This document shows positions 1-64,000 of a stretch of DNA of 64,000 nucleotides, in pieces. Below the pieces are notes generated by a model. That model had not been told where the DNA came from and did not search any database. It saw only the letters and a program-made list of their open reading frames with translations. The DNA is taken from positions 1,116,001-1,180,000 of the forward strand of contig NZ_LR778301.1 in NCBI RefSeq assembly GCF_902813185.1, in the 5' to 3' direction. Within the stretch, counting starts at the first letter, position 1. Each line of letters starts with the position of its first letter. The stretch comes from Denitratisoma oestradiolicum (GTDB lineage Bacteria; Pseudomonadota; Gammaproteobacteria; Burkholderiales; Rhodocyclaceae). The position numbers and the translations under genes were made by a program.

Positions 1-577
1 CGATGTCCAGCCCCTGGTCGGGATAGAGCAGGTGCTCGCTGTCCTCGCCGCTCTTAAGCCTTTCGGTGGGGCGGCCGAAGCGCTGTTCCACTGTCGCGGC
101 ATCCAGATGGGTCGAGGGGATGAAACCGATGGCCCGGATCGGCAGCCCCTGGGCAGCCTCCATATCCGCGGCGGCGAGGCGGTACTTGCGGGTGCTGCTT
201 TCCATGTAGTCGGATTTGGGTGAGCGCTGCTTCATGGCGGCGATGCTGGCCTCGTCGGCCTCCATGGTCAGGATCAGCTTGCCGGTGACGAAGCCGGTGC
301 TGAAACTGTCGTGAAAGGCTTCCAGGGTGCCGGTTTCATCGGGTGTCGCGATTACCGCGATGTTGAGGTCCGGCCCAAGATGTTCCCGGGCCTCGGCCAG
401 GGTGCTGACGCCGGGCACCAGGCCGAAGACCCGGGTATGGCCGTCCGGCAGTTTTTCGATCTGCCAGGGCGGCGACACAGCGTGGCCGGCAGAGCCGGTC
501 GGGGTGGCCGGATAGAGGGCCTGAAACATCAGCACCAGCAGGGCCAGCAGGACGGTGAGAAGGAGGGCGTTCTTCAT
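1..577 (-). CDS. exported hypothetical protein, C-terminus outside window
   Basis: The reading frame opens at an ATG at 577 and runs off the left edge without a stop, giving at least 192 residues. The first 18 residues (MKNALLLTVLLALLVLMF) form a single hydrophobic segment after a lysine, so it is either a signal peptide or an N-terminal membrane anchor; no lipobox cysteine is seen. The rest is soluble and has two similar looking phrases of the form P-G-V-S-T-L and F-G-R-P-T-E-R-L, which suggests a duplicated small alpha/beta unit. I do not recognise the family. It lies 11 bases downstream of rlhA on the same strand and is probably cotranscribed with it. Confidence 0.7.
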   Translation of the reverse strand, partial: MKNALLLTVLLALLVLMFQALYPATPTGSAGHAVSPPWQIEKLPDGHTRVFGLVPGVSTLAEAREHLGPDLNIAVIATPDETGTLEAFHDSFSTGFVTGKLILTMEADEASIAAMKQRSPKSDYMESSTRKYRLAAADMEAAQGLPIRAIGFIPSTHLDAATVEQRFGRPTERLKSGEDSEHLLYPDQGLDI

Positions 578-588
578 GGGGATCCTGT

Positions 589-2457
589 CTAGGCGCTTTT
601 AAGCTGGATTACCCGGTGCTGCTTGCGCTTGCCGATCACATGCATTTCGCAGGGCTTGCAGTCGAAGCGCAGGGTCAGGCGTTCCTTGCCGTTGACCAGG
701 GTCATGGGCTCGGGGCGGATGCCCTTCACCTGCTTGGGACAGAGGTTGAAGCTGTAGCGCAGACAGTGCTTGGTGATCATCAGCGATACCGCGCCGGCTT
801 CCTGGTTGGCTTCATAGGCATCGGCGATCAGCTGCACCCCATGACGGGTGTAGAAATCCCGGGCCTTCCGGTTCAGCACATTGCCCAGGTAGCTCAGTTC
901 GTTTTCCGGATAGGACACCGGCGGTTCCACCGGCAGGGTACGGGATGGGCGTCGATAGGCCGCAAGCCGTGTGGCTTCCAGGCCTGCCACGGCCTCCCGG
1001 CGCAGGGAATTGATGGTCGAGGCGGGAAGAAAGCAGGGGACATCCAGATCCAGCCGGATCTCCCGGGCAGCGAACATCGTGCTGCCCAGTTTCCCCAAAT
1101 GCCCGTGCAGGGTCTCCAGGGCCTTCGCCGGGTCCTTGGCCGGTTCCAGGGCCTGGCGCAGTTCGGCGCTGGCCTCACGGCCGTCCTCGTCGCGGAGGGT
1201 GAGCCGCAGACCGGCATTGATCCGGACGAGTTCCATCCCGACGTTGATCCGGCGTTCCGCCGATTTCTTCTCCAGCAGGCGCTCGAATTCCTGGTCCCGG
1301 TTGCGGTAGAGGGCCGTGCCCACGGTCAGGCCCGGCACCGGTTCGGCGGGGAACAGCCGGTTTCCCTCGGCCCGATTGACCCGCAGGCCGGACAGTTCCC
1401 CGTCGGCGGTGTAGAAGCTGAGGCCGTCGCCGTTGTGGATGGGGGTGCTGCTATCCACTTCGAAATGCCGATCCCCCAGGGCGCGTACTTGGCCGATGGG
1501 TTCGCCGGCGAACTTGGGGGAATCGAAGGCGCCGATGTCGGTTTTGCGCTCCTGGACGAAATAGTCCGTGGTGCCGCGATTGAAGGTTTTCTCCGGCCTG
1601 GGCGTGAACAGTAAATGGCTGTGGCCCGAGGAGGCGCGCCGGTAGCCGGGATTTTCCTCCATCAGCTCGTCCAGCAGCAGGCGGTAGTGGGCGGTGATGT
1701 TCTTGACGTAGGCCAGGTCCTTCAAGCGGCCCTCGATCTTGAAGGAACTGATGCCGGCCTCCGCCAGGGCACGCAGATTCTCGCTCTGGTTGTTGTCCTT
1801 CATGGACAGGAGGTGCTTGTCCTGGGTGATCACCTGGCCGTCGGGTCCCTCCAGGGAATAGGGCAGCCGGCAGGCCTGGGAGCATTCGCCCCGATTGGCG
1901 CTGCGGCCCGTGTGGGCATGGCTGATATAGCACTGGCCGCTGTAGGCCACGCAGAGGGCGCCATGGATGAAGAATTCCAGGGCCACCGAAGTCTGGCTGG
2001 CCACGGCGCGAATCTGCTGGAGAGAGAGTTCCCGGGCCAGCACGATCTGGGAAAACCCCACGTCCTGGAGGAAGCGGGCCTTGGCCGGGCTGCGGATGTC
2101 GGTCTGGGTGCTGGCATGGAGCTGGATCGGCGGCAGGCTCAGATCCAGGAGGCCCATGTCCTGGACGATCAGGGCATCGGCACCGGCGTCATGAATCTGA
2201 TGCACCAGCAGTTCCGCCTCGTCCAGTTCCTCGTCGGTGAGGATGGTGTTCAGGGCCACCAGCACCCGGGCGTTGAAACGATGGGCGTAGCTGGCAAGCT
2301 GTGCGATATCGGCCACGGAATTCCCCACCGCCGACCGGGCGCCAAAGGCCGGTCCGCCGATATAGACCGCGTCGGCTCCATGGTCGATGGCGGCGATGCC
2401 GAACTCCAGGTTCTTGGCCGGGGCAAGGAGTTCGAGGATGTTCCGGGTTGAGGGCAT
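589..2457 (-). CDS. rlhA: U32-family 23S rRNA hydroxylation protein RlhA-like
   Basis: A 622-residue protein of the peptidase U32 family. The family signature EFFIHGALCVAYSGQCYIS is at residues 161-179, and further cysteines at 192 and 196 fit an iron-sulfur site. The N-terminal TIM-barrel-like part starts ELLAPAKN, typical of the family. Length separates the members: E. coli TrhP/YegQ is about 450 residues while RlhA/YdcP is about 650 with an extra C-terminal domain, so the long form fits here. RlhA is needed for 5-hydroxycytidine at 23S rRNA C2501. Despite the family name, protease activity is not expected. The substrate assignment rests on length and layout only. Confidence 0.8.
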   Translation of the reverse strand: MPSTRNILELLAPAKNLEFGIAAIDHGADAVYIGGPAFGARSAVGNSVADIAQLASYAHRFNARVLVALNTILTDEELDEAELLVHQIHDAGADALIVQDMGLLDLSLPPIQLHASTQTDIRSPAKARFLQDVGFSQIVLARELSLQQIRAVASQTSVALEFFIHGALCVAYSGQCYISHAHTGRSANRGECSQACRLPYSLEGPDGQVITQDKHLLSMKDNNQSENLRALAEAGISSFKIEGRLKDLAYVKNITAHYRLLLDELMEENPGYRRASSGHSHLLFTPRPEKTFNRGTTDYFVQERKTDIGAFDSPKFAGEPIGQVRALGDRHFEVDSSTPIHNGDGLSFYTADGELSGLRVNRAEGNRLFPAEPVPGLTVGTALYRNRDQEFERLLEKKSAERRINVGMELVRINAGLRLTLRDEDGREASAELRQALEPAKDPAKALETLHGHLGKLGSTMFAAREIRLDLDVPCFLPASTINSLRREAVAGLEATRLAAYRRPSRTLPVEPPVSYPENELSYLGNVLNRKARDFYTRHGVQLIADAYEANQEAGAVSLMITKHCLRYSFNLCPKQVKGIRPEPMTLVNGKERLTLRFDCKPCEMHVIGKRKQHRVIQLKSA

Positions 2458-2559
2458 GGCCAGGGATAAGGGGAGGCGGAGGCGGATTTTAATCCGTGCC
2501 GTCCGACCTGTCGTGAAATGCTATGGTGAGGGCCGGACAATCATTGAATGGAGCCTGTA

Positions 2560-3021
2560 ATGACCCTGGAACCTCTGACGCTTTTCATTCACCTGAGCAG
2601 TGTTTCGATCTGGGTGGGAGGCATGTTCTTCGCCTATGTCTGCCTGCGCCCGGCGGCCCTGGAGGTATTGGAGCCACCCCAACGGCTACGCCTGTGGGGT
2701 GCCGTGTTCGGGCGTTTCTTCACCTGGGTCTGGGGGGCGGTGGCGATGATACTGGGAAGCGGCCTGGCCCGGCTGGTGGAGATGGGCTTCGCCCACGCTC
2801 CTATCCACTGGCACCTGATGTTGCTCCTTGGCTTGATCATGATGGCTATTTTCGCCCATGTCTATTTCGCCCCCTACGGCGCCTTGAAGCGGGCCGTGGC
2901 GGTGGAAGACTGGAAAGCCGGCGGGGCGGCCCTGAACCGCATCCGCCAACTGGTGGGGCTCAATCTGGTGCTGGCGGGGGTGACCATCGCCGTCGCGACC
3001 CTGGGCCGCTGGCTGATCTGA
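2560..3021 (+). CDS. CopD-family integral membrane protein
   Basis: About 153 residues with four hydrophobic helices: an N-terminal one with the histidine motif FIHLSSVSIWVGG, one around VWGAVAMILG, one around HLMLLLGLIMMAIFAHVYF and one at the C-terminus. The early His followed by W-V-G-G is the typical start of CopD-family membrane proteins, which are linked to copper handling or bind haem. An upstream in-frame ATG exists at 2548, but GGAG lies seven bases before the ATG at 2560, so I prefer the latter. It is divergent from rlhA and stands alone; no copper-resistance partners are nearby, so the metal role is not shown. Confidence 0.75.
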   Translation: MTLEPLTLFIHLSSVSIWVGGMFFAYVCLRPAALEVLEPPQRLRLWGAVFGRFFTWVWGAVAMILGSGLARLVEMGFAHAPIHWHLMLLLGLIMMAIFAHVYFAPYGALKRAVAVEDWKAGGAALNRIRQLVGLNLVLAGVTIAVATLGRWLI

Positions 3022-3098
3022 GGCTGTCAACCAGAGGCCGCTTAGGCCGTTATTGGGGGCTGGTGGATAAACACCTGTACTCAATGACGAGGATACAA

Positions 3099-3383
3099 AT
3101 GGGCAGTTACAGCAACGAGTCCTTTGAAGAATTCCTGGACTCACTCAAGGCCGCTGGCGTGGTGATCAGCAATGAGCGCGAATTGCGCGAGCGTCTGGCG
3201 GAGATTCAGCGCTGGCGTTTTGCCTTCATGACCCTGGCTTCCCATGGTGAGCCCCTGGGCATTCGTTTCGAGGTCCAGGGCGCCGGGCTGGATGAGGCGG
3301 GCATCCAGCAGGTATTCGAGCAGTTCCAGTTTCCGTCCTCGGCGGTGCAGGCTTTTGCCGCCAGCCGCAAGACCAGTCACTGA
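3099..3383 (+). CDS. small conserved-looking hypothetical protein
   Basis: A 94-residue soluble protein (MGSYSNESFEEFLDSLKA...). The start at 3099 is supported by GAGGA 5-9 bases upstream; an earlier ATG at 3084 has no such site. It is mostly helical, with a charged first half (ELRERLAEIQRWRF) and a middle stretch ending in GIRFEVQGAG. I do not recognise the family. Its last bases overlap convergently with the stop of the exported protein on the other strand. Codon use matches the core genes around it, which supports it as a real gene. Confidence 0.6.
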   Translation: MGSYSNESFEEFLDSLKAAGVVISNERELRERLAEIQRWRFAFMTLASHGEPLGIRFEVQGAGLDEAGIQQVFEQFQFPSSAVQAFAASRKTSH

Positions 3384-3796
3384 GTTTTCTTGACCACCGC
3401 AGGTTTTTTCTGCGGTGCTTGTTGGTCTTTCATCACGGCCAGTTGGCCGATGAACATGATGCTCTCGAAGCTGCGCCTCAGTAGCTGGCTGGGGAAGTTC
3501 TTCATGGTGTCCCCTTCCTCGAAGCGGATATGCTGGCCCGGCGCCACTTCGGTACGGGGGGCGGCCAGCCAGAGCCGGCCCTGGGCCGTTGCCACTTCCA
3601 TATAGCTGTATTCGGAGACTTGCTCCACCTTCAGTACCTTGCCGCTGAGGGGCATTTCCTCCGGCGTCAGTCGCTTGATGGGTTTCAGGTCGGCCATGTT
3701 CAGCTTGGGTGCCGGGTGACCGGCCGGCGGCTGAGCCAGGACGGGGGCTGAAACCAGAAGCAGGGCGGCCCAGAGAATGGGCAGTGATTTCCTCAT
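3377..3796 (-). CDS. periplasmic OB-fold-like protein (NrfJ-like)
   Basis: A 139-residue protein with a clear signal peptide (hydrophobic WAALLLVSAPVLA, cleavage after AQ). The mature part contains G-K-V-L-x-V-E-Q-V-x-E-Y-S-Y-M-E-V followed by L-W-L-A-A-P and a K-N-F-P-S-x-L-L-R-R-S-F stretch. This order resembles small periplasmic OB-fold proteins annotated NrfJ in nitrite-reductase clusters, which have the same GY/T-Y-V-x-V, W-x-A-A-P and M-K-N-F landmarks. No cytochrome genes are close, so a respiratory role is not supported here. A lysine-rich C-terminus follows. It sits 9 bases from an EF-hand gene on the same strand and is likely cotranscribed with it. Confidence 0.65.
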   Translation of the reverse strand: MRKSLPILWAALLLVSAPVLAQPPAGHPAPKLNMADLKPIKRLTPEEMPLSGKVLKVEQVSEYSYMEVATAQGRLWLAAPRTEVAPGQHIRFEEGDTMKNFPSQLLRRSFESIMFIGQLAVMKDQQAPQKKPAVVKKTQ

Positions 3797-3805
3797 GGTC
3801 GGTGC

Positions 3806-4105
3806 TCAGCGGGGCCAGCGGTTATGGCCGACGTACTCTTCCCAGCTCAGGAAACCGTCCTTGTCGGCGTCGAGCTTGTCGAAGTTCTCGGCCATATAGG
3901 TAAAGGCCTTGGTCACTTCGTCCCGGGACAGCTTGCCGTCCTTGTCCTCGTCGGCAGCGTCGAACTTGGCCTGGGCCTTTTCCTTGGCCAGCCGGGCCAT
4001 TTCGCCCCGGCGGCCTTCCTCGTCCAGGGTGGGTACGATGGTTTTCTGGGCCAGGACCAGCCCAGACAGTCCCAGAAGGCCGGCAATCAGCAGCATTTTC
4101 TTCAC
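3806..4105 (-). CDS. exported EF-hand protein
   Basis: A 99-residue protein with a signal peptide (MKKMLLIAGLLGLSGLVLA) and two EF-hand loops, DEDKDGKLSRDE at about residues 53-64 and DADKDGFLSWEE at about 79-90. Both loops have Asp at positions 1, 3 and 5, Gly at 6 and Glu at 12, so both should bind calcium. It is a small periplasmic calcium-binding protein of unknown partner, common in Betaproteobacteria. It lies between ettA and the NrfJ-like gene on the same strand, with 14 bases to the ettA stop, so the three may share a transcript. Confidence 0.8.
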   Translation of the reverse strand: MKKMLLIAGLLGLSGLVLAQKTIVPTLDEEGRRGEMARLAKEKAQAKFDAADEDKDGKLSRDEVTKAFTYMAENFDKLDADKDGFLSWEEYVGHNRWPR

Positions 4106-4119
4106 GATGGCTCCCTGGT

Positions 4120-5784
4120 TTAACGGCTGATGGGCTTGTAGCGGATGCGGCGAGGTTTGGCCCCTTCCTCACCCAGACGCTTCTTCTTGTCTTCTTCGTA
4201 TTCCTGATAGTTGCCGTTGAAGAAGGTCCATTGGCTGTCACCCTCGGCGGCCAGGATGTGGGTGGCGATCCGGTCCAGGAACCAGCGGTCGTGGCTGATC
4301 ACCATGACGCAGCCGGAGAACTCCAGCAGGGCATCCTCCAGGGCGCGGAGGGTTTCCACGTCCAGGTCGTTGGAGGGTTCGTCCAGCAGCAGCACATTGC
4401 CGCCTGAGATCAGGGTCTTGGCCAGGTGGAGCCGGCCCCGTTCGCCGCCGGAGAGTTTGCCGACGATCTTGCCCTGGTCGCCGCCCTTGAAGTTGAAGCG
4501 GCCGATATAGGCCCGGCTGGGCATCTCGAACCTGCCCACGGTGAGCACGTCGGCGCCATCGGCGATCACGTCGAACACGGTCTTGTCGTTGGGGAGGCCT
4601 TCCCGGCTCTGGTCTACGGAAGCGATCTTGACCGTGGCGCCGATCTGCAACTCACCGGAGTCCGGCTGTTCCAGGCCGCGGATCATGCGGAACAGGGTGG
4701 ACTTGCCGGCGCCGTTGGGGCCGATCACGCCGACGATGGCGCCGGGAGGCACGGCAAAGGAGAGGTTGTCCATCAGCAGCCGGTCACCGAAGGCCTTGGA
4801 CACGCCATGGAACTCGATCACCTTGTCCCCCAGGCGTTCGCCGGGGGGAATGAAGATTTCCTGGGTCTCGTTGCGCTTCTGGTATTCAACGCTGGACATT
4901 TCCTCGTAGCGGGCCAGACGGGCCTTGCTTTTGGCCTGGCGTGCCTTGGGGTTCTGTCGCACCCACTCCAGCTCCTGTTTCATGGCCTTCATGTGGGAAT
5001 CGATCTGCTTGTTCTCCTGCTCCAGGCGGGCTTCCTTCTGTTCCAGCCAGGAGGAGTAGTTGCCCTTCCAGGGGATGCCCTGGCCCCGGTCCAGTTCCAG
5101 GATCCACTCGGCGGCGTTGTCCAGGAAGTAGCGGTCATGAGTGACCGCCACCACGGTGCCGGGGAAACGCACCAGGAACTGCTCCAGCCATTCCACCGAC
5201 TCGGCGTCCAGGTGGTTGGTGGGCTCGTCCAGCAGCAGCATATCGGGCTTGGAGAGCAGCAGCTTGCAAAGCGCCACGCGGCGTTTCTCACCGCCGGAGA
5301 GATTGCCGACCACCGCGTCCCAGGCCGGCAGGCGCAGGGCATCGGCGGCGATTTCCAACTGGTGCTCGGTATCGGACCCGGCGGCGGCGAGGATGGCTTC
5401 CAGCCGTGCCTGTTCCTCGGCCAGTTTGTCGAAGTCGGCGTCGGGCTCGGCGTAGGCCGCATAGACGGCCTCCAGTTTCTGTTGGGCCTGCATTACCTCG
5501 CCCAGGGCAGACTCCACTTCATCCCTTACCGTCTTGGTGGGGTCCAGTTCCGGCTCCTGGGGCAGGTAGCCGATGGAGAGATTGGGCTGCCACTGCACTT
5601 CGCCGTCGTATTCCTTTTCCACACCGGCCATGATCTTGAGCACGGTGGATTTGCCGGCGCCGTTCAAGCCCAGGAGACCGATCTTGGCGCCGGGGAAGAA
5701 GGAAAGGGAAATGTCCTTGATGATCTGTCGTTTGGGAGGGACGGTCTTGCTCACGCGGAGCATCGACATTACATATTGGGCCAA
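4120..5784 (-). CDS. ettA: energy-dependent translational throttle protein EttA
   Basis: A 554-residue ABC-F protein with two ATP-binding cassettes and no membrane domain. Cassette 1 has Walker A GLNGAGKST, signature LSGGEKRR and Walker B LLLDEPTNHLD; cassette 2 has GPNGAGKST, LSGGERGR and LLLDEPSNDLD. Length, the opening MAQYVMSMLRVSKTVPP and the long linker with an arginine- and lysine-rich helix match EttA, which binds the ribosomal E site and gates entry into the elongation cycle according to the ATP/ADP ratio. The linker carries the charged run expected for the P-site tRNA interaction motif. The call is firm at family level. Confidence 0.93.
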   Translation of the reverse strand: MAQYVMSMLRVSKTVPPKRQIIKDISLSFFPGAKIGLLGLNGAGKSTVLKIMAGVEKEYDGEVQWQPNLSIGYLPQEPELDPTKTVRDEVESALGEVMQAQQKLEAVYAAYAEPDADFDKLAEEQARLEAILAAAGSDTEHQLEIAADALRLPAWDAVVGNLSGGEKRRVALCKLLLSKPDMLLLDEPTNHLDAESVEWLEQFLVRFPGTVVAVTHDRYFLDNAAEWILELDRGQGIPWKGNYSSWLEQKEARLEQENKQIDSHMKAMKQELEWVRQNPKARQAKSKARLARYEEMSSVEYQKRNETQEIFIPPGERLGDKVIEFHGVSKAFGDRLLMDNLSFAVPPGAIVGVIGPNGAGKSTLFRMIRGLEQPDSGELQIGATVKIASVDQSREGLPNDKTVFDVIADGADVLTVGRFEMPSRAYIGRFNFKGGDQGKIVGKLSGGERGRLHLAKTLISGGNVLLLDEPSNDLDVETLRALEDALLEFSGCVMVISHDRWFLDRIATHILAAEGDSQWTFFNGNYQEYEEDKKKRLGEEGAKPRRIRYKPISR

Positions 5785-6219
5785 AATGTAAATCTCACTT
5801 AAGAGTATAAAGTTGTTATTCTAACTCATTGAATTTCATAATTAAATATTCTTTTCGCAAATCTGGTAGAGATTGAGGGGGATTTTGCTTATAGAGGGCA
5901 TTGAAAATGCGTAAACAACCGACGTCTCCCCGTTTTCTGTAGCAGTCGACTGTAAGTCCGGAGGTAATGTAACTGCTATCTGGAACAGTTGAAAACTCTA
6001 TCTGACAGCCGGACTATGGCATGAGAATCAAGATAGTCGACCTCGATGGCGCCCTTGCCAGCCCCCTACGACGGGTTTTCGTGTGAAGGCCTAGTGGCCT
6101 TTAATCGACTTTCTTTTACCTCTTATTACCCATTTCAAAGTTGTTTGGCCTGCCACAATTCCTGGCAGCGCTAACCCCAAAGCGCATGTCTATATGCCTT
6201 TCAACCCTAGGACAACGAT
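5785..6219. other. AT-rich intergenic region without gene
   Basis: This 435-base gap lies between divergent ettA and the HU gene. It is clearly AT-richer than its surroundings (for example TTCATAATTAAATATTC near 5833) and should hold both promoters. I see no open frame with coding character, no tRNA and no strong terminator hairpin. A short dyad AAGGCCTAGTGGCCTTT occurs near 6088, which could be a weak terminator or protein site. Confidence 0.5.
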
Positions 6220-6639
6220 ATGGCCACGAAAAACCCCGCTGCAAAAACTGCAGCCAAGGCAGCACCCAAGACCATCAAGAAATCTGCTACCAAACCGACT
6301 GTCAAGGCTGCTCCTTCCGTCCTGAAACCCATCAAGACTGCTTTCAACAAAACCACCCTGACCGCCTATCTGGCTGAAACCTCCGGTGTCGAGGCCAAAG
6401 ATGTGAAAAAAGTGATGGCGGCCCTTGAAGCAGCTGCGGTGGCTTCCTTGCACAAGAAGGGCCTTGGTGAGTTCACCCTGCCAGGCCTGCTCAAGGTTGT
6501 TGCCCAGACGGTGCCCGCCAAACCCAAGCGCAAGGGCATTAACCCCTTCACGAAGGAAGAGCAGTGGTTTGCCGCCAAGCCTGCAACCGTGAAGCTGCGC
6601 ATCCGTGCGTTGAAGAAATTAAAGGACGCAGCCCTGTAA
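6220..6639 (+). CDS. HU-family DNA-binding protein with basic N-terminal tail
   Basis: A 139-residue protein. Residues 1-35 are an Ala/Lys/Pro-rich tail of histone H1 type (MATKNPAAKTAAKAAPK...). From about residue 40 a HU/IHF domain follows (TAFNKTTLTAYLAETSG, then GLGEFTLPGLLKV and a C-terminal RIRALKKLKDA). The family bends and compacts DNA as a dimer; the tail probably adds non-specific DNA binding. The arm motif R-N-P is replaced by GINPFT. A second copy with the same layout lies at 31181-31615 in the accessory region; the two are nearly identical outside the tail. AGGA lies 7-10 bases before the ATG. Confidence 0.88.
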   Translation: MATKNPAAKTAAKAAPKTIKKSATKPTVKAAPSVLKPIKTAFNKTTLTAYLAETSGVEAKDVKKVMAALEAAAVASLHKKGLGEFTLPGLLKVVAQTVPAKPKRKGINPFTKEEQWFAAKPATVKLRIRALKKLKDAAL

Positions 6640-6714
6640 TCCAGGGTGTGGGGGGATGGCAGGGTCTGCCCTGCCATTTCCCCGGGACCGATCAAGGGAC
6701 ATTCAGGTATCTCC

Positions 6715-7020
6715 GTGGATCAAGCCATCCTAGCCGCTTGGAATCAGGCCAAGTCCGGTTTCAATGACGAGCCGTTTGAATGTGCGGCGGATGAGCTTTA
6801 TAGGGTTTTGGCGCCTCGGTGTTTCCAGATAGTTGTGCACTTTATGGCGCATCCGGGCATGTCGATCAGGGAAGCTGCCCTATGGCTTGGCATTGCTGAG
6901 CCAAGACTGGCAGACGAAGTGGGCCGGCTTTTGGCTTCTGGAATGTTGGAAGAGGGATTGTTTGGTTTGACGGCCGCGGCAGATCTTAGGGACCCTGATT
7001 GTGCTGGGAAGCAACCCTGA
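6715..7020 (+). CDS. small winged-helix-like hypothetical protein
   Basis: About 101 residues from a GTG at 6715 (VDQAILAAWNQAKSGF...); the frame is open further upstream to a GTG at 6646 but that part reads like untranslated sequence after the HU gene. The middle, FMAHPGMSIREAALWLGIAEPRLADEVGRLLASGMLEE, has the shape of a helix-turn-helix with recognition helix and a following strand, as in MarR-like winged helices. No family is recognised. It could be a small regulator; codon use is ordinary for this genome. A possible terminator hairpin lies downstream at 7060-7079. Confidence 0.45.
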   Translation: MDQAILAAWNQAKSGFNDEPFECAADELYRVLAPRCFQIVVHFMAHPGMSIREAALWLGIAEPRLADEVGRLLASGMLEEGLFGLTAAADLRDPDCAGKQP

Positions 7021-7059
7021 TTGTTAAGATGTTTAATCCCACGGTGTGCCGTATTGCTC

Positions 7060-7080
7060 AGGCCATCCTGGGATGGCCTT
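7060..7080 (+). terminator. hairpin after winged-helix-like gene
   Basis: AGGCCATCC and GGATGGCCT form a perfect 9-bp stem with a 2-base TG gap, followed by TTTGGGGG. The T-run is short, so termination strength is uncertain. Confidence 0.45.
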
Positions 7081-7103
7081 TGGGGGTAACCAGTGAGCAT
7101 CCG

Positions 7104-7337
7104 CTAATTGACCATTCCCCATCGATATTTCTGATGGCGGGGCGATTCAAACCGTAGGTGCTGCTGTGGCCCTATCCGTTGTCCGAAGGTCTTGGCGATT
7201 GCATGCCCGCCGATGATGGGGCGTAGGTCGTAGGGAACTGCGATGCGGAAGAAGAGCGCATCACTTCGCCGCTGAACGCCGCTGAAGAAAGGACTTGCTT
7301 TGGCATCTGACGCTTTCAGAGTGCGTACTTGTAGCAC
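7104..7337 (-). pseudogene. remnant of integrase N-terminal region
   Basis: A 77-residue frame beside the tRNA-Ser gene. The phrase FFRIAVPYDLRPIIGGHAIAKTFG has the shape of the start of tyrosine-integrase SAM-like domains of the type R-x-P-x-D-L-R-x-x-I-G with a following K-x-x-G. The rest of an integrase, including the R-H-R-Y catalytic part, is absent. Together with its place next to a tRNA this suggests a decayed integrated element. The match is short and by eye only. Confidence 0.4.
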
Positions 7338-7409
7338 TCTCCTGTAGTAAACAAGGAAAAACTTCGTTGGATCGAAGCTCTATCTGTTAAACCAGGGCGT
7401 TATAAACCT

Positions 7410-7499
<90 letters not shown>

Positions 7500-7594
7500 G
7501 TGGGCGCGCATTCTATCACCGGGCCGGCGGGCCGGGGGTGCCCGGCGGGAAGTTCTGGCACAATGCCGCCTCCCCGCCCCCCCGAGGAAACCGC

Positions 7595-11624
<4,030 letters not shown>

Positions 11625-11630
11625 TGGACT

Positions 11631-11694
11631 ACCTTCCCCCCGACCCCCTCCCCACGGGAGGGGGTGACGGTGGTTCGCCGGCTAACGCCGGCTC
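11631..11694. repeat. GC-rich intergenic repeat, copy 1
   Basis: The block with ACCCCCTCCCCACGGGAGGGGGTGACGG followed by GGTTCGCCGGC has a close relative at 11790-11851. Each copy contains a C-rich/G-rich dyad (CCCCCTCCC / GGGAGGGGG) and a second small dyad around GCCGGC or GCCGC. Such paired hairpins could act as transcription terminators for rarA or tsaC or be a dispersed repeat family of this genome. Confidence 0.6.
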
Positions 11695-11789
11695 CATGAA
11701 TAACGCTGCCGCGCCTTTGGGCGGCCATGCGGCGCGGCGTCTCCCCGAGAGAGGGGGTTCGCGGGGCGAACCTCGTGGGGAACTGGAGA

Positions 11790-11851
11790 ACCCTCCCCCC
11801 GTCCCCCTCCCCTCGGGAGGGGGTGACGACGGTTCGCCGCTTCGCGGCTCC
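11790..11851. repeat. GC-rich intergenic repeat, copy 2
   Basis: This copy reads CCCCCTCCCCTCGGGAGGGG then TGACGACGGTTCGCCGCTTCGCGGCTCC. It differs from copy 1 by scattered, partly paired changes inside the second small hairpin, which suggests that the stem and not the exact sequence is kept. The 95 bases between the copies contain a third degenerate unit (CTCCCCGAGAGAGGGGGTTCG). Confidence 0.6.
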
Positions 11852-11874
11852 GGGCTGTGTCGCGTGCGGAGCGC

Positions 11875-12879
11875 TCATGGCCGGAAGGGATCAGCTTGGC
11901 GCTTGCCGGCGCCGGAGGCGGCCCGGCCCAGGCGGTCATGGACGGCCTGCCATTCCATCGTCTGGGGCGGTGCTTCCACCAGGATCAGGTCGGCCCCGAC
12001 GTGGTCCAGTTCCCGCAGGGCGGCGTAGAGCTGATGGGCGTAGTCACGGGCATTGCTGCCAGCGGCGATCCAGGCCAGAGGGGGCAGGCCGGCGGGGGCC
12101 GCGTTCAGGGCCAGCACGGCCAGGCGCAAGTCCTGGGCCAACAACGCCTCTACCGTGGCGGGAAGCTCTGCCGCCGTCACCAGGCGCAGGCCGGTTTCCG
12201 GTGCGTAATGGGCCTCCAGGGCGCCGGGGACGCGGGGCGTGCTGGCGGTCGCCTGGCCAATGGCGGGGGTGCCGTGCAGCGCCGCCGCAATCTGCTCCGC
12301 CGTGATGGCGCCGGGACGCAGAATGACGGGAGCGCCCCGGGAAAGATCGACGATGGTGGATTCGATGCCCACTTCGCAGGGGCCGCCATCCAGGATCAGG
12401 GCCACCTGGTCGCCTAGCTCCTCCCGCACATGGTCGGCAGTGGTGGGGCTGATGCGGCCGAAGCGGTTGGCCGAGGGAGCGGCGATGCCGCCGCTGCCGC
12501 CGGCTGCGGCGAAGGCCGCCAGCAGGGCCAGCGCCAGGGGGTGGCCGGGCACCCGCAGGCCCACCGTATTCTGGCCGCCGGTGACGGCATCGGGCACCGT
12601 GGGCTGGCGTTGCAGGATCAGGGTCAGGGGACCGGGCCAGAAGGTGGCGGCCAGAGTGTGGGCGGCCTGGGGGATGTTTTTCGCCCACTGATCCAGATGG
12701 CTGGCTGCGGGGATGTGCACGATCAGTGGATGGTCGGCGGGGCGGCCCTTGGCGGCGAAGATGCGGGCCACGGCCACCGGGTTGGCGGCATCGGCCCCCA
12801 AGCCGTAGACGGTCTCGGTGGGAATGGCGACCAGCTCCCCCGCGCGCAGCAACTCGACGGCCCGGCCGATTTCATTCAT
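11875..12879 (-). CDS. tsaC: L-threonylcarbamoyladenylate synthase (TsaC/Sua5 type)
   Basis: A 334-residue protein starting at 12879 ([28 protein letters not shown]). The YrdC fold is shown by PTETVYGLGADA, KGRPADHPLIVHI, FWPGPLTLIL and SANRFGRISPTTADHV. After about residue 215 a linker leads to a C-terminal Sua5 domain (ending AVHDRLGRAASG), so this is the long Sua5 form, not the short TsaC. It makes threonylcarbamoyl-AMP from threonine, bicarbonate and ATP for t6A37 in tRNAs. The start overlaps the end of purK by 8 bases. An open frame extends far upstream, but it lies inside purK in another frame. Confidence 0.9.
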   Translation of the reverse strand: MNEIGRAVELLRAGELVAIPTETVYGLGADAANPVAVARIFAAKGRPADHPLIVHIPAASHLDQWAKNIPQAAHTLAATFWPGPLTLILQRQPTVPDAVTGGQNTVGLRVPGHPLALALLAAFAAAGGSGGIAAPSANRFGRISPTTADHVREELGDQVALILDGGPCEVGIESTIVDLSRGAPVILRPGAITAEQIAAALHGTPAIGQATASTPRVPGALEAHYAPETGLRLVTAAELPATVEALLAQDLRLAVLALNAAPAGLPPLAWIAAGSNARDYAHQLYAALRELDHVGADLILVEAPPQTMEWQAVHDRLGRAASGAGKRQADPFRP

Positions 12880-14020
12880 CGCGGATGCCGATGGCCCGTC
12901 TTGCTTCCAGGGCGATCTGCCGCACCTGGGCCGGATCATCGCCGACGACCGTGAAGTGCCCCATCTTGCGGCCGGGGCGGGCGTGGTGCTTGCCGTAGAG
13001 ATGGAGCTTGAGATTGGGCACGGTGTGGAGCTTCGCCCAGTCCGGTTCGCGGGCATGGTGGGGATCGTGCTGGAACCACAGGTCGCCCAGCAGATTGACC
13101 ATCGCCGCTCCGCTGCGGGCACGGGGCGAACCCAGGGGCAGGCCGCAGAGGGCGCGCACCTGTTGCTCGAACTGGTTGGTGACACAGGCGTCCAGGGTAT
13201 AGTGGCCCGAGTTGTGGGGGCGGGGGGCCATCTCGTTGATGTAGAGCCGGCCTTTGCAGACGAAGAACTCCACCGCCAGGGTACCGATGTAGTCCATGCC
13301 AGTGGCGATGCGGGCCGCCAGTTCCTCGGCCTCGCCGGCCAGGTCGGCGGAAGTGCTGGCCGGCACGATGCTGACATCAAGTATGCCCCGGCTGTGACTG
13401 TTTTCCGCTGTGGGAAAGCACTCCACCTTACCGTTTTCGTCCCGGGCCAGCACCACAGAAACCTCGTAATCCAGGGACAGCATGTGTTCCAGTACGCAGG
13501 CTTCGCCATGGAACTGGCGGAAGGCGGCCAGGGCCTCCTGCCGGTTGGCGACCCGTGCCTGGCCCTTGCCGTCGTAGCCGAAGCGGGCCACCTTGAGAAT
13601 GCCGGGGAAGAGGGCGGCATCGGCCTTGCTAAGGTCCGCCTCGTCGTGAATTTCAGCATAGGGCGCATGGGGCAGGCCCTGGTCCCGCAGGAAGCCCTTT
13701 TCCGCCATGCGGTTCTGGCAGATGGCTACGGCCTCGGCTCCCGGTCGCACGGGGATGAATTTGGAAAGATAGGCCAGGGTATCAGCCGGCACGTTCTCGA
13801 ATTCGGTGGTCACGGCGGCGCATTGTTGTGCCATCAGGGCCAGGGCCTGGGTGTCCTCGTAGGCAGCGGCCAGATGATGGTCGGCGATGCGCCCGGCGGG
13901 GCTGTGGGGGTCCGGGTCCAGCACCATGACCCGATAGCCCAGCTCGTGGGCGGCCATAACGAAGAAGCGGCCCAACTGGCCGCCTCCGAGCATGCCCAGG
14001 GTGGCGGGGGGCAGGATCAT
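12872..14020 (-). CDS. purK: N5-carboxyaminoimidazole ribonucleotide synthase
   Basis: A 382-residue ATP-grasp enzyme of purine synthesis: ATP-dependent carboxylation of AIR to N5-CAIR. It opens with the typical [38 protein letters not shown] is the ATP-grasp glycine loop, and AVEFFV...[15 protein letters not shown] the metal and substrate part. The start overlaps the stop of purE by four bases (ATGA), so translation is probably coupled. Confidence 0.95.
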
Positions 14021-14526
14021 TTGGGCAGCTCGAGCTTCATCTGCATGACCTTCTCGCTCTGACGGGCGCGGAAATCCAGCAGCTTTGCGGAAAGCTCCCG
14101 ACCCAGCGCATCGTTGGCGGTGGCCAGCATGGCCACGGCGGTGAGGGCCGCGTTGGCGGCGCCCGCCTCACCGATGGCGAAGGTGGCCACCGGGATGCCG
14201 CGAGGCATCTGGACGATGGAAAGCAGGGAGTCCAGGCCGCTCAGGGCCTTGGACTGGACCGGCACGCCCAGCACCGGCACGATGGTCTTGGAAGCCAGCA
14301 TGCCGGGCAGATGGGCGGCACCGCCGGCGCCGGCGATGATGGCCCGCAGGTCACGCTCCTGGGCCATGGCGGCATAGTCGAAAAGCAGGTCCGGGGTGCG
14401 ATGGGCGGAGACCACCCGGGCCTCGTAGGGGACGCCGAACTCCTCCAGTATCCTGGCGGCGGCCTGCATGGTGGGCCAGTCGGAGTCCGAACCCATGACG
14501 ATGCCCACCAGGGGATGTCCGTTCAT
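14017..14526 (-). CDS. purE: N5-carboxyaminoimidazole ribonucleotide mutase
   Basis: A 169-residue class I PurE that converts N5-CAIR to [17 protein letters not shown] at residues 9-21 is the phosphate and active-site loop, SAHRTPD carries the catalytic His, and [13 protein letters not shown] is the second conserved loop. It overlaps folD by four bases and purK by four bases. The gene order folD-purE-purK places formyl-folate supply beside the purine steps. Confidence 0.95.
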
Positions 14527-15398
14527 TTTTTTGTCTCCCTGGCGGAGCGCTCCGCCGATTCCAGGGTGTTGGCCAGCAGCATGGTGATGGTCATGGGGCC
14601 GACGCCGCCGGGCACCGGCGTGATCAGCCCGGCCACATCCTTGGTCGATGCGAAATCCACGTCGCCGCAGAGCTTGCCTGCATCCGGTCCCGATTGCAGG
14701 CGGTTGATGCCTACGTCAATTACAGTGGCGCCCGGCTTCACCATGTCACCGGTGATCATCCGGGGCCGTCCCACGGCGGCCACCAGGATGTCGGCGCGGC
14801 GGGTGTGGAAGGCCAGGTCCCGGGTCTGGGAGTGGCATACGGTGACGGTGCAGCCGGCGGCCAGCAACAGCATGGCCATGGGTTTACCGACGATGTTGCT
14901 GCGACCCACAATCACGGCCTCGGCGCCCTTCAGGGGCACGTTCTGGCTTTTCAGCATTTCCATGACGCCATAGGGCGTGCAGGGGATGAAACGGGGATTA
15001 CCCTGCATCAGGGCGCCCACGTTCTCGGCGTGGAAACCATCCACATCCTTTTCCGGGGCGATGGCTTCCAGTACCGCGTCCGAATCGAACTGCCTGGGCA
15101 GGGGCAGCTGCACCAGGATGCCATGGACCGTCGGATCGGCATTCAGCTCGGCGATGCGGGCGAACACCACGGCAGGGTCTACATCTGCCGGGTAGCTGTC
15201 CTTGAGGGAGCGCATGCCGGTTTTTTCGCAGCCGGCCACCTTGTTGCGCACATAGACGGCGGAGGCGGGGTCTTCGCCCACCAGGATGACGGCGAGGCAG
15301 GGTGTGACGCCCCGGGACTGGAGGGCGGCGGCGCGCTCGGCCAGCCGGCCACGCACCGTGGCGGAAAGGGCATTGCCGTCGAGAATTCTGGCAGACAT
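14523..15398 (-). CDS. folD: methylenetetrahydrofolate dehydrogenase/cyclohydrolase
   Basis: A 291-residue bifunctional FolD. It oxidises methylene-THF with NADP and hydrolyses methenyl-THF to 10-formyl-THF. Seen are [14 protein letters not shown] with the catalytic Lys region, [11 protein letters not shown], the dinucleotide loop [15 protein letters not shown] and the C-terminal [18 protein letters not shown]. It is the first gene of the four-gene run to tsaC. The promoter should lie in 15399-15540. Confidence 0.95.
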
Positions 15399-15550
15399 GA
15401 TGATCCGGTCGGAAAAATGGCGAATTATCCGGGTTCGACGCCTCAGCGTCCAGCCATCGTGTAGGGAGAAACGCCAAGATGCTGCATCCGCGACCCGCCT
15501 CCCATTTGACCCGGCAAATCGATTGTGGTCTAATCCGCGTCCTCTTCGAC

Positions 15551-15625
15551 GGGTGGTTAGCTCAGCGGTAGAGCACTGCCTTCACACGGCAGGGGTCACA
15601 GGTTCAATCCCTGTACCACCCACCA
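15551..15625 (+). tRNA. tRNA-Val(CAC)
   Basis: A complete 75-base tRNA: acceptor GGGTGGT paired with ACCACCC, discriminator A, encoded CCA at 15623-15625. The anticodon arm CTGCC-TTCACAC-GGCAG gives anticodon CAC, which reads GUG. D arm GCTC/GAGC and T arm with GGTTCAATCC are intact. The foreign segment begins directly behind it. Confidence 0.95.
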
Positions 15626-15651
15626 AAATTCCCTACAGTATCAACGGGTTG

Positions 15652-15687
15652 AAAAAATGGCCGACTAATAAGTCGGCCATTTTTTTG
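15652..15687 (+). terminator. intrinsic terminator after tRNA-Val
   Basis: ATGGCCGACT and AGTCGGCCAT form a perfect 10-bp stem with loop AATA, preceded by A6 and followed by T7. The flanking A and T runs make it able to work in both directions. It probably ends the tRNA-Val transcript. Confidence 0.85.
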
Positions 15688-15715
15688 CCTGAATTCGAAG
15701 GTTACTGTCCCGGAT

Positions 15716-16132
15716 TTGTCCCCTGAATTCCTCTGTGTTCCTTTTTTTTCCTATTGGATTGTTCCTGATTTGTCCCATCGGGGGAATCCGATTCGACTGA
15801 TACTTACCGGTGGGCAGGTGGCCGATGTCATCCAAGGGGCGGCGCTGATCGAGGCCATCCTGACCGAAGCGGTCATCGCTGACAAAGGATATGACAGCGA
15901 TGCATTGATTACGTGCATCGAGGCCACCGGCGCGCAAGCCATCATTCCGCCTCGTAGCAATCGAACGATCCAGCGTCCGGTCGAGTGGCACCGCTATAAG
16001 GCCAGGAACCTCGTCGAACGATTCTTCAATCGGCTCAAGCAATTCCGTCGCCTTGCCACGCGATACGACAAGCTGGCCTGCCGCTTCAATGCATTCTTGC
16101 ATCTGGCATGCGCCTATATTTGGCTACTGTGA
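15716..16132 (+). pseudogene. IS5-family transposase, C-terminal fragment
   Basis: The frame encodes the last part of a DDE transposase. From about 15779 it reads ILTGGQVADVIQGAALIE, then VIADKGYDSDALI with one catalytic Asp, IIPPRSNR and a C-terminal YKARNLVERFFNRLKQFRRLATRYDK with the catalytic Glu. This is the usual end of IS5-family (IS427-like) OrfB proteins. The N-terminal half is missing and the first 20 residues of the open frame do not belong to the family. It lies immediately behind tRNA-Val and starts the disturbed region. Confidence 0.85.
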
Positions 16133-16140
16133 GCGCACTC

Positions 16141-16640
16141 TAGGGACGAGATTGAGTTCTCGCCCTTAATTTATTTAAGGGCGAGGTAATCGAAAACCCC
16201 TTAAATGAGCCCGAAATTTGGACGATGTTAAAGTCATAAATGACCAAGAATTAAAATTCTGGCGTAGGTCGCCCCTAAATAAATTAAGGGCGAGGACGCA
16301 ATCTCGTCCTTAAGAAAGGCGAAATCGCCTTCGCCCCTATTTAGGGGCGAGGATAAGTACTCGTCCCTAATTTATTGGGGACGAGGTATGGGTAATAACA
16401 ATGTCATAAATTTGAGTGCGGCAGTGTCGCCCCTAACTAGGGGCGAGGTAGGCGCCTCGCCCTTAATTTATTAGGGGCGATAGGCGGCGACAGAAGTAGG
16501 AGAAACATATTCGTAATGTTCCGAAATTCTTGACTTTCTGGCCCCCTAAATCTCATTTCTCAGCCCAAAATTCCCCCGCAACGCCCCATTTTCCTCTAGG
16601 GGCGAGGGCGTAAGTCGTCAGGTAGTTAAATGGGGGACGA
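16141..16640. repeat. cluster of short palindromes with core TTAGGGGCGAG
   Basis: About 500 bases hold roughly fifteen half-sites of the form TTAGGGGCGAG or its complement CTCGCCCCTAA, with variants having A or T in the G-run. They are arranged as back-to-back hairpins, for example CGCCCTTAATTTATTTAAGGGCG near 16160, GCCCCTATTTAGGGGC near 16333 and GCCCCTAACTAGGGGC near 16430. Neighbouring units are joined by 6-8 variable bases, so an inner GGGGCGAGG-N-CTCGCCC hairpin is also possible. Unit spacing is irregular. Nothing in it codes for protein. It lies directly upstream of the MobI-like gene. Confidence 0.75.
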
Positions 16641-16666
16641 GCCCCCTTTATTTTGAAAGGGTGAAA

Positions 16667-17128
16667 ATGGAACTGAAGGAACTAAAGGGTATGTTGGAAA
16701 CCACTAGGGAAGCCCTGGAATCAAGCTTGGATAGGATTCACTGGCGAGCGGGAGAACTTGTGGTGGATTACCAAGATTTTCACTTTAAAGAAAACAAGGA
16801 ACGTAAAAACTGGGAAGACAAATCCCAGATATCACTCAAGACAAAGCGCAGAGGCACTTCAATTGGAATCTGGTGGGTAAAGTTAAAGTGGTCGGGGGTA
16901 TCAGGAAAACGTCAGTGCTATACAAGGGAATTTAAGAAGCCAAGAGGAAAGTTTGAGTACGACCTAGAGAACGTGCTGACTGAGGCACAAAATTGGGAAA
17001 AAGAAAAAATCAGGAGCGTGGAGGCTGAAGCTGCGCAACTTAGATTAATGGCTGCCATAGTGAGCGAGCAGCTCCTTAAAATCGTCAAGAACCTCAAGAA
17101 GATCGAGAAGTACCATGGGCAAGACTAG
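16667..17128 (+). CDS. possible MobI-like conjugative transfer protein
   Basis: About 153 residues, strongly charged and AT-richer than the neighbours. ATG at 16667 follows an AAGG; a GTG lies two codons earlier. The N-terminus and C-terminus are helical; the middle has a beta-like stretch, [13 protein letters not shown], then [33 protein letters not shown]. The order of basic residues, W-x-x-L-x-W, a Y-x-L block and A-Q-x-W-E recalls MobI proteins of SXT/R391 and IncA/C elements, whose genes lie beside oriT. This is a pattern match by eye, not a homology proof. Its 3' end runs into the broken umuC on the other strand. Confidence 0.4.
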
Positions 17129-17164
17129 AGTGTTCCTGGAGCTTCTTTGCCAGGGGGTACGCAA

Positions 17165-17503
17165 CTTCGTACTCATGTCGGCATACAGAGCGTAGTTGCT
17201 GGACAGAGCAATGATGCCGTGACGACGGGCCACCTCCTTCATCTGGAACCAGGGCTTGGCCATGGGGATGCCCAGGGCCTTGACCTCGTTGCTGCCGGAG
17301 ACGGCGCAGCCGTCGTTGTTTGACAGTACCACCACCGGACGACCTTCCAGCCTGGGGTTGAAGACCCGTTCGCAGGAGACGTAGAAGTTGTTGCCGTCGA
17401 TCAGGGCGATGGGGTGCGAGGTCAGCGTTGGCGCCATAACGAGGGATGTATTGGGACCGATCGGATTCGGTCCAGGGGCAAAGTAATTTGGCTCATGGAG
17501 CAA
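17165..17503 (-). pseudogene. umuC: truncated UmuC (DNA polymerase V catalytic subunit)
   Basis: The first about 90 residues are clear Y-family polymerase: [19 protein letters not shown], then [18 protein letters not shown], and [14 protein letters not shown] ending at [10 protein letters not shown]. After that, at about 17165, the frame continues into sequence antisense to the MobI-like gene and has no UmuC character. The palm catalytic S-I-D-E and the finger and thumb parts, about 330 residues, are gone. Start overlaps umuD by 11 bases. A deletion or element insertion removed the 3' part, so the polymerase cannot be active. Confidence 0.85.
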
Positions 17504-17966
17504 CCTGATGCAAAGACCAGGTCACGACACCCCAGACCGTGAGCTCCTGATCTCCCTGGACCAGGATGTCGGAATGACCGGAGGATCCTGACCGAAGCAG
17601 AACACCATTTGGCAGACGGCAGATCTGCTTGACGGTGAAGTTGCCATCCACCACGGCAATCACCACACTGCGGTCCTTGGGGTCCAGAGCCCGATCCACC
17701 ACTAGCAGGTCGCCATCGTGTATCCCGAAGCCGGTCATGGAGTGACCGGTGACCCGCACAAAGAAGGTGGCCTCCGGGTGTTCCACCAGATGATCATCCA
17801 GGTTTAGGCGTCCCTCGGCATAGTCGGCGGCCGGTGATGGGAAGCCCGCCGGGACTGCCCCAGCCAGAAGGGGATAGCCGGGAAGGCAGATCACCTCCTG
17901 CCCCGGAATTTGAGGAAAAGGAGTCCCTGGCCGGGGAGAGACCCGGCGATAGCATGAGCAGCCCAT
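17493..17966 (-). CDS. umuD: UmuD-like mutagenesis protein (S24 peptidase)
   Basis: A 157-residue S24 protein. The self-cleavage site is A40-G41 in [15 protein letters not shown], catalytic Ser76 is in VTGHSMTG and Lys113 in FTVKQI, so it should still cleave itself with RecA filaments. The first about 25 residues are extra compared with E. coli UmuD (139 residues) and rich in Pro and Cys; the true start may be downstream. It forms an operon with the LexA-like gene, whose stop is two bases away, and with the broken umuC. Confidence 0.88.
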
Positions 17967-17968
17967 GG

Positions 17969-18694
17969 TCAGCCCTGGTAGCGTCGGATCAGGCCGGTGA
18001 CCACCCCGAACAATTCAAGCTGATCCTTGGGGCGAATCACCGGGTAGGCCGGATTGTGGGGTTTCAGGACGAACTTACCCCGCTCCAGGCCGAGTTCCTT
18101 GAGAGTGAATTCGTCATCCACAATGGCGATGACAAAATCCCCGGCCCTAGCCACCTTGGTCCGTTCCACCACTACGATGTCGCCCTCATGGATACCGGCA
18201 TCGATCATGGAATCGCCCTTGACCGGCACCATCATGGTCCGGGAGGGCTGGCGGACAAGGTATTGATCCACCAGGAAGTGCTCACCCTGGCGACCTTCGA
18301 TCATATCCGGTGCCCCAGCACGGACCGCAAAAATGGAATCGCCCTTGACCGGCACCATCATGGTCCGGGAGGGCTGGCGGACAAGGTATTGATCCACCAG
18401 GAAGTGCTCACCCTGGCGACCTTCGATCATATCCGGTGCCCCAGCACGGACCGCAAAATCCATCAGAGGGCGCTCGAAAAAGCGGGAGGTGGGCATCCAG
18501 GCATCGTCATCTGGCGTGCGCTCTACGAATCCGGAAGCCTCCAGACGATCCAAGAGCTTGCTGGAGGCTGCCTTGGAGGCGAAACCCATCAGCTCCGCGA
18601 TACGCTTGAAGGAGGGAATGCGCCGGTTTTCTGCGTAGTAATCACGCAGGGTGTTCAGGTAGTCCAAGTCACGGGATTGGGCAGCGGCAGTCAT
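17969..18694 (-). CDS. LexA-like repressor with duplicated cleavage segment
   Basis: A 241-residue protein. Residues 1-70 form a winged-helix DNA-binding domain (NTLRDYYAENRRIPSFKRIAELMGF). Residues 80-121 and 122-163 are an exact duplication except for the last residue, each containing the cleavage-site phrase AVRAGAPDM and VPVKGDS. So there are two possible Ala-Gly sites (84-85, 126-127) and two candidate serines (120, 162). Only the second Ser is followed by the normal IDAGIHEGDIVVV; the partner Lys is 199 in FTLKE. Without one unit the protein has the usual LexA length of about 199. It probably controls the umuDC genes and itself. Confidence 0.88.
   Translation of the reverse strand: MTAAAQSRDLDYLNTLRDYYAENRRIPSFKRIAELMGFASKAASSKLLDRLEASGFVERTPDDDAWMPTSRFFERPLMDFAVRAGAPDMIEGRQGEHFLVDQYLVRQPSRTMMVPVKGDSIFAVRAGAPDMIEGRQGEHFLVDQYLVRQPSRTMMVPVKGDSMIDAGIHEGDIVVVERTKVARAGDFVIAIVDDEFTLKELGLERGKFVLKPHNPAYPVIRPKDQLELFGVVTGLIRRYQG
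18207..18458. repeat. two tandem 126-bp units inside the LexA-like gene
   Basis: Unit 1 at 18207-18332 and unit 2 at 18333-18458 both begin ATGGAATCGCCCTTGACC and end CGGACCGCAAAA. I see no base difference between them by reading, so the duplication is recent. It is a multiple of three and keeps the frame. Confidence 0.9.
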
Positions 18695-18711
18695 GATCGG
18701 TCTCGGCGATA

Positions 18712-18729
18712 GGTGATCCTATGATCACC
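18712..18729 (-). promoter_or_regulatory. dyad operator upstream of LexA-like gene
   Basis: GGTGATC-CTAT-GATCACC is a perfect 7-bp inverted repeat with a 4-base centre, 18 bases before the start codon. A further GATCACTTGT half-site follows at 18747. Position in front of a LexA-type repressor gene suggests an autoregulatory operator of unusual sequence, not the CTGT-N8-ACAG box. Confidence 0.6.
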
Positions 18730-19104
18730 AATTTAGAGAACGAACGATCACTTGTCAACGGGGAATGGAAAGGCAGCTGGGCAGGTTTTCGGCCATAGCG
18801 GACGCTGACGGTATGTTCATGATCGGTCGGCAGTGAGCCGGTTATCTGTCGCTCGGTCTTGATCCCGTTGAACGGTGGCTTCGCTGTCCGCGAAAACACA
18901 CTTCGAGCTCTAAGTGGTCAATCGCAGGCTGCAATATCTGCGGTCTCCGGCCTTAGTCGCCCAACAGCACGTTAAACTGCCTGAGGCGGGACGTAACCCA
19001 TCGCAATTAGGTAACATGTAGCTCAGAAGATGAAAGGGACATTCCGGTCCGATTTCCTCTCGATTGTGCTTACACGCAATTTTCCAGTCAGTTAGTAACC
19101 AAGG
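18730..19104. other. intergenic region without clear gene
   Basis: About 375 bases between the divergent LexA-like gene and the FAD oxidoreductase operon. It should hold the promoter of that operon. The only open frame (76 codons, minus strand) has no recognisable protein character. No tRNA, hairpin terminator or repeat is apparent. Confidence 0.5.
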
Positions 19105-20328
19105 ATGTTAAACAGCATGAGACCCGAGCCCTATGAGGCTAATGTCGCAGTCATTGGCGGTGGGCTTGCAGGCATCATAGCCACGGTCAGATTGATACAG
19201 ACGGGCGCACGTGTCGTGCTGATTGATAACCCTCTTCCGGAATCCGCCGGTCGCCTTGGTGGATTTGCCCGTTTTTCTGGTGCGAAGTTTTCGTTTCCTC
19301 CCGCTGGCATGGGACTCGTATCGGTGGCGGGCTCAATTGACCGCCTTAACCAGGTGATTGAGAAAGTCATCTGCGAGTTGGGCCTGACCGGGCGTCAGCA
19401 TTCTGAATCAATCGACCAGTCACATGATCTCGGGGGAGGCTTCACCTTTCGCCGCTATCAGTCGATTGTTCTTTCGTTGCAAGAAATGGAGGCAGTTCTG
19501 AACAGGCTGTCGACCGAAATTGGTCGCAGAGCTGTTGTTGTGAAAGGCAAAGCTACTCGACTAGATTACATACCTGGCCGCTGGTCCATTCATGTCAGGG
19601 CGGACAGCCATGACTTCTTGGTAAATGCAGACACCGTCTTCTATGCTGCGGGACGGCTATCGGAAGGACTGCTGCTGCAGGCTGGCGCACTGCCAACCGA
19701 AGGAAAAGGGATGGACATCGGCGTTCGGCTGGAGTTTGACAATAAAGCATCAATTGAGAGATTAGCCGCGCTTGGTCCAGACGCCAAAATCATCCACGGT
19801 CGCGTCCGAACCTTCTGTCTTAATTCGCCAGGAATTGTTCATCGATACCCTTTCAAGAATATAACGATTGCCGGTGGTATCGTAGCCGATGCATCATCAG
19901 AACGTGCAAACATAGGACTATTGCTGAGGGTATCCAATAAGGAACAGCGTCTGAAGGAAATTCTCAAAGCAGCGGAAAAGTGCTATCCGCAATTGCTATC
20001 CGAAAGTTCTCGCACGTCAAGGGAAAGCGACGTTTTCACGCCTCCGTCAGTGCTAGAGCGTCTATATGGCAGTGATGATGTAGCGCAGTTGGCAGCCTTC
20101 CTGAAGGAAATCAGTAACCTCGGCTTGATCGATAGCTCGCAACCGTATCGAGTGCACATGCCACTCCTTGATTGGCACTGGCATACGTTCTCACTTTCTG
20201 GATCCCACAAGACAAGCTTGCCTTCCGTTTACGCGCTTGGAGACAGCAGCGGCCATGCGCGAGGATTGCTGCAGGCTGCTGTGTCCGGATGGTTAGCAGC
20301 GGAGGAGCTTAATGCTAACCACTGCTAG
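19105..20328 (+). CDS. FAD-dependent oxidoreductase, first gene of unknown operon
   Basis: A 407-residue flavoprotein. A Rossmann FAD site is at residues 14-41 (VAVIGGGLAGIIATVRL, acidic D at the end of strand 2), and the C-terminus has YALGDSSGHARGLLQAAVSGWLAAEE, the usual second FAD contact. The middle has a substrate domain like that of uncharacterised NAD(FAD)-utilising dehydrogenases with a G-G-F-x-R-F-S-G-A-K-F loop. The substrate is not predictable. An ATG at 19117 is an alternative start. Its stop overlaps the start of the HD gene by 17 bases, so the two are coupled. Confidence 0.85.
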   Translation: MLNSMRPEPYEANVAVIGGGLAGIIATVRLIQTGARVVLIDNPLPESAGRLGGFARFSGAKFSFPPAGMGLVSVAGSIDRLNQVIEKVICELGLTGRQHSESIDQSHDLGGGFTFRRYQSIVLSLQEMEAVLNRLSTEIGRRAVVVKGKATRLDYIPGRWSIHVRADSHDFLVNADTVFYAAGRLSEGLLLQAGALPTEGKGMDIGVRLEFDNKASIERLAALGPDAKIIHGRVRTFCLNSPGIVHRYPFKNITIAGGIVADASSERANIGLLLRVSNKEQRLKEILKAAEKCYPQLLSESSRTSRESDVFTPPSVLERLYGSDDVAQLAAFLKEISNLGLIDSSQPYRVHMPLLDWHWHTFSLSGSHKTSLPSVYALGDSSGHARGLLQAAVSGWLAAEELNANHC

Positions 20329-21610
20329 GTCATGGGATCCTCTATACGGACGTCTCGAAATGACGCCGTTCGAGAGCGATCTAATTGCACTTCCAGAAGT
20401 TCAGCGGCTGCGGTACGTACGGATGTGCAACATCAATTCGCTTCTTGTTTCCGGAGCGTCCGAAATATCGCGGTTTGAGCACACCCTTGGTGTGATGCAC
20501 TTGACCAAGTGCTGGGTAGCGGCTCATGGTATTCCGGAAAGCGAAGGGCGAGACTTAATTGCGGCTGCAGCCCTCCATGACATGCAGACCGGACCATTCG
20601 GGCATTCGATGCAATATGTACTTGAGGACAACACAACGCCGGATGACTTCGTTCATGAGGATATCGCCCATGGTCGGCGATCTGATTACCATCAAAATAC
20701 ATTAGCAAGCTCGTCTTTTTCCGGAAAGCCATTTTCTGCTCACTCACTGCTTGGCAAGCGGATGGAGTCTGTCGCAGCCATTATCCGTGGTGAGGGCCAG
20801 TATGGACCGCTGATTTCCGGCACGATGGATCTCGACAACATTGACAATGTTGTTCGCCTCGCTTTTCACGTTGGAGTTGCAACAGATGCCGACCGGACCA
20901 TTCCTCTCCGGCTCGCCCAAGTCCTAAATGCATCAGGCGGAGAACTGGTCCTTCCAGTAAGCGCCACCGACTCTGTAATTCGATGGCAAGCGATCAGAAC
21001 GAGGCTGTATAGTCTTTTGCTCAATGACTGGGCGGAATTCTCTGCGAAAGGCATGCTTACAAAAGCAATAGAAATTGCGATTAAGCATGACCTCATTGGT
21101 GCAGACTGTTGGTTAATGACCGATGGTGCATTTCTAGATTTCCTCGACGCAAAAGGACTTGGTGAAGCACAGGAAACGAGAGAATTAGTTCGACGCCTTC
21201 GTCGAGGGGACTTATATGATCCCATTGCGATCATGGAGTCGCCCGATATAGACGCTTACGCAGCTGTTTCGGGTGCAGAGGCTAAGAAGTCAATCGAATT
21301 GGAATTGACTCGAAAATCAAAAGGCCGTGGTGTCCGACCTTTGGTGCACTTCATTCTTGACAAAGGAAAGACCGAGCGAGCCATCAAGGTCCGGCTTGCA
21401 GAATCCAGCGAGTCCATTGTTATTGGACATAGCAGTAGTCGCCTCCTTTGCGGTCTTTTCGTCTCACACTCCCGTCTCAATGAGCTAGATCGGGAAAGGC
21501 TGTTACAGTTATTTTCCGATGTGCTTAGGGAGCACGGAATCGGCAACGCAATACCCATTCCAGACCCTATGGGCGAAAGTCCGACAGACTCTCAATTGTC
21601 GCTTTTATGA
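20312..21610 (+). CDS. HD-domain phosphohydrolase (dNTPase-like)
   Basis: A 432-residue HD-superfamily protein. The metal ligands are visible: His57 in RFEHTLGVMHL, His89-Asp90 in ALHDMQTGPFGHS and an Asp in GTMDLDNIDNVVR. The pattern R-F-x-H-x-x-G-V at the start and a D-L-D-x-I-D motif are shared with dGTPase/SAMHD1-like hydrolases. It probably removes phosphates from nucleotides. GGAGGAG lies just before the ATG inside the preceding gene. The last bases overlap the methyltransferase gene (ATGA). HD dNTPases are known anti-phage factors, which is relevant for the operon. Confidence 0.85.
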   Translation: MLTTARSWDPLYGRLEMTPFESDLIALPEVQRLRYVRMCNINSLLVSGASEISRFEHTLGVMHLTKCWVAAHGIPESEGRDLIAAAALHDMQTGPFGHSMQYVLEDNTTPDDFVHEDIAHGRRSDYHQNTLASSSFSGKPFSAHSLLGKRMESVAAIIRGEGQYGPLISGTMDLDNIDNVVRLAFHVGVATDADRTIPLRLAQVLNASGGELVLPVSATDSVIRWQAIRTRLYSLLLNDWAEFSAKGMLTKAIEIAIKHDLIGADCWLMTDGAFLDFLDAKGLGEAQETRELVRRLRRGDLYDPIAIMESPDIDAYAAVSGAEAKKSIELELTRKSKGRGVRPLVHFILDKGKTERAIKVRLAESSESIVIGHSSSRLLCGLFVSHSRLNELDRERLLQLFSDVLREHGIGNAIPIPDPMGESPTDSQLSLL

Positions 21611-22887
21611 TCCCAGCACGCATTCTTCGCCAACTTGAGCAAATTGATTGGGATTTTCCCGAGCATCTGCCAGGCACAACCAAAAGCATCCATTGGTATC
21701 CTGGTACATTTCCATCCGATGTACCGGCTACGTTAGTCCAAGCACTATCCAGCTGTGGAGATCTAATTTTCGATCCATATGGCGGTGTTGGGACAACTTC
21801 ACTCGAAAGCATTCGGCAAGGCCGTAGAGCCTGGATAGTAGAGACAAATGCGATAGGCTGCCTCGCTGCGTACGTCGCGGGATTTTTGTTGCTCTTGAAG
21901 AGCGTCAAAAGTCATACTCCATTGATGCTAATTGATGCGGTTCGTAACACCGTGCTACGTATCGATGGACGTTGCTCCCCATTGCTTCTTGAAGCTGATC
22001 CAGCGGAGGTGGCCGAGGTTGATCATATTCTTAACAAGCTCATTAGACCTGCGCCGGAAAAGTTTGGGGCAATCTTTCACCTCAATCCCAATCTCGAAAA
22101 GCTTTCCGTATGGATTGAAGAACGCACATTGCGTGACTTAGAAAAGATTTCCGAAGCAATCGACACGACCATCATTGGAGCAGCCGGTCGGTTGCTTGGT
22201 CTCGCTATGATTTCTGCAGTGCTGCGATCTGCCTCGTCACAGAACAAGAGTTGGGGGCATATCGCCGATAACGTGAGGCCACGCGAATTTGTTCGCAAGG
22301 ACATTATCAGCCTCTGCCTCAGATGGTTGAGCCGCGTTGAGACGATCATAACTAACACCGCAGTAGCGAAAATTGGATCGCCAGTGAAAGATGACATTCG
22401 CCTTTGGCTCTCACCACATAACTGGCTTTCCACTAAGAAGCCAAGCATGGTGCCGCGGCTGAAATCTAAGTTGTTGATAACTAGTCCGCCGTATGCAGAT
22501 GCCATAGATTACACTCTAGCACAGCGTCTCTCGCTGTATGCGTTCGGGCTAGGAGATGACGAGATATTGGAATTATGCAGAACCGAAATTGGCGCACGCC
22601 GAAAGAGATTTGATTCAGCATCTCACGAGGTGTGGGCAGTGCAACTGGCGGAGAGTCTGACAAAACAATTGTGTCACATGGACGACGTTAGTTTGGCCGC
22701 TCTTCTTCTTCCCCATAAAGACGCCGGACGGGAACGGGGTACTGAAGCTCTAATGGAATGCATGGAGTCAAGCAATTGGAAACCGATTATTCAAATCGAC
22801 CGTTCCATCCGCCAAGTCCGAGCTCGACAGTCATGGACGTCAATAAAGAAGGAAAGTCTGTATATCTTCGGTCATGGAGCGACGTAG
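21607..22887 (+). CDS. DNA methyltransferase-like protein
   Basis: A 426-residue protein with the motifs of amino-methyltransferases on DNA bases: motif I FDPYGGVGTTSLE at residues 55-67 (AdoMet site) and motif IV TSPPYADAIDY from residue 292. The N-terminal phrase IHWYPGTFP with two more aromatic residues resembles motif X of such enzymes. About 225 residues separate motif I from IV, so a large helical domain, possibly the target recognition part, sits between them. No restriction nuclease is encoded next to it. It may modify DNA, RNA or free nucleotides; N4-cytosine or N6-adenine specificity cannot be told. Confidence 0.8.
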   Translation: MIPARILRQLEQIDWDFPEHLPGTTKSIHWYPGTFPSDVPATLVQALSSCGDLIFDPYGGVGTTSLESIRQGRRAWIVETNAIGCLAAYVAGFLLLLKSVKSHTPLMLIDAVRNTVLRIDGRCSPLLLEADPAEVAEVDHILNKLIRPAPEKFGAIFHLNPNLEKLSVWIEERTLRDLEKISEAIDTTIIGAAGRLLGLAMISAVLRSASSQNKSWGHIADNVRPREFVRKDIISLCLRWLSRVETIITNTAVAKIGSPVKDDIRLWLSPHNWLSTKKPSMVPRLKSKLLITSPPYADAIDYTLAQRLSLYAFGLGDDEILELCRTEIGARRKRFDSASHEVWAVQLAESLTKQLCHMDDVSLAALLLPHKDAGRERGTEALMECMESSNWKPIIQIDRSIRQVRARQSWTSIKKESLYIFGHGAT

Positions 22888-22902
22888 GCAAGGGGAGACG
22901 CA

Positions 22903-23442
22903 ATGCGCGTGCTGATCTTTTTAGTAGGCATACCGGGGGCGGGTAAGACCACGATTCTTAGTAAGGTCACCGAGGCTCTTGTTCTTAAACCATCCACACA
23001 ACGACAGCCGCGTTATACCGGAGAGAGCGAGTATCACTTTGAGAAAAAATGGAACGCGGCCCAGTTCGCGTGGTCGATTGACCGGGGCACCACCAAGTAC
23101 GGTATGCGAAACGATGAATTGGAGAAGATTCAGCGCGTCGGAATAACCGTGTTCGATCCGGCCAACCTTGAGAACTTCCTGTCGGGCGACTTCGGTACAA
23201 AGGTTGAACTGGTAACAGTCGGGTTAGACACCATTGGTAGCCTTGATGAGCAGCATGCGCGAGTGGGACAAGATAAAACTCGTCTCCTCGATCAGGTCTC
23301 GTTCGAAGCTCAGCGAGGAGTTGTGCGGAATTGCGACGTAGTGTTAACCGGCAACGCAGAAACAGTCGCAGCTGCCGTCAATGAGATCGCCTTTCTGCTT
23401 GGAGGGCGTGGAGGCATCATAAGCGGAGAATCAATAATCTGA
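22903..23442 (+). pseudogene. P-loop kinase half of IS-interrupted fusion gene
   Basis: A 179-residue frame with Walker A GIPGAGKTT at residues 9-17 and a guanylate-kinase-like stretch (QPRYTGESEYHF). GGGGAG precedes the ATG. The stop codon TGA at 23440-23442 lies inside the IS1595-family element. When the element and one copy of its target duplication are removed, the codons run on as S-G-E-S-I-K-K-L into the ATG at 24493. The original gene therefore encoded one protein of about 458 residues: kinase, dCTP-deaminase-like domain, membrane helix and coiled coil. What is left may still be translated as a separate kinase domain. Confidence 0.85.
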
Positions 23443-24476
23443 TTACCGATGAGTCTCAGCCAACCTAATCGCGCTTTCATTGTGCGGCAGCATCCTGGCG
23501 CAATCACTGATGAGGCTCACGACGATGGTTCGGAGATCGAATCGGCGGTTGAAGCGGTAGGCGTATTCGGCGAAATAGCGCTTGGCGTATTTGGCGAAGC
23601 GGAAGGCATGATAGGTTCCCGACAGAGCGGTCTTGAAATTCGAGATCAAGGTATTCACCCAGCGGAACTTTGGATGCTGGGCCGCCTGCTTGCCGGAGCC
23701 GACCACGATGGCCTCGTGTGTCTCGACCGAATTCGCCAGTACCGAGAAACTCGGCAAGCCATCCGACAACGCGTGGGTGGTCGGCGCCAGCGTCTTGCTG
23801 GCCCAGGCGTCGATCCGCTCGTGAGTGAAAGGCATGGGGTCGAAACGGACGAAAAGAGGCCGACCATCGGCGGTCGTTTCCACCGCCGCCACGAACGGTA
23901 CCTTATTCTCGGAACCCCGGCCCACCTTGCCGGCACGGGCACCGCCAAGATAAGCGTCGTCGATCTCGACACGAACATCCAGCGCCCGACCGGCCTCGGC
24001 ATCGCCCATCACCGCCATCAGCTTGTGCCTGAGCAGCCAAGCAGTGTCGTAGCTGACGCCGAGGTGGCGCTTCAACGACAGCGCCGAGATGTTGTTCTTG
24101 GACTGGGTCATGAAGAACATGGCCAGGAACCATTTGGTCAAGGGCAGCTTGGTGTTCTCGAAGATCGTTCCGGCGGTGACGCTCACTTGGTGGCGGCAGC
24201 GATGGCATTGCCACAGCCTTTTTCCACCTCTCTCAAAACGGGAGTGCCGGGTGTCCCGGCAGCACGGACAGACGAATCCCGAGGGCCAACGCTGTTCGAC
24301 CAGCGCCGTCTCGCATTTCGCCTCCGTTCCGTACCGCTCCATAAACTCGGCCATCGACAGCCCTTGTTGAAATTGCACCCGATTTTTCATGGCAGACCTC
24401 CGTCTCAATGTCTGCACTATTTTCAAACCCTTACTAGCTCACTACGTGAGCCGGCTGAGACTTGTCGGTAATCAGA
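23438..24476 (-). mobile_element. IS1595-family insertion sequence, 1039 bp
   Basis: Terminal inverted repeats are TCTGATTACCGATGAGTCTC at the left and, read inward from the right, TCTGATTACCGACAAGTCTC, with CAGCC following in both. The element is flanked by the direct repeat ATCAATAA (23430-23437 and 24477-24484), an 8-bp target duplication as known for the IS1595 family. One intact transposase gene fills it. It splits the kinase/deaminase-like fusion gene. Confidence 0.93.
23443..24393 (-). CDS. IS1595-family transposase
   Basis: About 316 residues from the ATG at 24393, which has GGAGG upstream. An N-terminal zinc ribbon CPCC...CHRC is followed by the DDE (ISXO2-like) domain with the catalytic IDDAYLGGARAGK region, an F-x-A-A-V-E strand and HPKFRWVNTLISNFKTALSGTYH near the end, where the family has the conserved N-x-I-x-N-x-K-x-x-x-x-G-x-x-H motif. 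The frame is complete and ends inside the terminal repeat, so the element is probably still active. Confidence 0.93.
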   Translation of the reverse strand, partial: AMKNRVQFQQGLSMAEFMERYGTEAKCETALVEQRWPSGFVCPCCRDTRHSRFERGGKRLWQCHRCRHQVSVTAGTIFENTKLPLTKWFLAMFFMTQSKNNISALSLKRHLGVSYDTAWLLRHKLMAVMGDAEAGRALDVRVEIDDAYLGGARAGKVGRGSENKVPFVAAVETTADGRPLFVRFDPMPFTHERIDAWASKTLAPTTHALSDGLPSFSVLANSVETHEAIVVGSGKQAAQHPKFRWVNTLISNFKTALSGTYHAFRFAKYAKRYFAEYAYRFNRRFDLRTIVVSLISDCARMLPHNESAIRLAETHR

Positions 24477-24492
24477 ATCAATAAAGAAACTC

Positions 24493-25326
24493 ATGAATGC
24501 CGGCACGCTGCTGGAAGGCGGCGATTTACAGAAAGTCGAAACAGCCAGCTATGACCTTCGCTTACAGAACAAGTATTGGTGTCAAGGGAAATACCATGAT
24601 CTTACGGACAACAATCCGACCATGGAGATCCCCCCCTACTCGTTTGTAATCGTCACGGCAGTTGAGCAGGCTATTACCCCTCGATTCTTGGTTGGCACCT
24701 TCGATATCCGAGTGCGGCTATTCATATCGGGGGTAATCTTGTCCAACGGTCCTCAAGTAGATCCAGGATATCGCGGCGCCTTGCTCTGCATCCTATACAA
24801 CCCAAGTGGCCGCAAGGTATGTTTGACGCGATACGAACACTTCGCCACGATTCAGTACCAGACTACGGCTTTGAAGGCCAAAGGCTACACAGCTCAATAT
24901 CAAGACAAGAAGACATTTGAAGGCTTTGTCGATGCGGGAACAGCAGTTAGCCCAGGGGGACAAATCAAGGAAGACTTGGCGACGCTGGACGTGACCCTAT
25001 CGAAGAAGATAAGCGACTTCAAGAATTTCTGGTGGCTGGTAATGGCCGTTGTGGTTGCCAGCATAATCGCCGTCTTTGCTATCTTGGCCACAATGAGCTA
25101 CTCGCTAATTGACAAAGCTTCCCAGGCCACCGAGAAGGCCAACGACGTAGCTTCTAAAGCAGATGCCGCTATCAGCCGGCTGGAGCTAGCAGGCGAAAAG
25201 ATGTCGCGTACGATAGAAGCTGGAGAAGCGCAGATTGCAAAAATGAAAACGGTGATTGATGAAATGCAACAGACCCGGGGCACGTCCGAAAATGACAAGA
25301 CTAAGAAACAACGGAGCGTGAGGTAA
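24493..25326 (+). pseudogene. dCTP-deaminase-like membrane half of IS-interrupted fusion
   Basis: 277 residues from an internal ATG. Residues 18-130 match the dUTPase/dCTP-deaminase fold: ASYDLRL at 18-24 and GPQVDPGYRG at 86-95. In dCTP deaminases a catalytic Glu follows in a L-E-F-Y-N strand; here the strand reads CILYN, so that Glu seems to be Ile and deamination is doubtful. Residues 179-206 form one membrane helix, then about 60 residues of coiled coil (ASQATEKANDVASKADAAIS). The N-terminal kinase half lies beyond the IS element. The intact protein would be a membrane-anchored nucleotide-binding protein. Confidence 0.8.
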
Positions 25327-25329
25327 GCC

Positions 25330-25863
25330 GTGAAAACAATTTGCGTCTTCGGCGGGGTAAGTAGCTCGAACTCCGGAGCTTACAACACGGTCGCATATGA
25401 ATTGGGGAAGCAAATTGGAACTTTCGGGTGGGGGGTAATTTGCAGCGGGACGCGGCTAGGAATGGTTGGCTCTCTGATTGATGGGACACTTCTTGGTGGT
25501 GGCGTCATTTCAGCAGTTGTCGTCCAGTCCTCTGGCGAAGCAGCTCATCTTCACCCCGAGATTAGAGAATGCGTTGAGGCTCCCACACTCGCGGCGCGTA
25601 AGAGTCATATGATGAATGTTGCTGACGCCTTTGTCTGCCTACCTGGAGGCATCGGAACCCTCGACGAGATATTTAATGTGCTTGCCGGTGCAAGAATGGG
25701 TCTCCACCAGAAGAAGATCGCACTCCTCGATATAGACGGCTTCTTTAAGTCCCTAGTGTGCTTTCTTGGGGAAATGGTCGAAAAAGGCTTCCTTAAGAAG
25801 CGCTATTTCGACGAGCTTATCGTAGAGCAGGATGTACTCCGCTTACTTGAACGCATTCGCTAA
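25330..25863 (+). CDS. LOG-family (lysine decarboxylase-like) nucleotide phosphoribohydrolase
   Basis: A 177-residue Rossmann protein starting at GTG, three bases after the preceding stop. CVFGGVSSSNSGAY opens it; Arg90-Lys91 in AARKSHM and PGGIGTLDE at 105-113 are the catalytic signature of LOG proteins, which split nucleoside 5'-monophosphates into base and ribose-5-phosphate. The family was misnamed lysine decarboxylase. As last gene of the operon it adds another nucleotide-acting enzyme to HD hydrolase, kinase and deaminase-like domains. Confidence 0.88.
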   Translation: MKTICVFGGVSSSNSGAYNTVAYELGKQIGTFGWGVICSGTRLGMVGSLIDGTLLGGGVISAVVVQSSGEAAHLHPEIRECVEAPTLAARKSHMMNVADAFVCLPGGIGTLDEIFNVLAGARMGLHQKKIALLDIDGFFKSLVCFLGEMVEKGFLKKRYFDELIVEQDVLRLLERIR

Positions 25864-26584
25864 TTGGCCCGGATAGGCTTTGCGCTCTATTCGAGCTAAC
25901 CATTGAGACCAAGGGCACAGTATTCGCATTCGCGAGATGGGGAAGCTGACCTTTGCGTAATCCAGGTCGCCAATGTCAGCAACCTGTGCGACACCGGCCA
26001 GACGTTTCTGGTACCCCCACCACCGGCCGAATTGGCCGATCTCCGGCCTGTCGCCTTGATCACCACGACCGGCAGGTCAGCCTTATGTTGAGCTCCACAT
26101 AGAGGCCGAATTTCAGCTAGTCATTTCAGTCATGACGCCCTCGACGTTCCCCGGCATTGTCCAGTCTGGACATTGCCTGGCCTGAAGGGGCGACCATGCT
26201 CCGGTACCTCTGGACTGCCGGCTGCTTGCGTCAGGCCCCCCAGATACACTCAGTACTGCTCCATGCCCTGTGTCTGGCAGACCGCCTCTCGGCAGAACAG
26301 GCCAAGGACCAGGCGGCCTTTGCCCGGTCGTCTCCCGGTCAATCCTGGGGGCGCATCGGCCGCGAAACCCGCTGGCGGGCGAGCGCCTTTTAACACACGC
26401 CTCTAAAAATGCCAAACAAGTGTTTTGGCGTCCTTCGGCCACGACAGTTACTTGCATTCTTGAGCTTCCGTGAGAGGCTGTTCTGGCGGAATCAATGTGA
26501 CAGGTCAGGCGCATGTCATGAGCCACTGACCCCACCACACTGATGCCAAGGTCTCAAAACCCATGATCCAAAGGAAATCTCACC
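25864..26584. other. 720-base region without supported gene
   Basis: The short open frames here have no protein character. Visible structure is the dyad GTCCAG-T-CTGGAC near 26159 with flanking ATTG repeats on both sides, and a second, looser one (TGACAGGTCA) near 26499. GC content rises from left to right. The region marks the border between two accessory operons and should contain the promoter of the second one. Confidence 0.5.
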
Positions 26585-26908
26585 ATGAATCTATTACCGA
26601 CAAATCCTCAGGGCCCCACGCCCAAAACCCTGAAAGTCACGCCTTTCCGCCTCATCATCCTCGTCACCATCGCCCTGGCCCTCGTGAGCCTGCTGATGGT
26701 CATCAGCTTAGAAACCATCGAAGAGCGCGCGGAACTGATCCTCGCCCCGGCAACCTGCGAAGCACTCACGTATCTGGCCGTCCCGGTCCAGAAACATGTC
26801 GCCGGCTGCAGCTACCGCGGTCCGGTGGAGCACCGATTCAGCCGGGTACTGCTGCAGGACATCAAGATTTCTTCCGACGCCATCCTGGCCGAACGTCGTC
26901 TTCCCTGA
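26585..26908 (+). CDS. small single-pass membrane protein
   Basis: A 107-residue protein with one strong hydrophobic segment (about residues 22-43, FRLIILVTIALALVSLLMVI). The C-terminal part, TCEALTYLAVPVQKHVAGCSYRG, has two cysteines and would face the periplasm. AAGGAAA lies before the start. No family is recognised. It is first in a run of closely spaced genes that ends at about 31108, with codon use shifted to very GC-rich. Confidence 0.6.
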   Translation: MNLLPTNPQGPTPKTLKVTPFRLIILVTIALALVSLLMVISLETIEERAELILAPATCEALTYLAVPVQKHVAGCSYRGPVEHRFSRVLLQDIKISSDAILAERRLP

Positions 26909-26919
26909 GGAATACCAAA

Positions 26920-27408
26920 ATGAACGACATGACTCTTTTGAACACCCTCGGTCTCCTGGCCCTGGGTTTTAGCGCCCGGACGCTCTTCGATCGCGGCCTG
27001 TCCTGGTATCGCCACCGTCGTCCCACCCAGCGCCCCGAAGCCACTCCCGAGATGCCCCTCTGGCTGGAGTTTCTGGAAACGCCCCTGTCTTCGAAGGACA
27101 TTGGGGATGCCCTGGAAAAGATGAACGACCTGCCACACTTCCACATGCTGCCGAATGTCAGCTTTCTGGACTACCAGACCGGCGCCCATGTGTCCTGGCA
27201 GTCCTACCAATATCTGGATGAGACCTACCCCCATCTGGTCCTCCAGTACGGCGGCCAGCCCCCCCGGATCCTGGCCGATGCCAGGGAACTTCAGCACTAC
27301 CTCGACTACCAGGTCAGGGTCGCCCAACGCCTGAACCCACCCGCCGGCGTCGTCCGGGTCCAACGCCGTCCCCTGTACCCCCAACATCCTCAGGAGTCGC
27401 TGATATGA
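26920..27408 (+). CDS. hypothetical protein, second gene of accessory operon
   Basis: 162 residues from the ATG at 26920, supported by GAGGAAT. The first 20 residues are hydrophobic (LLNTLGLLALGFSARTLF) and could anchor it in the membrane. The rest is soluble and rich in aromatic residues (WLEFLETPL, HFHMLPNVSFLDYQTGAHVSWQ). I do not recognise it. The stop overlaps the AAA+ gene by four bases, so the two are translated together. Confidence 0.6.
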   Translation: MNDMTLLNTLGLLALGFSARTLFDRGLSWYRHRRPTQRPEATPEMPLWLEFLETPLSSKDIGDALEKMNDLPHFHMLPNVSFLDYQTGAHVSWQSYQYLDETYPHLVLQYGGQPPRILADARELQHYLDYQVRVAQRLNPPAGVVRVQRRPLYPQHPQESLI

Positions 27409-29594
27409 CCTTCCTCCCTGATGTCGCCCGCTTTCCCCTGCGCATCGGCGCCGACCCCGAGACCTTGAGCCACCTTCAGCGGGAACCCCTGCTGTTCGCC
27501 GCCCACTATGCAACCCTGCAGCGGGTCGTGAAATGGCCCGAGTCCATCTTGCGCATCACCAGCGCCGTCAATGCCCGCTATGCCCAGCACGACGAGGTCC
27601 TGAAACTCATCGAGACCCTGCGCAGTCAGGTCCCCATGGCCCTGTCCGCCGATCTGGCCCGCAGTCTGGCGGAAGGCCTGGAACTCCATGACACCTTTCA
27701 ACAGGACCCCACCGAGTACGCCCAGACCTGCGAGAACTTCCTGGAAGCCTACCGTCGTGCCCTGGCCGAGGAAATCGACGCCGGGGAAGACAGCGCCACT
27801 GGCCGACTCGAGATGATCTCCGACCTGATGGCCTTCTCCCCGGCGGAAACCCAGGTGCTGCGCTATGCCCTGTGCTGCACCGTCCATCCGCCCCTGCAAC
27901 TCTTCACCCGCCTCTTCTGCGAACAGCGGGTTGATCGGAACCAGTTCTGGCAGATCACCCTGGAGATGGACGCTAAAACCCTCAGCACCGCCCTCTCATC
28001 CCGGGGGCGACTGGCCGGGACCCGGATGTTCCACACCACCCAGACCCACCCCTCCCTCTCGGAGTTCTGGGCAGACCTGCTGATCAACACCGGCATCTCC
28101 CTCGCCACCGGCATCCTCCAGTCCCTGGAGCCCCAGGGATCTACGGGAGAAACCTCCCGACTGCTCCCTGAGGACCGGGAAATCCTGGAAGCCCTGCTGC
28201 ATCCCCGGGAGGTGGGCCTGCCGGGCATCAACGCCTTGCTCTACGGCAAGACCGCCCGGGACAAGCATCGCCTGGCCCGGAGCCTGATCCTGGCCTCCGG
28301 CGCCACCCCCTATACCCTCAACCCCGACATTCCCGATGGGGATCGGCCCGCTGCGGTGATCGTGGCCCAGCGACTCCTGGCCCAGCGTCCGGAACGGACG
28401 GTCCTGGTGGTGGAGAAGGCTCAGAGCGTGCTGACCCGGGTTTATCCGGATATCTTCGGCTTCATGGGATTTATGGAAGAGGCCACGGATGTCCAGCCCC
28501 TGGATCAGCGCCTTCTGGCCGAGAACCCCATCCCCACCCTGTGGCTGGGCCATGAGGCAAACCGCCTCCACCAGGAAACCCTGGGCCGCTTCCTGTTCCA
28601 TGCCGAAGCCCTGAAGGGCACCCGGGCGGACCGGAAGGTCATGGTGGAGTCCCTGATCGAGACCCTGCCGGTGGCCCCCCGCACCAAGCTGGAACTGGTC
28701 AAGCTGGAAGGCCTCTCGGAACAGCAGGTGAGCTCGGCCAAGTCCCTGGCGAAGATCACGGCCGGCCGCTCTCGGCGTACCTACGCTCGCCATCTGCTCC
28801 TGGCGGCCCAGCGCAGCCAGAAGGCCCTGGCCCGGAAGAACAAGGATGAAGCCCGGATGCCGGTCACCCAGTACAGCTTGGACTATCTCAATTCCGCGGG
28901 AAGGTTCGGTCCGGCCAAGATTCTCCAGTCACTGCGTCTACGGCCCCAGGCGAGTCTGTGTCTGTACGGCCTGCCCGGCACCGGCAAGACCCAGTTCGCC
29001 GAGCACCTGGCCCAGGAACTGGGCTACCCCCTCCTGACCAAGCGGGCCTCGGAGCTCTTCGACAAGTATGTGGGGGAGTCGGAGAAACGGATGAGCGAGG
29101 CTTTCGATCAGGCCGAGGAGGAAGGCGCCATCCTGCTCCTGGACGAGGCGGACTCCTTCCTACGGGATCGCGCCCGCAGCCAACACCAGTGGGAGGTCTC
29201 CATCGTCAATGAACTCCTGCAACAGATAGAGCGCTTCGAGGGGATCTTCATCTGTGCCACCAATCTGTACTCCCATCTGGACATTGCTGCCCTGCGACGC
29301 TTTACCTTCAAGCTGGAGTTCCTGCCCCTGAATTTCGAGCAGCGCTGGGAAATGTTCCTGAATGAGGCGGACCTGAGGAACAAACCCTTGAGCACCTCCC
29401 AGCAGGCGGACTACGAAGAGCGATTGATCCTCATGAAGAACCTGACCCCGGGGGATTTTGCGACGGTGAAGCGTCAGTGCTTGCTGTTGGGAGAGAGCCT
29501 GTCTCCCCGGGATTGGCTGGATCAGCTGGAACTGGAGGTCCAGGCCAAGCAGCGGCAGAGTGAGGACTATCGAGCCGGGGAGGTGGCGGCATGA
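27405..29594 (+). CDS. AAA+ ATPase with degenerate N-terminal module
   Basis: A 729-residue protein. The C-terminal AAA module has Walker A GLPGTGKT at 522-529, the FtsH/Cdc48-like pore region LFDKYVGESEKRM, Walker B LLLDEADSF and sensor 1 ATN. The phrase LLYGKTARDKHRLARSLI near residue 283 looks like a decayed P-loop, so a second inactive module may lie in the middle. The N-terminal 150 residues are helical. The module type is that of unfoldases and remodelling ATPases, and the operon partners (three membrane proteins, a phosphatase) suggest a membrane complex. Its target is unknown. Confidence 0.85.
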   Translation: MTFLPDVARFPLRIGADPETLSHLQREPLLFAAHYATLQRVVKWPESILRITSAVNARYAQHDEVLKLIETLRSQVPMALSADLARSLAEGLELHDTFQQDPTEYAQTCENFLEAYRRALAEEIDAGEDSATGRLEMISDLMAFSPAETQVLRYALCCTVHPPLQLFTRLFCEQRVDRNQFWQITLEMDAKTLSTALSSRGRLAGTRMFHTTQTHPSLSEFWADLLINTGISLATGILQSLEPQGSTGETSRLLPEDREILEALLHPREVGLPGINALLYGKTARDKHRLARSLILASGATPYTLNPDIPDGDRPAAVIVAQRLLAQRPERTVLVVEKAQSVLTRVYPDIFGFMGFMEEATDVQPLDQRLLAENPIPTLWLGHEANRLHQETLGRFLFHAEALKGTRADRKVMVESLIETLPVAPRTKLELVKLEGLSEQQVSSAKSLAKITAGRSRRTYARHLLLAAQRSQKALARKNKDEARMPVTQYSLDYLNSAGRFGPAKILQSLRLRPQASLCLYGLPGTGKTQFAEHLAQELGYPLLTKRASELFDKYVGESEKRMSEAFDQAEEEGAILLLDEADSFLRDRARSQHQWEVSIVNELLQQIERFEGIFICATNLYSHLDIAALRRFTFKLEFLPLNFEQRWEMFLNEADLRNKPLSTSQQADYEERLILMKNLTPGDFATVKRQCLLLGESLSPRDWLDQLELEVQAKQRQSEDYRAGEVAA

Positions 29595-29842
29595 GGAACA
29601 AGCACACTCCCATCCCCGCCACGACCACGTCCATGCCCACCTCAACCTCCAAACCCCATGCTCCGAACTTGGTGGGTCAGGTGGGACTCATCGGGGGCGC
29701 GGTGATGCTGTGTCTGGTGATCCTGGCCAGCGCCACTGAAAGCACGGGCGTGTGGATCGGCACGGGCCTCATGGGTCTGGTCTGGCTGGGCCTGGTGGTC
29801 ATTGGCCAAATCATCGTGGACAAACAAGGAGAGAAACCGTGA
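29591..29842 (+). CDS. small membrane protein with two helices
   Basis: 83 residues, overlapping the AAA+ stop by four bases. After a Thr/Pro-rich start two hydrophobic segments follow (VGLIGGAVMLCLVILAS and WIGTGLMGLVWLGLVVIGQIIV). No family is recognised. Tight overlap with both neighbours supports translation. Confidence 0.6.
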   Translation: MRNKHTPIPATTTSMPTSTSKPHAPNLVGQVGLIGGAVMLCLVILASATESTGVWIGTGLMGLVWLGLVVIGQIIVDKQGEKP

Positions 29843-30165
29843 TGACGCTGAAGGATGAATTCCAATCCGGACTGAAAACCGGCTTGCGCCCCTTCCGGGC
29901 GGCCTGTGGGGTCTTACTGCCCATGTTTCTGGGGGCGGCAATTCTCATGGCCCTGGGGGTGGCCCTGCTGATGGGGACGACGGACTACGCCGGCCACCGC
30001 CCGGCCTGGGCCCAGGGCCTGAGCGAAGTCCTGATCCTGCTGGGGGCTCTTGGGCTCTTGCTGGGGAGTTTGAGGGCCTGGTGGGTGATGTTCCAAGTGG
30101 CGTTTTCCCAACGCCCCGCAAAAAACTCGGATACCGGTCTAAGCAAGGAGGAAGACCCCTCATGA
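29842..30165 (+). CDS. small membrane protein with two helices
   Basis: 107 residues; the ATG at 29842 overlaps the preceding TGA by one base. Two hydrophobic segments (VLLPMFLGAAILMALGVALLM and VLILLGALGLLLGSL) are separated by a short Trp-containing loop; a W-W-V-M-F-Q-V-A-F segment follows. It resembles the previous protein in plan but not in sequence. The stop overlaps the phosphatase start. Confidence 0.6.
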   Translation: MTLKDEFQSGLKTGLRPFRAACGVLLPMFLGAAILMALGVALLMGTTDYAGHRPAWAQGLSEVLILLGALGLLLGSLRAWWVMFQVAFSQRPAKNSDTGLSKEEDPS

Positions 30166-30899
30166 CGATCCTGAGTGTGGACTTTATTCCTCGGCGCAAG
30201 GCGGAAGCCCTGACGGTGGAGGAGGCAACGGCGGTGATTTCCATTAACGAACCCGAATCCGGAATGGCCCCGCTGGCAGTGTTTCCGGAAATCCTGCGGC
30301 TGGCATTCCATGATGTGGATAGCCAGGACTACACCGACTGGGTCCTGTTTGACGATGCCCAGGGCCAGGAGGTCATCGGGTTCGTCGAGCGGCTCCATGC
30401 CTCACCCATAGCCCATCACCTCAAGGTGCATTGCCGGGCGGGGATTTCTCGTTCGGCAGCGGTGGCGCTCTACGTGGCTGAAGCGACGGGCTGTGAGTTC
30501 CTGCGACGGCCCTTTGCGGGGCTGGCCAACAAGCTGATGCTGGAGATTCTGTCCCGGGCTTCAGGACTTCCGCTCAAACGGCCCCGGGCACTGCCCCGGC
30601 GGGAGCGGTTTCAGGTGGAGATCAGCCGGAATTTTGAAACGGGGCTGGCCGAGGTTCGGGTAGTCAATGGGGTCACTGGGGAGGAAATCGTCCAGGCCGG
30701 GCCGATGCTGGAGGTGCCTCAGTTACTGACGGCAGGCCTGCAGCGGGTCTGGGGGATTGCCAATCCGCCCTCGGCCCACCATGTGACGAACTGGGATCAT
30801 TTGGAGGGTAGAGGAGGTCGGACCGGGCGACGGGCCAGGAAGCGCTATTCCAGCGGGAACGGAGGCGGGGGAGATTGCGACTCTGGACAGCCGATCTGA
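30162..30899 (+). CDS. tyrosine/dual-specificity phosphatase-like protein
   Basis: 245 residues from the ATG at 30162, which has AGGAGGAA upstream. The phosphatase loop HCRAGISRSAAVALY at about residues 90-104 has the full C-x5-R signature (Cys91, Arg97) with Ser after Arg. Upstream DVDSQDYTDWVLFDDAQGQEV carries several Asp, one of which may be the general acid. After about residue 140 a domain without known match follows, ending in a low-complexity basic tail (GGRTGRRARKRYSSG). It may act on phosphoproteins or other phosphoesters. Linkage to an AAA+ ATPase in one operon is unusual. Confidence 0.75.
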   Translation: MTILSVDFIPRRKAEALTVEEATAVISINEPESGMAPLAVFPEILRLAFHDVDSQDYTDWVLFDDAQGQEVIGFVERLHASPIAHHLKVHCRAGISRSAAVALYVAEATGCEFLRRPFAGLANKLMLEILSRASGLPLKRPRALPRRERFQVEISRNFETGLAEVRVVNGVTGEEIVQAGPMLEVPQLLTAGLQRVWGIANPPSAHHVTNWDHLEGRGGRTGRRARKRYSSGNGGGGDCDSGQPI

Positions 30900-30991
30900 A
30901 GCCCATTCAGGGACTCTTCGGCCGTCAATGCAGGGAAAGCTGGTCGGCGGTGAAACGCAGGAATCTATGGATCTGAGAAAGGAAGAATCAA

Positions 30992-31108
30992 ATGGATCTT
31001 CAACAAACCCTGATGGGACTGGGCATCCTAGCGGTAGTCGTGGGCCTGATCGTCCTGGGGATTGTGGGAATTCATCACTGGGAAGGGCGGCAGGAGAAGG
31101 ACTCGTAA
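30992..31108 (+). CDS. 38-residue membrane peptide
   Basis: The ATG at 30992 follows AAAGGAAG and the frame ends at TAA 31106-31108. The product MDLQQTLMGLGILAVVVGL continues as one hydrophobic helix (residues 6-27) and ends in a charged tail, HHWEGRQEKDS. The clean ribosome site, membrane-helix layout and place at the end of the operon support it as a real small protein. It could be a subunit of the membrane complex proposed for this operon. Confidence 0.55.
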   Translation: MDLQQTLMGLGILAVVVGLIVLGIVGIHHWEGRQEKDS

Positions 31109-31148
31109 GAGTCCTGCCAGAACAGCTGAAGAAAAGGCTGAGAGTAAA

Positions 31149-31169
31149 GGGCCGCCCATCGGGCGGCCC
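31149..31169. terminator. GC-rich hairpin between convergent genes
   Basis: GGGCCGCCC-ATC-GGGCGGCCC is a perfect 9-bp stem with 3-base loop between the end of the accessory operon and the end of the HU gene. There is no T-run on either side, so it may be a pause or a processing hairpin. Confidence 0.5.
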
Positions 31170-31180
31170 TGCGGAGACGC

Positions 31181-31615
31181 TTAGAGGGCAGCGTCCTTCA
31201 GTTTCTTCAGGGGACGAATCCGCAGCTTCACGGTGGCCGGCTTGGCGGCGAACCAATGCTCTTCCTTGGTGAAGGGATTGATTCCCTTGCGCTTGGGCTT
31301 GGCGGGCACCTTCTGGGCCACGACCTTGAGGAGTCCCGGCAGCAGGAATTCACCCAGGCCCTTCTTGTTGACCGATGCCAGGGCGGCAGCCTCCAGGGCG
31401 GCCATGACCTTCTTCACCTCCTTGGCCTCGACCCCCGAGGTTTCCGCCAGGAAGGCGGTCAAGGTGGTCTTGTTGAAGGCGGTCTTGATGGGTTTGACAG
31501 CGGCGGGGGCAGCCTTGGTAGCCGGCTTGGCGACGACCTTCTTGGCCGGTGCCTTGGCGGCTGGTTTCTTGGCAGGCTTGGCTGCAGGTTTTGCGGCGGG
31601 TTTCTTGGTGGCCAT
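31181..31615 (-). CDS. HU-family DNA-binding protein with H1-like tail (second copy)
   Basis: 144 residues from the ATG at 31615; AAGGAG lies at the right distance, while the ATG five codons upstream contains that site. The tail of about 45 residues is a repeat of KPAAKPA units, longer than in the copy at 6220. The HU domain differs from that copy at few positions (for example AYLAE/AFLAE, LHKKG/VNKKG, EEQW/EEHW). The close relation implies a recent duplication or import on the accessory segment. It may package the foreign DNA or replace the core copy. Confidence 0.88.
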   Translation of the reverse strand: MATKKPAAKPAAKPAKKPAAKAPAKKVVAKPATKAAPAAVKPIKTAFNKTTLTAFLAETSGVEAKEVKKVMAALEAAALASVNKKGLGEFLLPGLLKVVAQKVPAKPKRKGINPFTKEEHWFAAKPATVKLRIRPLKKLKDAAL

Positions 31616-31786
31616 GGTGGGCTCCTTCAATCTATGGAATGGAAAGGACTGCCTGGGGATTGTAAGAAGCCCCCTTAATGCCTATGGAGGGAAATAGGGC
31701 TGGATGACGGCATAGTTCAATTTGTCATGGGGACGACAGGCGTGCCAGCTCCCGGAAAATCGAGCTCAGGTAATGACGTCGTTGCC

Positions 31787-32227
31787 TCAGTGGTCCGCCA
31801 GCTGCTTCAGGGTTGCCTGAACCTTGCGCTTGCCCATCTTTTTAAGGATGGCGAGTTTCGTCAGCTGCTCCTGGCTGGGACGGGAACTGCCTGCCTCCCA
31901 GTTGTACACCGTCTGGGGAGATATCTGGAGGATCGATGCCAATACCGCTGCCGTCAGATTGAACTGTTCCCGCATCTTCTTGAGACCCGCGGGGCGGAAA
32001 CGGAATTTTGTTGAGGTCCCGTCCTGTGCGGGTGACGGGGTGGCCCGGGGCTGGGAAGTCGATGTCCTGGAGGGCTGGCGCTCCAAGGTCGTGAGCCTCT
32101 GTTTCAGGCGCCTGATCTCGGTTCGGCACTGAGCCAGGGATTTTTTGAGGGGGCGTGTCTCGGCGCGTAATTCCTTACGTACCTGACGGATGATTTCCTG
32201 TTTCAGGACGGCGGCGATATTGGACAT
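31787..32227 (-). CDS. helix-turn-helix protein with coiled-coil start
   Basis: 146 residues. Residues 1-50 are a charged helix with heptad character (LKKSLAQCRTEIRRLKQRL). After a Ser/Pro-rich linker comes FRPAGLKKMREQFNLTAAVLASILQISPQTVYNWEAGSSRPS, a clear XRE-type helix-turn-helix like that of small plasmid regulators and antitoxin-type proteins. It probably forms oligomers on DNA through the coiled coil. It is the last recognisable gene of the second accessory segment. Confidence 0.75.
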   Translation of the reverse strand: MSNIAAVLKQEIIRQVRKELRAETRPLKKSLAQCRTEIRRLKQRLTTLERQPSRTSTSQPRATPSPAQDGTSTKFRFRPAGLKKMREQFNLTAAVLASILQISPQTVYNWEAGSSRPSQEQLTKLAILKKMGKRKVQATLKQLADH

Positions 32228-32615
32228 GGACCTACTTGATAGAAGATGACAGGGTGATTATCGGGGACGGCCCATGAAACGGGCGAGGATGATGGCAATG
32301 CTCATGAAAATCCTCATCTGGAGTTGCGAAAAATACGCATACCGTCTCAGCCAAATAGCGTAACTCATAGTTCTATCAATTCAAGACTTAACAACGAATC
32401 GTGTTAACAACGAGTCGCCAGCCAAGTGGCTCAGCGCGATTTCGAAAAATCAAGTTTATGATCAATGAGTTGAATATGGGACTGCTCACCTGTGGCTGAT
32501 ATGTATAGTTTTCTGTTTTTTGGAGTGGGTGATGAAAACAGAGAATAAGCCGAGTCTTCTAGAGGCACTAGCAGTGATTCGTGGCCTAAGGATATCAGAA
32601 GTTGGGAATTCGGCT
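32228..32615. other. AT-rich gap before IS remnants
   Basis: Nearly 390 bases without convincing gene. The two short opposing frames near 32431-32664 have no family character. AT content rises sharply here (for example TGTATAGTTTTCTGTTTTTTGG), marking the border to the IS remnants. Confidence 0.45.
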
Positions 32616-32872
32616 TCAGGCAGGTGCTGGTCTGAACTTCACCGTTGCTTTCATGCCCCAGCACTGGGTTGTCGAGCGATCCTTTGCTTGAATCGAGAGA
32701 GAAATACCACCTATGGAAAAACTACGATTCTTGACCGAGGGTGGCGCAGCAATCAGTGTGGCATCGACGATGGTGCCGCCCGACAGGCGCAGGCCATTCT
32801 TCATCAACAGTTCACCAACCTTGGCGAAGATCGCTGCCCCCAGATCATGGGTTTCCAGCAGCTTGTGAAATG
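32616..32872 (-). pseudogene. IS5-family transposase internal fragment
   Basis: Read from about 32872 downward the frame gives FHKLLETHDLGAAIFAKVGELL, then MKNGLRLSGGTIVDATLIAAPPSVKNRS and a QCWGMKATVKF end. This is the N-terminal to middle part of IS5-family transposases, with catalytic Asp in TIVDATLI. About ten residues between the two parts are missing and the C-terminal half is absent. Confidence 0.8.
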
Positions 32873-32902
32873 TAGAAGTTCAGACTTGATCTGACAGTTC
32901 CC

Positions 32903-33165
32903 CCGTTTTGGGTGCGCTCGGCGTTGTAGTGCTCGATCCAGATATCCAGATTAGCCTGTAGCTCGTCCAGGGTTTGATAGATCTTGCGCCGGAATGCAAT
33001 CTGATAGAACTCCTGCAAGATGGTTTTATGGAATCGTTCGCAGATGCCATTCGTCTGCGGATGCCGTGCCTTGGTCTTGGTGTGTTCGATCTCATTGAGG
33101 GCCAGGTAGAGCTGGTAGTCATGGGTCTCGGCCTTGCCGCAGTATTTGGTGCCTCGGTTCCTTTC
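32903..33165 (-). pseudogene. IS481-family transposase C-terminal fragment
   Basis: The frame encodes RGTKYCGKAETHDYQLYLAL, HTKTKARHPQTNGICERFH with catalytic Glu region and LDIWIEHYNAERT, as in the second half of IS481-like integrase-core transposases. The start is missing and after ERT the usual H-Q-G-K-x-C end is replaced by unrelated residues. It abuts the IS5 fragment. Confidence 0.85.
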
Positions 33166-33214
33166 ATTCAAAGTGGTCGATACATCATTTGTGGGTCAGA
33201 CCTATACAGGCTGA

Positions 33215-33655
33215 CTTACAAATCCCTTTTTGTACGTCCGCTCGTGGGCCAGCAAGGCCCAGATCGTTACGCCACCACGGCGATATTCAGCGGCCGGTGT
33301 TGGCGTAGTTCAGTGATCCACGGTTCCGGTTCTTTAGCGTGCGTTAGCACCGACCGTGCACCGTGAATCAGCAACGTGCGCAAATAGGTATCGCCACGTT
33401 TGCTGATGCCCAGTAAGCGAATGCGCCCATCAGCTTGACCTCGTGACCCATCGCCGTGAGTTTCCTCGCCCAGTGCTGCGAACCGCCGCACGCTTCCATG
33501 CCAATCCGGCACGCTGCCCGGTTGGCAAAATGGTGGAGAAACTTCTCACGTTTGAGCTGCTGACTCACGATCTCTCCGGTCTCCTGGTCAATCCAGTGAA
33601 GTTGAAACACCCGCTTCGCCGTATCCACTCCCACCACCGTTTTGCTAGCATTCAT
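33215..33655 (-). pseudogene. IS110-family transposase, internally deleted
   Basis: The N-terminus from the ATG at 33655 (MNASKTVVGVDTAKRVFQLHW) is a normal IS110 DEDD start with its first Asp, running to about AMGHEVKLM. The frame then jumps: another frame gives DGRIRLLGISKRGDTYLRTLLIHGARS, the C-terminal transposase_20 region with its serine, and a third gives TIWALLAHERTYKKGF. So the middle is deleted at about 33425 and there is another break near 33270. Confidence 0.88.
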
Positions 33656-33759
33656 GTCGGACCCTCCGGTTTGCCTGTGAAGAATTTCGATTCTTCCACT
33701 TTGGGCACTTTGATGCCGTCGGCCCGTGAGGGTCCGCCTCCTACCTTTCACCCGCCGCA

Positions 33760-33828
33760 GAGATATCCACGGCGCCGGTCGACGGTGGCCCCCCTAGACC
33801 AAGAGGCGACTGGCGCCGTGGATATCTC
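33760..33828. repeat. 17-bp perfect inverted repeat beside the IS110 remnant
   Basis: GAGATATCCACGGCGCC at 33760-33776 is matched by GGCGCCGTGGATATCTC at 33812-33828, separated by 35 bases. It may be the end structure of a lost element or a recombination site. No open frame covers it. From 33829 to the first catabolic promoter I see no gene. Confidence 0.75.
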
Positions 33829-33964
33829 GTGTTTAGCGCTCGAAGGTGGGGGACGTCCATACCATTTCATCGTTCCGTCTCTTGTGTTCGATACCCTTCA
33901 TCCGACTACCTGATAGGGATTTCGTCCACGGTAGATGGGACTTATTCGGCGTTTCCTTAGGTGT

Positions 33965-34012
33965 TTTTAGTGCGTTTGCATCATGTCACGCCACCCTCGC
34001 CTCTTCATACTT
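33965..34012 (+). promoter_or_regulatory. island promoter box, copy a
   Basis: TAGTGCGTTTGCATCATG ends at 33985, followed after exactly 20 bases by CATACTT at 34006-34012. The inner part GTGC-GTTT-GCA(C/T) is a dyad. The same box with the same spacing occurs at four other promoters of the island. It lies 61 bases before the start codon of the BKACE gene. Confidence 0.8.
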
Positions 34013-34072
34013 TGCTCACGGGCGTTACGAGGCCCCGGGACATTTTCGATTTCCATTAGAGGAGCACGAGTT

Positions 34073-35038
34073 ATGACATACAGCCAGGATGTTTGGGACC
34101 CGAGCAATGAGAAGCAATGGGTAAATGCGGTGGCGCAGAGCAAGCTGCCGCCTTTGGTCATTTCCGTCGCCCTCACCGGTGGCGTGCATGGTAAGGAAAG
34201 CAATCCCAACCTGCCGGAAACCGCGGAGGAACAGGCCCAGCAGGCCTATGACTGCTACAACGCCGGCGCCACCTATGTTCATCTTCACGCCCGGGTTCCC
34301 GGCCAGCCTTGGCAGACGAGCACGGACTCCGCGGTTTACCGGAACATGAACCGCAAGGTCCGGGAAAAGTGTCCCAAGATCATCATCAACAACACCTGCG
34401 GCGGCGGCTATGGCGCCGACCTGAGCCAGGCCCTGGCACCATTGGAGGCCAATCCCGAAGCGGCGAGCCTCGACATCGGCCCCCTGGCAACCCGTTTCAT
34501 CATGAAAAAGCGGCCGGAAGCCGGGCGCATGGAGGACGTGAATTTCGAGGCCGTGGCACCGTTCGGCTATGAAATGACGGAAACCTACGCCAAGGCCATG
34601 ATGGATAAGGGCGTGCGTCCCGAAGTCGAGGTCTTCCATCCAGGCTGCTGGTCCCTGGTGCACAATCTCATCGACAAGGGGCTGCTCAAGCCTCCCTATC
34701 TGACTCAGCTGGTCTTCGGCTTCCAGAGCGGCAGCTATCCCACACCCAAGCAGATCATCCATCTGGCGGAAACGGCACCCAAGCCTTCCAGCCTGACGGT
34801 GCTGGGCGTAGGGCCATGGCAACCCTCGGTAATGACCATGGGCATCCTGATGGGCATGAATGTGCGGACCGGGATGGAAGACAACCTGTATATGGGTAAG
34901 GGACAACAAGTCCAGAGCAATGCCCAGCTCGTGGAAAAGGTGGTGCGGCTGGCCCGGGAGCTTGGCCGCGAAATCGCCACCCCCGAGCAGGCACGGGAAA
35001 TACTCGGTTTCTCGCAGACCCCCACCACCTACGATTGA
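34073..35038 (+). CDS. BKACE-family beta-keto acid cleavage enzyme
   Basis: 321 residues from the ATG at 34073, with AGAGGAG upstream. It is a DUF849/BKACE protein, a zinc TIM barrel related to 3-keto-5-aminohexanoate cleavage enzyme. The zinc site is seen in TYVHLHARVPG, followed by D-S-A-V-Y; IIINNTCGGGYG and the early VALTGGVHGKE are also typical. The family condenses a beta-keto acid with acetyl-CoA to acetoacetate and a new acyl-CoA. The true substrate cannot be read from sequence; the neighbourhood suggests a steroid- or ring-derived keto acid. First gene behind promoter box a. Confidence 0.85.
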   Translation: MTYSQDVWDPSNEKQWVNAVAQSKLPPLVISVALTGGVHGKESNPNLPETAEEQAQQAYDCYNAGATYVHLHARVPGQPWQTSTDSAVYRNMNRKVREKCPKIIINNTCGGGYGADLSQALAPLEANPEAASLDIGPLATRFIMKKRPEAGRMEDVNFEAVAPFGYEMTETYAKAMMDKGVRPEVEVFHPGCWSLVHNLIDKGLLKPPYLTQLVFGFQSGSYPTPKQIIHLAETAPKPSSLTVLGVGPWQPSVMTMGILMGMNVRTGMEDNLYMGKGQQVQSNAQLVEKVVRLARELGREIATPEQAREILGFSQTPTTYD

Positions 35039-35139
35039 CCAATGGGCCTTCGGCCCATCCCGACAAATCCTTTCCTCGATGCGGGGCCGCCTTTCCCGGT
35101 GCCCCCGCAGGGTGATGTTCGCACATGGAGAAAACGCAA

Positions 35140-37548
35140 ATGCCCAATGCCCTGGCTCATCTTCGGGTTGTAGAGATCGGACAAGGCATCTCGGGTCCGT
35201 ATTGCAGCAAGTTGCTTGCCGATCTGGGCGCGGATGTGATCAAGGTGGAACCTCCGCTGACCGGCGACCCACTGCGCCAGGCAGGCTCCTTCCCCGATGA
35301 TGAGGATGACCCGAGCAAGGGCACGCTGTTTCGCTACCTGAACGCCAACAAGGGAAGCATTGAATGTGACCTCGGCTCCGAGGAGGGGAGGAAGACACTT
35401 CTCGACCTGGTGAAAGCTGCCGACCTGGTCATTGAAAATCTGGGGGCCGGGGTACTCGAAGCCCTCAAGCTGGGATTCGATGTATTCGAGAAGGCCAACT
35501 CAAAGATTGCTTTGATCAGGATTTCGGATTTTGGCCAGACAGGTCCCTATTCTGGTCAACCCGCCACCGATCTGACGGTGCAGGCCGCTGCGCAATGGGT
35601 GAATAATCACCATGTGCCGGAACTTCCTTTGCTCCAGGCAGGCGGCCGGATTCCAGACTACAACGTTGGCATCTACGCTGCTGCTGCCGCTCTCACAGCC
35701 TATTCCATAGCATCCACTTCAGAAAAGGCGGTTTACTTCGATGTATCCAAGCAGGAAAGCTTGGTGTGCTGTCTCGGTGCAGTCTGGCTGCACATCGAGA
35801 CACTGACATCCCTGGGGTGGGGAATTCCTGCAGAACGACATTTCCCCTTCCCTGGGGTAGTTCGCTGCAAGGACGGCCTGGTCAGCATTAACGCTTTGAC
35901 CGGGCAGAATTTCATTGATTGTTGTCATCTGCTGGAGGTACCCCAGTACATCCCCAAGCAGATGGAAATCACCTACGGCGGACCCGACTTCGATGGATTC
36001 TTCCGCGACATCGAGCCCTGGCTCATGGAGCGGACCGTAGAGGAAGTCGTGGAGATATGTCAGGCGATGCGGATTCCCACTGTGCCGATTTCCAATGGCA
36101 AAACCCTGTTGGAAGTACCGCAGCTACAAGCCAGATCATTCTTCATCCGCGATCCTGACGAGGGCTTCGTCCGTCCCGGCTTCCCCTATCGGCTCGAACA
36201 TACCCCCGCAAGCTTGCGTAAAGGGACCCCCCGATTGGGCGCAGACAACCCGATGGACGAATCGATGCCCTGGAGCCCGAGGGAATCCACCGGACAAGCA
36301 ACGCAAACGGGCAATGGTGAATTCCCCTTCGAAGGATTGCGGGTGATTGACCTGGGGATATTCTGGGCCGGACCCTATATCAGCTGTTATCTGGGAGCCT
36401 ACGGGGCAGACGTCATCAAGGTGGAATCGATCCAGCGCGCGGACGCCTTCCGGTTTCAATGCGCGTATCCGGAAGAGGGACATGACTGGTACGAACGAAG
36501 CAGCATTTATCAGCATACCAACCTGAGCAAACGTAATCTCACGCTCAATCTTGATGCGCCTGAGGGAAAGCAGCTCTTCGAGCAATTGTTGGCAAAGGCC
36601 GACGTGGTGATCGAGAACTTTACGGCCCGGGTAATGGATAACTTTGGATTTACCAGGGAGCGCCTCAAGGAGATTAACCCGAGCTTGATTATCGTACGTG
36701 TTCCGGGGTTTGGCCTGGAAGGACCGTGGCGAGATTTCACCAGCTTTGGCATGCCATTGGAGCAAGTTAGCGCGATGTCCTGGGTTACCGGCAACCCCGA
36801 TGGCCCACCAGTCAATCTGGGGGGATATGCGGATGCATTCGTCGGCATGCATGCGGTGGTGGCCTTACAGGCGGCATTGATTCACCGTGCGCGCACTGGT
36901 CAAGGTCAGATGGTTGAGGTGCCTCAAATAGAAGTCGGCGCATGTCTGACGGCAGAGCAGGTAATCACCCATTCCGTAACGGGAAAGATTGTGGGGAGGA
37001 TGGGCAACCGCAGCGATACGATGGCCCCTCAAGGCGTTTATCGTTGCTCATGCGGGCAATCGGTTGCGCTTTCCATCAGGGACGATAACGACTGGAACCG
37101 ATTCAGGACGATGTCCCCGGTGAATACCTGGGCACAGGATGGTCGCTTCTATTCCCTGAAGGGACGGCTGGCGCATCATGATGAACTCGATGAGTTGATT
37201 TCCCTGTGGACAAGCCGGATCACTGCGAATTCGGTCATGACCGCCCTGCGGGAGATGGGAATTCCCGCAGCGATCGTGCTTACCCAGCCGAACATCCCCA
37301 GCGAGCCCCACCTGGTTTCACGGAATTTTTTCCAGGAACTCGACCATCCGCTGACCGGTGTGCGGCGCTATCCACGGTGGCCGTGGCTCCAGTCTTCAGG
37401 GGCGAACGGAGAACATCGGTTCCGCTCCCCAACCTTGGGGGAGCACAACCATGAAATCCTGAGAGAAGAGCTTGGACTCTCAACCGATGAGATTACCCAC
37501 CTTGCCTCAAAAGAAATAATTGGCACTGTCCCTAAGGGGTTGGGATGA
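35140..37548 (+). CDS. double-domain CaiB/BaiF (family III) CoA-transferase
   Basis: About 802 residues, twice the usual length: two family III CoA-transferase domains in one chain. Both start alike (VVEIGQGISGPYCSKLLADLG and VIDLGIFWAGPYISCYLGAYG), each followed by GADVIKVE. The start at 35140 is favoured by GGAG nine bases upstream; another ATG is at 35125. In domain 1 the catalytic Asp is present in QPATDLTVQAA; in domain 2 the aligned position reads SFGMPLEQVSA, so Asp appears to be Gly. Domain 2 may be structural or bind substrate. It probably activates a catabolic acid to its CoA ester. Confidence 0.85.
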   Translation: MPNALAHLRVVEIGQGISGPYCSKLLADLGADVIKVEPPLTGDPLRQAGSFPDDEDDPSKGTLFRYLNANKGSIECDLGSEEGRKTLLDLVKAADLVIENLGAGVLEALKLGFDVFEKANSKIALIRISDFGQTGPYSGQPATDLTVQAAAQWVNNHHVPELPLLQAGGRIPDYNVGIYAAAAALTAYSIASTSEKAVYFDVSKQESLVCCLGAVWLHIETLTSLGWGIPAERHFPFPGVVRCKDGLVSINALTGQNFIDCCHLLEVPQYIPKQMEITYGGPDFDGFFRDIEPWLMERTVEEVVEICQAMRIPTVPISNGKTLLEVPQLQARSFFIRDPDEGFVRPGFPYRLEHTPASLRKGTPRLGADNPMDESMPWSPRESTGQATQTGNGEFPFEGLRVIDLGIFWAGPYISCYLGAYGADVIKVESIQRADAFRFQCAYPEEGHDWYERSSIYQHTNLSKRNLTLNLDAPEGKQLFEQLLAKADVVIENFTARVMDNFGFTRERLKEINPSLIIVRVPGFGLEGPWRDFTSFGMPLEQVSAMSWVTGNPDGPPVNLGGYADAFVGMHAVVALQAALIHRARTGQGQMVEVPQIEVGACLTAEQVITHSVTGKIVGRMGNRSDTMAPQGVYRCSCGQSVALSIRDDNDWNRFRTMSPVNTWAQDGRFYSLKGRLAHHDELDELISLWTSRITANSVMTALREMGIPAAIVLTQPNIPSEPHLVSRNFFQELDHPLTGVRRYPRWPWLQSSGANGEHRFRSPTLGEHNHEILREELGLSTDEITHLASKEIIGTVPKGLG

Positions 37549-37603
37549 CTCCTTGGAGATAGACCCAGGAACATTACGAAGACGGTCATCGGAGGAGTCG
37601 ATA

Positions 37604-38344
37604 ATGCGGAGAGTTGCGCTGGTTACCGGCGGCATGGGCGGTCTGGGTGAGGCGATCTGTGTCAAGCTGGCCGCCCTGGGCTACAAGGTCGTCACCAGCC
37701 ATAGCCCATCCAACGCCAAGGTCGGGGACTGGCTGCAGACCATGAACCACATGGGCTATGGCTTCAGTGCCTATCCCTGCGACGTCGCCGATTTCGATTC
37801 CTGCCGCGACTGCGTGGCTCAGATAGAGAAGGATCTGGGACCGGTGGATGTGCTGGTCAATAACGCGGGCATCACCCGTGACATGACCTTCAAGCGCATG
37901 ACCAGAAATCACTGGGATGCAGTGATCCGCACCAATCTGGATTCCGTATTCAACATGACCAAGCAGGTCATGAATGGCATGACTGACCGCAACTGGGGCC
38001 GGGTAATAAACATTTCGTCAGTCAATGGTCAAAAAGGCGCCTTCGGCCTGACCAATTACGCCGCCGCCAAGGCCGGGATGCATGGCTTCACCAAGGCCCT
38101 GGCCCTGGAAGTGGCCAAGAAGGGGGTTACGGTGAACACCATCTCGCCGGGCTATATCGGCACCAAGATGGTGAGAGCGATTCCCAGGGAGGTACTGGAA
38201 AGCAAGATATTGCCCCAGATCCCCGTCTCCCATTTGGGAAAGCCCGAGGAAGTGGCGGGCCTGGTGGCCTATCTGGCCTCCGAGGAGGCTGCCTTTGTGA
38301 CCGGAGCCAATATTTCCATCAACGGCGGTCAGCACATGTTCTGA
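37604..38344 (+). CDS. PhbB-like acetoacetyl-CoA reductase (SDR)
   Basis: 246 residues, ATG with GGAGGAG upstream. Classical SDR: dinucleotide site VTGGMGGLGEAI at 7-18, DVLVNNAGITRD, catalytic Ser in VINISSVNGQKG, Tyr and Lys in TNYAAAKAGMHGF, and C-terminal FVTGANISINGGQHMF, all as in PhbB/FabG3 type NADPH acetoacetyl-CoA reductases. It would reduce acetoacetyl-CoA or a related 3-ketoacyl-CoA. It lies 55 bases behind the CoA-transferase on the same strand. Confidence 0.9.
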   Translation: MRRVALVTGGMGGLGEAICVKLAALGYKVVTSHSPSNAKVGDWLQTMNHMGYGFSAYPCDVADFDSCRDCVAQIEKDLGPVDVLVNNAGITRDMTFKRMTRNHWDAVIRTNLDSVFNMTKQVMNGMTDRNWGRVINISSVNGQKGAFGLTNYAAAKAGMHGFTKALALEVAKKGVTVNTISPGYIGTKMVRAIPREVLESKILPQIPVSHLGKPEEVAGLVAYLASEEAAFVTGANISINGGQHMF

Positions 38345-38408
38345 TGGGCTGAGGCAGCCAGCTTCCCCGGCAAAGCAATGACTTCTTTATGGGAAAGAGG
38401 AACAAGAA

Positions 38409-39149
38409 ATGACAAAGAGAGTTGCACTGGTGACAGGAAGCATGGGTGGCCTGGGCACCGCGATCTGCAAGGCGCTCGCCCAGAGCGGCCATACCGTGGT
38501 GGCGAACTGCCTGCCCAATTTTCCACCCAAGGACGAATGGCTGGCAAAAACCAGGGCGGAGGGTTTTGACTTCCATATTGCTGAAGGCGATGTATCTGAT
38601 TTCTACTCATGCACTGCCATGGTCCGCAAGATCGAGGCCGAGATCGGCCCGGTCGATGTGCTGGTGAATAACGCAGGCATCACCCGGGATGGCGTGTTCC
38701 GCAAGATGGACAAGGCCCAGTGGGATGCGGTGCTGACCATCAACCTGGATTCCGTGTTCAACGTCACCCGCCAGGTGCTGGAAGGCATGGCGGAGCGGGG
38801 CTGGGGTCGGGTGATCAACATCTCCTCCCTCAATGGCATCAAGGGCCAGTTCGGTCAGGCCAACTATTCCGCCGCCAAGGCAGGCATCCTCGGTTTCACC
38901 AAGGCCATCGCCCAGGAAGTGGCGAAGAAGGGGGTGACCGTCAATGCCATCGCCCCCGGCTACATCGCCACCGAGATGGTCATGGCCATCAAGCAGGAGG
39001 TGCGCGATTCCATCACCGCCACCATCCCCGCCGGCCGCATGGGCACACCAGAGGAAATCGGTGGGCTGTGCGCCTACCTGGCCTCAGACATCGCAGGCTA
39101 CATGACCGGCGCCACCCTGAATATCAACGGTGGCCTGCACATGTATTGA
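38409..39149 (+). CDS. PhbB-like acetoacetyl-CoA reductase (SDR), second copy
   Basis: 246 residues, a close paralogue of the preceding gene: VTGSMGGLGTAI, NNAGITRDGVF, VINISSLNGIKGQ, ANYSAAKAGILGF and ATLNINGGLHMY. All catalytic residues (Ser, Tyr, Lys) are kept. Differences cluster in the region after the first strand (ANCLPNFPPKDEWLA), which in SDRs shapes cofactor and substrate choice, so the two may serve different stereo- or chain-length substrates. Last gene of the operon starting at box a. Confidence 0.9.
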   Translation: MTKRVALVTGSMGGLGTAICKALAQSGHTVVANCLPNFPPKDEWLAKTRAEGFDFHIAEGDVSDFYSCTAMVRKIEAEIGPVDVLVNNAGITRDGVFRKMDKAQWDAVLTINLDSVFNVTRQVLEGMAERGWGRVINISSLNGIKGQFGQANYSAAKAGILGFTKAIAQEVAKKGVTVNAIAPGYIATEMVMAIKQEVRDSITATIPAGRMGTPEEIGGLCAYLASDIAGYMTGATLNINGGLHMY

Positions 39150-39200
39150 TGCCGACGAGGCTCACCTGACGGAGTATAGAGGGATGAGAACCCGGAAGTC

Positions 39201-39246
39201 CTAATGCGTTTGCACCATGCCTGACATCTCATACCTATGCATACTG
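39201..39246 (+). promoter_or_regulatory. island promoter box, copy b
   Basis: TAATGCGTTTGCACCATG ends at 39219 and CATACTG begins at 39240, again with 20 bases between. It lies 52 bases behind the second reductase and about 130 bases before the VPA1262-like gene, which it probably drives. Confidence 0.75.
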
Positions 39247-39378
39247 CACACATGGATGTAGCGGATCAGTAGCTGCACCAAGGCATGGCAAGGCGCACAG
39301 GAATATGAAATTGCGCCCAATGCGCTGCCTGTTTGCACACACTTCTACGGCCGAAAGGCCTTGAGGAAAGGAAGGACA

Positions 39379-41220
39379 ATGGCTCAGAATCTCGACGTCG
39401 TCACCTCCGACACCCGGATGGACCGGCTGGTGGGTGAGCACGAAAAGCCCTGCGCAATGCATATCTGGCTACTGCAATTGCGCAAGGACTCCCTTGTGGA
39501 ATCTCGCGTTCTGTATGGCCATATCGCACCAAGCACTTATCGCAACGATGCCTGGAGCGCGCCACGGGAGGATGCCTTCAAACAGGCTGGCCCTACCACC
39601 AGTTTGCAGGTCCTCAGAATAAGCCTGTTTTCCTATGCCCGAACCATAAGAGCCTTACTAGGCCGCCTCCTGAGCGGGACAACCCTGGAGGCGGCGAGTG
39701 ATGAATTGCAGTTAAAGCTGTCATCTCACGATTGCTCACGCTTTGGCAACGTCCGTCTAGGTCAGCAATCGACCCTTAGACCGACCCTCCACCTTCCTTC
39801 ACGGGACTATTACCAGGGTACAAGCCTGCGCCTCAGTCCGATGAACTTTGCCAGCGCCGATAGCAGTGCGATCACAAATCTCGAAAAGTCCGGAATTTTC
39901 CATGTCGGGACAGAACCTGATCGGGATATCGCGAAATATTGCGTCAATGTGCTTGAGCGAGAAACCGGGATGAAGTTTTCCGATATTGACTCCTGGCGCC
40001 TGGGGGACATCGAACTGCTGGTCTATCCATCCCTGGACGATGATGAACGCCCGCAGTTCAACATTGACGGAGATGCCTCTTCCATTTGTGTCGTGCTCAC
40101 GAGCCCCATGAGCGGGCCTGAGTCAGAGCTTCAAGTGCGGATACGACTGCTTAACGACGGAGGTTGCTTTCACACTCATATTGCATCTCTGCCGCCGAAT
40201 ACGACATTTCCTGCACGGATCGTATGCAAGCTTCCTCCCGCAGCCCATCGGATCGTTGATGCATGCGAGGTCGACATTGATGCAATCTATCCAAAAACTG
40301 GCCAATCGCATGCCTGCATGCGCTGGGGCAACCACCTGGTGGATGGCGCCAACATCTCTCCCCGGGCTGCAGGTGACGATACAGGTACAAGCAATGATTG
40401 GCTTTACAGGACCCCAGAGCAGTACAACAAACCCGGAGGACAGGCATCCCAAGAGCCACTCACGGGAGATACCCCGGTATCGCCCAACGACCGAGAACAC
40501 TCTGCCAATTCCTGGGTGGCCGCAAATCGTCGCAACGTATTCGTTATGACCCACTTGCTACCCAGGGACTCAATGGGATTCCATGTCAAACACTCCAAGG
40601 AAGAACAGATAGGTAGACTGGAGTTCGTTGAATGGCTAAGGGAGTTATTTTCTCACCACCGTTCCGCACAGATCACATGGCTTGACCCGTCCATGGATGA
40701 CATAGGTATCAATCTTGTAAACCAATATGGGGTGCATGGCAGCCACTATCTGGTACTTACCGAGTACCCCGAAGAGGCGCCTCTTACCGACTGGACTGTC
40801 AGGCTACTTCACGATTGGGGGATGGGACCGGAGCCGAAAGCACTGCCAGAGTCCCGGATCGATCACTTGAAGTCCGCCTGCCGGAAATGGGCCAGCAGCC
40901 CCCACGGTGTTCGATTGCGGGTAATTGGGATCCCTTCCGGGGAAATTCACGATAGGATAATCCTGATTCGGGACACCCAGCTAAAACCGGTCGCAGGATA
41001 CTACCTGTCCAATTCTCTGCAACGGGAGAATGAAAATCTCCCACTCGTCATTACCGCCATTCCGGACGCCGTACTCAGGAATGTAACAAGCTACATCGAC
41101 GATATGATCGCGAGAGCCTTCACGACGGCTGGGACTAAGGAAGGTGGAAACCCGAATCCGGTTATATTTGATTCCGTCGAGCATGGAACTTCGAAACCCA
41201 AGAAACTGATGGAAGCCTGA
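39379..41220 (+). CDS. VPA1262-like protein with possible phospholipase-D-like end
   Basis: 613 residues from the ATG at 39379 (MAQNLDVVTSD...). The first part (AMHIWLLQLRKDSLVESRVLYG) and the order of later blocks recall VPA1262-family proteins, large proteins of unknown role often found in variable islands. Near the C-terminus VRLRVIGIPSGEIHDRIILIRD followed by GYYLSNSLQRENENLPLVITAIP resembles an H-D-R phospholipase-D/nuclease-like site. The match is from memory of the family pattern and uncertain. Odd points: it sits inside a catabolic island and has that island's promoter box. AGGAAAGGAAGG lies upstream of the start. Confidence 0.5.
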   Translation: MAQNLDVVTSDTRMDRLVGEHEKPCAMHIWLLQLRKDSLVESRVLYGHIAPSTYRNDAWSAPREDAFKQAGPTTSLQVLRISLFSYARTIRALLGRLLSGTTLEAASDELQLKLSSHDCSRFGNVRLGQQSTLRPTLHLPSRDYYQGTSLRLSPMNFASADSSAITNLEKSGIFHVGTEPDRDIAKYCVNVLERETGMKFSDIDSWRLGDIELLVYPSLDDDERPQFNIDGDASSICVVLTSPMSGPESELQVRIRLLNDGGCFHTHIASLPPNTTFPARIVCKLPPAAHRIVDACEVDIDAIYPKTGQSHACMRWGNHLVDGANISPRAAGDDTGTSNDWLYRTPEQYNKPGGQASQEPLTGDTPVSPNDREHSANSWVAANRRNVFVMTHLLPRDSMGFHVKHSKEEQIGRLEFVEWLRELFSHHRSAQITWLDPSMDDIGINLVNQYGVHGSHYLVLTEYPEEAPLTDWTVRLLHDWGMGPEPKALPESRIDHLKSACRKWASSPHGVRLRVIGIPSGEIHDRIILIRDTQLKPVAGYYLSNSLQRENENLPLVITAIPDAVLRNVTSYIDDMIARAFTTAGTKEGGNPNPVIFDSVEHGTSKPKKLMEA

Positions 41221-41230
41221 AACCAAAAAA

Positions 41231-41257
41231 CGCCATCGGCCCAAAAGGCCGATGGCG
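41231..41257 (-). terminator. intrinsic terminator for LuxR-type gene
   Basis: CGCCATCGGCC and GGCCGATGGCG form an 11-bp perfect stem with 5-base loop. On the minus strand a run of six T follows, so it should terminate the LuxR-type gene that ends about 100 bases away; on the plus strand it may attenuate read-through from the VPA1262-like gene. Confidence 0.85.
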
Positions 41258-41356
41258 GTCATTGAAACATTGTTTCTGGCGGCCTTGCCTGTGGAAGGCC
41301 GCCGGTGCGGATTCCTTTCCTTGCGACACAGGGAATCCAGAATACCTTTACCCGAC

Positions 41357-42469
41357 TCAATTGACCCAGACAGTTTTCATCATGCTGAGAATATGGCTGA
41401 CCAGCTGGGCTTGCCGATGGACTCCTGTCCGCTCGAAGATCGAGGCCAACTGGGTTCGAGCCGTGAAGCGGGAGATCCCAAGTGAGGCAGCTGCATCGAT
41501 GAGGCTCTGCCCCTTAACAAGGCGGACCGCCAGGGCGGCTTCGGCCCGTGAAAGTCCCAGAAATTCGATCAGCGCGCTATCGGTAACATCCGGAGTATAG
41601 CTTGCATCACGGAGCAGCACAATCACCGGAGACTGCGCCTTCTCGTCCACTCCGGGCCGCGGCTGCGAAGAGCGGACCAGAAGGCTCCAGTAGCGTTCCC
41701 CATCAACTCGCCGAACCTTCATGGTCTGATTTCCGGAAAGCTGCGGATTGCTACCATGCAGGCGACTCAACAACGTACGCAACGCACGATCGTCCTTGGG
41801 GTCGCTACAGTGGAGCACACCGTCTCGGGCATAGAATCCATCCTGGGCTAGAAGCACTCGGTCCAATACCATGTTCTTGATCAGGATACGGCACTTGTCG
41901 TCAAGAACCCCGGAACCAATGGCGACCTGGCCAGTGGTCTCGTCAAGCACACTCAATCGATACTCCTGTAGTGCAATGCGGGCATAGAGAGCGATTGCGG
42001 TACGAAGGCGGGGGATCATGGCCTCGAAGATTTTTCGCTCGCGCTCTCCGAATCCAGACTCACCTTCAATCCTGGCTGCCCGCAACCTGAACATCATGCC
42101 GGTACGCGGCTCGATCATATTGACGCCAATCAGCTCTGTAGTCTGACTGAAATGTCTGATGAACTGTCTATAGTATGTCGCGTGCTGGTTCTCAAGCTGG
42201 CTTTTGGTAAGAATACATACCTTGCCTTCAGGCAAATCTAGGAAGGGAGAATCGCGGTAATATTCCCTCTGCAGCGCGGCCATTGCCAAACTGTTGGTGG
42301 GGTTTGCAATCCAGATTCCGGCATCTCCGTCACGAGGACGGCGTAGAACCATTGTGGCGTGATGGCAGGGAAGCTGGTTTTCCAGCGCATCAAGAAATGC
42401 AAGCCACGGCGAATCATCGAGAATACTGGCATAAAGCGTGTTGATCAGTTGCTCTAGAGCATGCGACAT
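41357..42469 (-). CDS. LuxR-type transcriptional regulator
   Basis: 370 residues from the ATG at 42469 (MSHALEQLINTLYASILDD), with GGAG upstream; a longer frame starts at 42514. The C-terminal 60 residues are a LuxR/GerE helix-turn-helix (LSRAEAALAVRLVKGQSLIDAAASLGISRFTARTQLASIFERTG). The N-terminal 230 residues look like a PAS/GAF-type sensor as in other large LuxR proteins of steroid degraders, with no receiver Asp pocket. It is the only regulator inside the island and so the best candidate to bind the repeated promoter box. No such box precedes its own gene. Confidence 0.85.
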   Translation of the reverse strand: MSHALEQLINTLYASILDDSPWLAFLDALENQLPCHHATMVLRRPRDGDAGIWIANPTNSLAMAALQREYYRDSPFLDLPEGKVCILTKSQLENQHATYYRQFIRHFSQTTELIGVNMIEPRTGMMFRLRAARIEGESGFGERERKIFEAMIPRLRTAIALYARIALQEYRLSVLDETTGQVAIGSGVLDDKCRILIKNMVLDRVLLAQDGFYARDGVLHCSDPKDDRALRTLLSRLHGSNPQLSGNQTMKVRRVDGERYWSLLVRSSQPRPGVDEKAQSPVIVLLRDASYTPDVTDSALIEFLGLSRAEAALAVRLVKGQSLIDAAASLGISRFTARTQLASIFERTGVHRQAQLVSHILSMMKTVWVN

Positions 42470-42736
42470 GAATCGATAACTCCGAGTGCTATAACGCTTG
42501 GCAATAGATCCCAATACATAGCATAAACGCCAAGATGGGTACTAGGGAACTTATTAAGTCCGCCACACCAGCCGGTGCCCAGTTTGTTAATTTTTCTGGA
42601 TTCCGACGTCCGCTGGAATGAATTTCAACTGGTTCAGCATTTCACTAAGACCTGAGTACCCAGCGTTACTGGAAATATATAGAGATCCCATAGTAGTCTA
42701 GAGACGGACCTACCCTAGGCAGCCCCCATCATGCTT

Positions 42737-42756
42737 GCTCATGATCGAACATGAGC
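42737..42756. terminator. hairpin behind CoA-transferase subunit B
   Basis: GCTCATG-ATCGAA-CATGAGC, followed on the plus strand by ATTTTTA. It lies just behind the end of the minus-strand operon but its T-run faces the other way, so its role is unclear. The remaining 200 bases to the LuxR-type gene contain no gene. Confidence 0.4.
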
Positions 42757-42760
42757 ATTT

Positions 42761-43417
42761 TTATAGAGAAATATCACGCAACTGCGGCGAAATGATGAGT
42801 CTTGCCTCGGTGGCGCACTGAATTTCTTCGACGGTGAGGTCCGCCGCCTTCTCCACCAGAACCAGACCATCACGGGTAACATCGATCACCCCATAGTCCG
42901 TGATGATGCGGGTGACCACGCCAACCCCTGTGAGCGGTAGGTTGCATTTCTTGAGAATTTTTTTCTCTCCGTTCTTGGCGACGTGCTCCATGGTGACGAT
43001 GACCCGCTTGACACCGGCCACCAGATCCATCCCTCCGCCCGGCCCTTTGACCATCTTGCCAGGGATCATGTAATTGGCGATGCTGCCGCAGGCGTCCACC
43101 TGCATGGCCCCGAGTATGGTCAGATCGATGTGTCCTCCGCGAATCATGCCGAATGACAGCGACGAATCGAAGTAGGACGTTCCCGGCAACTCGGTCACCG
43201 TTTGTTTGCCGGCGTTGATGAGATCGGCATCTTCCTCACCTTCGAAGGGAAATGCCCCGTAGGCAAGAATGCCGTTCTCCGAGTGAAAAACGACCTCCAT
43301 CTCCTTCGGGATGTAGTTGGCTACCAGCGTTGGAATGCCGATCCCAAGGTTTGCGTAGTAGCCGTCGCGCAACTCTTGAGCGGCGCGCATGGCAATTTGT
43401 TGACGTGTCAGGGGCAT
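42761..43417 (-). CDS. 3-oxoacid CoA-transferase subunit B
   Basis: 218 residues from the ATG at 43417 with GAGGAGG upstream. It is family I CoA-transferase beta subunit: NLGIGIPTLVANY at 24-36, the catalytic Glu in FHSENGILAYG, and GKMVKGPGGGMDLVAG. ScoB/PcaJ-type length. With subunit A it moves CoA from succinyl-CoA to acetoacetate or another 3-oxoacid, which would link BKACE product to the PhbB-like reductases. Last gene of the operon behind box c. Confidence 0.9.
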   Translation of the reverse strand: MPLTRQQIAMRAAQELRDGYYANLGIGIPTLVANYIPKEMEVVFHSENGILAYGAFPFEGEEDADLINAGKQTVTELPGTSYFDSSLSFGMIRGGHIDLTILGAMQVDACGSIANYMIPGKMVKGPGGGMDLVAGVKRVIVTMEHVAKNGEKKILKKCNLPLTGVGVVTRIITDYGVIDVTRDGLVLVEKAADLTVEEIQCATEARLIISPQLRDISL

Positions 43418-43439
43418 TGTTGTCCTCCTCTGGGGGGTT

Positions 43440-44141
43440 TTATGGGCGCGGACGTGTAGTACGCTGCTCGATGCGCTTCTCGAAGCAGTCTCCGACGACG
43501 ACACGATCAACGAAGATCCCAGGTGTATGCACGAGATCAGGATCAAGCTCGCCAAACTCGACCAGCTCCTCCACCTCGGCAATGCAAATCTTGCCCGCCA
43601 TCGCACAGAGCGGATTGAAGTTACGCGCCGCCTTACGATAGATGAGGTTGCCATGGCGATCGGCCTTGTAGGCTTTCACCAGCGCGAAGTCGCCAACGAT
43701 GGCGTGTTCCATCACCATAGGACGCCCGTTGAATTCTCGGGTCTCCTTACCTTCTGCAAGCTGCGTGCCGTAGGCTGTCGGCGTGTAGAAGGCCGGGACA
43801 CCGACCCCTCCGGCTCGGAGCCTCTCCGCCAATGTCCCTTGGGGATTGAGCTCGACCTCGAGCTCGCCACTCATGAACTGTTTTTCGAAGTTCTTGTTCT
43901 CTCCAACGTAGGACGCGACCATCTTTTTGATCTGTCGAGCTGCGAGCATGAGCCCCAAGCCGAAGTCATCCACCCCACAGTTGTTGGAGACCACCGTGAG
44001 GTTCTTTGGACCTTTGTCCACCAAAGCGCGGATCAGATTTTCAGGAATTCCGCACAAACCGAAGCCGCCGGCGACAAGCGTCGCACCATCCTCGATGTCA
44101 GCTACGGCCTCAGCAGCGCTAGCGACAACTTTGTTTATCAT
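43440..44141 (-). CDS. 3-oxoacid CoA-transferase subunit A
   Basis: 233 residues from the ATG at 44141, which overlaps the stop of the preceding gene (ATGA). Typical for ScoA/Pca[41 protein letters not shown], and [24 protein letters not shown]. It pairs with subunit B 22 bases downstream. Confidence 0.92.
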
Positions 44142-44740
44142 CGCGATACTCCGCGCGCAAAGTCTTCCGGAGAGCATCCATCAGGTGGCCAGGAAACCGT
44201 ATCCGCTTCGACGGGAACCTTAATGCAGCGCAGCATCAAAGAAACAGCGTGCCAGGTGGCGATTGCAAATACAAGCTCCAGGCGCGCCTCTGTTCCCTCG
44301 AGATTCTGCTCACAACGTGCCCACGTTTCGTCGGAAATTGTCCCGGTGGATATGACCTCGTCCGTTGCCGCAAGGACGGCTTTTTCGGCAGCGCCGAGAT
44401 GCGTCGAGGCTTGCCAATCCCGAACCTCCAGCAGATCCTGCTCCGTACAGCCGAAGGCTTTCAATGCGGTGTACCAGTGCTGAACCCACTCGTATTCACA
44501 GTTGGTTTTCCAACCGATACGCATGATGACCAGCTCGCGTAGCCTGCCATCGAAGGCGGAATCAAAAAGCTGTGCGTAGAGCAGCCCCTGAAGTGCCTTG
44601 GCTACACGGGGGCTCTGAAAGAGGATGCGGAAAATATTGCGATCATGCAGCTCTGGCGGAATACCGGCTTCGGTACCAATTTTTGCCATCTCTTCGGCGG
44701 AAAGCAGCGGAATGCGGGGTGTTTTCCTGTTTTCAGACAT
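44138..44740 (-). CDS. AhpD/carboxymuconolactone decarboxylase-family protein
   Basis: 200 residues from the ATG at 44740 with AAGGAG upstream. The core [22 protein letters not shown] followed by a second helix set ([11 protein letters not shown]...) is the CMD/AhpD fold. The peroxidase C-x-x-C pair is not present: only one Cys (in TNCEYEW) remains and the second is replaced by Trp/Val, so AhpD-type redox activity is unlikely. Family members without the pair act in diverse catabolic steps, and the role here is unknown. It lies between the KAS III-like and CoA-transferase genes. Confidence 0.8.
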
Positions 44741-44833
44741 TGGTATTGCTCCTTTCAGGTACAAGCAGTGACAGCTCACCGCGTTATTGCGGATCGCAAA
44801 TGACGCATTCGCCCATCTCCAGCCGCCAATTGG

Positions 44834-45868
44834 TCAGTGAATCCTGACCATGGCACCGGCCCATGAATAGCCGACACCGAATCCGACGACCATGACGTTG
44901 TCCCCGCTGCGGATCACCCCTTGCTTCGAAGCGCTCTGCAAGGCGACCGGGATGGTCGAGGAGACGGTGTTGCCGCAGGTTTCCATCTGCAACCAGAACT
45001 TGCTTGTGGGAATGTTCAACTCGTTGCGCAACTGCTCCAGCAGGAACTTGTTGGCCTGGTGGAAGATGAAGTGGTCGACCTGATCAATGGAGCCGCCCCA
45101 TTTCAGGAGAAGCTGATCGATAGCTTTGGGAACTTCTCTCAGGACGAAGCTCAGAACCTCCCGCCCGTTCATGTACAGGTTCTGCAGCGAACGACGGCTG
45201 CCGTCAGGAAAGTCTCGTACCAAAGCGGTTGCGCTGGAGGTCGGATGTCTCATTCCCCCGGCAGGGACGATCAAATTATGGGCTCCGCTACCATCGGTAC
45301 CGAAAACAAAGGGGCCGATAAGATCCGTATCAGCCTCCACCGCGCCGATGAGGGTGGCTGCCGCCGCATCGCCAAACAGTGTCCGTACCGTAGGGTCCTT
45401 GGCGTTGAGGTATTTCGTGTAAGTGTCCGCCGTGATCAGCAGCACATTGCGCGCAGCGCCTGTCTCAATCAGGCCTTTGGCCACCCCCAGGCCATATACA
45501 AATCCGGAACACCCCTGATTGAGATCGAAGGCGCCACAATCGGTGCGCAGTCCCAAGCGATGCTGCAAAAGACATGCAGTCGCCGGCAGGAAATAATCCG
45601 GACTTTGAGAGCAAAAGAGGAGGAAGTCGATATCGGACGGCGCACACGAACCCTGTGCAAACAATTGCTGGGCGGCAGCGAAGCCCAAGTCGGAGGCGCA
45701 TTCGTCCGGTCCTGCCACCGAGCGCACAGCGATCCCCGTGCGATCGAGAATCCTGGAGGCACTCCATACCCCCAGTTCCCGTTCCAGCTGCTCATTCGTC
45801 AGCTTGCCTTCCGGGAAGTGGCAGCTATGGGACTTGATCGCGGCCTTGGCCGTCGGGCTGAATTTCAT
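44834..45868 (-). CDS. ketoacyl synthase III-like protein (FabH family)
   Basis: 344 residues. Catalytic Cys120 in DLNQGCSGFVYGL, His in FIFHQANKFLLEQ and Asn in METCGNTVSSTIP form the full FabH triad. The family condenses a CoA-bound starter with an acyl-ACP or acyl-CoA, or cleaves in reverse. Inside a catabolic operon it may act as a thiolase-like enzyme. It is the first gene of the minus-strand operon KAS III-CMD-CoA-transferase A-B and has box c 66 bases upstream. Confidence 0.88.
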   Translation of the reverse strand: MKFSPTAKAAIKSHSCHFPEGKLTNEQLERELGVWSASRILDRTGIAVRSVAGPDECASDLGFAAAQQLFAQGSCAPSDIDFLLFCSQSPDYFLPATACLLQHRLGLRTDCGAFDLNQGCSGFVYGLGVAKGLIETGAARNVLLITADTYTKYLNAKDPTVRTLFGDAAAATLIGAVEADTDLIGPFVFGTDGSGAHNLIVPAGGMRHPTSSATALVRDFPDGSRRSLQNLYMNGREVLSFVLREVPKAIDQLLLKWGGSIDQVDHFIFHQANKFLLEQLRNELNIPTSKFWLQMETCGNTVSSTIPVALQSASKQGVIRSGDNVMVVGFGVGYSWAGAMVRIH

Positions 45869-45933
45869 GGTCTGTACTCGAAGTCTTCACCAACAATCAA
45901 CATGTCGCCAGATGCCAAGCATTGCGTTGAATG

Positions 45934-45981
45934 AAGTATGAGGAGATCGACCTGATTCCACATGGTGCAAACGCACTAAAA
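45934..45981 (-). promoter_or_regulatory. island promoter box, copy c
   Basis: On the minus strand TAGTGCGTTTGCACCATG is followed after 20 bases by CATACTT (45940-45934). The box contains the perfect dyad GTGC-GTTT-GCAC. It serves the KAS III-like operon. Confidence 0.82.
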
Positions 45982-46115
45982 CAAGCCGAATCGGTATTTT
46001 CTAAGTTTTCTGTTACTCAACAATTGCAATCGCAGCCCCCTTAGCCGAGCACTGCCAGTGCATCTATAGGGTCATGAGGTTTGTTTTATCTGTGTTGACC
46101 GCCTGACGATGCGAT

Positions 46116-47333
46116 TCATGTTTTTCCTTTGACTGCCAAGGGAAGGAAAACGATCACTGCGACCCCGACAGTACTGGCCAAGACTAGGAAGGCCGCCGAG
46201 TAATTGCCAGTCAAGTCGTACAAGTAACCGACCATGGGTAATGCCAGAATTACCATAACGATGCTTAACGGTTGCATAAATCCCATAACACGTCCAAAAA
46301 TCAAGGGGCCATAAACCTCTGCCACCAGGGCGCCCCAGGCCGGCAAAAATGCTCCGGAGGAAAGCCCTACCGAAATCGCAGCAAGTACGATGATCGGAAA
46401 TTCATGGAACCAGACCAGCAACAGTAACGGTAATCCTGCCATCAACAAAGCTGCCAAAATGCAGTACTTCATATTGATGCGATCAGCAAACACACTGAAA
46501 AGAACTTTGCCGCTAAAACCAGAAACTGATATTACTGAAACCAATAGAGCAGCCTGGGAAGACGGCACTCCGTAGCCCATGGCAAAAGGTACCAGATTTG
46601 CCAGGACCGTCATGAACGTCGCTATGGACACGCCGATAGCCATAGAAATACGCCAGAAGGAAGCATCCTTCATAAGGTTCGGCAATTCAGTTTTGAGCGA
46701 TCCGGCCTCGGGTGGGTGGGATTCATCCAGAACCTGCCCCCCATCAGAGCGTAAACCCAGATCGGCAGGCTTGTTCCGCACCAGCCAGAAAATTGGTGGC
46801 AGCAATATCAAAAGGATAATCCCCGCCATAAGCAGACAGGCTTTTCGCCAACTATGCATACCTTCTATCAAGGCTTGCAGGATCAGGGGGACCAAGAGCC
46901 CCCCCAAGGATGTACCCATGGCTGTGATACCCATGGCGCGTCCACTACGCCGGGAAAACCAGCGGGCCACCAATGTATTGGCCCCTAGCGGCCCTAGCAG
47001 GGTGCTACCCAGGGACATCACAAAACCATAAATCAGAATGAATTCCCAGATATTTCGGGAGAAGGAAATCAGCATTAGGGATGCAGAAAGAAACATTGTG
47101 CCAACAGCATAAATGGAACGAGCAGACCGTTTGTCCATCAGGGAGCCAGCAATGGGGGAAATTAGCATCGTAGCCAGAGAGCAAGCCGTCAACGCCCACA
47201 TCATCTCCATTCGTGAAGCACCGAACTCATTGCCTACCGGCAATACCAATAGCCCGAAGGAATAACTGGTGACACCACTGCTCATTCCCAATACCAACAT
47301 GGCTACAATCACAATTTTCCATCCATGGAACAT
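46116..47333 (-). CDS. MFS transporter
   Basis: 405 residues with twelve hydrophobic segments. It opens MFHGWKIVIVAMLVLGMSSG; the loop between helices 2 and 3 reads GSLMDKRSARSIYAVG, a variant of the MFS G-x-x-x-D-R/K-x-G-x-R motif. It belongs to the oxalate/formate antiporter-like (OFA) or monocarboxylate clade by general look. It could import the growth substrate or export an acid. The leader before it is unusual: 190 bases containing a relic of another transcription unit. Confidence 0.88.
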   Translation of the reverse strand: MFHGWKIVIVAMLVLGMSSGVTSYSFGLLVLPVGNEFGASRMEMMWALTACSLATMLISPIAGSLMDKRSARSIYAVGTMFLSASLMLISFSRNIWEFILIYGFVMSLGSTLLGPLGANTLVARWFSRRSGRAMGITAMGTSLGGLLVPLILQALIEGMHSWRKACLLMAGIILLILLPPIFWLVRNKPADLGLRSDGGQVLDESHPPEAGSLKTELPNLMKDASFWRISMAIGVSIATFMTVLANLVPFAMGYGVPSSQAALLVSVISVSGFSGKVLFSVFADRINMKYCILAALLMAGLPLLLLVWFHEFPIIVLAAISVGLSSGAFLPAWGALVAEVYGPLIFGRVMGFMQPLSIVMVILALPMVGYLYDLTGNYSAAFLVLASTVGVAVIVFLPLAVKGKT

Positions 47334-47523
47334 CTGGCTATTTTCTCCCGGGTTAGATAGAAAAAAGAGGTCCGCTCACTCGGGCGGGCCAACTCAGCTG
47401 GACAGAGAAAATTTAGCTGATAGGATATCTAGGTCGCATTAGAGGAGCCTATACAGCATGGAATGCGGCTCAAAAAAGATATCTTCTGACCAAAAAATAG
47501 GGAACTTCTTTTTTTTCCCGGAA
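47334..47523 (-). repeat. relic of TonB-receptor leader and terminator
   Basis: About 140 bases here (47333-47478) match 49655-49797, the tail and terminator of the TonB receptor gene: shared are AGATAGAAAAAAGAG, GGGCGGGCCAACTCAGCTGG and CATTAGAGGAGCCTAT. The other side, next to box d, matches the leader of the same receptor gene (GGTCAGAAG-A/G-T-A/G-TC). The hairpin copy is decayed (GGCCCGCCC against GAGCGGACC). So promoter and leader are joined directly to the 3' end, as if the whole reading frame had been deleted. Confidence 0.75.
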
Positions 47524-47572
47524 AAGTATGTCGGGATTAGCGATGGGTAACATGATGCAAATGTATTAGAAA
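47524..47572 (-). promoter_or_regulatory. island promoter box, copy d
   Basis: On the minus strand TAATACATTTGCATCATG is followed after 20 bases by CATACTT (47530-47524). The left dyad arm is degenerate (ATAC for GTGC). It lies 190 bases before the MFS start. From 47573 to 47769 I see no gene. Confidence 0.75.
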
Positions 47573-47769
47573 GTTGCTGTTCGATGCAGAGAGCTACTTT
47601 ACTCATTGGAAATAGAAGTCTGGATCAGGGAACACCTAGCACTCACTGAATTTCATGACCGGATACCACTGGGTCGGATTTTCAGAAATAAAACAATAAA
47701 GTGCAGCTGATTCAGGTTTTTTCGTGCAGATAAGAATTCCATCGGGCTTTCCTCTACGGATCGAAAACA

Positions 47770-49449
47770 TCAGGTCTTTTCCAAGTGACTGACTGCCCGA
47801 TAGCCAAACACCATCGCAGGACCGAGGGTGCCTCCCGCGCCACCGTATACCCGGCCTAGGGGGGCCGCGGCATTGTTGCCGATGCAGTAGAGCCCGGGAA
47901 TGGGAGTTCCCGATTGATCAAGTGCCTGGGCGTCCTCGGTTACCGCGGGACCACCTTTTGTTCCCGTATCTCCGGGATCAACTCGGACGGCATAATAAGG
48001 CGCCTGGTCGATGGTGACGAGACAAGGATTAGGGCTGGTTCCCTTTATGGTCCAGTAGCGGTCGTGGGCGCTCTCGCCCCGTTGGAAGTCCAGGTCCACG
48101 CCGGTGCTGGCGTAGGCGTTGTTCTTTTGAACGGATTCCATCAGACCCGCTGAATTTACACCGATCTGGCGTGCCAGTCCTTCCAAGGTATCGTCCTTAA
48201 AAAGGAAGTCTCCAAACCACTCCTTCGGTATCTTGGAATCTGGCAGCACTGATGCCGGCAGCAGAGGGCCCAAGGGGCAGTTCTTACGATATTTGGCATC
48301 AAGGATAATCCATGCAGGAATGCAGCCGCCCGTTTTAGCATGATCAGCGTACATAGCTTCAACGAAGCGATCATAGGAAATAGTTTCGTTGACAAAGCGT
48401 CTGCCCTGCTTATTAACGGCAATGCTGCCACCGAAGCCACGCTCCGCAAATATGGCCTGCTGGCCTTGCTGAAGAGCTTTGGGGGAGCGTACTGTGGGAG
48501 TTCCCCATATCATCTGCATGTTTTCCAATTTGGCACCGATCGCCTCGGCAGCTCGGATGGTATCTCCCGTATTGAGATTCTTCGGAGTGCAAGACCACTC
48601 CTGACGACTGGGTTGAGTATGGTACTGGTCGCGCATTGCCTGGTTCCTCTCGAATCCGCCAGCGGCCAGGATTACCCCACGCCGCGCCCGCAAGGTGACC
48701 GGGCTCCCTTTCCGGCGGGCGATGATGCCAGTGATCCGGCCATCCTCGTGGATCAACGATTCCAACGGACAGTTAAGCCAGAGCGGGATGTTGCGTTCCA
48801 GCATGGCGTGGCGCAAGCCACCGATGAGGGCATTGCCCAGACATAGCCGTCGATCCCGCTTGGTCTTGAAGCGCCAGGGCAGGTCCAAGTAGTAGCCGAG
48901 CATGATTTTTAGCAAAGTCCATAGCCAGCCCGGAGCCTTGGTAGCGATGATGTTAGATTCCGGGATGGTCATGCCGATCCCCATCAACGTGGCGCCGGGG
49001 TGAGTGGGTCGCAAATTTTGGATTTCCTCTCCCAGCAGTGCGCCGTTGAAGGGATCCGGTTCCATGGCCCGTCCTGTATCCACTGCACCGGGTATATCCT
49101 GATAGTAGTCGGCATAGTCGGCGTTTACCCGATAGCGCAGAGCAGTCTTCTCGTTAAGGTAACGGATCATGTCCTTGGCGGAGTCCAGATAGGCCCGGAT
49201 CTTGATGTCCGTCGTGGTTCCTGACGCTGCGGCCTTCATGTAAGTGAAGGCGGATTCATAGCTGTCCGGCGCTTCACCGTTGAGGGGAATCCACAGGGCG
49301 CCTCCTGATGTGGCGGAAGTACCTCCGTACTGATCGCTTTTTTCGATAGCCAGCACCTTCATCCCCAGGTCATGAGCGCGCAGGGCAGAGAGCAGGGCAC
49401 CTCCGCCCGTGCCCACCACGATTACATCGTATTCGTAAGACTCACTCAT
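47770..49449 (-). CDS. FAD-dependent 3-ketosteroid dehydrogenase-like protein
   Basis: 559 residues from the ATG at 49449, with AAGGAGG upstream. FAD site YDVIVVGTGGGALLSALRAHD at 7-27, then YGGTSATSGGALWIP, the usual loop of KstD/fumarate-reductase-like flavoproteins, and the end GGAGGTLGPAMVFGYRAVSHL. This is the clade of 3-ketosteroid delta1- and 3-oxo-5-steroid delta4-dehydrogenases; the position of the introduced double bond cannot be told. A terminator separates it from the TonB receptor gene upstream, so it has its own promoter in 49450-49690, where no island box is seen. Confidence 0.88.
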   Translation of the reverse strand: MSESYEYDVIVVGTGGGALLSALRAHDLGMKVLAIEKSDQYGGTSATSGGALWIPLNGEAPDSYESAFTYMKAAASGTTTDIKIRAYLDSAKDMIRYLNEKTALRYRVNADYADYYQDIPGAVDTGRAMEPDPFNGALLGEEIQNLRPTHPGATLMGIGMTIPESNIIATKAPGWLWTLLKIMLGYYLDLPWRFKTKRDRRLCLGNALIGGLRHAMLERNIPLWLNCPLESLIHEDGRITGIIARRKGSPVTLRARRGVILAAGGFERNQAMRDQYHTQPSRQEWSCTPKNLNTGDTIRAAEAIGAKLENMQMIWGTPTVRSPKALQQGQQAIFAERGFGGSIAVNKQGRRFVNETISYDRFVEAMYADHAKTGGCIPAWIILDAKYRKNCPLGPLLPASVLPDSKIPKEWFGDFLFKDDTLEGLARQIGVNSAGLMESVQKNNAYASTGVDLDFQRGESAHDRYWTIKGTSPNPCLVTIDQAPYYAVRVDPGDTGTKGGPAVTEDAQALDQSGTPIPGLYCIGNNAAAPLGRVYGGAGGTLGPAMVFGYRAVSHLEKT

Positions 49450-49654
49450 TGATGGCGTCCTCCTTGTGGTCGTTTTTTGTGTTTTCTGGGCTCTATATTC
49501 CGCGATGGACCATGGCCTTCCTTGGCGTCCAGAAACTACGGTCACGCTGGCCAGGCCTTCTCAATCAAGGTAATAAAGGATTTTTCCAGTGCGTAGACAT
49601 AGAGCATGTGGATAATGCGACGGGCGATATTCAGACGTCACTTAACGAGAAACC

Positions 49655-49797
49655 TAGAACATCTGGCCATCCTCTTTAAGATAGAAAAAAGAGGCCCGCC
49701 CTCTCGGGCGGGCCAACTCAGCTGGACAGAGAAATTTAGCTGAGAGGAGATCTAGGCCGCATTAGAGGAGCCTATGCAGCCTGGAATGCGGCTCAGA
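49655..49797 (-). terminator. TonB-receptor terminator within duplicated 140-bp segment
   Basis: GGCCCGCCC-TCTC-GGGCGGGCC at 49693-49714 is a perfect 9-bp stem; on the minus strand it is followed by TC and six T. It terminates the TonB receptor gene that stops at 49793. The whole 140-base segment recurs before the MFS gene. Confidence 0.85.
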
Positions 49798-52153
49798 AGC
49801 GATAGATCACATCAAAACCCACGGTACGACGTGGCGCCCATAATCCCAGCGCTGTTCCCGTGATGCCGCCAAACGGAGCACCCGCCATAACATAGGACAG
49901 ATACTTCTTGTCGGTCAAATTCTTGGCCCATAGACCCACAGAAACATCGCCCTGTCCGTCGGGGGCTGTGCTGATCCCATTCAGAGCCAGACGGCCGTTC
50001 CACACGCTGTATGCCGGCGTCAGGTCCAGTTCGCCAAACTTGGTCGCCGTAAAGCCCGCAAAAACGCCTCCTTGGGTAATGCCATCGGTCGTCGATCCCG
50101 ACTGGGCATCCATGTGGCTATAGTCCAAGTGGGCCTCAAGTCTCCCGGGGAACCCCAGGTCCGGAAATCGGTAATCGACATTAACCGTGTAGTTGTTCTT
50201 GGGCAGTTTCCGGTAGAAGCGGGAAGCCACGTTGGTGGTGGTTCCGGGCGCAACGACCTTCTTGTACTCCAGATCCAGTCGTGTCCAGCTGAGCCCGAGA
50301 CGCAGGTTCTTGGTGACTGCATAAGCGACCTCAAGCTCAAGCCCCTTGATCTGGGACTTGCCGGCGTTGGCGATGATTGCGGTATAGCGGCCAACTACTT
50401 GGGGATCCGCAATCTGCATCTGCTGATCCTTGTAGTCCATCACAAAGTAGGCCAGGTTGGTCCGCAGGCGATTCTCGAAGAACTGTCCCTTGAAGCCCAG
50501 CTCCTGGGAGGTCAAGGTTTCCGGTGAGAATCCGGTAAGGGCACGGGCCAGGTTGCCATCTCCCATGTTGAAGCCGCCGGTGCGATACCCCTTGACGATC
50601 TTTCCGTAGCCCATCATTTGATCGTCGAAGTGGTACATGACGGATAGAGAGGGCGTGACCTTGCTTCCTGTCAGGTGTCCGCTGCCACTTTGTGTTGGTG
50701 TAGGCCCTAAGGATTGTCTGTAACTCGTGGCGTCGAGGGCGTAGGAGACGATTCCATTATCGATCACACTGACATCGCGGGTATCACGGGTATAGCGAAC
50801 GCCCGGCACAATCTCAAGCTTCCTGGACAGCACATCGGGCCGCCAACTGAATTGGCCATAGGCTGCCCAGGATTCATTGCGCGCCCAAGCCTGATGCGGA
50901 CGAATAAGCGTGGCGGAGTTGGCCGAGGGGCGGTAGGAATATTGGGAAGGGGCTTCGTATCCCTTTTCTTCAAAGTAATAAAGGCCAGCCGTGTAGTTGA
51001 AGTAATCAGATGGGCGACCCACAAACTGGAATTCCTGTGAGATCTGGTCCTGATTGACGATGCTAGGTACGCTGGAGGCCGGCATGGGGACTGTGACGCT
51101 GCTGGCCGGGGGAAGCGAGGTCACCGGCCCGGCGATGTATCCATAATTCCCCGATGAATAGATCATGTTCTTGTAGTAGGTCTCGGTCAGCTTCCGATAT
51201 CCCGTGATGGAGCGGACCGTCAGTGTGTCGCTGGCGACCCAGTCCACATTGACGGTATGGCCCTCGACCTCGATTTCGCTGTCCGGTTGCGCAGAAACCC
51301 CGGTCAGGGTGGAGCGGTAATCGCTTGTGCAATCGGCTTTGTTGGCCAGGATTGTGGTTGCCCCCAGACAGACGAAGGGCTGATCCTGTAGCTTCATCTT
51401 GGTGAAGTCATAGCCATAATCGACGGTGACCATGGAAGCGGGTTTCCAGCGGAAATCCAGGCGCCAGGCATCGGTTTGGGAGGTCCCCAGCTCCGGCCCA
51501 GGGCCAGAGTTCTTGATGCCGTTAACCGGCTCATCGATGGACTTGTGCAGGTACGAGATGCGAGCTGCCAGGGCATCGGTGATCGGAAGGTTGGCAGCGG
51601 TCTTGGTCACCAATTGGTCCCGGGTGGCAACGGTCACCTGCTGCTTGAAGTGGAAGCCGTCGAAGGTGGGCTTGGCCGTGACGATATTGACCGCGCCAGC
51701 AACAGCATTCCTGCCGACGAGAGTCCCTTGCGGCCCCTTGAGGATTTCAACGCGTTCAAGATCTGCCGCCGTGACGGAATTGAGACCATCGGAACGCGCC
51801 AGATAGACGCCGTTCAAGTGTATGGCGACAGGCTGATCCAGGGTCACCGCTGCACTGAACTGCTGGCTACCCCGCATTGTGATGAATAATGTTGATTCTT
51901 GTGCCAGGGGGAAATTGTTGATCGTCACCCCGGGTGCTTGGGATCGCATATCGGTGAGGCTAACGATCACATTCTTTTCAAGCGCTGCTGCATCAAGCGT
52001 CTGGATGGAAATCGGAACATCCTGTACGTTCTCCGCCCTTTTCTGGGCAGTCACGATGATCTCCTCAAGTGCAGCCTCCCCCTTTGCCCAAGCTGATGCG
52101 CAGGTCACGAATGAGGCACAAATCATTGTGTGTATCATTTTTTTCTGAAACAT
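49793..52153 (-). CDS. TonB-dependent outer-membrane receptor
   Basis: 786 residues. Signal peptide (MIHTMICASFVTCASAWA), then a plug domain starting LEEIIVTAQKRAENVQDVPISI with the TonB box at IIVTA, GPQGTLVGRNAVAGAVNIVTAKP as the conserved plug end, and a 22-strand type barrel ending in VGFDVIYRF with terminal Phe. It belongs to the large group used by Betaproteobacteria and sphingomonads for hydrophobic or complex organic substrates; steroid uptake would fit the island. It has box e 111 bases upstream and a strong terminator. Confidence 0.92.
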   Translation of the reverse strand: MFQKKMIHTMICASFVTCASAWAKGEAALEEIIVTAQKRAENVQDVPISIQTLDAAALEKNVIVSLTDMRSQAPGVTINNFPLAQESTLFITMRGSQQFSAAVTLDQPVAIHLNGVYLARSDGLNSVTAADLERVEILKGPQGTLVGRNAVAGAVNIVTAKPTFDGFHFKQQVTVATRDQLVTKTAANLPITDALAARISYLHKSIDEPVNGIKNSGPGPELGTSQTDAWRLDFRWKPASMVTVDYGYDFTKMKLQDQPFVCLGATTILANKADCTSDYRSTLTGVSAQPDSEIEVEGHTVNVDWVASDTLTVRSITGYRKLTETYYKNMIYSSGNYGYIAGPVTSLPPASSVTVPMPASSVPSIVNQDQISQEFQFVGRPSDYFNYTAGLYYFEEKGYEAPSQYSYRPSANSATLIRPHQAWARNESWAAYGQFSWRPDVLSRKLEIVPGVRYTRDTRDVSVIDNGIVSYALDATSYRQSLGPTPTQSGSGHLTGSKVTPSLSVMYHFDDQMMGYGKIVKGYRTGGFNMGDGNLARALTGFSPETLTSQELGFKGQFFENRLRTNLAYFVMDYKDQQMQIADPQVVGRYTAIIANAGKSQIKGLELEVAYAVTKNLRLGLSWTRLDLEYKKVVAPGTTTNVASRFYRKLPKNNYTVNVDYRFPDLGFPGRLEAHLDYSHMDAQSGSTTDGITQGGVFAGFTATKFGELDLTPAYSVWNGRLALNGISTAPDGQGDVSVGLWAKNLTDKKYLSYVMAGAPFGGITGTALGLWAPRRTVGFDVIYRF

Positions 52154-52263
52154 CGCTTTCCTCCTCCGAAAATTTCCCTACAGATGGAACACCCATGGGG
52201 ATATGACACCTTCTGACCGACAGAAATTGTTAACTACAGTCAGGGATTTCTTATTTCTCAGGA

Positions 52264-52312
52264 AAGCATGTCAGGCTTGGCAAGCGATGACATGATGCAA
52301 ATGCACTAAAAA
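52264..52312 (-). promoter_or_regulatory. island promoter box, copy e
   Basis: On the minus strand TAGTGCATTTGCATCATG is followed after 20 bases by CATGCTT (52270-52264). About 60 bases around it are also similar to the region around box d. From 52313 to 52480 no gene is seen. Confidence 0.8.
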
Positions 52313-52480
52313 TTTATTTTTCTAGGTCAATTGCGAGCTGGGTCAATACTCCGTTAGGGATACGCCGCAAGTCGCGAAGGCATGAGGGCGAATGGAGGTG
52401 GGAACATGAAGCGAATGGAACATTCCCTGTCCATTCCTTCCGTTGGAGCGTCAGCGGTGGGGGAATTCCCCGTTTGCCGC

Positions 52481-52736
52481 TCATATCGGACGTAACTGTC
52501 TCGTAACTGGTCGTCCCCACTTGACGAGATTGATCATCGCCAACATGGCGAAAGCGCGGTTGGCATTCTTGGCCAAACCACGATAGCGGGTCTTGGCGAA
52601 GCCCCACAGCCGCTTCAGGGAGAGGAAGGGATGCTCGACCTTGGATCGCACACTCGACTTACGCCGATTGATTGCCTTGTCTTCATCGGTCAGAGGCCGG
52701 TTCTTGTAGGTCCGTTTATTGGTGTAGTCCCCTGTA
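52481..52736 (-). pseudogene. IS5-family transposase C-terminal fragment
   Basis: The frame reads GDYTNKRTYKNRPLTDEDKA, RRKSSVRSKVEHPFLSLKRLW with the catalytic Glu, and ends RGLAKNANRAFAMLAMINLVKW. This is the C-terminus of an IS5-family transposase. Its upstream part is cut off by the IS3-family element. Confidence 0.85.
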
Positions 52737-52785
52737 ATGACCCACTAAAAATCTGCTCAGGTCATAATTTCGAAAGGAAGAAGAC

Positions 52786-53100
52786 GTGAGCATCGTGATG
52801 GAAGAAGAATTCAAGCGTTGGACGGCGAAGCGTAAAGCGGCGCTGGTGACGGAAATCATTCAGGGCAAGGTCAGTGTGGCGGAGGCCAGCCGCTCATTTG
52901 ATCTGCCACCCTCAGAGATCGAAGAGTGGGTAGATGAAGGGAAACGGGGCATGGAGAATGCCTTGCGAGCCAAGCCCCTGGAGATCAAAGAGCAGTACGA
53001 AAGGCAGCTCAAGGAGCTCCAGGAAGCCTACGGCGAAGCCATGCTGGAGTTACGCGCCAGAAAAAAATTGCAGTCCCTGTTGGGCGAGGACGAGAAATGA
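52786..53100 (+). CDS. IS3-family transposase OrfA
   Basis: 104 residues with a helix-turn-helix (WTAKRKAALVTEIIQGKVSVAEASRSFDLPPSEIEEWVDEG) of the DUF1153/IS3 OrfA type and a helical tail with heptads for pairing with OrfB. GAAAGGAAGA precedes the GTG/ATG start region. Its stop overlaps the OrfB start by four bases (ATGA). Confidence 0.9.
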   Translation: MSIVMEEEFKRWTAKRKAALVTEIIQGKVSVAEASRSFDLPPSEIEEWVDEGKRGMENALRAKPLEIKEQYERQLKELQEAYGEAMLELRARKKLQSLLGEDEK

Positions 53101-53918
53101 TCGAGACGATCCGCCAGGGACTGAAAGCTGATGGCCTTACCGTCTCGATCAATAAACTTTGCCAGTGGTTCGACGTGCCGCGGCGCACGGTGTATTACCA
53201 GCCGACCAAAGCGGCCCCGAAAGTCCAGGATGCAATTGCCCAGCCGATTAAGGCGTTGATCAACGAGCACCCTTCTTTTGGTTACCGGACCGTGGCTGCG
53301 TTGCTGGGCATGAACAAGAACACCGTACAGCGGGTGTTTCAACTCATGAGATGGCAGGTCAAGAAACGGCCCGTAGGATTCCGACCGCGAGTGCAGGCGC
53401 TGCCTTCGGTCGCGCAGGCACCCAATGAGCGCTGGGCCACCGATCTGTGCCGCATTTGGGCTGGGCGAGATCAGTGGGCGACCCTCGCCTTGGTGATCGA
53501 CTGCCATACCCGAGAACTGCTGGGCTGGCATCTTTCCCGCTCAGGCAAGGCCAAGACTGCCGAGGCCGCATTAGAGCAGGCCTTGATTGCCCGCTTTGGC
53601 ACCTTGGGGAGGGTGCCCACGCCCTTCCTGCTTCGCAGCGACAACGGTCTGGTCTTTACCAGCCGCAGTTATACCGCCTTGGTCAGGAGCTACGGCCTAC
53701 GCCAGGAGTTCATCACGCCTCACACCCCGGAGCAAAACGGTATGGTGGAGCGGGTGATCAGAACCTTGAAGGAGCAATGCGCTCACCGTTATCGATTCGA
53801 GACCCTGCAACATGCGTCTCGTGTCATTGGCGACTGGATTGGCTTTTATAACAACCGCCGGCCTCATCAGGCCCTCGGCATGAAAACTCCGGCACAAACC
53901 TTTGCTTTAGCAGCCTGA
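53097..53918 (+). CDS. IS3-family transposase OrfB (integrase core)
   Basis: 273 residues with HTH_21-like start (LINEHPSFGYRTVAALLGMNKNTVQRV) and an rve integrase core: ATDLCRIW with first Asp, RSDNGLVFTSRSY with second Asp, and EQNGMVERVIRTLKEQC with the Glu. The frame is complete, so the element may be active. Confidence 0.92.
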   Translation: MIETIRQGLKADGLTVSINKLCQWFDVPRRTVYYQPTKAAPKVQDAIAQPIKALINEHPSFGYRTVAALLGMNKNTVQRVFQLMRWQVKKRPVGFRPRVQALPSVAQAPNERWATDLCRIWAGRDQWATLALVIDCHTRELLGWHLSRSGKAKTAEAALEQALIARFGTLGRVPTPFLLRSDNGLVFTSRSYTALVRSYGLRQEFITPHTPEQNGMVERVIRTLKEQCAHRYRFETLQHASRVIGDWIGFYNNRRPHQALGMKTPAQTFALAA

Positions 53919-53946
53919 CCTGTGCAGATTCTGCTGGGTCATTACA

Positions 53947-54476
53947 CCCCTTTCGAGAAAATTACTTCCTCTAATTGCCGGGGGATTACCAATACGAGTT
54001 GGTACGCGCCCCTATTGACTTTTATAAATCGAAAGAGAGAATGGCAATTCTATTATTTAGAACAGTGATTACATTTTCACATAATTTACCAAAGATCAGT
54101 GGTGTTCTGACGGTATTCGCAAAGAATCAACTGACTGGGATTTTCCGGTTGATTCGATGTGGAGGTATGCGCGCGGGCAGCTGATCCAGCCGGATTTCCT
54201 CGAATATGGTGAGGCGGAGGATGTACAGGGTTTCGTAGAGCGAGGCGGAAAGATACAGCCGCTTCTTTCCTTAGGATATCGACGACCGCATAGACGGAAA
54301 CAGTAAACCAAGCCTAGTACATGTTGTTCTCCGAGGAGCGGAAAAAGCACCTGATACGCAGATGCTGCTTTATTTTCTTGAAGTACAACCCGATCTGACA
54401 ACTTGCTAAACAACCCCGTTACGAAAAAGTTGAGATACCGCTAATTAAATATATGCGCAAAAAAGGAGATGAGTAA
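53947..54476. other. 530-base region without supported gene
   Basis: Between the IS3-family element and the TetR gene. Composition turns AT-rich after 53975. The short frames on either strand have no family character; a GC-richer stretch at about 54120-54300 may be debris of a lost gene. The 80 bases before 54477 (TTAAATATATGCGC, GGAGATGAGTAA) should carry the TetR promoter and ribosome site. Confidence 0.5.
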
Positions 54477-55154
54477 ATGGGAAACACATTTGGCACAAAA
54501 CGTCGGGTCTCTACAGGTCCTTTAAAAAAACGCATCGCCGAGGAACGTAGAACAATGTATTTAGAGGTCATAACCGATGCAGCTGAGAGAATTTTCGCGA
54601 GTAAAGGAATGGCCGGAGCTCATATGCAAGAGATTGCAGCAGAGGCAGATATATCGCTTGGTACGCTTTATGCGGCAATTGATGGTAAGCAATCAATTCT
54701 TTCGGAAATTCTTAAGGTCAGACTAAAAGGGTTCTTAGACTGCATTCAAGCCGCACGCGATTTGCACGACAGCACCCTAGGTCGTCATCTCTCAGTTGTT
54801 CGAGCAGGAACCCAGTATTTTCTTAAGAATCCAAACTTCTTACGCATGTGCTGCAACGATCGCTCTAATTGGGCATCGTCACCTTCTTTTTCGATCCTCA
54901 AAGGTGAACTTGGTCCTGGTGGCTTTGCTTCAATTCCATATCAGTTGTTTGTGTGTGGAATTTCTGAAGGAATTTATGTAAATGAAGACCCAGGATTATT
55001 AGTCAGAAAAATGCTAGCACTTAAGCAGGCAGAGCTTATTTACTGGTTGGATCATGATATGACAACGCCTGATGAGGTAATTCTTGAACGAGTTGAGAGT
55101 CAATTTATACGCGCATTCTGCATTCATCCTGAACTGGTAAGCCAGGATCGTTGA
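54477..55154 (+). CDS. TetR-family regulator of methyltransferase cluster
   Basis: 225 residues. TetR_N domain at 28-75: DAAERIFASKGMAGAHMQEIAAEADISLGTLYAAIDGKQSIL. The ligand domain (residues 85-210) is helical and not assignable. AAAAGGAGATGAGTAA gives a good ribosome site. Codon use is AT-rich, as in the four genes behind it and unlike the core. It lies 27 bases before the TS-like gene on the same strand, so it is probably autoregulated with the cluster. Confidence 0.88.
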   Translation: MGNTFGTKRRVSTGPLKKRIAEERRTMYLEVITDAAERIFASKGMAGAHMQEIAAEADISLGTLYAAIDGKQSILSEILKVRLKGFLDCIQAARDLHDSTLGRHLSVVRAGTQYFLKNPNFLRMCCNDRSNWASSPSFSILKGELGPGGFASIPYQLFVCGISEGIYVNEDPGLLVRKMLALKQAELIYWLDHDMTTPDEVILERVESQFIRAFCIHPELVSQDR

Positions 55155-55181
55155 TGAATGTTTAAGATCGAGGAGAATTAA

Positions 55182-56111
55182 ATGGAACAAAAGCAATCTT
55201 CAAATAAATCTGAGCGGAAAAAATTTTCATCAAGGCTTACAACGTTCCCAATCTACGCCGAATCAATTGGAGACGCATGGTTGCAGCTTCTCAATTTGGT
55301 ATTGCGAGTCGGGTTTGAAAAGAAATTCGAGAATAGTAGTCGTAGTCGGGTTGCTGAATCTCTAAATGTAATTCTGACGATCGAGCAAGTGGGTAATGAA
55401 AATGATTTTTATAAATTCTTTGGATTTAGCTCTGATGCTGTTCAACGTCGTTTAAAAATAATTGAATCAGCCGTAACCAAATTAACTAATAAAAATCAAC
55501 AAGACAAACAAAGGGTTGGGCAAATAGAAATACTGAGTAATCAGTTAAGGGAATCACCAGATAACGACGTAAGTATTTTTTTTATCGATGATGAAAGTAA
55601 CAGAATCAGTACAGATTTCACTTCAGTCACATTCAGTGTAATTGATGGGAAGTTAATTGGCTCTTTCACCCAATTGAAGGCGAATATATTTACTGAATGG
55701 CCGATCGAGGCATTGGCGCTTGCCCATTTTCAGCGAAAAGTCGCCGAGCAGGCCGGCCTTGAGATTGGGGCCTTGGTTTATATGATTAAGTCCGCACAAC
55801 TTTATGATGAAGATTGGGAACGTGCGGAAGAACATCTTAAAGAATTCTTTAAACGACCATTGCCGCTTCAAATAGACCCTGCAGGAATATTCTTATTTGG
55901 AAACAACGGTGGAAAAGCAAGCGCAATGCTTCTTGATCATGATGCTAGCGAAATATTCTGGGAGGGTGGGTTTGATGATCCGGAAGACTTGTCATGGTAC
56001 ATCGTTGATGTCATGCCGTGGTTACATCCTCAGCACATCCGCTATGTTGGCCAAGAATGTGCCGCATTAATGCGCGCCATCAAAAGCAAAGAATGTTACG
56101 TGCAAGGCTAG
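55182..56111 (+). CDS. thymidylate-synthase-fold protein lacking the catalytic Cys
   Basis: 309 residues with the landmarks of thymidylate synthase: DAWLQLLNLVLRVG near the start, VTFSVIDGKLIGSFTQLKANIFTEWPIEALAL at 149-180 (where TS has F-x-x-x-D-G-K-L...R-S-x-D-x-F-x-G-x-P-x-N) and GALVYMIKSAQLYDEDWERA at 196-215 (TS: G-D-x-H-I-Y-x-N-H). The P-P-C-H motif that should precede position 149 is replaced by STDFTS, so the nucleophile is missing, and R-S-x-D is L-K-A-N. It cannot be a normal TS. It may bind a folate or act as scaffold in methyl transfer. Assignment is by eye but the three blocks are in order and spacing. Confidence 0.65.
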   Translation: MEQKQSSNKSERKKFSSRLTTFPIYAESIGDAWLQLLNLVLRVGFEKKFENSSRSRVAESLNVILTIEQVGNENDFYKFFGFSSDAVQRRLKIIESAVTKLTNKNQQDKQRVGQIEILSNQLRESPDNDVSIFFIDDESNRISTDFTSVTFSVIDGKLIGSFTQLKANIFTEWPIEALALAHFQRKVAEQAGLEIGALVYMIKSAQLYDEDWERAEEHLKEFFKRPLPLQIDPAGIFLFGNNGGKASAMLLDHDASEIFWEGGFDDPEDLSWYIVDVMPWLHPQHIRYVGQECAALMRAIKSKECYVQG

Positions 56112-56245
56112 GCCACTAAGCTTAATTAATTTTAATCATTCCAAAAAATAGATTCAAACCTAACAGGAAGTGGTCAGGTAGGTTTTAAAAATAAAATCTA
56201 CTGGTGTTTGTAAGGATTTACAACATGCGTGAAGGAGGGGATTGA

Positions 56246-57622
56246 ATGAGTAAGTTACTGATGGAGGCGGTTTACCGCACGGCGACAGGACCGGTTATGC
56301 CTGAAGATGTATTTGAAAATGAAATCTTGCCAAGTACGCTTGCTGCAGTGCAGTCAAAGTACCGAATCGAGTGGGACCCTGACGATCCGACTATGACTGA
56401 TCCTGATCTTGCGGATGCGATCTTTAAAGCAGGTAAGGAATATCTTCTTGAGGCCGGCCTGTACTGCAAAAACACAAAACGAGTTGTTAAGTTTACTGAG
56501 CAGGAAATCAATGAAGCTATAAGTACGGCACGTAAGGAAGTTACGATCGGATCCGGTCGCCAAGAAATTACGATTAAGCCCCGGGCTCCTGGTGACTCGC
56601 AACATCTTTATACATTTCCTCCTGCTGGTGGCCGTTCAACAAATACTGAACTGTATAAGCTATTTGCAATTTCAGTAATGCAGGAACCAACATGTGATGG
56701 CGTGATACCTATGCCATTGTACTCTATAAATAAAATGAAAAATATTGCGGAGACACCTGCTCAAACTCTTGCTTGCCTCACAGAGGCCCGCCTCATGAAT
56801 GAGGCGGCCGCAAGAGCAGGGAAACCGGGCCTCTGGTTTGGATTTCCCATGACCTCAACGACTCCGCATACTTTAATAAGTACATTCGCTTCTGGTCTTT
56901 ACAACAAACAAAATTGTGCACTGCCAGTTCAAATTATTCAGGAAATGCGTATTGATTATGATCGATTAAATCTTGCATTTCATGCCGAACAGATAGGGCT
57001 TGAACCGTGGATGAGCTCCTGTCCGGCGCTGTATGCATATCTCTCCGGCCCAGAGCAGGGCGCGATTCAGATTATTGCGCACACTTTGGCCATGTTGGCC
57101 TATTCAGGAGGAGCCATTACTCAGGCCATGTCGGTCTCGGTTCATGGTCCCTATTATGGAAACGATATCTTCTGGTGCAATTCAGCCGCAGCACTGGCAG
57201 CAGAGCGAAATTTAAAACTGCCTTGGATTACATTCGGTAGAGGCAGCGGGTTAGGAGCAGATAGTCCTTTAAATGAGAGAGCTTGGTACGAAACCGCATG
57301 TGCTGTAATCAACGCAAGCATATCTGGGGTAGAAGGTTTATGGCTAGCAGGTGGAAGCACTGCTCTTGAGGCGAGATGGGCTGGTGAGCTTGCTCGTGCA
57401 TCAGCGGGGCTATCGCCCAAAGATGGAACCGAAATTATCAGGAAGTTGATGAAAATTGCGGATTCTATGGAGTCTGTTCCTGATCAAAATGTCGAGCTTA
57501 ATATCGAAGAATTGTATGACATATCCACATTGCAACCCAAGAAAGTCGCATTGGATCATTACCATAAGTTAGTCAGATCCATGAAGGAATTTGGCCTTAA
57601 CTACATAACTTGGGACTTTTAA
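56246..57622 (+). CDS. emtA: MtmB-family corrinoid-dependent methyltransferase without pyrrolysine
   Basis: 458 residues, the length of monomethylamine methyltransferase MtmB. The N-terminal part (ADAIFKAGKEYLLEAGLYCKNTKRVVKFTEQEI) follows MtmB closely. The place of Pyl202, which is encoded by UAG in MtmB, aligns with Gly199 in GKPGLWFGFPMTST; there is no in-frame UAG. Non-pyrrolysine relatives act on substrates other than methylamines. EmtA of oestrogen-degrading Denitratisoma is such a protein and adds a methyl group to oestrogen ring A by a cobalamin route. The symbol is given by analogy of family and neighbourhood. GGAGGGGATTG lies before the start. Confidence 0.72.
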   Translation: MSKLLMEAVYRTATGPVMPEDVFENEILPSTLAAVQSKYRIEWDPDDPTMTDPDLADAIFKAGKEYLLEAGLYCKNTKRVVKFTEQEINEAISTARKEVTIGSGRQEITIKPRAPGDSQHLYTFPPAGGRSTNTELYKLFAISVMQEPTCDGVIPMPLYSINKMKNIAETPAQTLACLTEARLMNEAAARAGKPGLWFGFPMTSTTPHTLISTFASGLYNKQNCALPVQIIQEMRIDYDRLNLAFHAEQIGLEPWMSSCPALYAYLSGPEQGAIQIIAHTLAMLAYSGGAITQAMSVSVHGPYYGNDIFWCNSAAALAAERNLKLPWITFGRGSGLGADSPLNERAWYETACAVINASISGVEGLWLAGGSTALEARWAGELARASAGLSPKDGTEIIRKLMKIADSMESVPDQNVELNIEELYDISTLQPKKVALDHYHKLVRSMKEFGLNYITWDF

Positions 57623-57709
57623 CTCAGGATTTAGAAAAGTCACTGGCGTCAAGAGCTCGCCTTGATTTGAACTTTGGAATGAATTTTGAATAATTAGAGG
57701 AGATTTTAA

Positions 57710-58348
57710 ATGTTTTCAATCGAAGATCTGCGGCAACTTGTGAGTGAAACAAAACCTGATGAGGCTGCTGCGATGACAAGAGCACTTCTTGACGCCGGCT
57801 TCGAACCCATGGCCATATTGGAAGATGGAGTCATGAGTGGGTTAAGTGATGTAGGAGATCGATTTGCAAACAGAAAAGCAATTGTTCTTGACCTTGTTCG
57901 GGCAGGTGTAACGGCAAAAGCCTGCATTCCAATCATTCAGGCTGCATTTCCTGCAGGAGAAGGAAAGAAGATAAACAAAAAAATCGTTCTAGGAACAATG
58001 CTTAGTCAGCACAATATTGGTAAGAACCTCGTAAGCACATTGCTCACAATCGCTGGTTTTGAGGTGATTGATATTGGAGAGAAGAACAGTCCATGGAATT
58101 TCTATGAGCAAGCAGAAAAAACAGGCGCAGACATGATTGCTGTGTCAGTAGTTTTTGCCCCTGCAATGGAGAAATTCTCAGAATTGGTGAAGCTTCTCAA
58201 GGATATGAATGTACGAGAGAAGTACCCGGTGATAGTCGGTGGCGCAGTGACTACAGATGACTGGGCAATAAGGGAAGGTGCGGATGGCTGGGGGGCTCAG
58301 GCAAAAGATGCCGTGAGGCTGGCAAAGCAGCTATTGCAGGTTGCTTGA
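57710..58348 (+). CDS. emtB: corrinoid-binding protein partner of the methyltransferase
   Basis: 212 residues of MtbC/MtmC type. A helical cap (FEPMAILEDGVMSGLSDVGDRFA) is followed by the B12-binding Rossmann domain: VLGTMLSQHNIGKNLVSTLL with the Co-ligating His101, VSVVFAPAM and VIVGGAVTTDDWA...GADGWGAQAKDAV. The usual G-D-x-H-x-x-G motif is changed to S-Q-H-N-I-G and seems one residue shorter, so the Asp that tunes the His ligand is gone. It lies 87 bases behind the methyltransferase gene with AGAGGAG before the ATG. It carries the methyl group between donor and substrate enzymes. Symbol by analogy only. Confidence 0.75.
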   Translation: MFSIEDLRQLVSETKPDEAAAMTRALLDAGFEPMAILEDGVMSGLSDVGDRFANRKAIVLDLVRAGVTAKACIPIIQAAFPAGEGKKINKKIVLGTMLSQHNIGKNLVSTLLTIAGFEVIDIGEKNSPWNFYEQAEKTGADMIAVSVVFAPAMEKFSELVKLLKDMNVREKYPVIVGGAVTTDDWAIREGADGWGAQAKDAVRLAKQLLQVA

Positions 58349-58651
58349 TTTATGGAAATCCCGAGCAAGTAGTTGCGAAATGCAACTACGGACAATGGTG
58401 ACGCCGGAATAGGTGTCAGTTTGTGTGTAATACGTAGTACTGCTTGTGGGTGAATAAGGTACGAGAGCGCTATTGCGCATGGATCTCTTCGTCCAATGTG
58501 ACCTGCATGCCTGTTTGAATGAGCCGCTCGCCGATTTACAGGTTTAGCCATAGGAAACGGAGACGGTATGGGTAAATTACTCTTCTCAGAGTAGCGGGTC
58601 ATCACTGGCGTCGATCAAGGAGTAGGACAGGGAGGGGCTACGACGGTACTG
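58349..58651. other. gap with small hairpin behind corrinoid gene
   Basis: GTAGTTGC-GAAAT-GCAACTAC at 58369-58389 is a perfect 8-bp stem without T-run, possibly a weak terminator. The other 260 bases contain no gene. Confidence 0.5.
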
Positions 58652-59467
58652 ATGCAACGAAGAGATGGGGTTGCAAGCTACATACATACCGATCCAGAAC
58701 AGACAATGAACAAGATTCTTCGCCGCCGCATTCTGATAGTTGCTAGCGATTGCAGTATTCGTGCAGACCTTGAGGATAACCAGCACCGTTTTGGCATCGT
58801 TCTGCATCATGACAACCACCATGTATTAAACGTGGTCGCCGATAATGTACACCTCCGCAGCCCCTGGTCGCAATGCAAAGGAGCTATTACCCTGTTGTCC
58901 CGGCTGGTGGGTATGGCCCTGGTACCTCACCCTCAAGCGGCCTATCGGTATACACCTGGAGCCGAACAGTGTACCCACTTATTCGACCTGGCTAGCCTCG
59001 CCATTGCTCACGCCACCCGTGGCACAGCTCGACGTCAGTATGATATGGAGGTACATACTGACGGTTTCCAGGTTGTTCCAATGGAAAAGGGTGTCCTTCT
59101 GAAAGGACATCGTAGACTTTATCTCTATCGTGATGGGGTCTTGGTGTTGGATTGGCCCCTAGATGGAGATGTGATAACAGCGGGTCCCTATGCCGGCCAG
59201 AATGTACGTACTATGATGGCTTGGGTCGAGTCCTCAACTCATGATCTCGACGAAGTTGAAGCTATCGCTATCGCCCGCCGCACCTTAATCGTATCCATAT
59301 CCCTGTTGTTTGACATGGACAAACTGCCGCCTAGCTTCACCACATCGGCACGCGCTGGCGCATGCTATTCCTATCAGCCCGCCCTGATTCCAACACTCAC
59401 CCGCGCCCATGGCAGCAGCCGGGACTTCTCTAGTCGCCCAGACGCCCTTCTGTCAGACCTGAAATAG
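58652..59467 (+). CDS. DUF2889-family protein
   Basis: 271 residues. RADLEDNQHRFGIVLHHDNHHV, LRSPWSQCKGAITLLSRLVG and AEQCTHLFDLASLAIAHA are landmarks of DUF2889 proteins, whose members are common beside steroid and aromatic degradation genes but have no known activity. Conserved Cys and His (C in SQCKG, CTH) could bind a metal. The start is uncertain: the ATG at 58652 has only a distant GGGAGGGG, and another ATG lies 18 codons later. Its 3' end overlaps the btuF end convergently by 38 bases. Confidence 0.72.
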   Translation: MQRRDGVASYIHTDPEQTMNKILRRRILIVASDCSIRADLEDNQHRFGIVLHHDNHHVLNVVADNVHLRSPWSQCKGAITLLSRLVGMALVPHPQAAYRYTPGAEQCTHLFDLASLAIAHATRGTARRQYDMEVHTDGFQVVPMEKGVLLKGHRRLYLYRDGVLVLDWPLDGDVITAGPYAGQNVRTMMAWVESSTHDLDEVEAIAIARRTLIVSISLLFDMDKLPPSFTTSARAGACYSYQPALIPTLTRAHGSSRDFSSRPDALLSDLK

Positions 59468-60359
59468 CGCTGGACGTGCGACGCACCTGTTCCAAATACT
59501 GGCACACCTTCTCTGCTCCATCTAGTAGTCGTGGAGTATGGCGTTGAATCAATTCAGGTGGAATATAAAATAGATTGTTCCGGGACACGGCTGTCATGCT
59601 TGCCCATCGCCGCCAATCTTCTAGCCATTCAGGTCTGGATTCGTCCATGCCCGATGCGATAATCACTTCAGGGTTTTCTGCCAGTACTGCTTCCTCGGTG
59701 ACTCTGGGGGCGAGGGTGCCGAACTGAGCGAATATATTTTTTCCGCCGCAAAGTGTTAGAACATTGCTGATGATCTGTTGACCACCAATGGTCATCAATG
59801 GATTCTTCCATACTTGATAGAACACCCGGACAGGTGGCTGTGTGGCATATCGGATAGCCATGGTCTTATGACGATTACGGAAGCGCGCTGATTCGGTTCG
59901 GGCGATAGCGCTAGTGCCTGCCAAGATGCCGATTTGATCGATGTTGCGCGCTACATCGTCAATTTGATCAGGCTGGGTGAGGAATATCTTGAGACCAAGT
60001 TGGCGCAAACGCTCGACTTGTTCCTTCGGATTGCCGCTGACCCAGCCTATTACAAGATCTGGTTTCAGACTTAGGATAGTCTCTGCGTCAAATCGGGTAT
60101 AGCCACCAACCAGTGGCAGCTTTTTGGCCGCTTCCGGATAGGTACTGTACTGTACTGCGCCAACAAGCCGGCTGCCGGCTCCAGCTGCATAGACCAATTC
60201 TGTTACGTGAGGTGCCAAGCTAACAATGCGCTTGGCCGGGCTGTCCAACTTTAGGGTGTAGCCTGCATCGTCCACTAGGGTAACAGGGGACGTGGCTCCG
60301 GTAGCTGTTGGGCACAATATGAGGATTAGCAGCGGGAACGTGGCAAGAAGCGTCTTCAT
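59430..60359 (-). CDS. btuF: cobalamin ABC transporter substrate-binding protein
   Basis: 309 residues with signal peptide (LLATFPLLILILCPTATG). Class III periplasmic binding protein: RIVSLAPHVTELVYAAGAGSRLVGAVQYSTYP, then GGYTRFDAETILSLKPDLVIGW, long backbone helix and a C-terminal lobe (ISNVLTLCGGKNIFAQ). The pattern R-I-V-S-L-A-P-H-x-T-E-L and Y-P-x-x-A are typical of BtuF, which binds vitamin B12 in the periplasm. The permease and ATPase are not in this window. It overlaps cobC by four bases in the riboswitch-led operon. Confidence 0.85.
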   Translation of the reverse strand: MKTLLATFPLLILILCPTATGATSPVTLVDDAGYTLKLDSPAKRIVSLAPHVTELVYAAGAGSRLVGAVQYSTYPEAAKKLPLVGGYTRFDAETILSLKPDLVIGWVSGNPKEQVERLRQLGLKIFLTQPDQIDDVARNIDQIGILAGTSAIARTESARFRNRHKTMAIRYATQPPVRVFYQVWKNPLMTIGGQQIISNVLTLCGGKNIFAQFGTLAPRVTEEAVLAENPEVIIASGMDESRPEWLEDWRRWASMTAVSRNNLFYIPPELIQRHTPRLLDGAEKVCQYLEQVRRTSSAISGLTEGRLGD

Positions 60360-61411
60360 GGATGGTGGTCGATATGGTCAAGTGCGAAACTCAGTCGTTG
60401 CCATTGTTCCTCATCACCAGGCAACCCTATACGTAGGGCTGGTGGGCTATCAAAAAGACGAGTAAGGATACCCTGGCGCGCCAAGGCATGATGGAGCCTT
60501 GCAGCATCGTTCCTTGGAATGTAGTGGAATAGGCTGCTGGTCGTGTTTCCCTTGAGGCCAAAGCTGGCTAATATTGCCGCCAGTCTCTGGCTGGCCTGAA
60601 CCAGCCGGCGGCGTTGGTTGAATTGCCAGGGCTGGTCGGTAAGTGCCTGCACTGCAACGTGGCGGCATGGATGGGCTATGGACCAAGGCCCCAATTGATC
60701 ACCCAGAATGGTGAGTAATGACGCCGGTCCGATGACAAAACCCACTCTCGCCCCTGCCAAACCAAAGAACTTGCCGAGAGAACGCAGCACTATCAGGCTA
60801 GGACAGTTGGCACCGACATTGGATATTAAACTTCCTGTTGGATCAACGTCAGCAAAAGCTTCGTCTATTACAAGCCAGCCTCCACGTCGATTCAACTTGT
60901 GAGCGACAGCTAACAGCTTATCGGAGGAATGCCGATGACCGGTTGGGTTATTCGGATTGATAACAACTACCACATCGGCATTCGTCGCCACATCATCTAA
61001 TGATTCTGGAGAGAAAGTCCGCACTTGATGGGATTCTCGGTGCCAGGCTCTCAAATGCTCTGCGTAACTCGGTACTTGCACGGCTACAAGGCAAGGAGTA
61101 CGCAAGCGAGGTAAGGCTTGAATCGCTGCCTGAGATCCAGCCACGGGCAATAAAGACTGATCTTCTCTCAGTTCGTAATATTTTTGTGCCACAGTCTGAA
61201 GTTCATCGTCTTCCTCGGGTAAACGTTCCCAACAATTGCTGGGCGGCGGTGAGAAAGGATAAGAGAAGGGAGCGATACCAGTGGATAAGTCTACCCACTG
61301 GTGGATGGGTATATCCCACTGTATGGATGCTTGTCTTAATCGGCCGCCGTGGTGCAGTGGTGCTAGCGAAGATGAAGAAGATGAAGCGTGTTGGGACTGA
61401 TATTGGGCCAT
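60356..61411 (-). CDS. cobC: threonine-phosphate decarboxylase-like PLP enzyme
   Basis: 351 residues, fold type I aminotransferase. Seen are LSTGIAPFSYP near the start, NPNNPTGH, VIDEAFADVDP with the PLP-contacting Asp, and the Schiff-base Lys in RSLGKFFGLAGARVGF. The family (CobC in Pseudomonas, CobD in Salmonella) makes (R)-1-amino-2-propanol phosphate for the nucleotide loop of cobalamin. Second gene of the cobT-cobC-btuF operon. Confidence 0.85.
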   Translation of the reverse strand: MAQYQSQHASSSSSSLAPLHHGGRLRQASIQWDIPIHQWVDLSTGIAPFSYPFSPPPSNCWERLPEEDDELQTVAQKYYELREDQSLLPVAGSQAAIQALPRLRTPCLVAVQVPSYAEHLRAWHRESHQVRTFSPESLDDVATNADVVVVINPNNPTGHRHSSDKLLAVAHKLNRRGGWLVIDEAFADVDPTGSLISNVGANCPSLIVLRSLGKFFGLAGARVGFVIGPASLLTILGDQLGPWSIAHPCRHVAVQALTDQPWQFNQRRRLVQASQRLAAILASFGLKGNTTSSLFHYIPRNDAARLHHALARQGILTRLFDSPPALRIGLPGDEEQWQRLSFALDHIDHHP

Positions 61412-61439
61412 GGTGAAAGCACTAAGGGATCATCACCCG

Positions 61440-62495
61440 TCAGATAGTTGTTTCGGAGACACCGGCAGACTCGAAGCTGGCCATCTGCACCAGGAAATTT
61501 GCTGCTGCTTGAATGAGTGGTAATGCCAATGCTGCGCCAGTCCCCTCGCCTAAACGCATGCCAAGATTCAGTAATGGTCTTTTACCTATGGCATCCATCT
61601 GAATCTTATGCCCGGGTTCTTCTGATCCATGGGCAAAAACACAATAATCCAGCAGGTGAGGTTGAAGCCTGGCAGCTATAAGCAGGGAGGCAGTGACGAT
61701 GAATCCGTCTACAATGATCAACACACCGGCTTCGCCAGCGGCGAGTAGGGCACCTGTCATCATTGCGATTTCGAAGCCGCCAAAGTGGGTTAGGATCGCC
61801 AAGGGATCGGAATTTCCACGATAGCGGGATGCGGCTACAGAGAGTAATTCCTGCTTGCGTATAAGGCCGACATCGTCGAGTCCGGTCCCGGGGCCGATAC
61901 AGGAATTCAATGGGGCAGGGGCTAGGTAATGAGTGATTAATGAAGCTGAAGCGGTATTGCCAATTCCCATTTCTCCACAAGCTAATACATTGCATCCGTT
62001 TTGGATCAACTGTCGAACAAGCTCACTTCCTATTTCGATCGCCGCATGGCATTGGGCGTCGGTCATGGCAGGTCCTTCCAGGTAACTGGCAGTTCCAGGA
62101 GCAATCTTGGCATCTATAAGGCCTGTTCGTTTTCCAAAAACATGAGCGACGCCTGCATCCACCACTTGCAAAGACCAGCCCAACTGGCGAGCGAATACAT
62201 TAATTGCAGCGCCACCTGCCAGGAAGTTTTCCACCATTTGCCAAGTGACTTCTTGAGGATAGGCAGATATGCCTTCGTGAGCAGCACCATGATCGCCTGC
62301 GAAAACCAACAGATGAGGGGCAACAATTTCTGGTGATAGCGTATTCTGGATGCGACCGAGTTGTAGGGCCAGTTCTTCTAGCCGTCCCAAGGCTCCCTTT
62401 GGCTTGGTTTTTAGATCAATCTTGCGTTGCAAGGCTTCATCAAGGGTAGTCTGAAGCGGGCGCAAGTCGGCGCCAATTTTTCTAAATGAATGCAT
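61440..62495 (-). CDS. cobT: nicotinate-nucleotide--dimethylbenzimidazole phosphoribosyltransferase
   Basis: 351 residues from the ATG at 62495 ([15 protein letters not shown]); the open frame goes further up to 62570. Typical for Cob[72 protein letters not shown], and the catalytic Glu in [12 protein letters not shown]. It activates the lower base to alpha-ribazole phosphate. It is first behind the cobalamin riboswitch. Confidence 0.93.
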
Positions 62496-62571
62496 CCGAT
62501 TCTCCAGTTGACAGTCCAAGACATGGGTACGATTTCCAGCCATGGCCCAGTAGGACGTTGATTGGATCACT

Positions 62572-62757
62572 CGCCGGCAGGTCTTCTGACTCCCGGATTA
62601 TTCGCCTTGCCCGCACCTTCCCGTGGATGATTATCGCCACAGTGGTTGGTAATGGACCATGCAGGCAGCGTCCCCGGTCACAGCGGCGGGCCCGCCACGG
62701 TTTCGCACCGTGTTCCCTTAGCTAGCGAGGTGTGTTACCACGCTGATTATCAATTCC
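62572..62757 (-). promoter_or_regulatory. cobalamin riboswitch
   Basis: On the minus strand the conserved parts occur in order: TAAGGGAACACGGTGCGAA, GGGCCCGCCGCTGTGACCGG, CCACTGTGGCGATAATCATC, GGGAAGGTGCGGGC and the B12 box AGTCAGAAGACCTGCC at about 62591-62576. This matches the AdoCbl riboswitch consensus. It lies before cobT and should switch off cobT-cobC-btuF when cobalamin is plentiful. Confidence 0.93.
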
Positions 62758-62846
62758 ACAAATGTGGTATGTCAAAGTTCCACGAGTGTCTCGATACGTT
62801 TCTATTATGAGTGCGCATACAATCTGCTCCGATGCTGGAGAAATCT

Positions 62847-63782
62847 ATGAATAGCGGATTGTTGCTGCTGGCTGCCCTCGGAGCAGTGATGTTGGATCGA
62901 TGGCTGGGGGAACCCCGACAATGGCATCCCCTGGTGGGGTTTGGCCGCTTGGCAGGCGCGATCGAGGCGCGCTGGCGGGTGGAAAACGCCATCCCGCGCC
63001 ATGGACAGATTCTCGGCCTGTCGGCTTGGTTGCTCGCCGTGGTCCCCCTGAGCCTGCTAGCCCTAGCCTTGTGCCGTCTACCGTGGGGGCTGGGTTGGCT
63101 GGCATCATGCCTGTGCTTGTATTTCAGTCTGGGCGCCCGCAGCCTAGAACAGCATGTGCTCGCCGTGATTCATCCGCTGGAGGTGGGCGACCTTACCACC
63201 GCACGTGTCTCGCTGGGGCGGATCGTTTCTCGGGATACGGCAGTGCTGGATGCTGAGGGAGTAACGCGGGCCGCACTGGAAACCACGCTGGAGAACGGAA
63301 ATGACGCCGTATTCGGTGCCCTGTTCTGGTTTGCCCTGCTAGGCGGGCCGGGGGCGGTGCTGTTTCGCCTGGCCAACACCCTAGATGCCATGTGGGGCTA
63401 CAAGAGTCCGCGCTACCGCAACTTCGGCTGGGCGGCAGCCCGACTGGACGATGCGCTAAACTGGCTGCCCGCACGGCTGACGGCCTTGACTTATGCCCTG
63501 CTGGGAAATACCACACAGGCGATCAGCTGCTGGCGGCATCAGGCACACAGTTGGGATAGCCCTAATGCAGGGCCGGTAATGGCGTCAGGTGCCGGAAGTC
63601 TGGGGCTTATTCTCGGTGGCACTGCAAGCTATCAGGGCGTTGGTGAGCAACGGCCGCTTTTAGGAGCTGGCAGGAGTCCTATTGCCAGGGATCTACATCG
63701 AGGGCTGGGATTGGTCCGTAAGGGCCTCACTGTTTGGCTAACTATGGGGATCATGGCCTGGTTCGCGAGTCAGCTGATATGA
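62847..63782 (+). CDS. cbiB: adenosylcobinamide-phosphate synthase
   Basis: 311 residues from the ATG at 62847 with GGAG upstream; the open frame starts 12 codons earlier. It is a membrane protein of the CbiB/CobD type: [25 protein letters not shown] at the start, [36 protein letters not shown] in the middle and [27 protein letters not shown]. It attaches aminopropanol phosphate to adenosylcobyric acid. It is divergent from the cobT operon, so only one side of the pair carries the visible riboswitch. Confidence 0.92.
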
Positions 63783-63783
63783 C

Positions 63784-64000
63784 TCAGTCCAACTTCCGGG
63801 ATTCGCCATAGGGTTGCTTGCGCAAGACGCAGTTCTTAAGATCACAAATCCGGCAGGGATCAACCTTAGGAGATTCGGAGCGGCCACCAGGCACCAGCCC
63901 AACGATTGCGAGCAGGCTTTTCTCGGGGATCATCATGTGTTGATCATTGAGCCTTACAGGCACCTGTCCCTTGGGCAGATAATTGAAAAGCACCTCGATG
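63784..64000 (-). CDS. C-terminus of corrinoid-activation-like protein
   Basis: At least 72 residues; the frame is open to the right edge. It reads MMIPEKSLLAIVGLVPGGRSE and then DPCRICDLKNCVLRKQPYG near the end. The first part resembles the MetH activation domain around its cobalamin-facing loop (P-x-x-S-x-x-x-x-x-G), and a C-terminal C-x2-C-x4-C cluster is found in stand-alone proteins of this type that reduce Co(II) in corrinoid methyltransferase systems. The stop overlaps none of cbiB (two bases apart, convergent). Only a fragment is visible, so the call is tentative. Confidence 0.45.
   Translation of the reverse strand, partial: IEVLFNYLPKGQVPVRLNDQHMMIPEKSLLAIVGLVPGGRSESPKVDPCRICDLKNCVLRKQPYGESRKLD

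Follow-up and report, generated by a model that had tools for sequence, protein, structure and literature searches.

The window analysed here is a stretch of 64,000 nucleotides from contig NZ_LR778301.1 of Denitratisoma oestradiolicum, a bacterium among the few known anaerobic estrogen degraders. It holds an island of catabolic genes, listed in Table 1 together with five copies of a promoter box; a steroid may be the substrate of the encoded enzymes, and a literature search pairing BKACE with steroid found no paper. Two sister islands served for comparison, a paralogous one located 0.3 Mb away in the same genome and one in a congener (G001). The MFS transporter has a homolog in the island of the congener and none in the paralogous island, while the VPA1262-family gene is present in a short form in both sister islands (an ORF of 224 aa in the paralogous one) and was discarded as a defence gene, having no PADLOC match. 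No homolog of the FAD-dependent protein was found in the sister islands; since a terminator-like hairpin lies 3' of the TonB gene and the FAD gene has no box in front of it, this gene may fall outside the regulon described below and its membership is doubtful.

Table 1. Genes and box promoters of the island (positions are those of the window).
Feature	Position	Strand	-10 element	Evidence or context
Box 1 TAGTGCGTTTGCATCATG	33968-33985	+	CATACTT, 34006-34012	BKACE operon, gene start 88 bases ahead
BKACE (beta-keto acid cleavage enzyme)	34073-35038	+		PF05853, E=7e-80
CoA-transferase family III, double-length (two stretches)	35125-37548	+		PF02515
SDR, acetoacetyl-CoA reductase-like	37520-38344	+		TIGR01829, above cut-off
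SDR	38409-39149	+		PF00106
Box 2 TAATGCGTTTGCACCATG	39202-39219	+	CATACTG, 39240-39246	VPA1262-like gene, start 142 bases ahead
VPA1262-family gene, 619 aa	39361-41220	+		NF040699, above cut-off
LuxR-type regulator	41357-42514	-		likely start near 42466, 369 aa; downstream of KAS operon, same strand
3-oxoacid CoA-transferase subunit B	42761-43654	-		TIGR02428, above cut-off
CoA-transferase, second subunit	43440-44177	-		PF01144
Carboxymuconolactone-decarboxylase-like protein	44138-44779	-		PF02627
KAS III-like ketoacyl synthase	44834-45868	-		PF08545/PF08541
Box 3 TAGTGCGTTTGCACCATG	45961-45978	-	CATACTT, 45934-45940	KAS III-like operon, start 93 bases ahead
MFS transporter	46116-47333	-		PF07690
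Box 4 TAATACATTTGCATCATG	47551-47568	-	CATACTT, 47524-47530	MFS gene, start 218 bases ahead
FAD-dependent 3-ketosteroid-1-dehydrogenase-like protein	47770-49545	-		below NCBIfam cut-offs
TonB-dependent receptor	49793-52153	-		PF00593/PF07715
Box 5 TAGTGCATTTGCATCATG	52291-52308	-	CATGCTT, 52264-52270	TonB receptor gene, start 138 bases ahead

Allowing up to three mismatches, the box TAGTGCRTTTGCAYCATG was matched five times in the window, against 0.20 matches expected by chance; five were reached in none of 100 shuffles of the window. An earlier sequence-only reading had described five boxes, each preceding a gene and each followed by CATACTT or a one-base variant, and our results agree: all five are oriented toward a gene start 88-218 bases off, the 20-base spacer is exact in every case, and a sixth box is absent from the window at ≤3 mismatches. 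The exact coordinates given in that reading were 1-4 bases out, although the five sites themselves stood.

When the composite pattern (box, N20 and -10, ≤3 mismatches) was searched in the 4.29-Mb genome of D. oestradiolicum, nine matches were obtained and none with the reversed control. Instead of the many copies at unrelated genes that had been named as evidence against a regulon, the nine sites are confined to two islands, five in the window and four at the paralogous island. The box alone gave 13 matches genome-wide at ≤3 mismatches; the four outside the islands carried three mismatches each, and no CATACTT-like sequence was present 20 bases past any of them. The congener has four box sites (≤2 mismatches), all within its one island, and the N20 spacing is kept in 13/13 sites of the genus (nine in D. 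oestradiolicum plus four in the congener). Across 12 orthologous promoter pairs, identity reached 94% in the box and 88% in the -10, falling to 55% in the spacer and 31% in the 40 bases upstream. Simple duplication as the cause of box conservation was rejected because spacer and upstream sequences differ between islands, and an IS-borne repeat because boxes stand at the starts of genes in each of the three islands, with unrelated sequence in the 40 bases upstream; a chance repeat was ruled out by the window shuffles and by the genome scan with its reversed control. A regulon with a single promoter architecture is well supported, and larger than was seen earlier.

The box can be described as a 16-bp dyad, TRRTGC-N4-GCAYYA, plus TG, and its invariant terminal ATG makes more sense as what is left of a -35 adjoining the dyad. 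This ATG occupies the -35 place, 17 bp before the -10 CATACT, in a weak -35 of the form ATGNNN in which TG alone is fixed; the dyad centre would therefore lie at about -42.5. Relative to the predicted start, the arrangement matches class II geometry, with a dyad centred near -42 over the -35 and a fixed spacing to the -10. LuxR at the lux box acts as a class II activator, and lux-box-like class II sites have their dyad centred at a comparable position. The overlap with the -35, which had been taken as a hint of activator dependence, was confirmed, and a scan for sigma-70 consensus promoters, a weak test since it finds fewer sites than shuffles do, was negative at all five sites, which fits such dependence.

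The LuxR-type protein had already been proposed as the candidate regulator, and comparison across islands and relatives now supports it. Its AlphaFold2 model (pLDDT 89), fold matches and homologs suggest a LasR-LBD/GAF-like domain, a PAS-like domain and a C-terminal HTH, the latter within a helical unit at residues 296-368 (pLDDT 92-97 for residues 301-350). PF00196 (GerE) was matched at residues 321-374 with E=0.0085 and 16.1 bits, below the Pfam cut-off of 23.5, and is carried by a close homolog (P0013, 62%). The gene is present in all three islands, 76-78% identical, being the sole regulator found to be common to them, and the congener has a single homolog at E≤1e-10. TetR (54477) and XRE (31787) genes near the window island had no match in 40 kb of each sister island and were rejected as box regulators for lack of a counterpart in the stretches compared. 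Sequence comparison gives good support, short of proof, to a role of the LuxR-type protein as box regulator.

Near LuxR relatives in the same family and in Halieaceae, and also near those on plasmids of Caballeronia, Cupriavidus and Vibrio, variant boxes occur at N20-21 spacing; a common form is TAGTCC-N4-GGACGATG. An alignment-based contig search (A1) found 288 relatives, of which the best 80 were used; a single-protein contig search gave no match. Among 199 genomes of the family, 18 carried the exact variant, 42 copies in total (none for the reversed control), and 12 of the 18 are among the 23 genomes with a LuxR homolog (Fisher p 3e-9; counted by genus, 8/13, p 3e-4). The exact box is missing from 11 of those 23 genomes. 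The -10 was not part of the search pattern, and an A...T was present at offset 20 in 28/42 sites; a -10 at offset 20 or 21 accompanied 34/36 sites in LuxR-positive genomes versus 1/6 in LuxR-negative ones.

The surroundings of these genes point to steroid catabolism in several relatives: HsaA-like genes are found at boxes, HsaA- and KstD-like genes adjoin the LuxR homolog in genome G475 (L255), and a 3-ketosteroid-9-alpha-monooxygenase lies near the homolog on a Sphingobium plasmid (L298), the stretches examined in these last two settings having no box. The association of the window island itself with steroid genes is indirect. Boxes in genome G028 are >100 kb from its one LuxR homolog, and the composite variant was found in 1/399 genomes of the order. 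Among the closest relatives beyond the islands (Pandoraea, Burkholderia, Haliea and locus L155 of G002), conservation of the dyad's right half is poor, and three of these four have best box scores of 12.8-14.8, with the shuffle maximum (10.7, one plain shuffle per locus) not far below. The other four LuxR homologs in genome G000 had no recognisable box within 20-kb stretches. A loose box pattern, which yields some chance matches, was found 32 times at 100 loci (L081 and L155 overlap) against a block-shuffle mean of 5.0; at homologs L110-L154, mostly of mycobacteria and relatives, a loose-pattern scan gave five matches, and none of these started with TAGT. Seven 20-kb stretches around distant homologs (L287-L293) contained neither an HsaA-, IpdA- or KstD-like gene (E≤1e-8) nor a convincing box.

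We consider it likely that the nine promoters form one regulon under class II activation by the LuxR-type protein of the island acting on the 16-bp dyad. The proposal builds on direct observations, namely the box, its spacing, its restriction to the islands, its conservation, and the association of LuxR relatives with variant boxes nearby. The putative regulator encoded in each island, with its GAF-like or LasR-LBD-like sensor, PAS-like domain and HTH, would bind the dyad as a dimer, centred some 42.5 bases ahead of the predicted transcription start and touching the weak -35, and once bound with its presumed ligand would recruit RNA polymerase. Since the LuxR gene lies behind the KAS operon in the same orientation, it may be cotranscribed with it, and the regulator could in this way reinforce its own synthesis.

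The same protein could instead be a repressor, blocking polymerase from the dyad until an inducer releases it, as the overlap with the -35 would allow and as a LuxR-type repressor reported in Comamonas testosteroni might suggest (PMC8700777, PMC6678751). However, a weak -35 and no sigma-70 consensus promoter at the five sites leave little to repress, and the spacing is constant within one base across many genomes, something an activator would presumably need more; we regard repression as unlikely. That some other, unlinked regulator reads the box, the LuxR gene being merely a target or neighbour, seems more improbable, even though the LuxR gene may itself be under box 3, binding by LuxR is a prediction and 6/18 variant-box genomes are without a LuxR homolog; in those six genomes, 5/6 sites have no spaced -10 and resemble chance matches, and variant boxes adjoin different members of one LuxR-type family in Beta- and Gammaproteobacteria. 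Two conserved elements at a fixed spacing would also be expected of an alternative sigma factor promoter in which the box is a long -35 element. Yet the halves of the 16-bp dyad change together between groups (GTGC/GCAC, GTCC/GGAC, GTAC/GTAC), as a dimeric regulator would predict, relatives have diverse A...T hexamers as their -10s, and no sigma factor was found among the 13 scanned genes of the window island, making this explanation very improbable.

Activation by the LuxR-type protein was also compared with known systems. Quorum-sensing activators of the LuxR/TraR type have ~240 residues and act on lux or tra boxes, whereas the island regulator has an extra PAS-like domain, 369 residues, a dyad spacing of 4 and catabolic targets. 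VqmA and EL222 join a PAS or LOV sensor to a LuxR-type HTH and have no N-terminal LasR/GAF-like domain; the island regulator shares the PAS-like domain beside the HTH and has both as top Foldseek matches (VqmA at rank 2), but whole-model TM-scores are low (0.20-0.26), a partial likeness, and it adds the LasR/GAF-like domain. TesR/TeiR of C. testosteroni is described as a LuxR-type activator exerting positive control of steroid degradation genes (PMC8700777, PMC6678751, PMC12239570); the island regulator also has a probable LuxR-type HTH and some relatives in steroid clusters, a likeness by description. The consulted parts of these three papers give no operator for TesR/TeiR, nor was a published operator for this regulator family found in the portion of the literature searched. 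In Caenibius tardaugens, EGO55_13855 is reported as the pdc LuxR-type regulator of a progesterone cluster and called similar to TesR (PMC12239570). Croceicoccus estronivorus (L087) carries a homolog of the island regulator, and sphingomonad loci L085-L087 and L298 are without a box of the island type. EdcR of C. tardaugens, like the proposed system, controls catabolic operons through a palindrome, but is an estrogen-dependent TetR-type repressor of estrogen catabolic operons; the authors of that study state that D. oestradiolicum lacks any regulatory gene resembling EdcR (PMC8700777). The literature consulted, seen in part, holds no description of how D. oestradiolicum switches on its catabolic genes. 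With 13 promoters, a precise candidate operator and a named candidate for its activator, the regulon is now open to direct testing; gene disruption has a precedent in strain DHT3, in which emtA was disrupted (PMC12507874).

A wider reading, to which we give moderate credence, is that a family of LuxR-type regulators with GAF-like, PAS and HTH domains, spread over Beta- and Gammaproteobacteria and plasmids, uses one promoter grammar for steroid and related catabolic operons, T-[AG]-[AG]-T-x-y-N4-y'-x'-A-Y-[GC]-ATG, 20-21 bases and a -10, with dyad letters specific to each branch, which could let paralogous regulators sharing a cell act on separate operons. The GTGC/GCAC islands of Denitratisoma would be one branch, with a changed recognition helix. 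The variant boxes also offer a means of predicting from sequence which genes LuxR-type regulators control in the steroid catabolism of other bacteria. The regulator of the Vibrio plasmid and a relative in genome G178 have an identical recognition helix and GTCC-type boxes, and the residue before TAR in this helix is F in Denitratisoma and N in 6/6 GTCC-type regulators compared.

The box finding is real, and larger than the sequence-only reading had stated. A pattern scan of the window (G+C 56.6%) with the 18-bp box TAGTGCRTTTGCAYCATG returned five matches at up to three mismatches and no sixth, as that reading had claimed; shuffled windows gave a mean of 0.20 matches, and none of 100 shuffles reached five. 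After a 20-base spacer the five -10 elements read CATACTT, CATACTG, CATACTT, CATACTT and CATGCTT, so the distance of exactly 20 bases to CATACTT or a one-base variant held at 5/5 sites, while the box coordinates first assigned were wrong by one to four bases. When the composite pattern (box, spacer and CATACTT-like -10) was run at up to three mismatches over the 4.29 Mb genome of D. oestradiolicum, it matched nine times and its reversed control not once; copies at unrelated genes, which had been named as a possible refutation, were absent, five sites lying in the window island and four at 854-868 kb. Outside both islands the box alone matched four times, always with three mismatches and never with a CATACTT-like sequence behind a 20-base spacer.

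Protein comparison identified the locus at 854-868 kb as a paralogous island. Identities of 77-99% were obtained for the TonB receptor, the KAS III-like protein, CMD, both CoA-transferase subunits, the LuxR-type protein, one SDR, the double CoA-transferase III and BKACE; the VPA1262-like gene is short there and about 70% identical to the window copy, only pieces of the second SDR were found, and no match to the window island's MFS or FAD gene. A congener (G001) has a single island with four boxes preceding the same four units (TonB, KAS, VPA1262-like and BKACE), and a genome scan of G002, of the same genus, gave zero boxes at up to two mismatches. The spacer measures 20 bases in all 13 sites of D. 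oestradiolicum and G001, and 9/13 have an exact CATACTT. Over 12 orthologous promoter pairs identity was 94% for the box and 88% for the -10, compared with 55% for the spacer, 51% for the 33 bases after the -10 and 31% for the 40 bases before the box. Such a pattern is the mark of selection acting on two elements whose distance is fixed.

Positions 1-16 of the box form the dyad TRRTGC-N4-GCAYYA, and positions 16-18 read ATG, unchanged in the variant boxes of relatives, although ATG was preset in the patterns that found most of these (the 13-site matrix scan did not require it). The hexamer ATGNNN stands 17 bp upstream of the -10, so the box does cover the -35 position, as had been proposed; only TG is kept from the consensus TTGACA. 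Counted from the -10 and its predicted start, the dyad centre then falls near -42.5, about where the lux box and class II activator sites sit. At none of the five window boxes did a sigma-70 consensus scan find a promoter, although the scan is a weak one, with fewer sites than in shuffles.

Homologs of the LuxR-type protein were found in 23/199 family genomes (E<=1e-10) and, by profile, in 54/399 order genomes (E<=1e-15), many matched over the C-terminal half only; the named genomes come from the best 80 of 288 relatives, retained as loci. We scanned 34 homolog loci with a matrix built from the 13 sites, using one plain shuffle per locus as control (maximum 10.7). Related boxes at 20 bases scored 20-26 in Pandoraea (TAGTGCATTTGCCCGATG), G002 (TAATACATTTGTATCATG) and both G045 and G231 (TAGTCCGTTGGGACGATG); lower-scoring ones (12.8-14.8) occurred in Burkholderia, Haliea and G002, and many of the 34 loci held nothing above shuffle. 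Searched without the -10, the variant TAGTCC-N4-GGACGATG gave 42 sites in 18 of the 199 family genomes (reversed control 0), with A...T at offset 20 in 28/42 and at 21 in 7/42, against 0-6 at each other offset from 8 to 33. Of the 18 genomes, 12 also count among the 23 that have a homolog (p 3e-9; by genus 8/13, p 3e-4), and a -10 at offset 20 or 21 accompanies 34/36 sites in homolog-bearing genomes versus 1/6 in the remainder, figures that overstate the evidence because orthologous promoters of related species are not independent. All six variant sites and four homologs of G178 lie inside 207 kb of 4.17 Mb.

Outside the family, three Halieaceae loci carry TAGTACAGGTGTACGATG or TAGTACAGTTGTACGATG; its distance from the homolog is at most 0.1 kb in L082 and L084, and 8 kb in L083. 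In G289, TAGTTCGATCGAACGATG lies 1.2 kb from the homolog, with the -10 match at offset 19. A loose scan of plasmids, which also returned matches unlike the box, gave three boxes within 0.3 kb of two homologs in Cupriavidus (L296), four in 31 kb in Caballeronia (three with a -10 at 20 bases, one with only 2/4 dyad pairs) and two with 3/4 dyad pairs each on Vibrio alfacsensis pVa1, the one 114 bases upstream of an acyl-CoA dehydrogenase gene, the other 132 upstream of an electron-transfer flavoprotein gene. The regulators of Vibrio and G178 have one recognition helix in common, RRNTARAHLRSIF, and both go with a GTCC-type box; the Denitratisoma regulator pairs SRFTARTQL with GTGC. The two dyad halves thus vary jointly, in step with the regulator branch.

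Several results run counter to the regulator link. The exact variant box is absent from 11/23 homolog-bearing family genomes, and the composite variant was found in 1/399 order genomes, namely G289, whose homolog is full-length; in G475 and G437, also with full-length homologs, the exact composite variant was not found. Stretches around homologs in G475 (one adjoining HsaA- and KstD-like genes), a Sphingobium plasmid and mycobacteria held no such box, the variant sites of G028 are distant from its homolog, and the other four homologs of D. oestradiolicum have no recognisable box within 20-kb stretches around them. The LuxR-type protein was at first a guess as regulator of the box; with the comparative support of homolog-linked variant boxes, we now infer this role on good grounds. 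A LuxR-type catabolic activator with a class II promoter is an already known kind of system: TesR/TeiR activates steroid genes in Comamonas (PMC8700777, PMC6678751, PMC12239570), and a progesterone cluster holds a similar regulator (PMC12239570). The available parts of PMC7448270, PMC8700777, PMC6895838, PMC6678751, PMC12507874, PMC13101464 and PMC12239570 gave no operator for either, and the literature searched, as far as accessible, no description of this operator or its family-wide grammar.

The products encoded behind variant boxes of relatives include two HsaA-like monooxygenases (HsaA is the best named family, but the score falls short of its cut-off), two CoA-transferases, several SDRs and flavin reductases, and one each of an MFS, an old-yellow-enzyme-like, a DUF1329 and a TauD-like protein; another four had no Pfam match. 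For the flavin reductase a hydroxyphenylacetate enzyme is a better fit than HsaB, so these genes are not all steroid-specific. Taken with the Vibrio cluster, as read from annotation, and the Sphingobium cluster, the box-linked genes point to a regulator family serving steroid catabolism. The pVa1 plasmid, whose source was a fish gill sample, has a LuxR-family member besides its boxes, and its cluster (a lipid-transfer protein, an OB-fold protein and many acyl-CoA dehydrogenases) looks like steroid side-chain and ring catabolism.

For the window island the steroid link is indirect: it adjoins putative estrogen methyltransferase genes, the organism was grown on estradiol, and there is one KstD-like protein, which may lie outside the regulon. 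The four genes to its right are probably emtABCD, judging from their domains and the accessible part of the published description. BKACE, 3-oxoacid CoA-transferase, the acetoacetyl-CoA reductase-like SDR and the KAS III-like enzyme suggest handling of beta-keto acids and acetoacetate; the main text of the proteome paper (PMC7448270), in its available part, mentions neither BKACE nor TonB.

Coordinates of features in the window and in related stretches
Feature	Coordinates	Place	Basis
Transposase remnants, one IS110-like	32000-33700	left border of window island	by eye
Section compared with L014/L015 and L049/L050 (G001)	33983-54000	window island	
VPA1262-family gene, box-driven, 619 aa	39361-41220	window island	
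VPA1262-family homolog	L015:2083-2757	paralogous island	
LuxR-type gene	41357..42514 (-)	window island	
rve-type integrase	53097-53918	right border of window island	
DUF4346	55182-56111	right of window island	domains
MtmB-like	56246-57622	right of window island	domains
B12-binding	57710-58348	right of window island	domains
DUF2889	58652-59467	right of window island	domains
Insertion of about 1.1 kb in TonB receptor gene	L049 about 15896-16978 = G001:C1 about 243896-244978	G001	by eye
Plasmid pVa1 stretch	L294:1-41104	Vibrio alfacsensis	

The window island looks acquired and mobile, because transposase remnants and an integrase stand at its borders and its G+C is 55.3% against the 62% stated for the chromosome (PMC7448270, available part). 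It is also a mosaic, in which BKACE, CMD, one SDR and one CoA-transferase subunit match their counterparts in the paralogous island at 98-99% identity; the KAS III-like protein, by contrast, shares 89% with its G001 counterpart and 83% with that of the paralogous island. Homologs of the VPA1262-family protein in the paralogous island and G001 are without roughly residues 40-420, and the box-preceded TonB receptor gene of G001 is split by a segment with a transposase-like frame.
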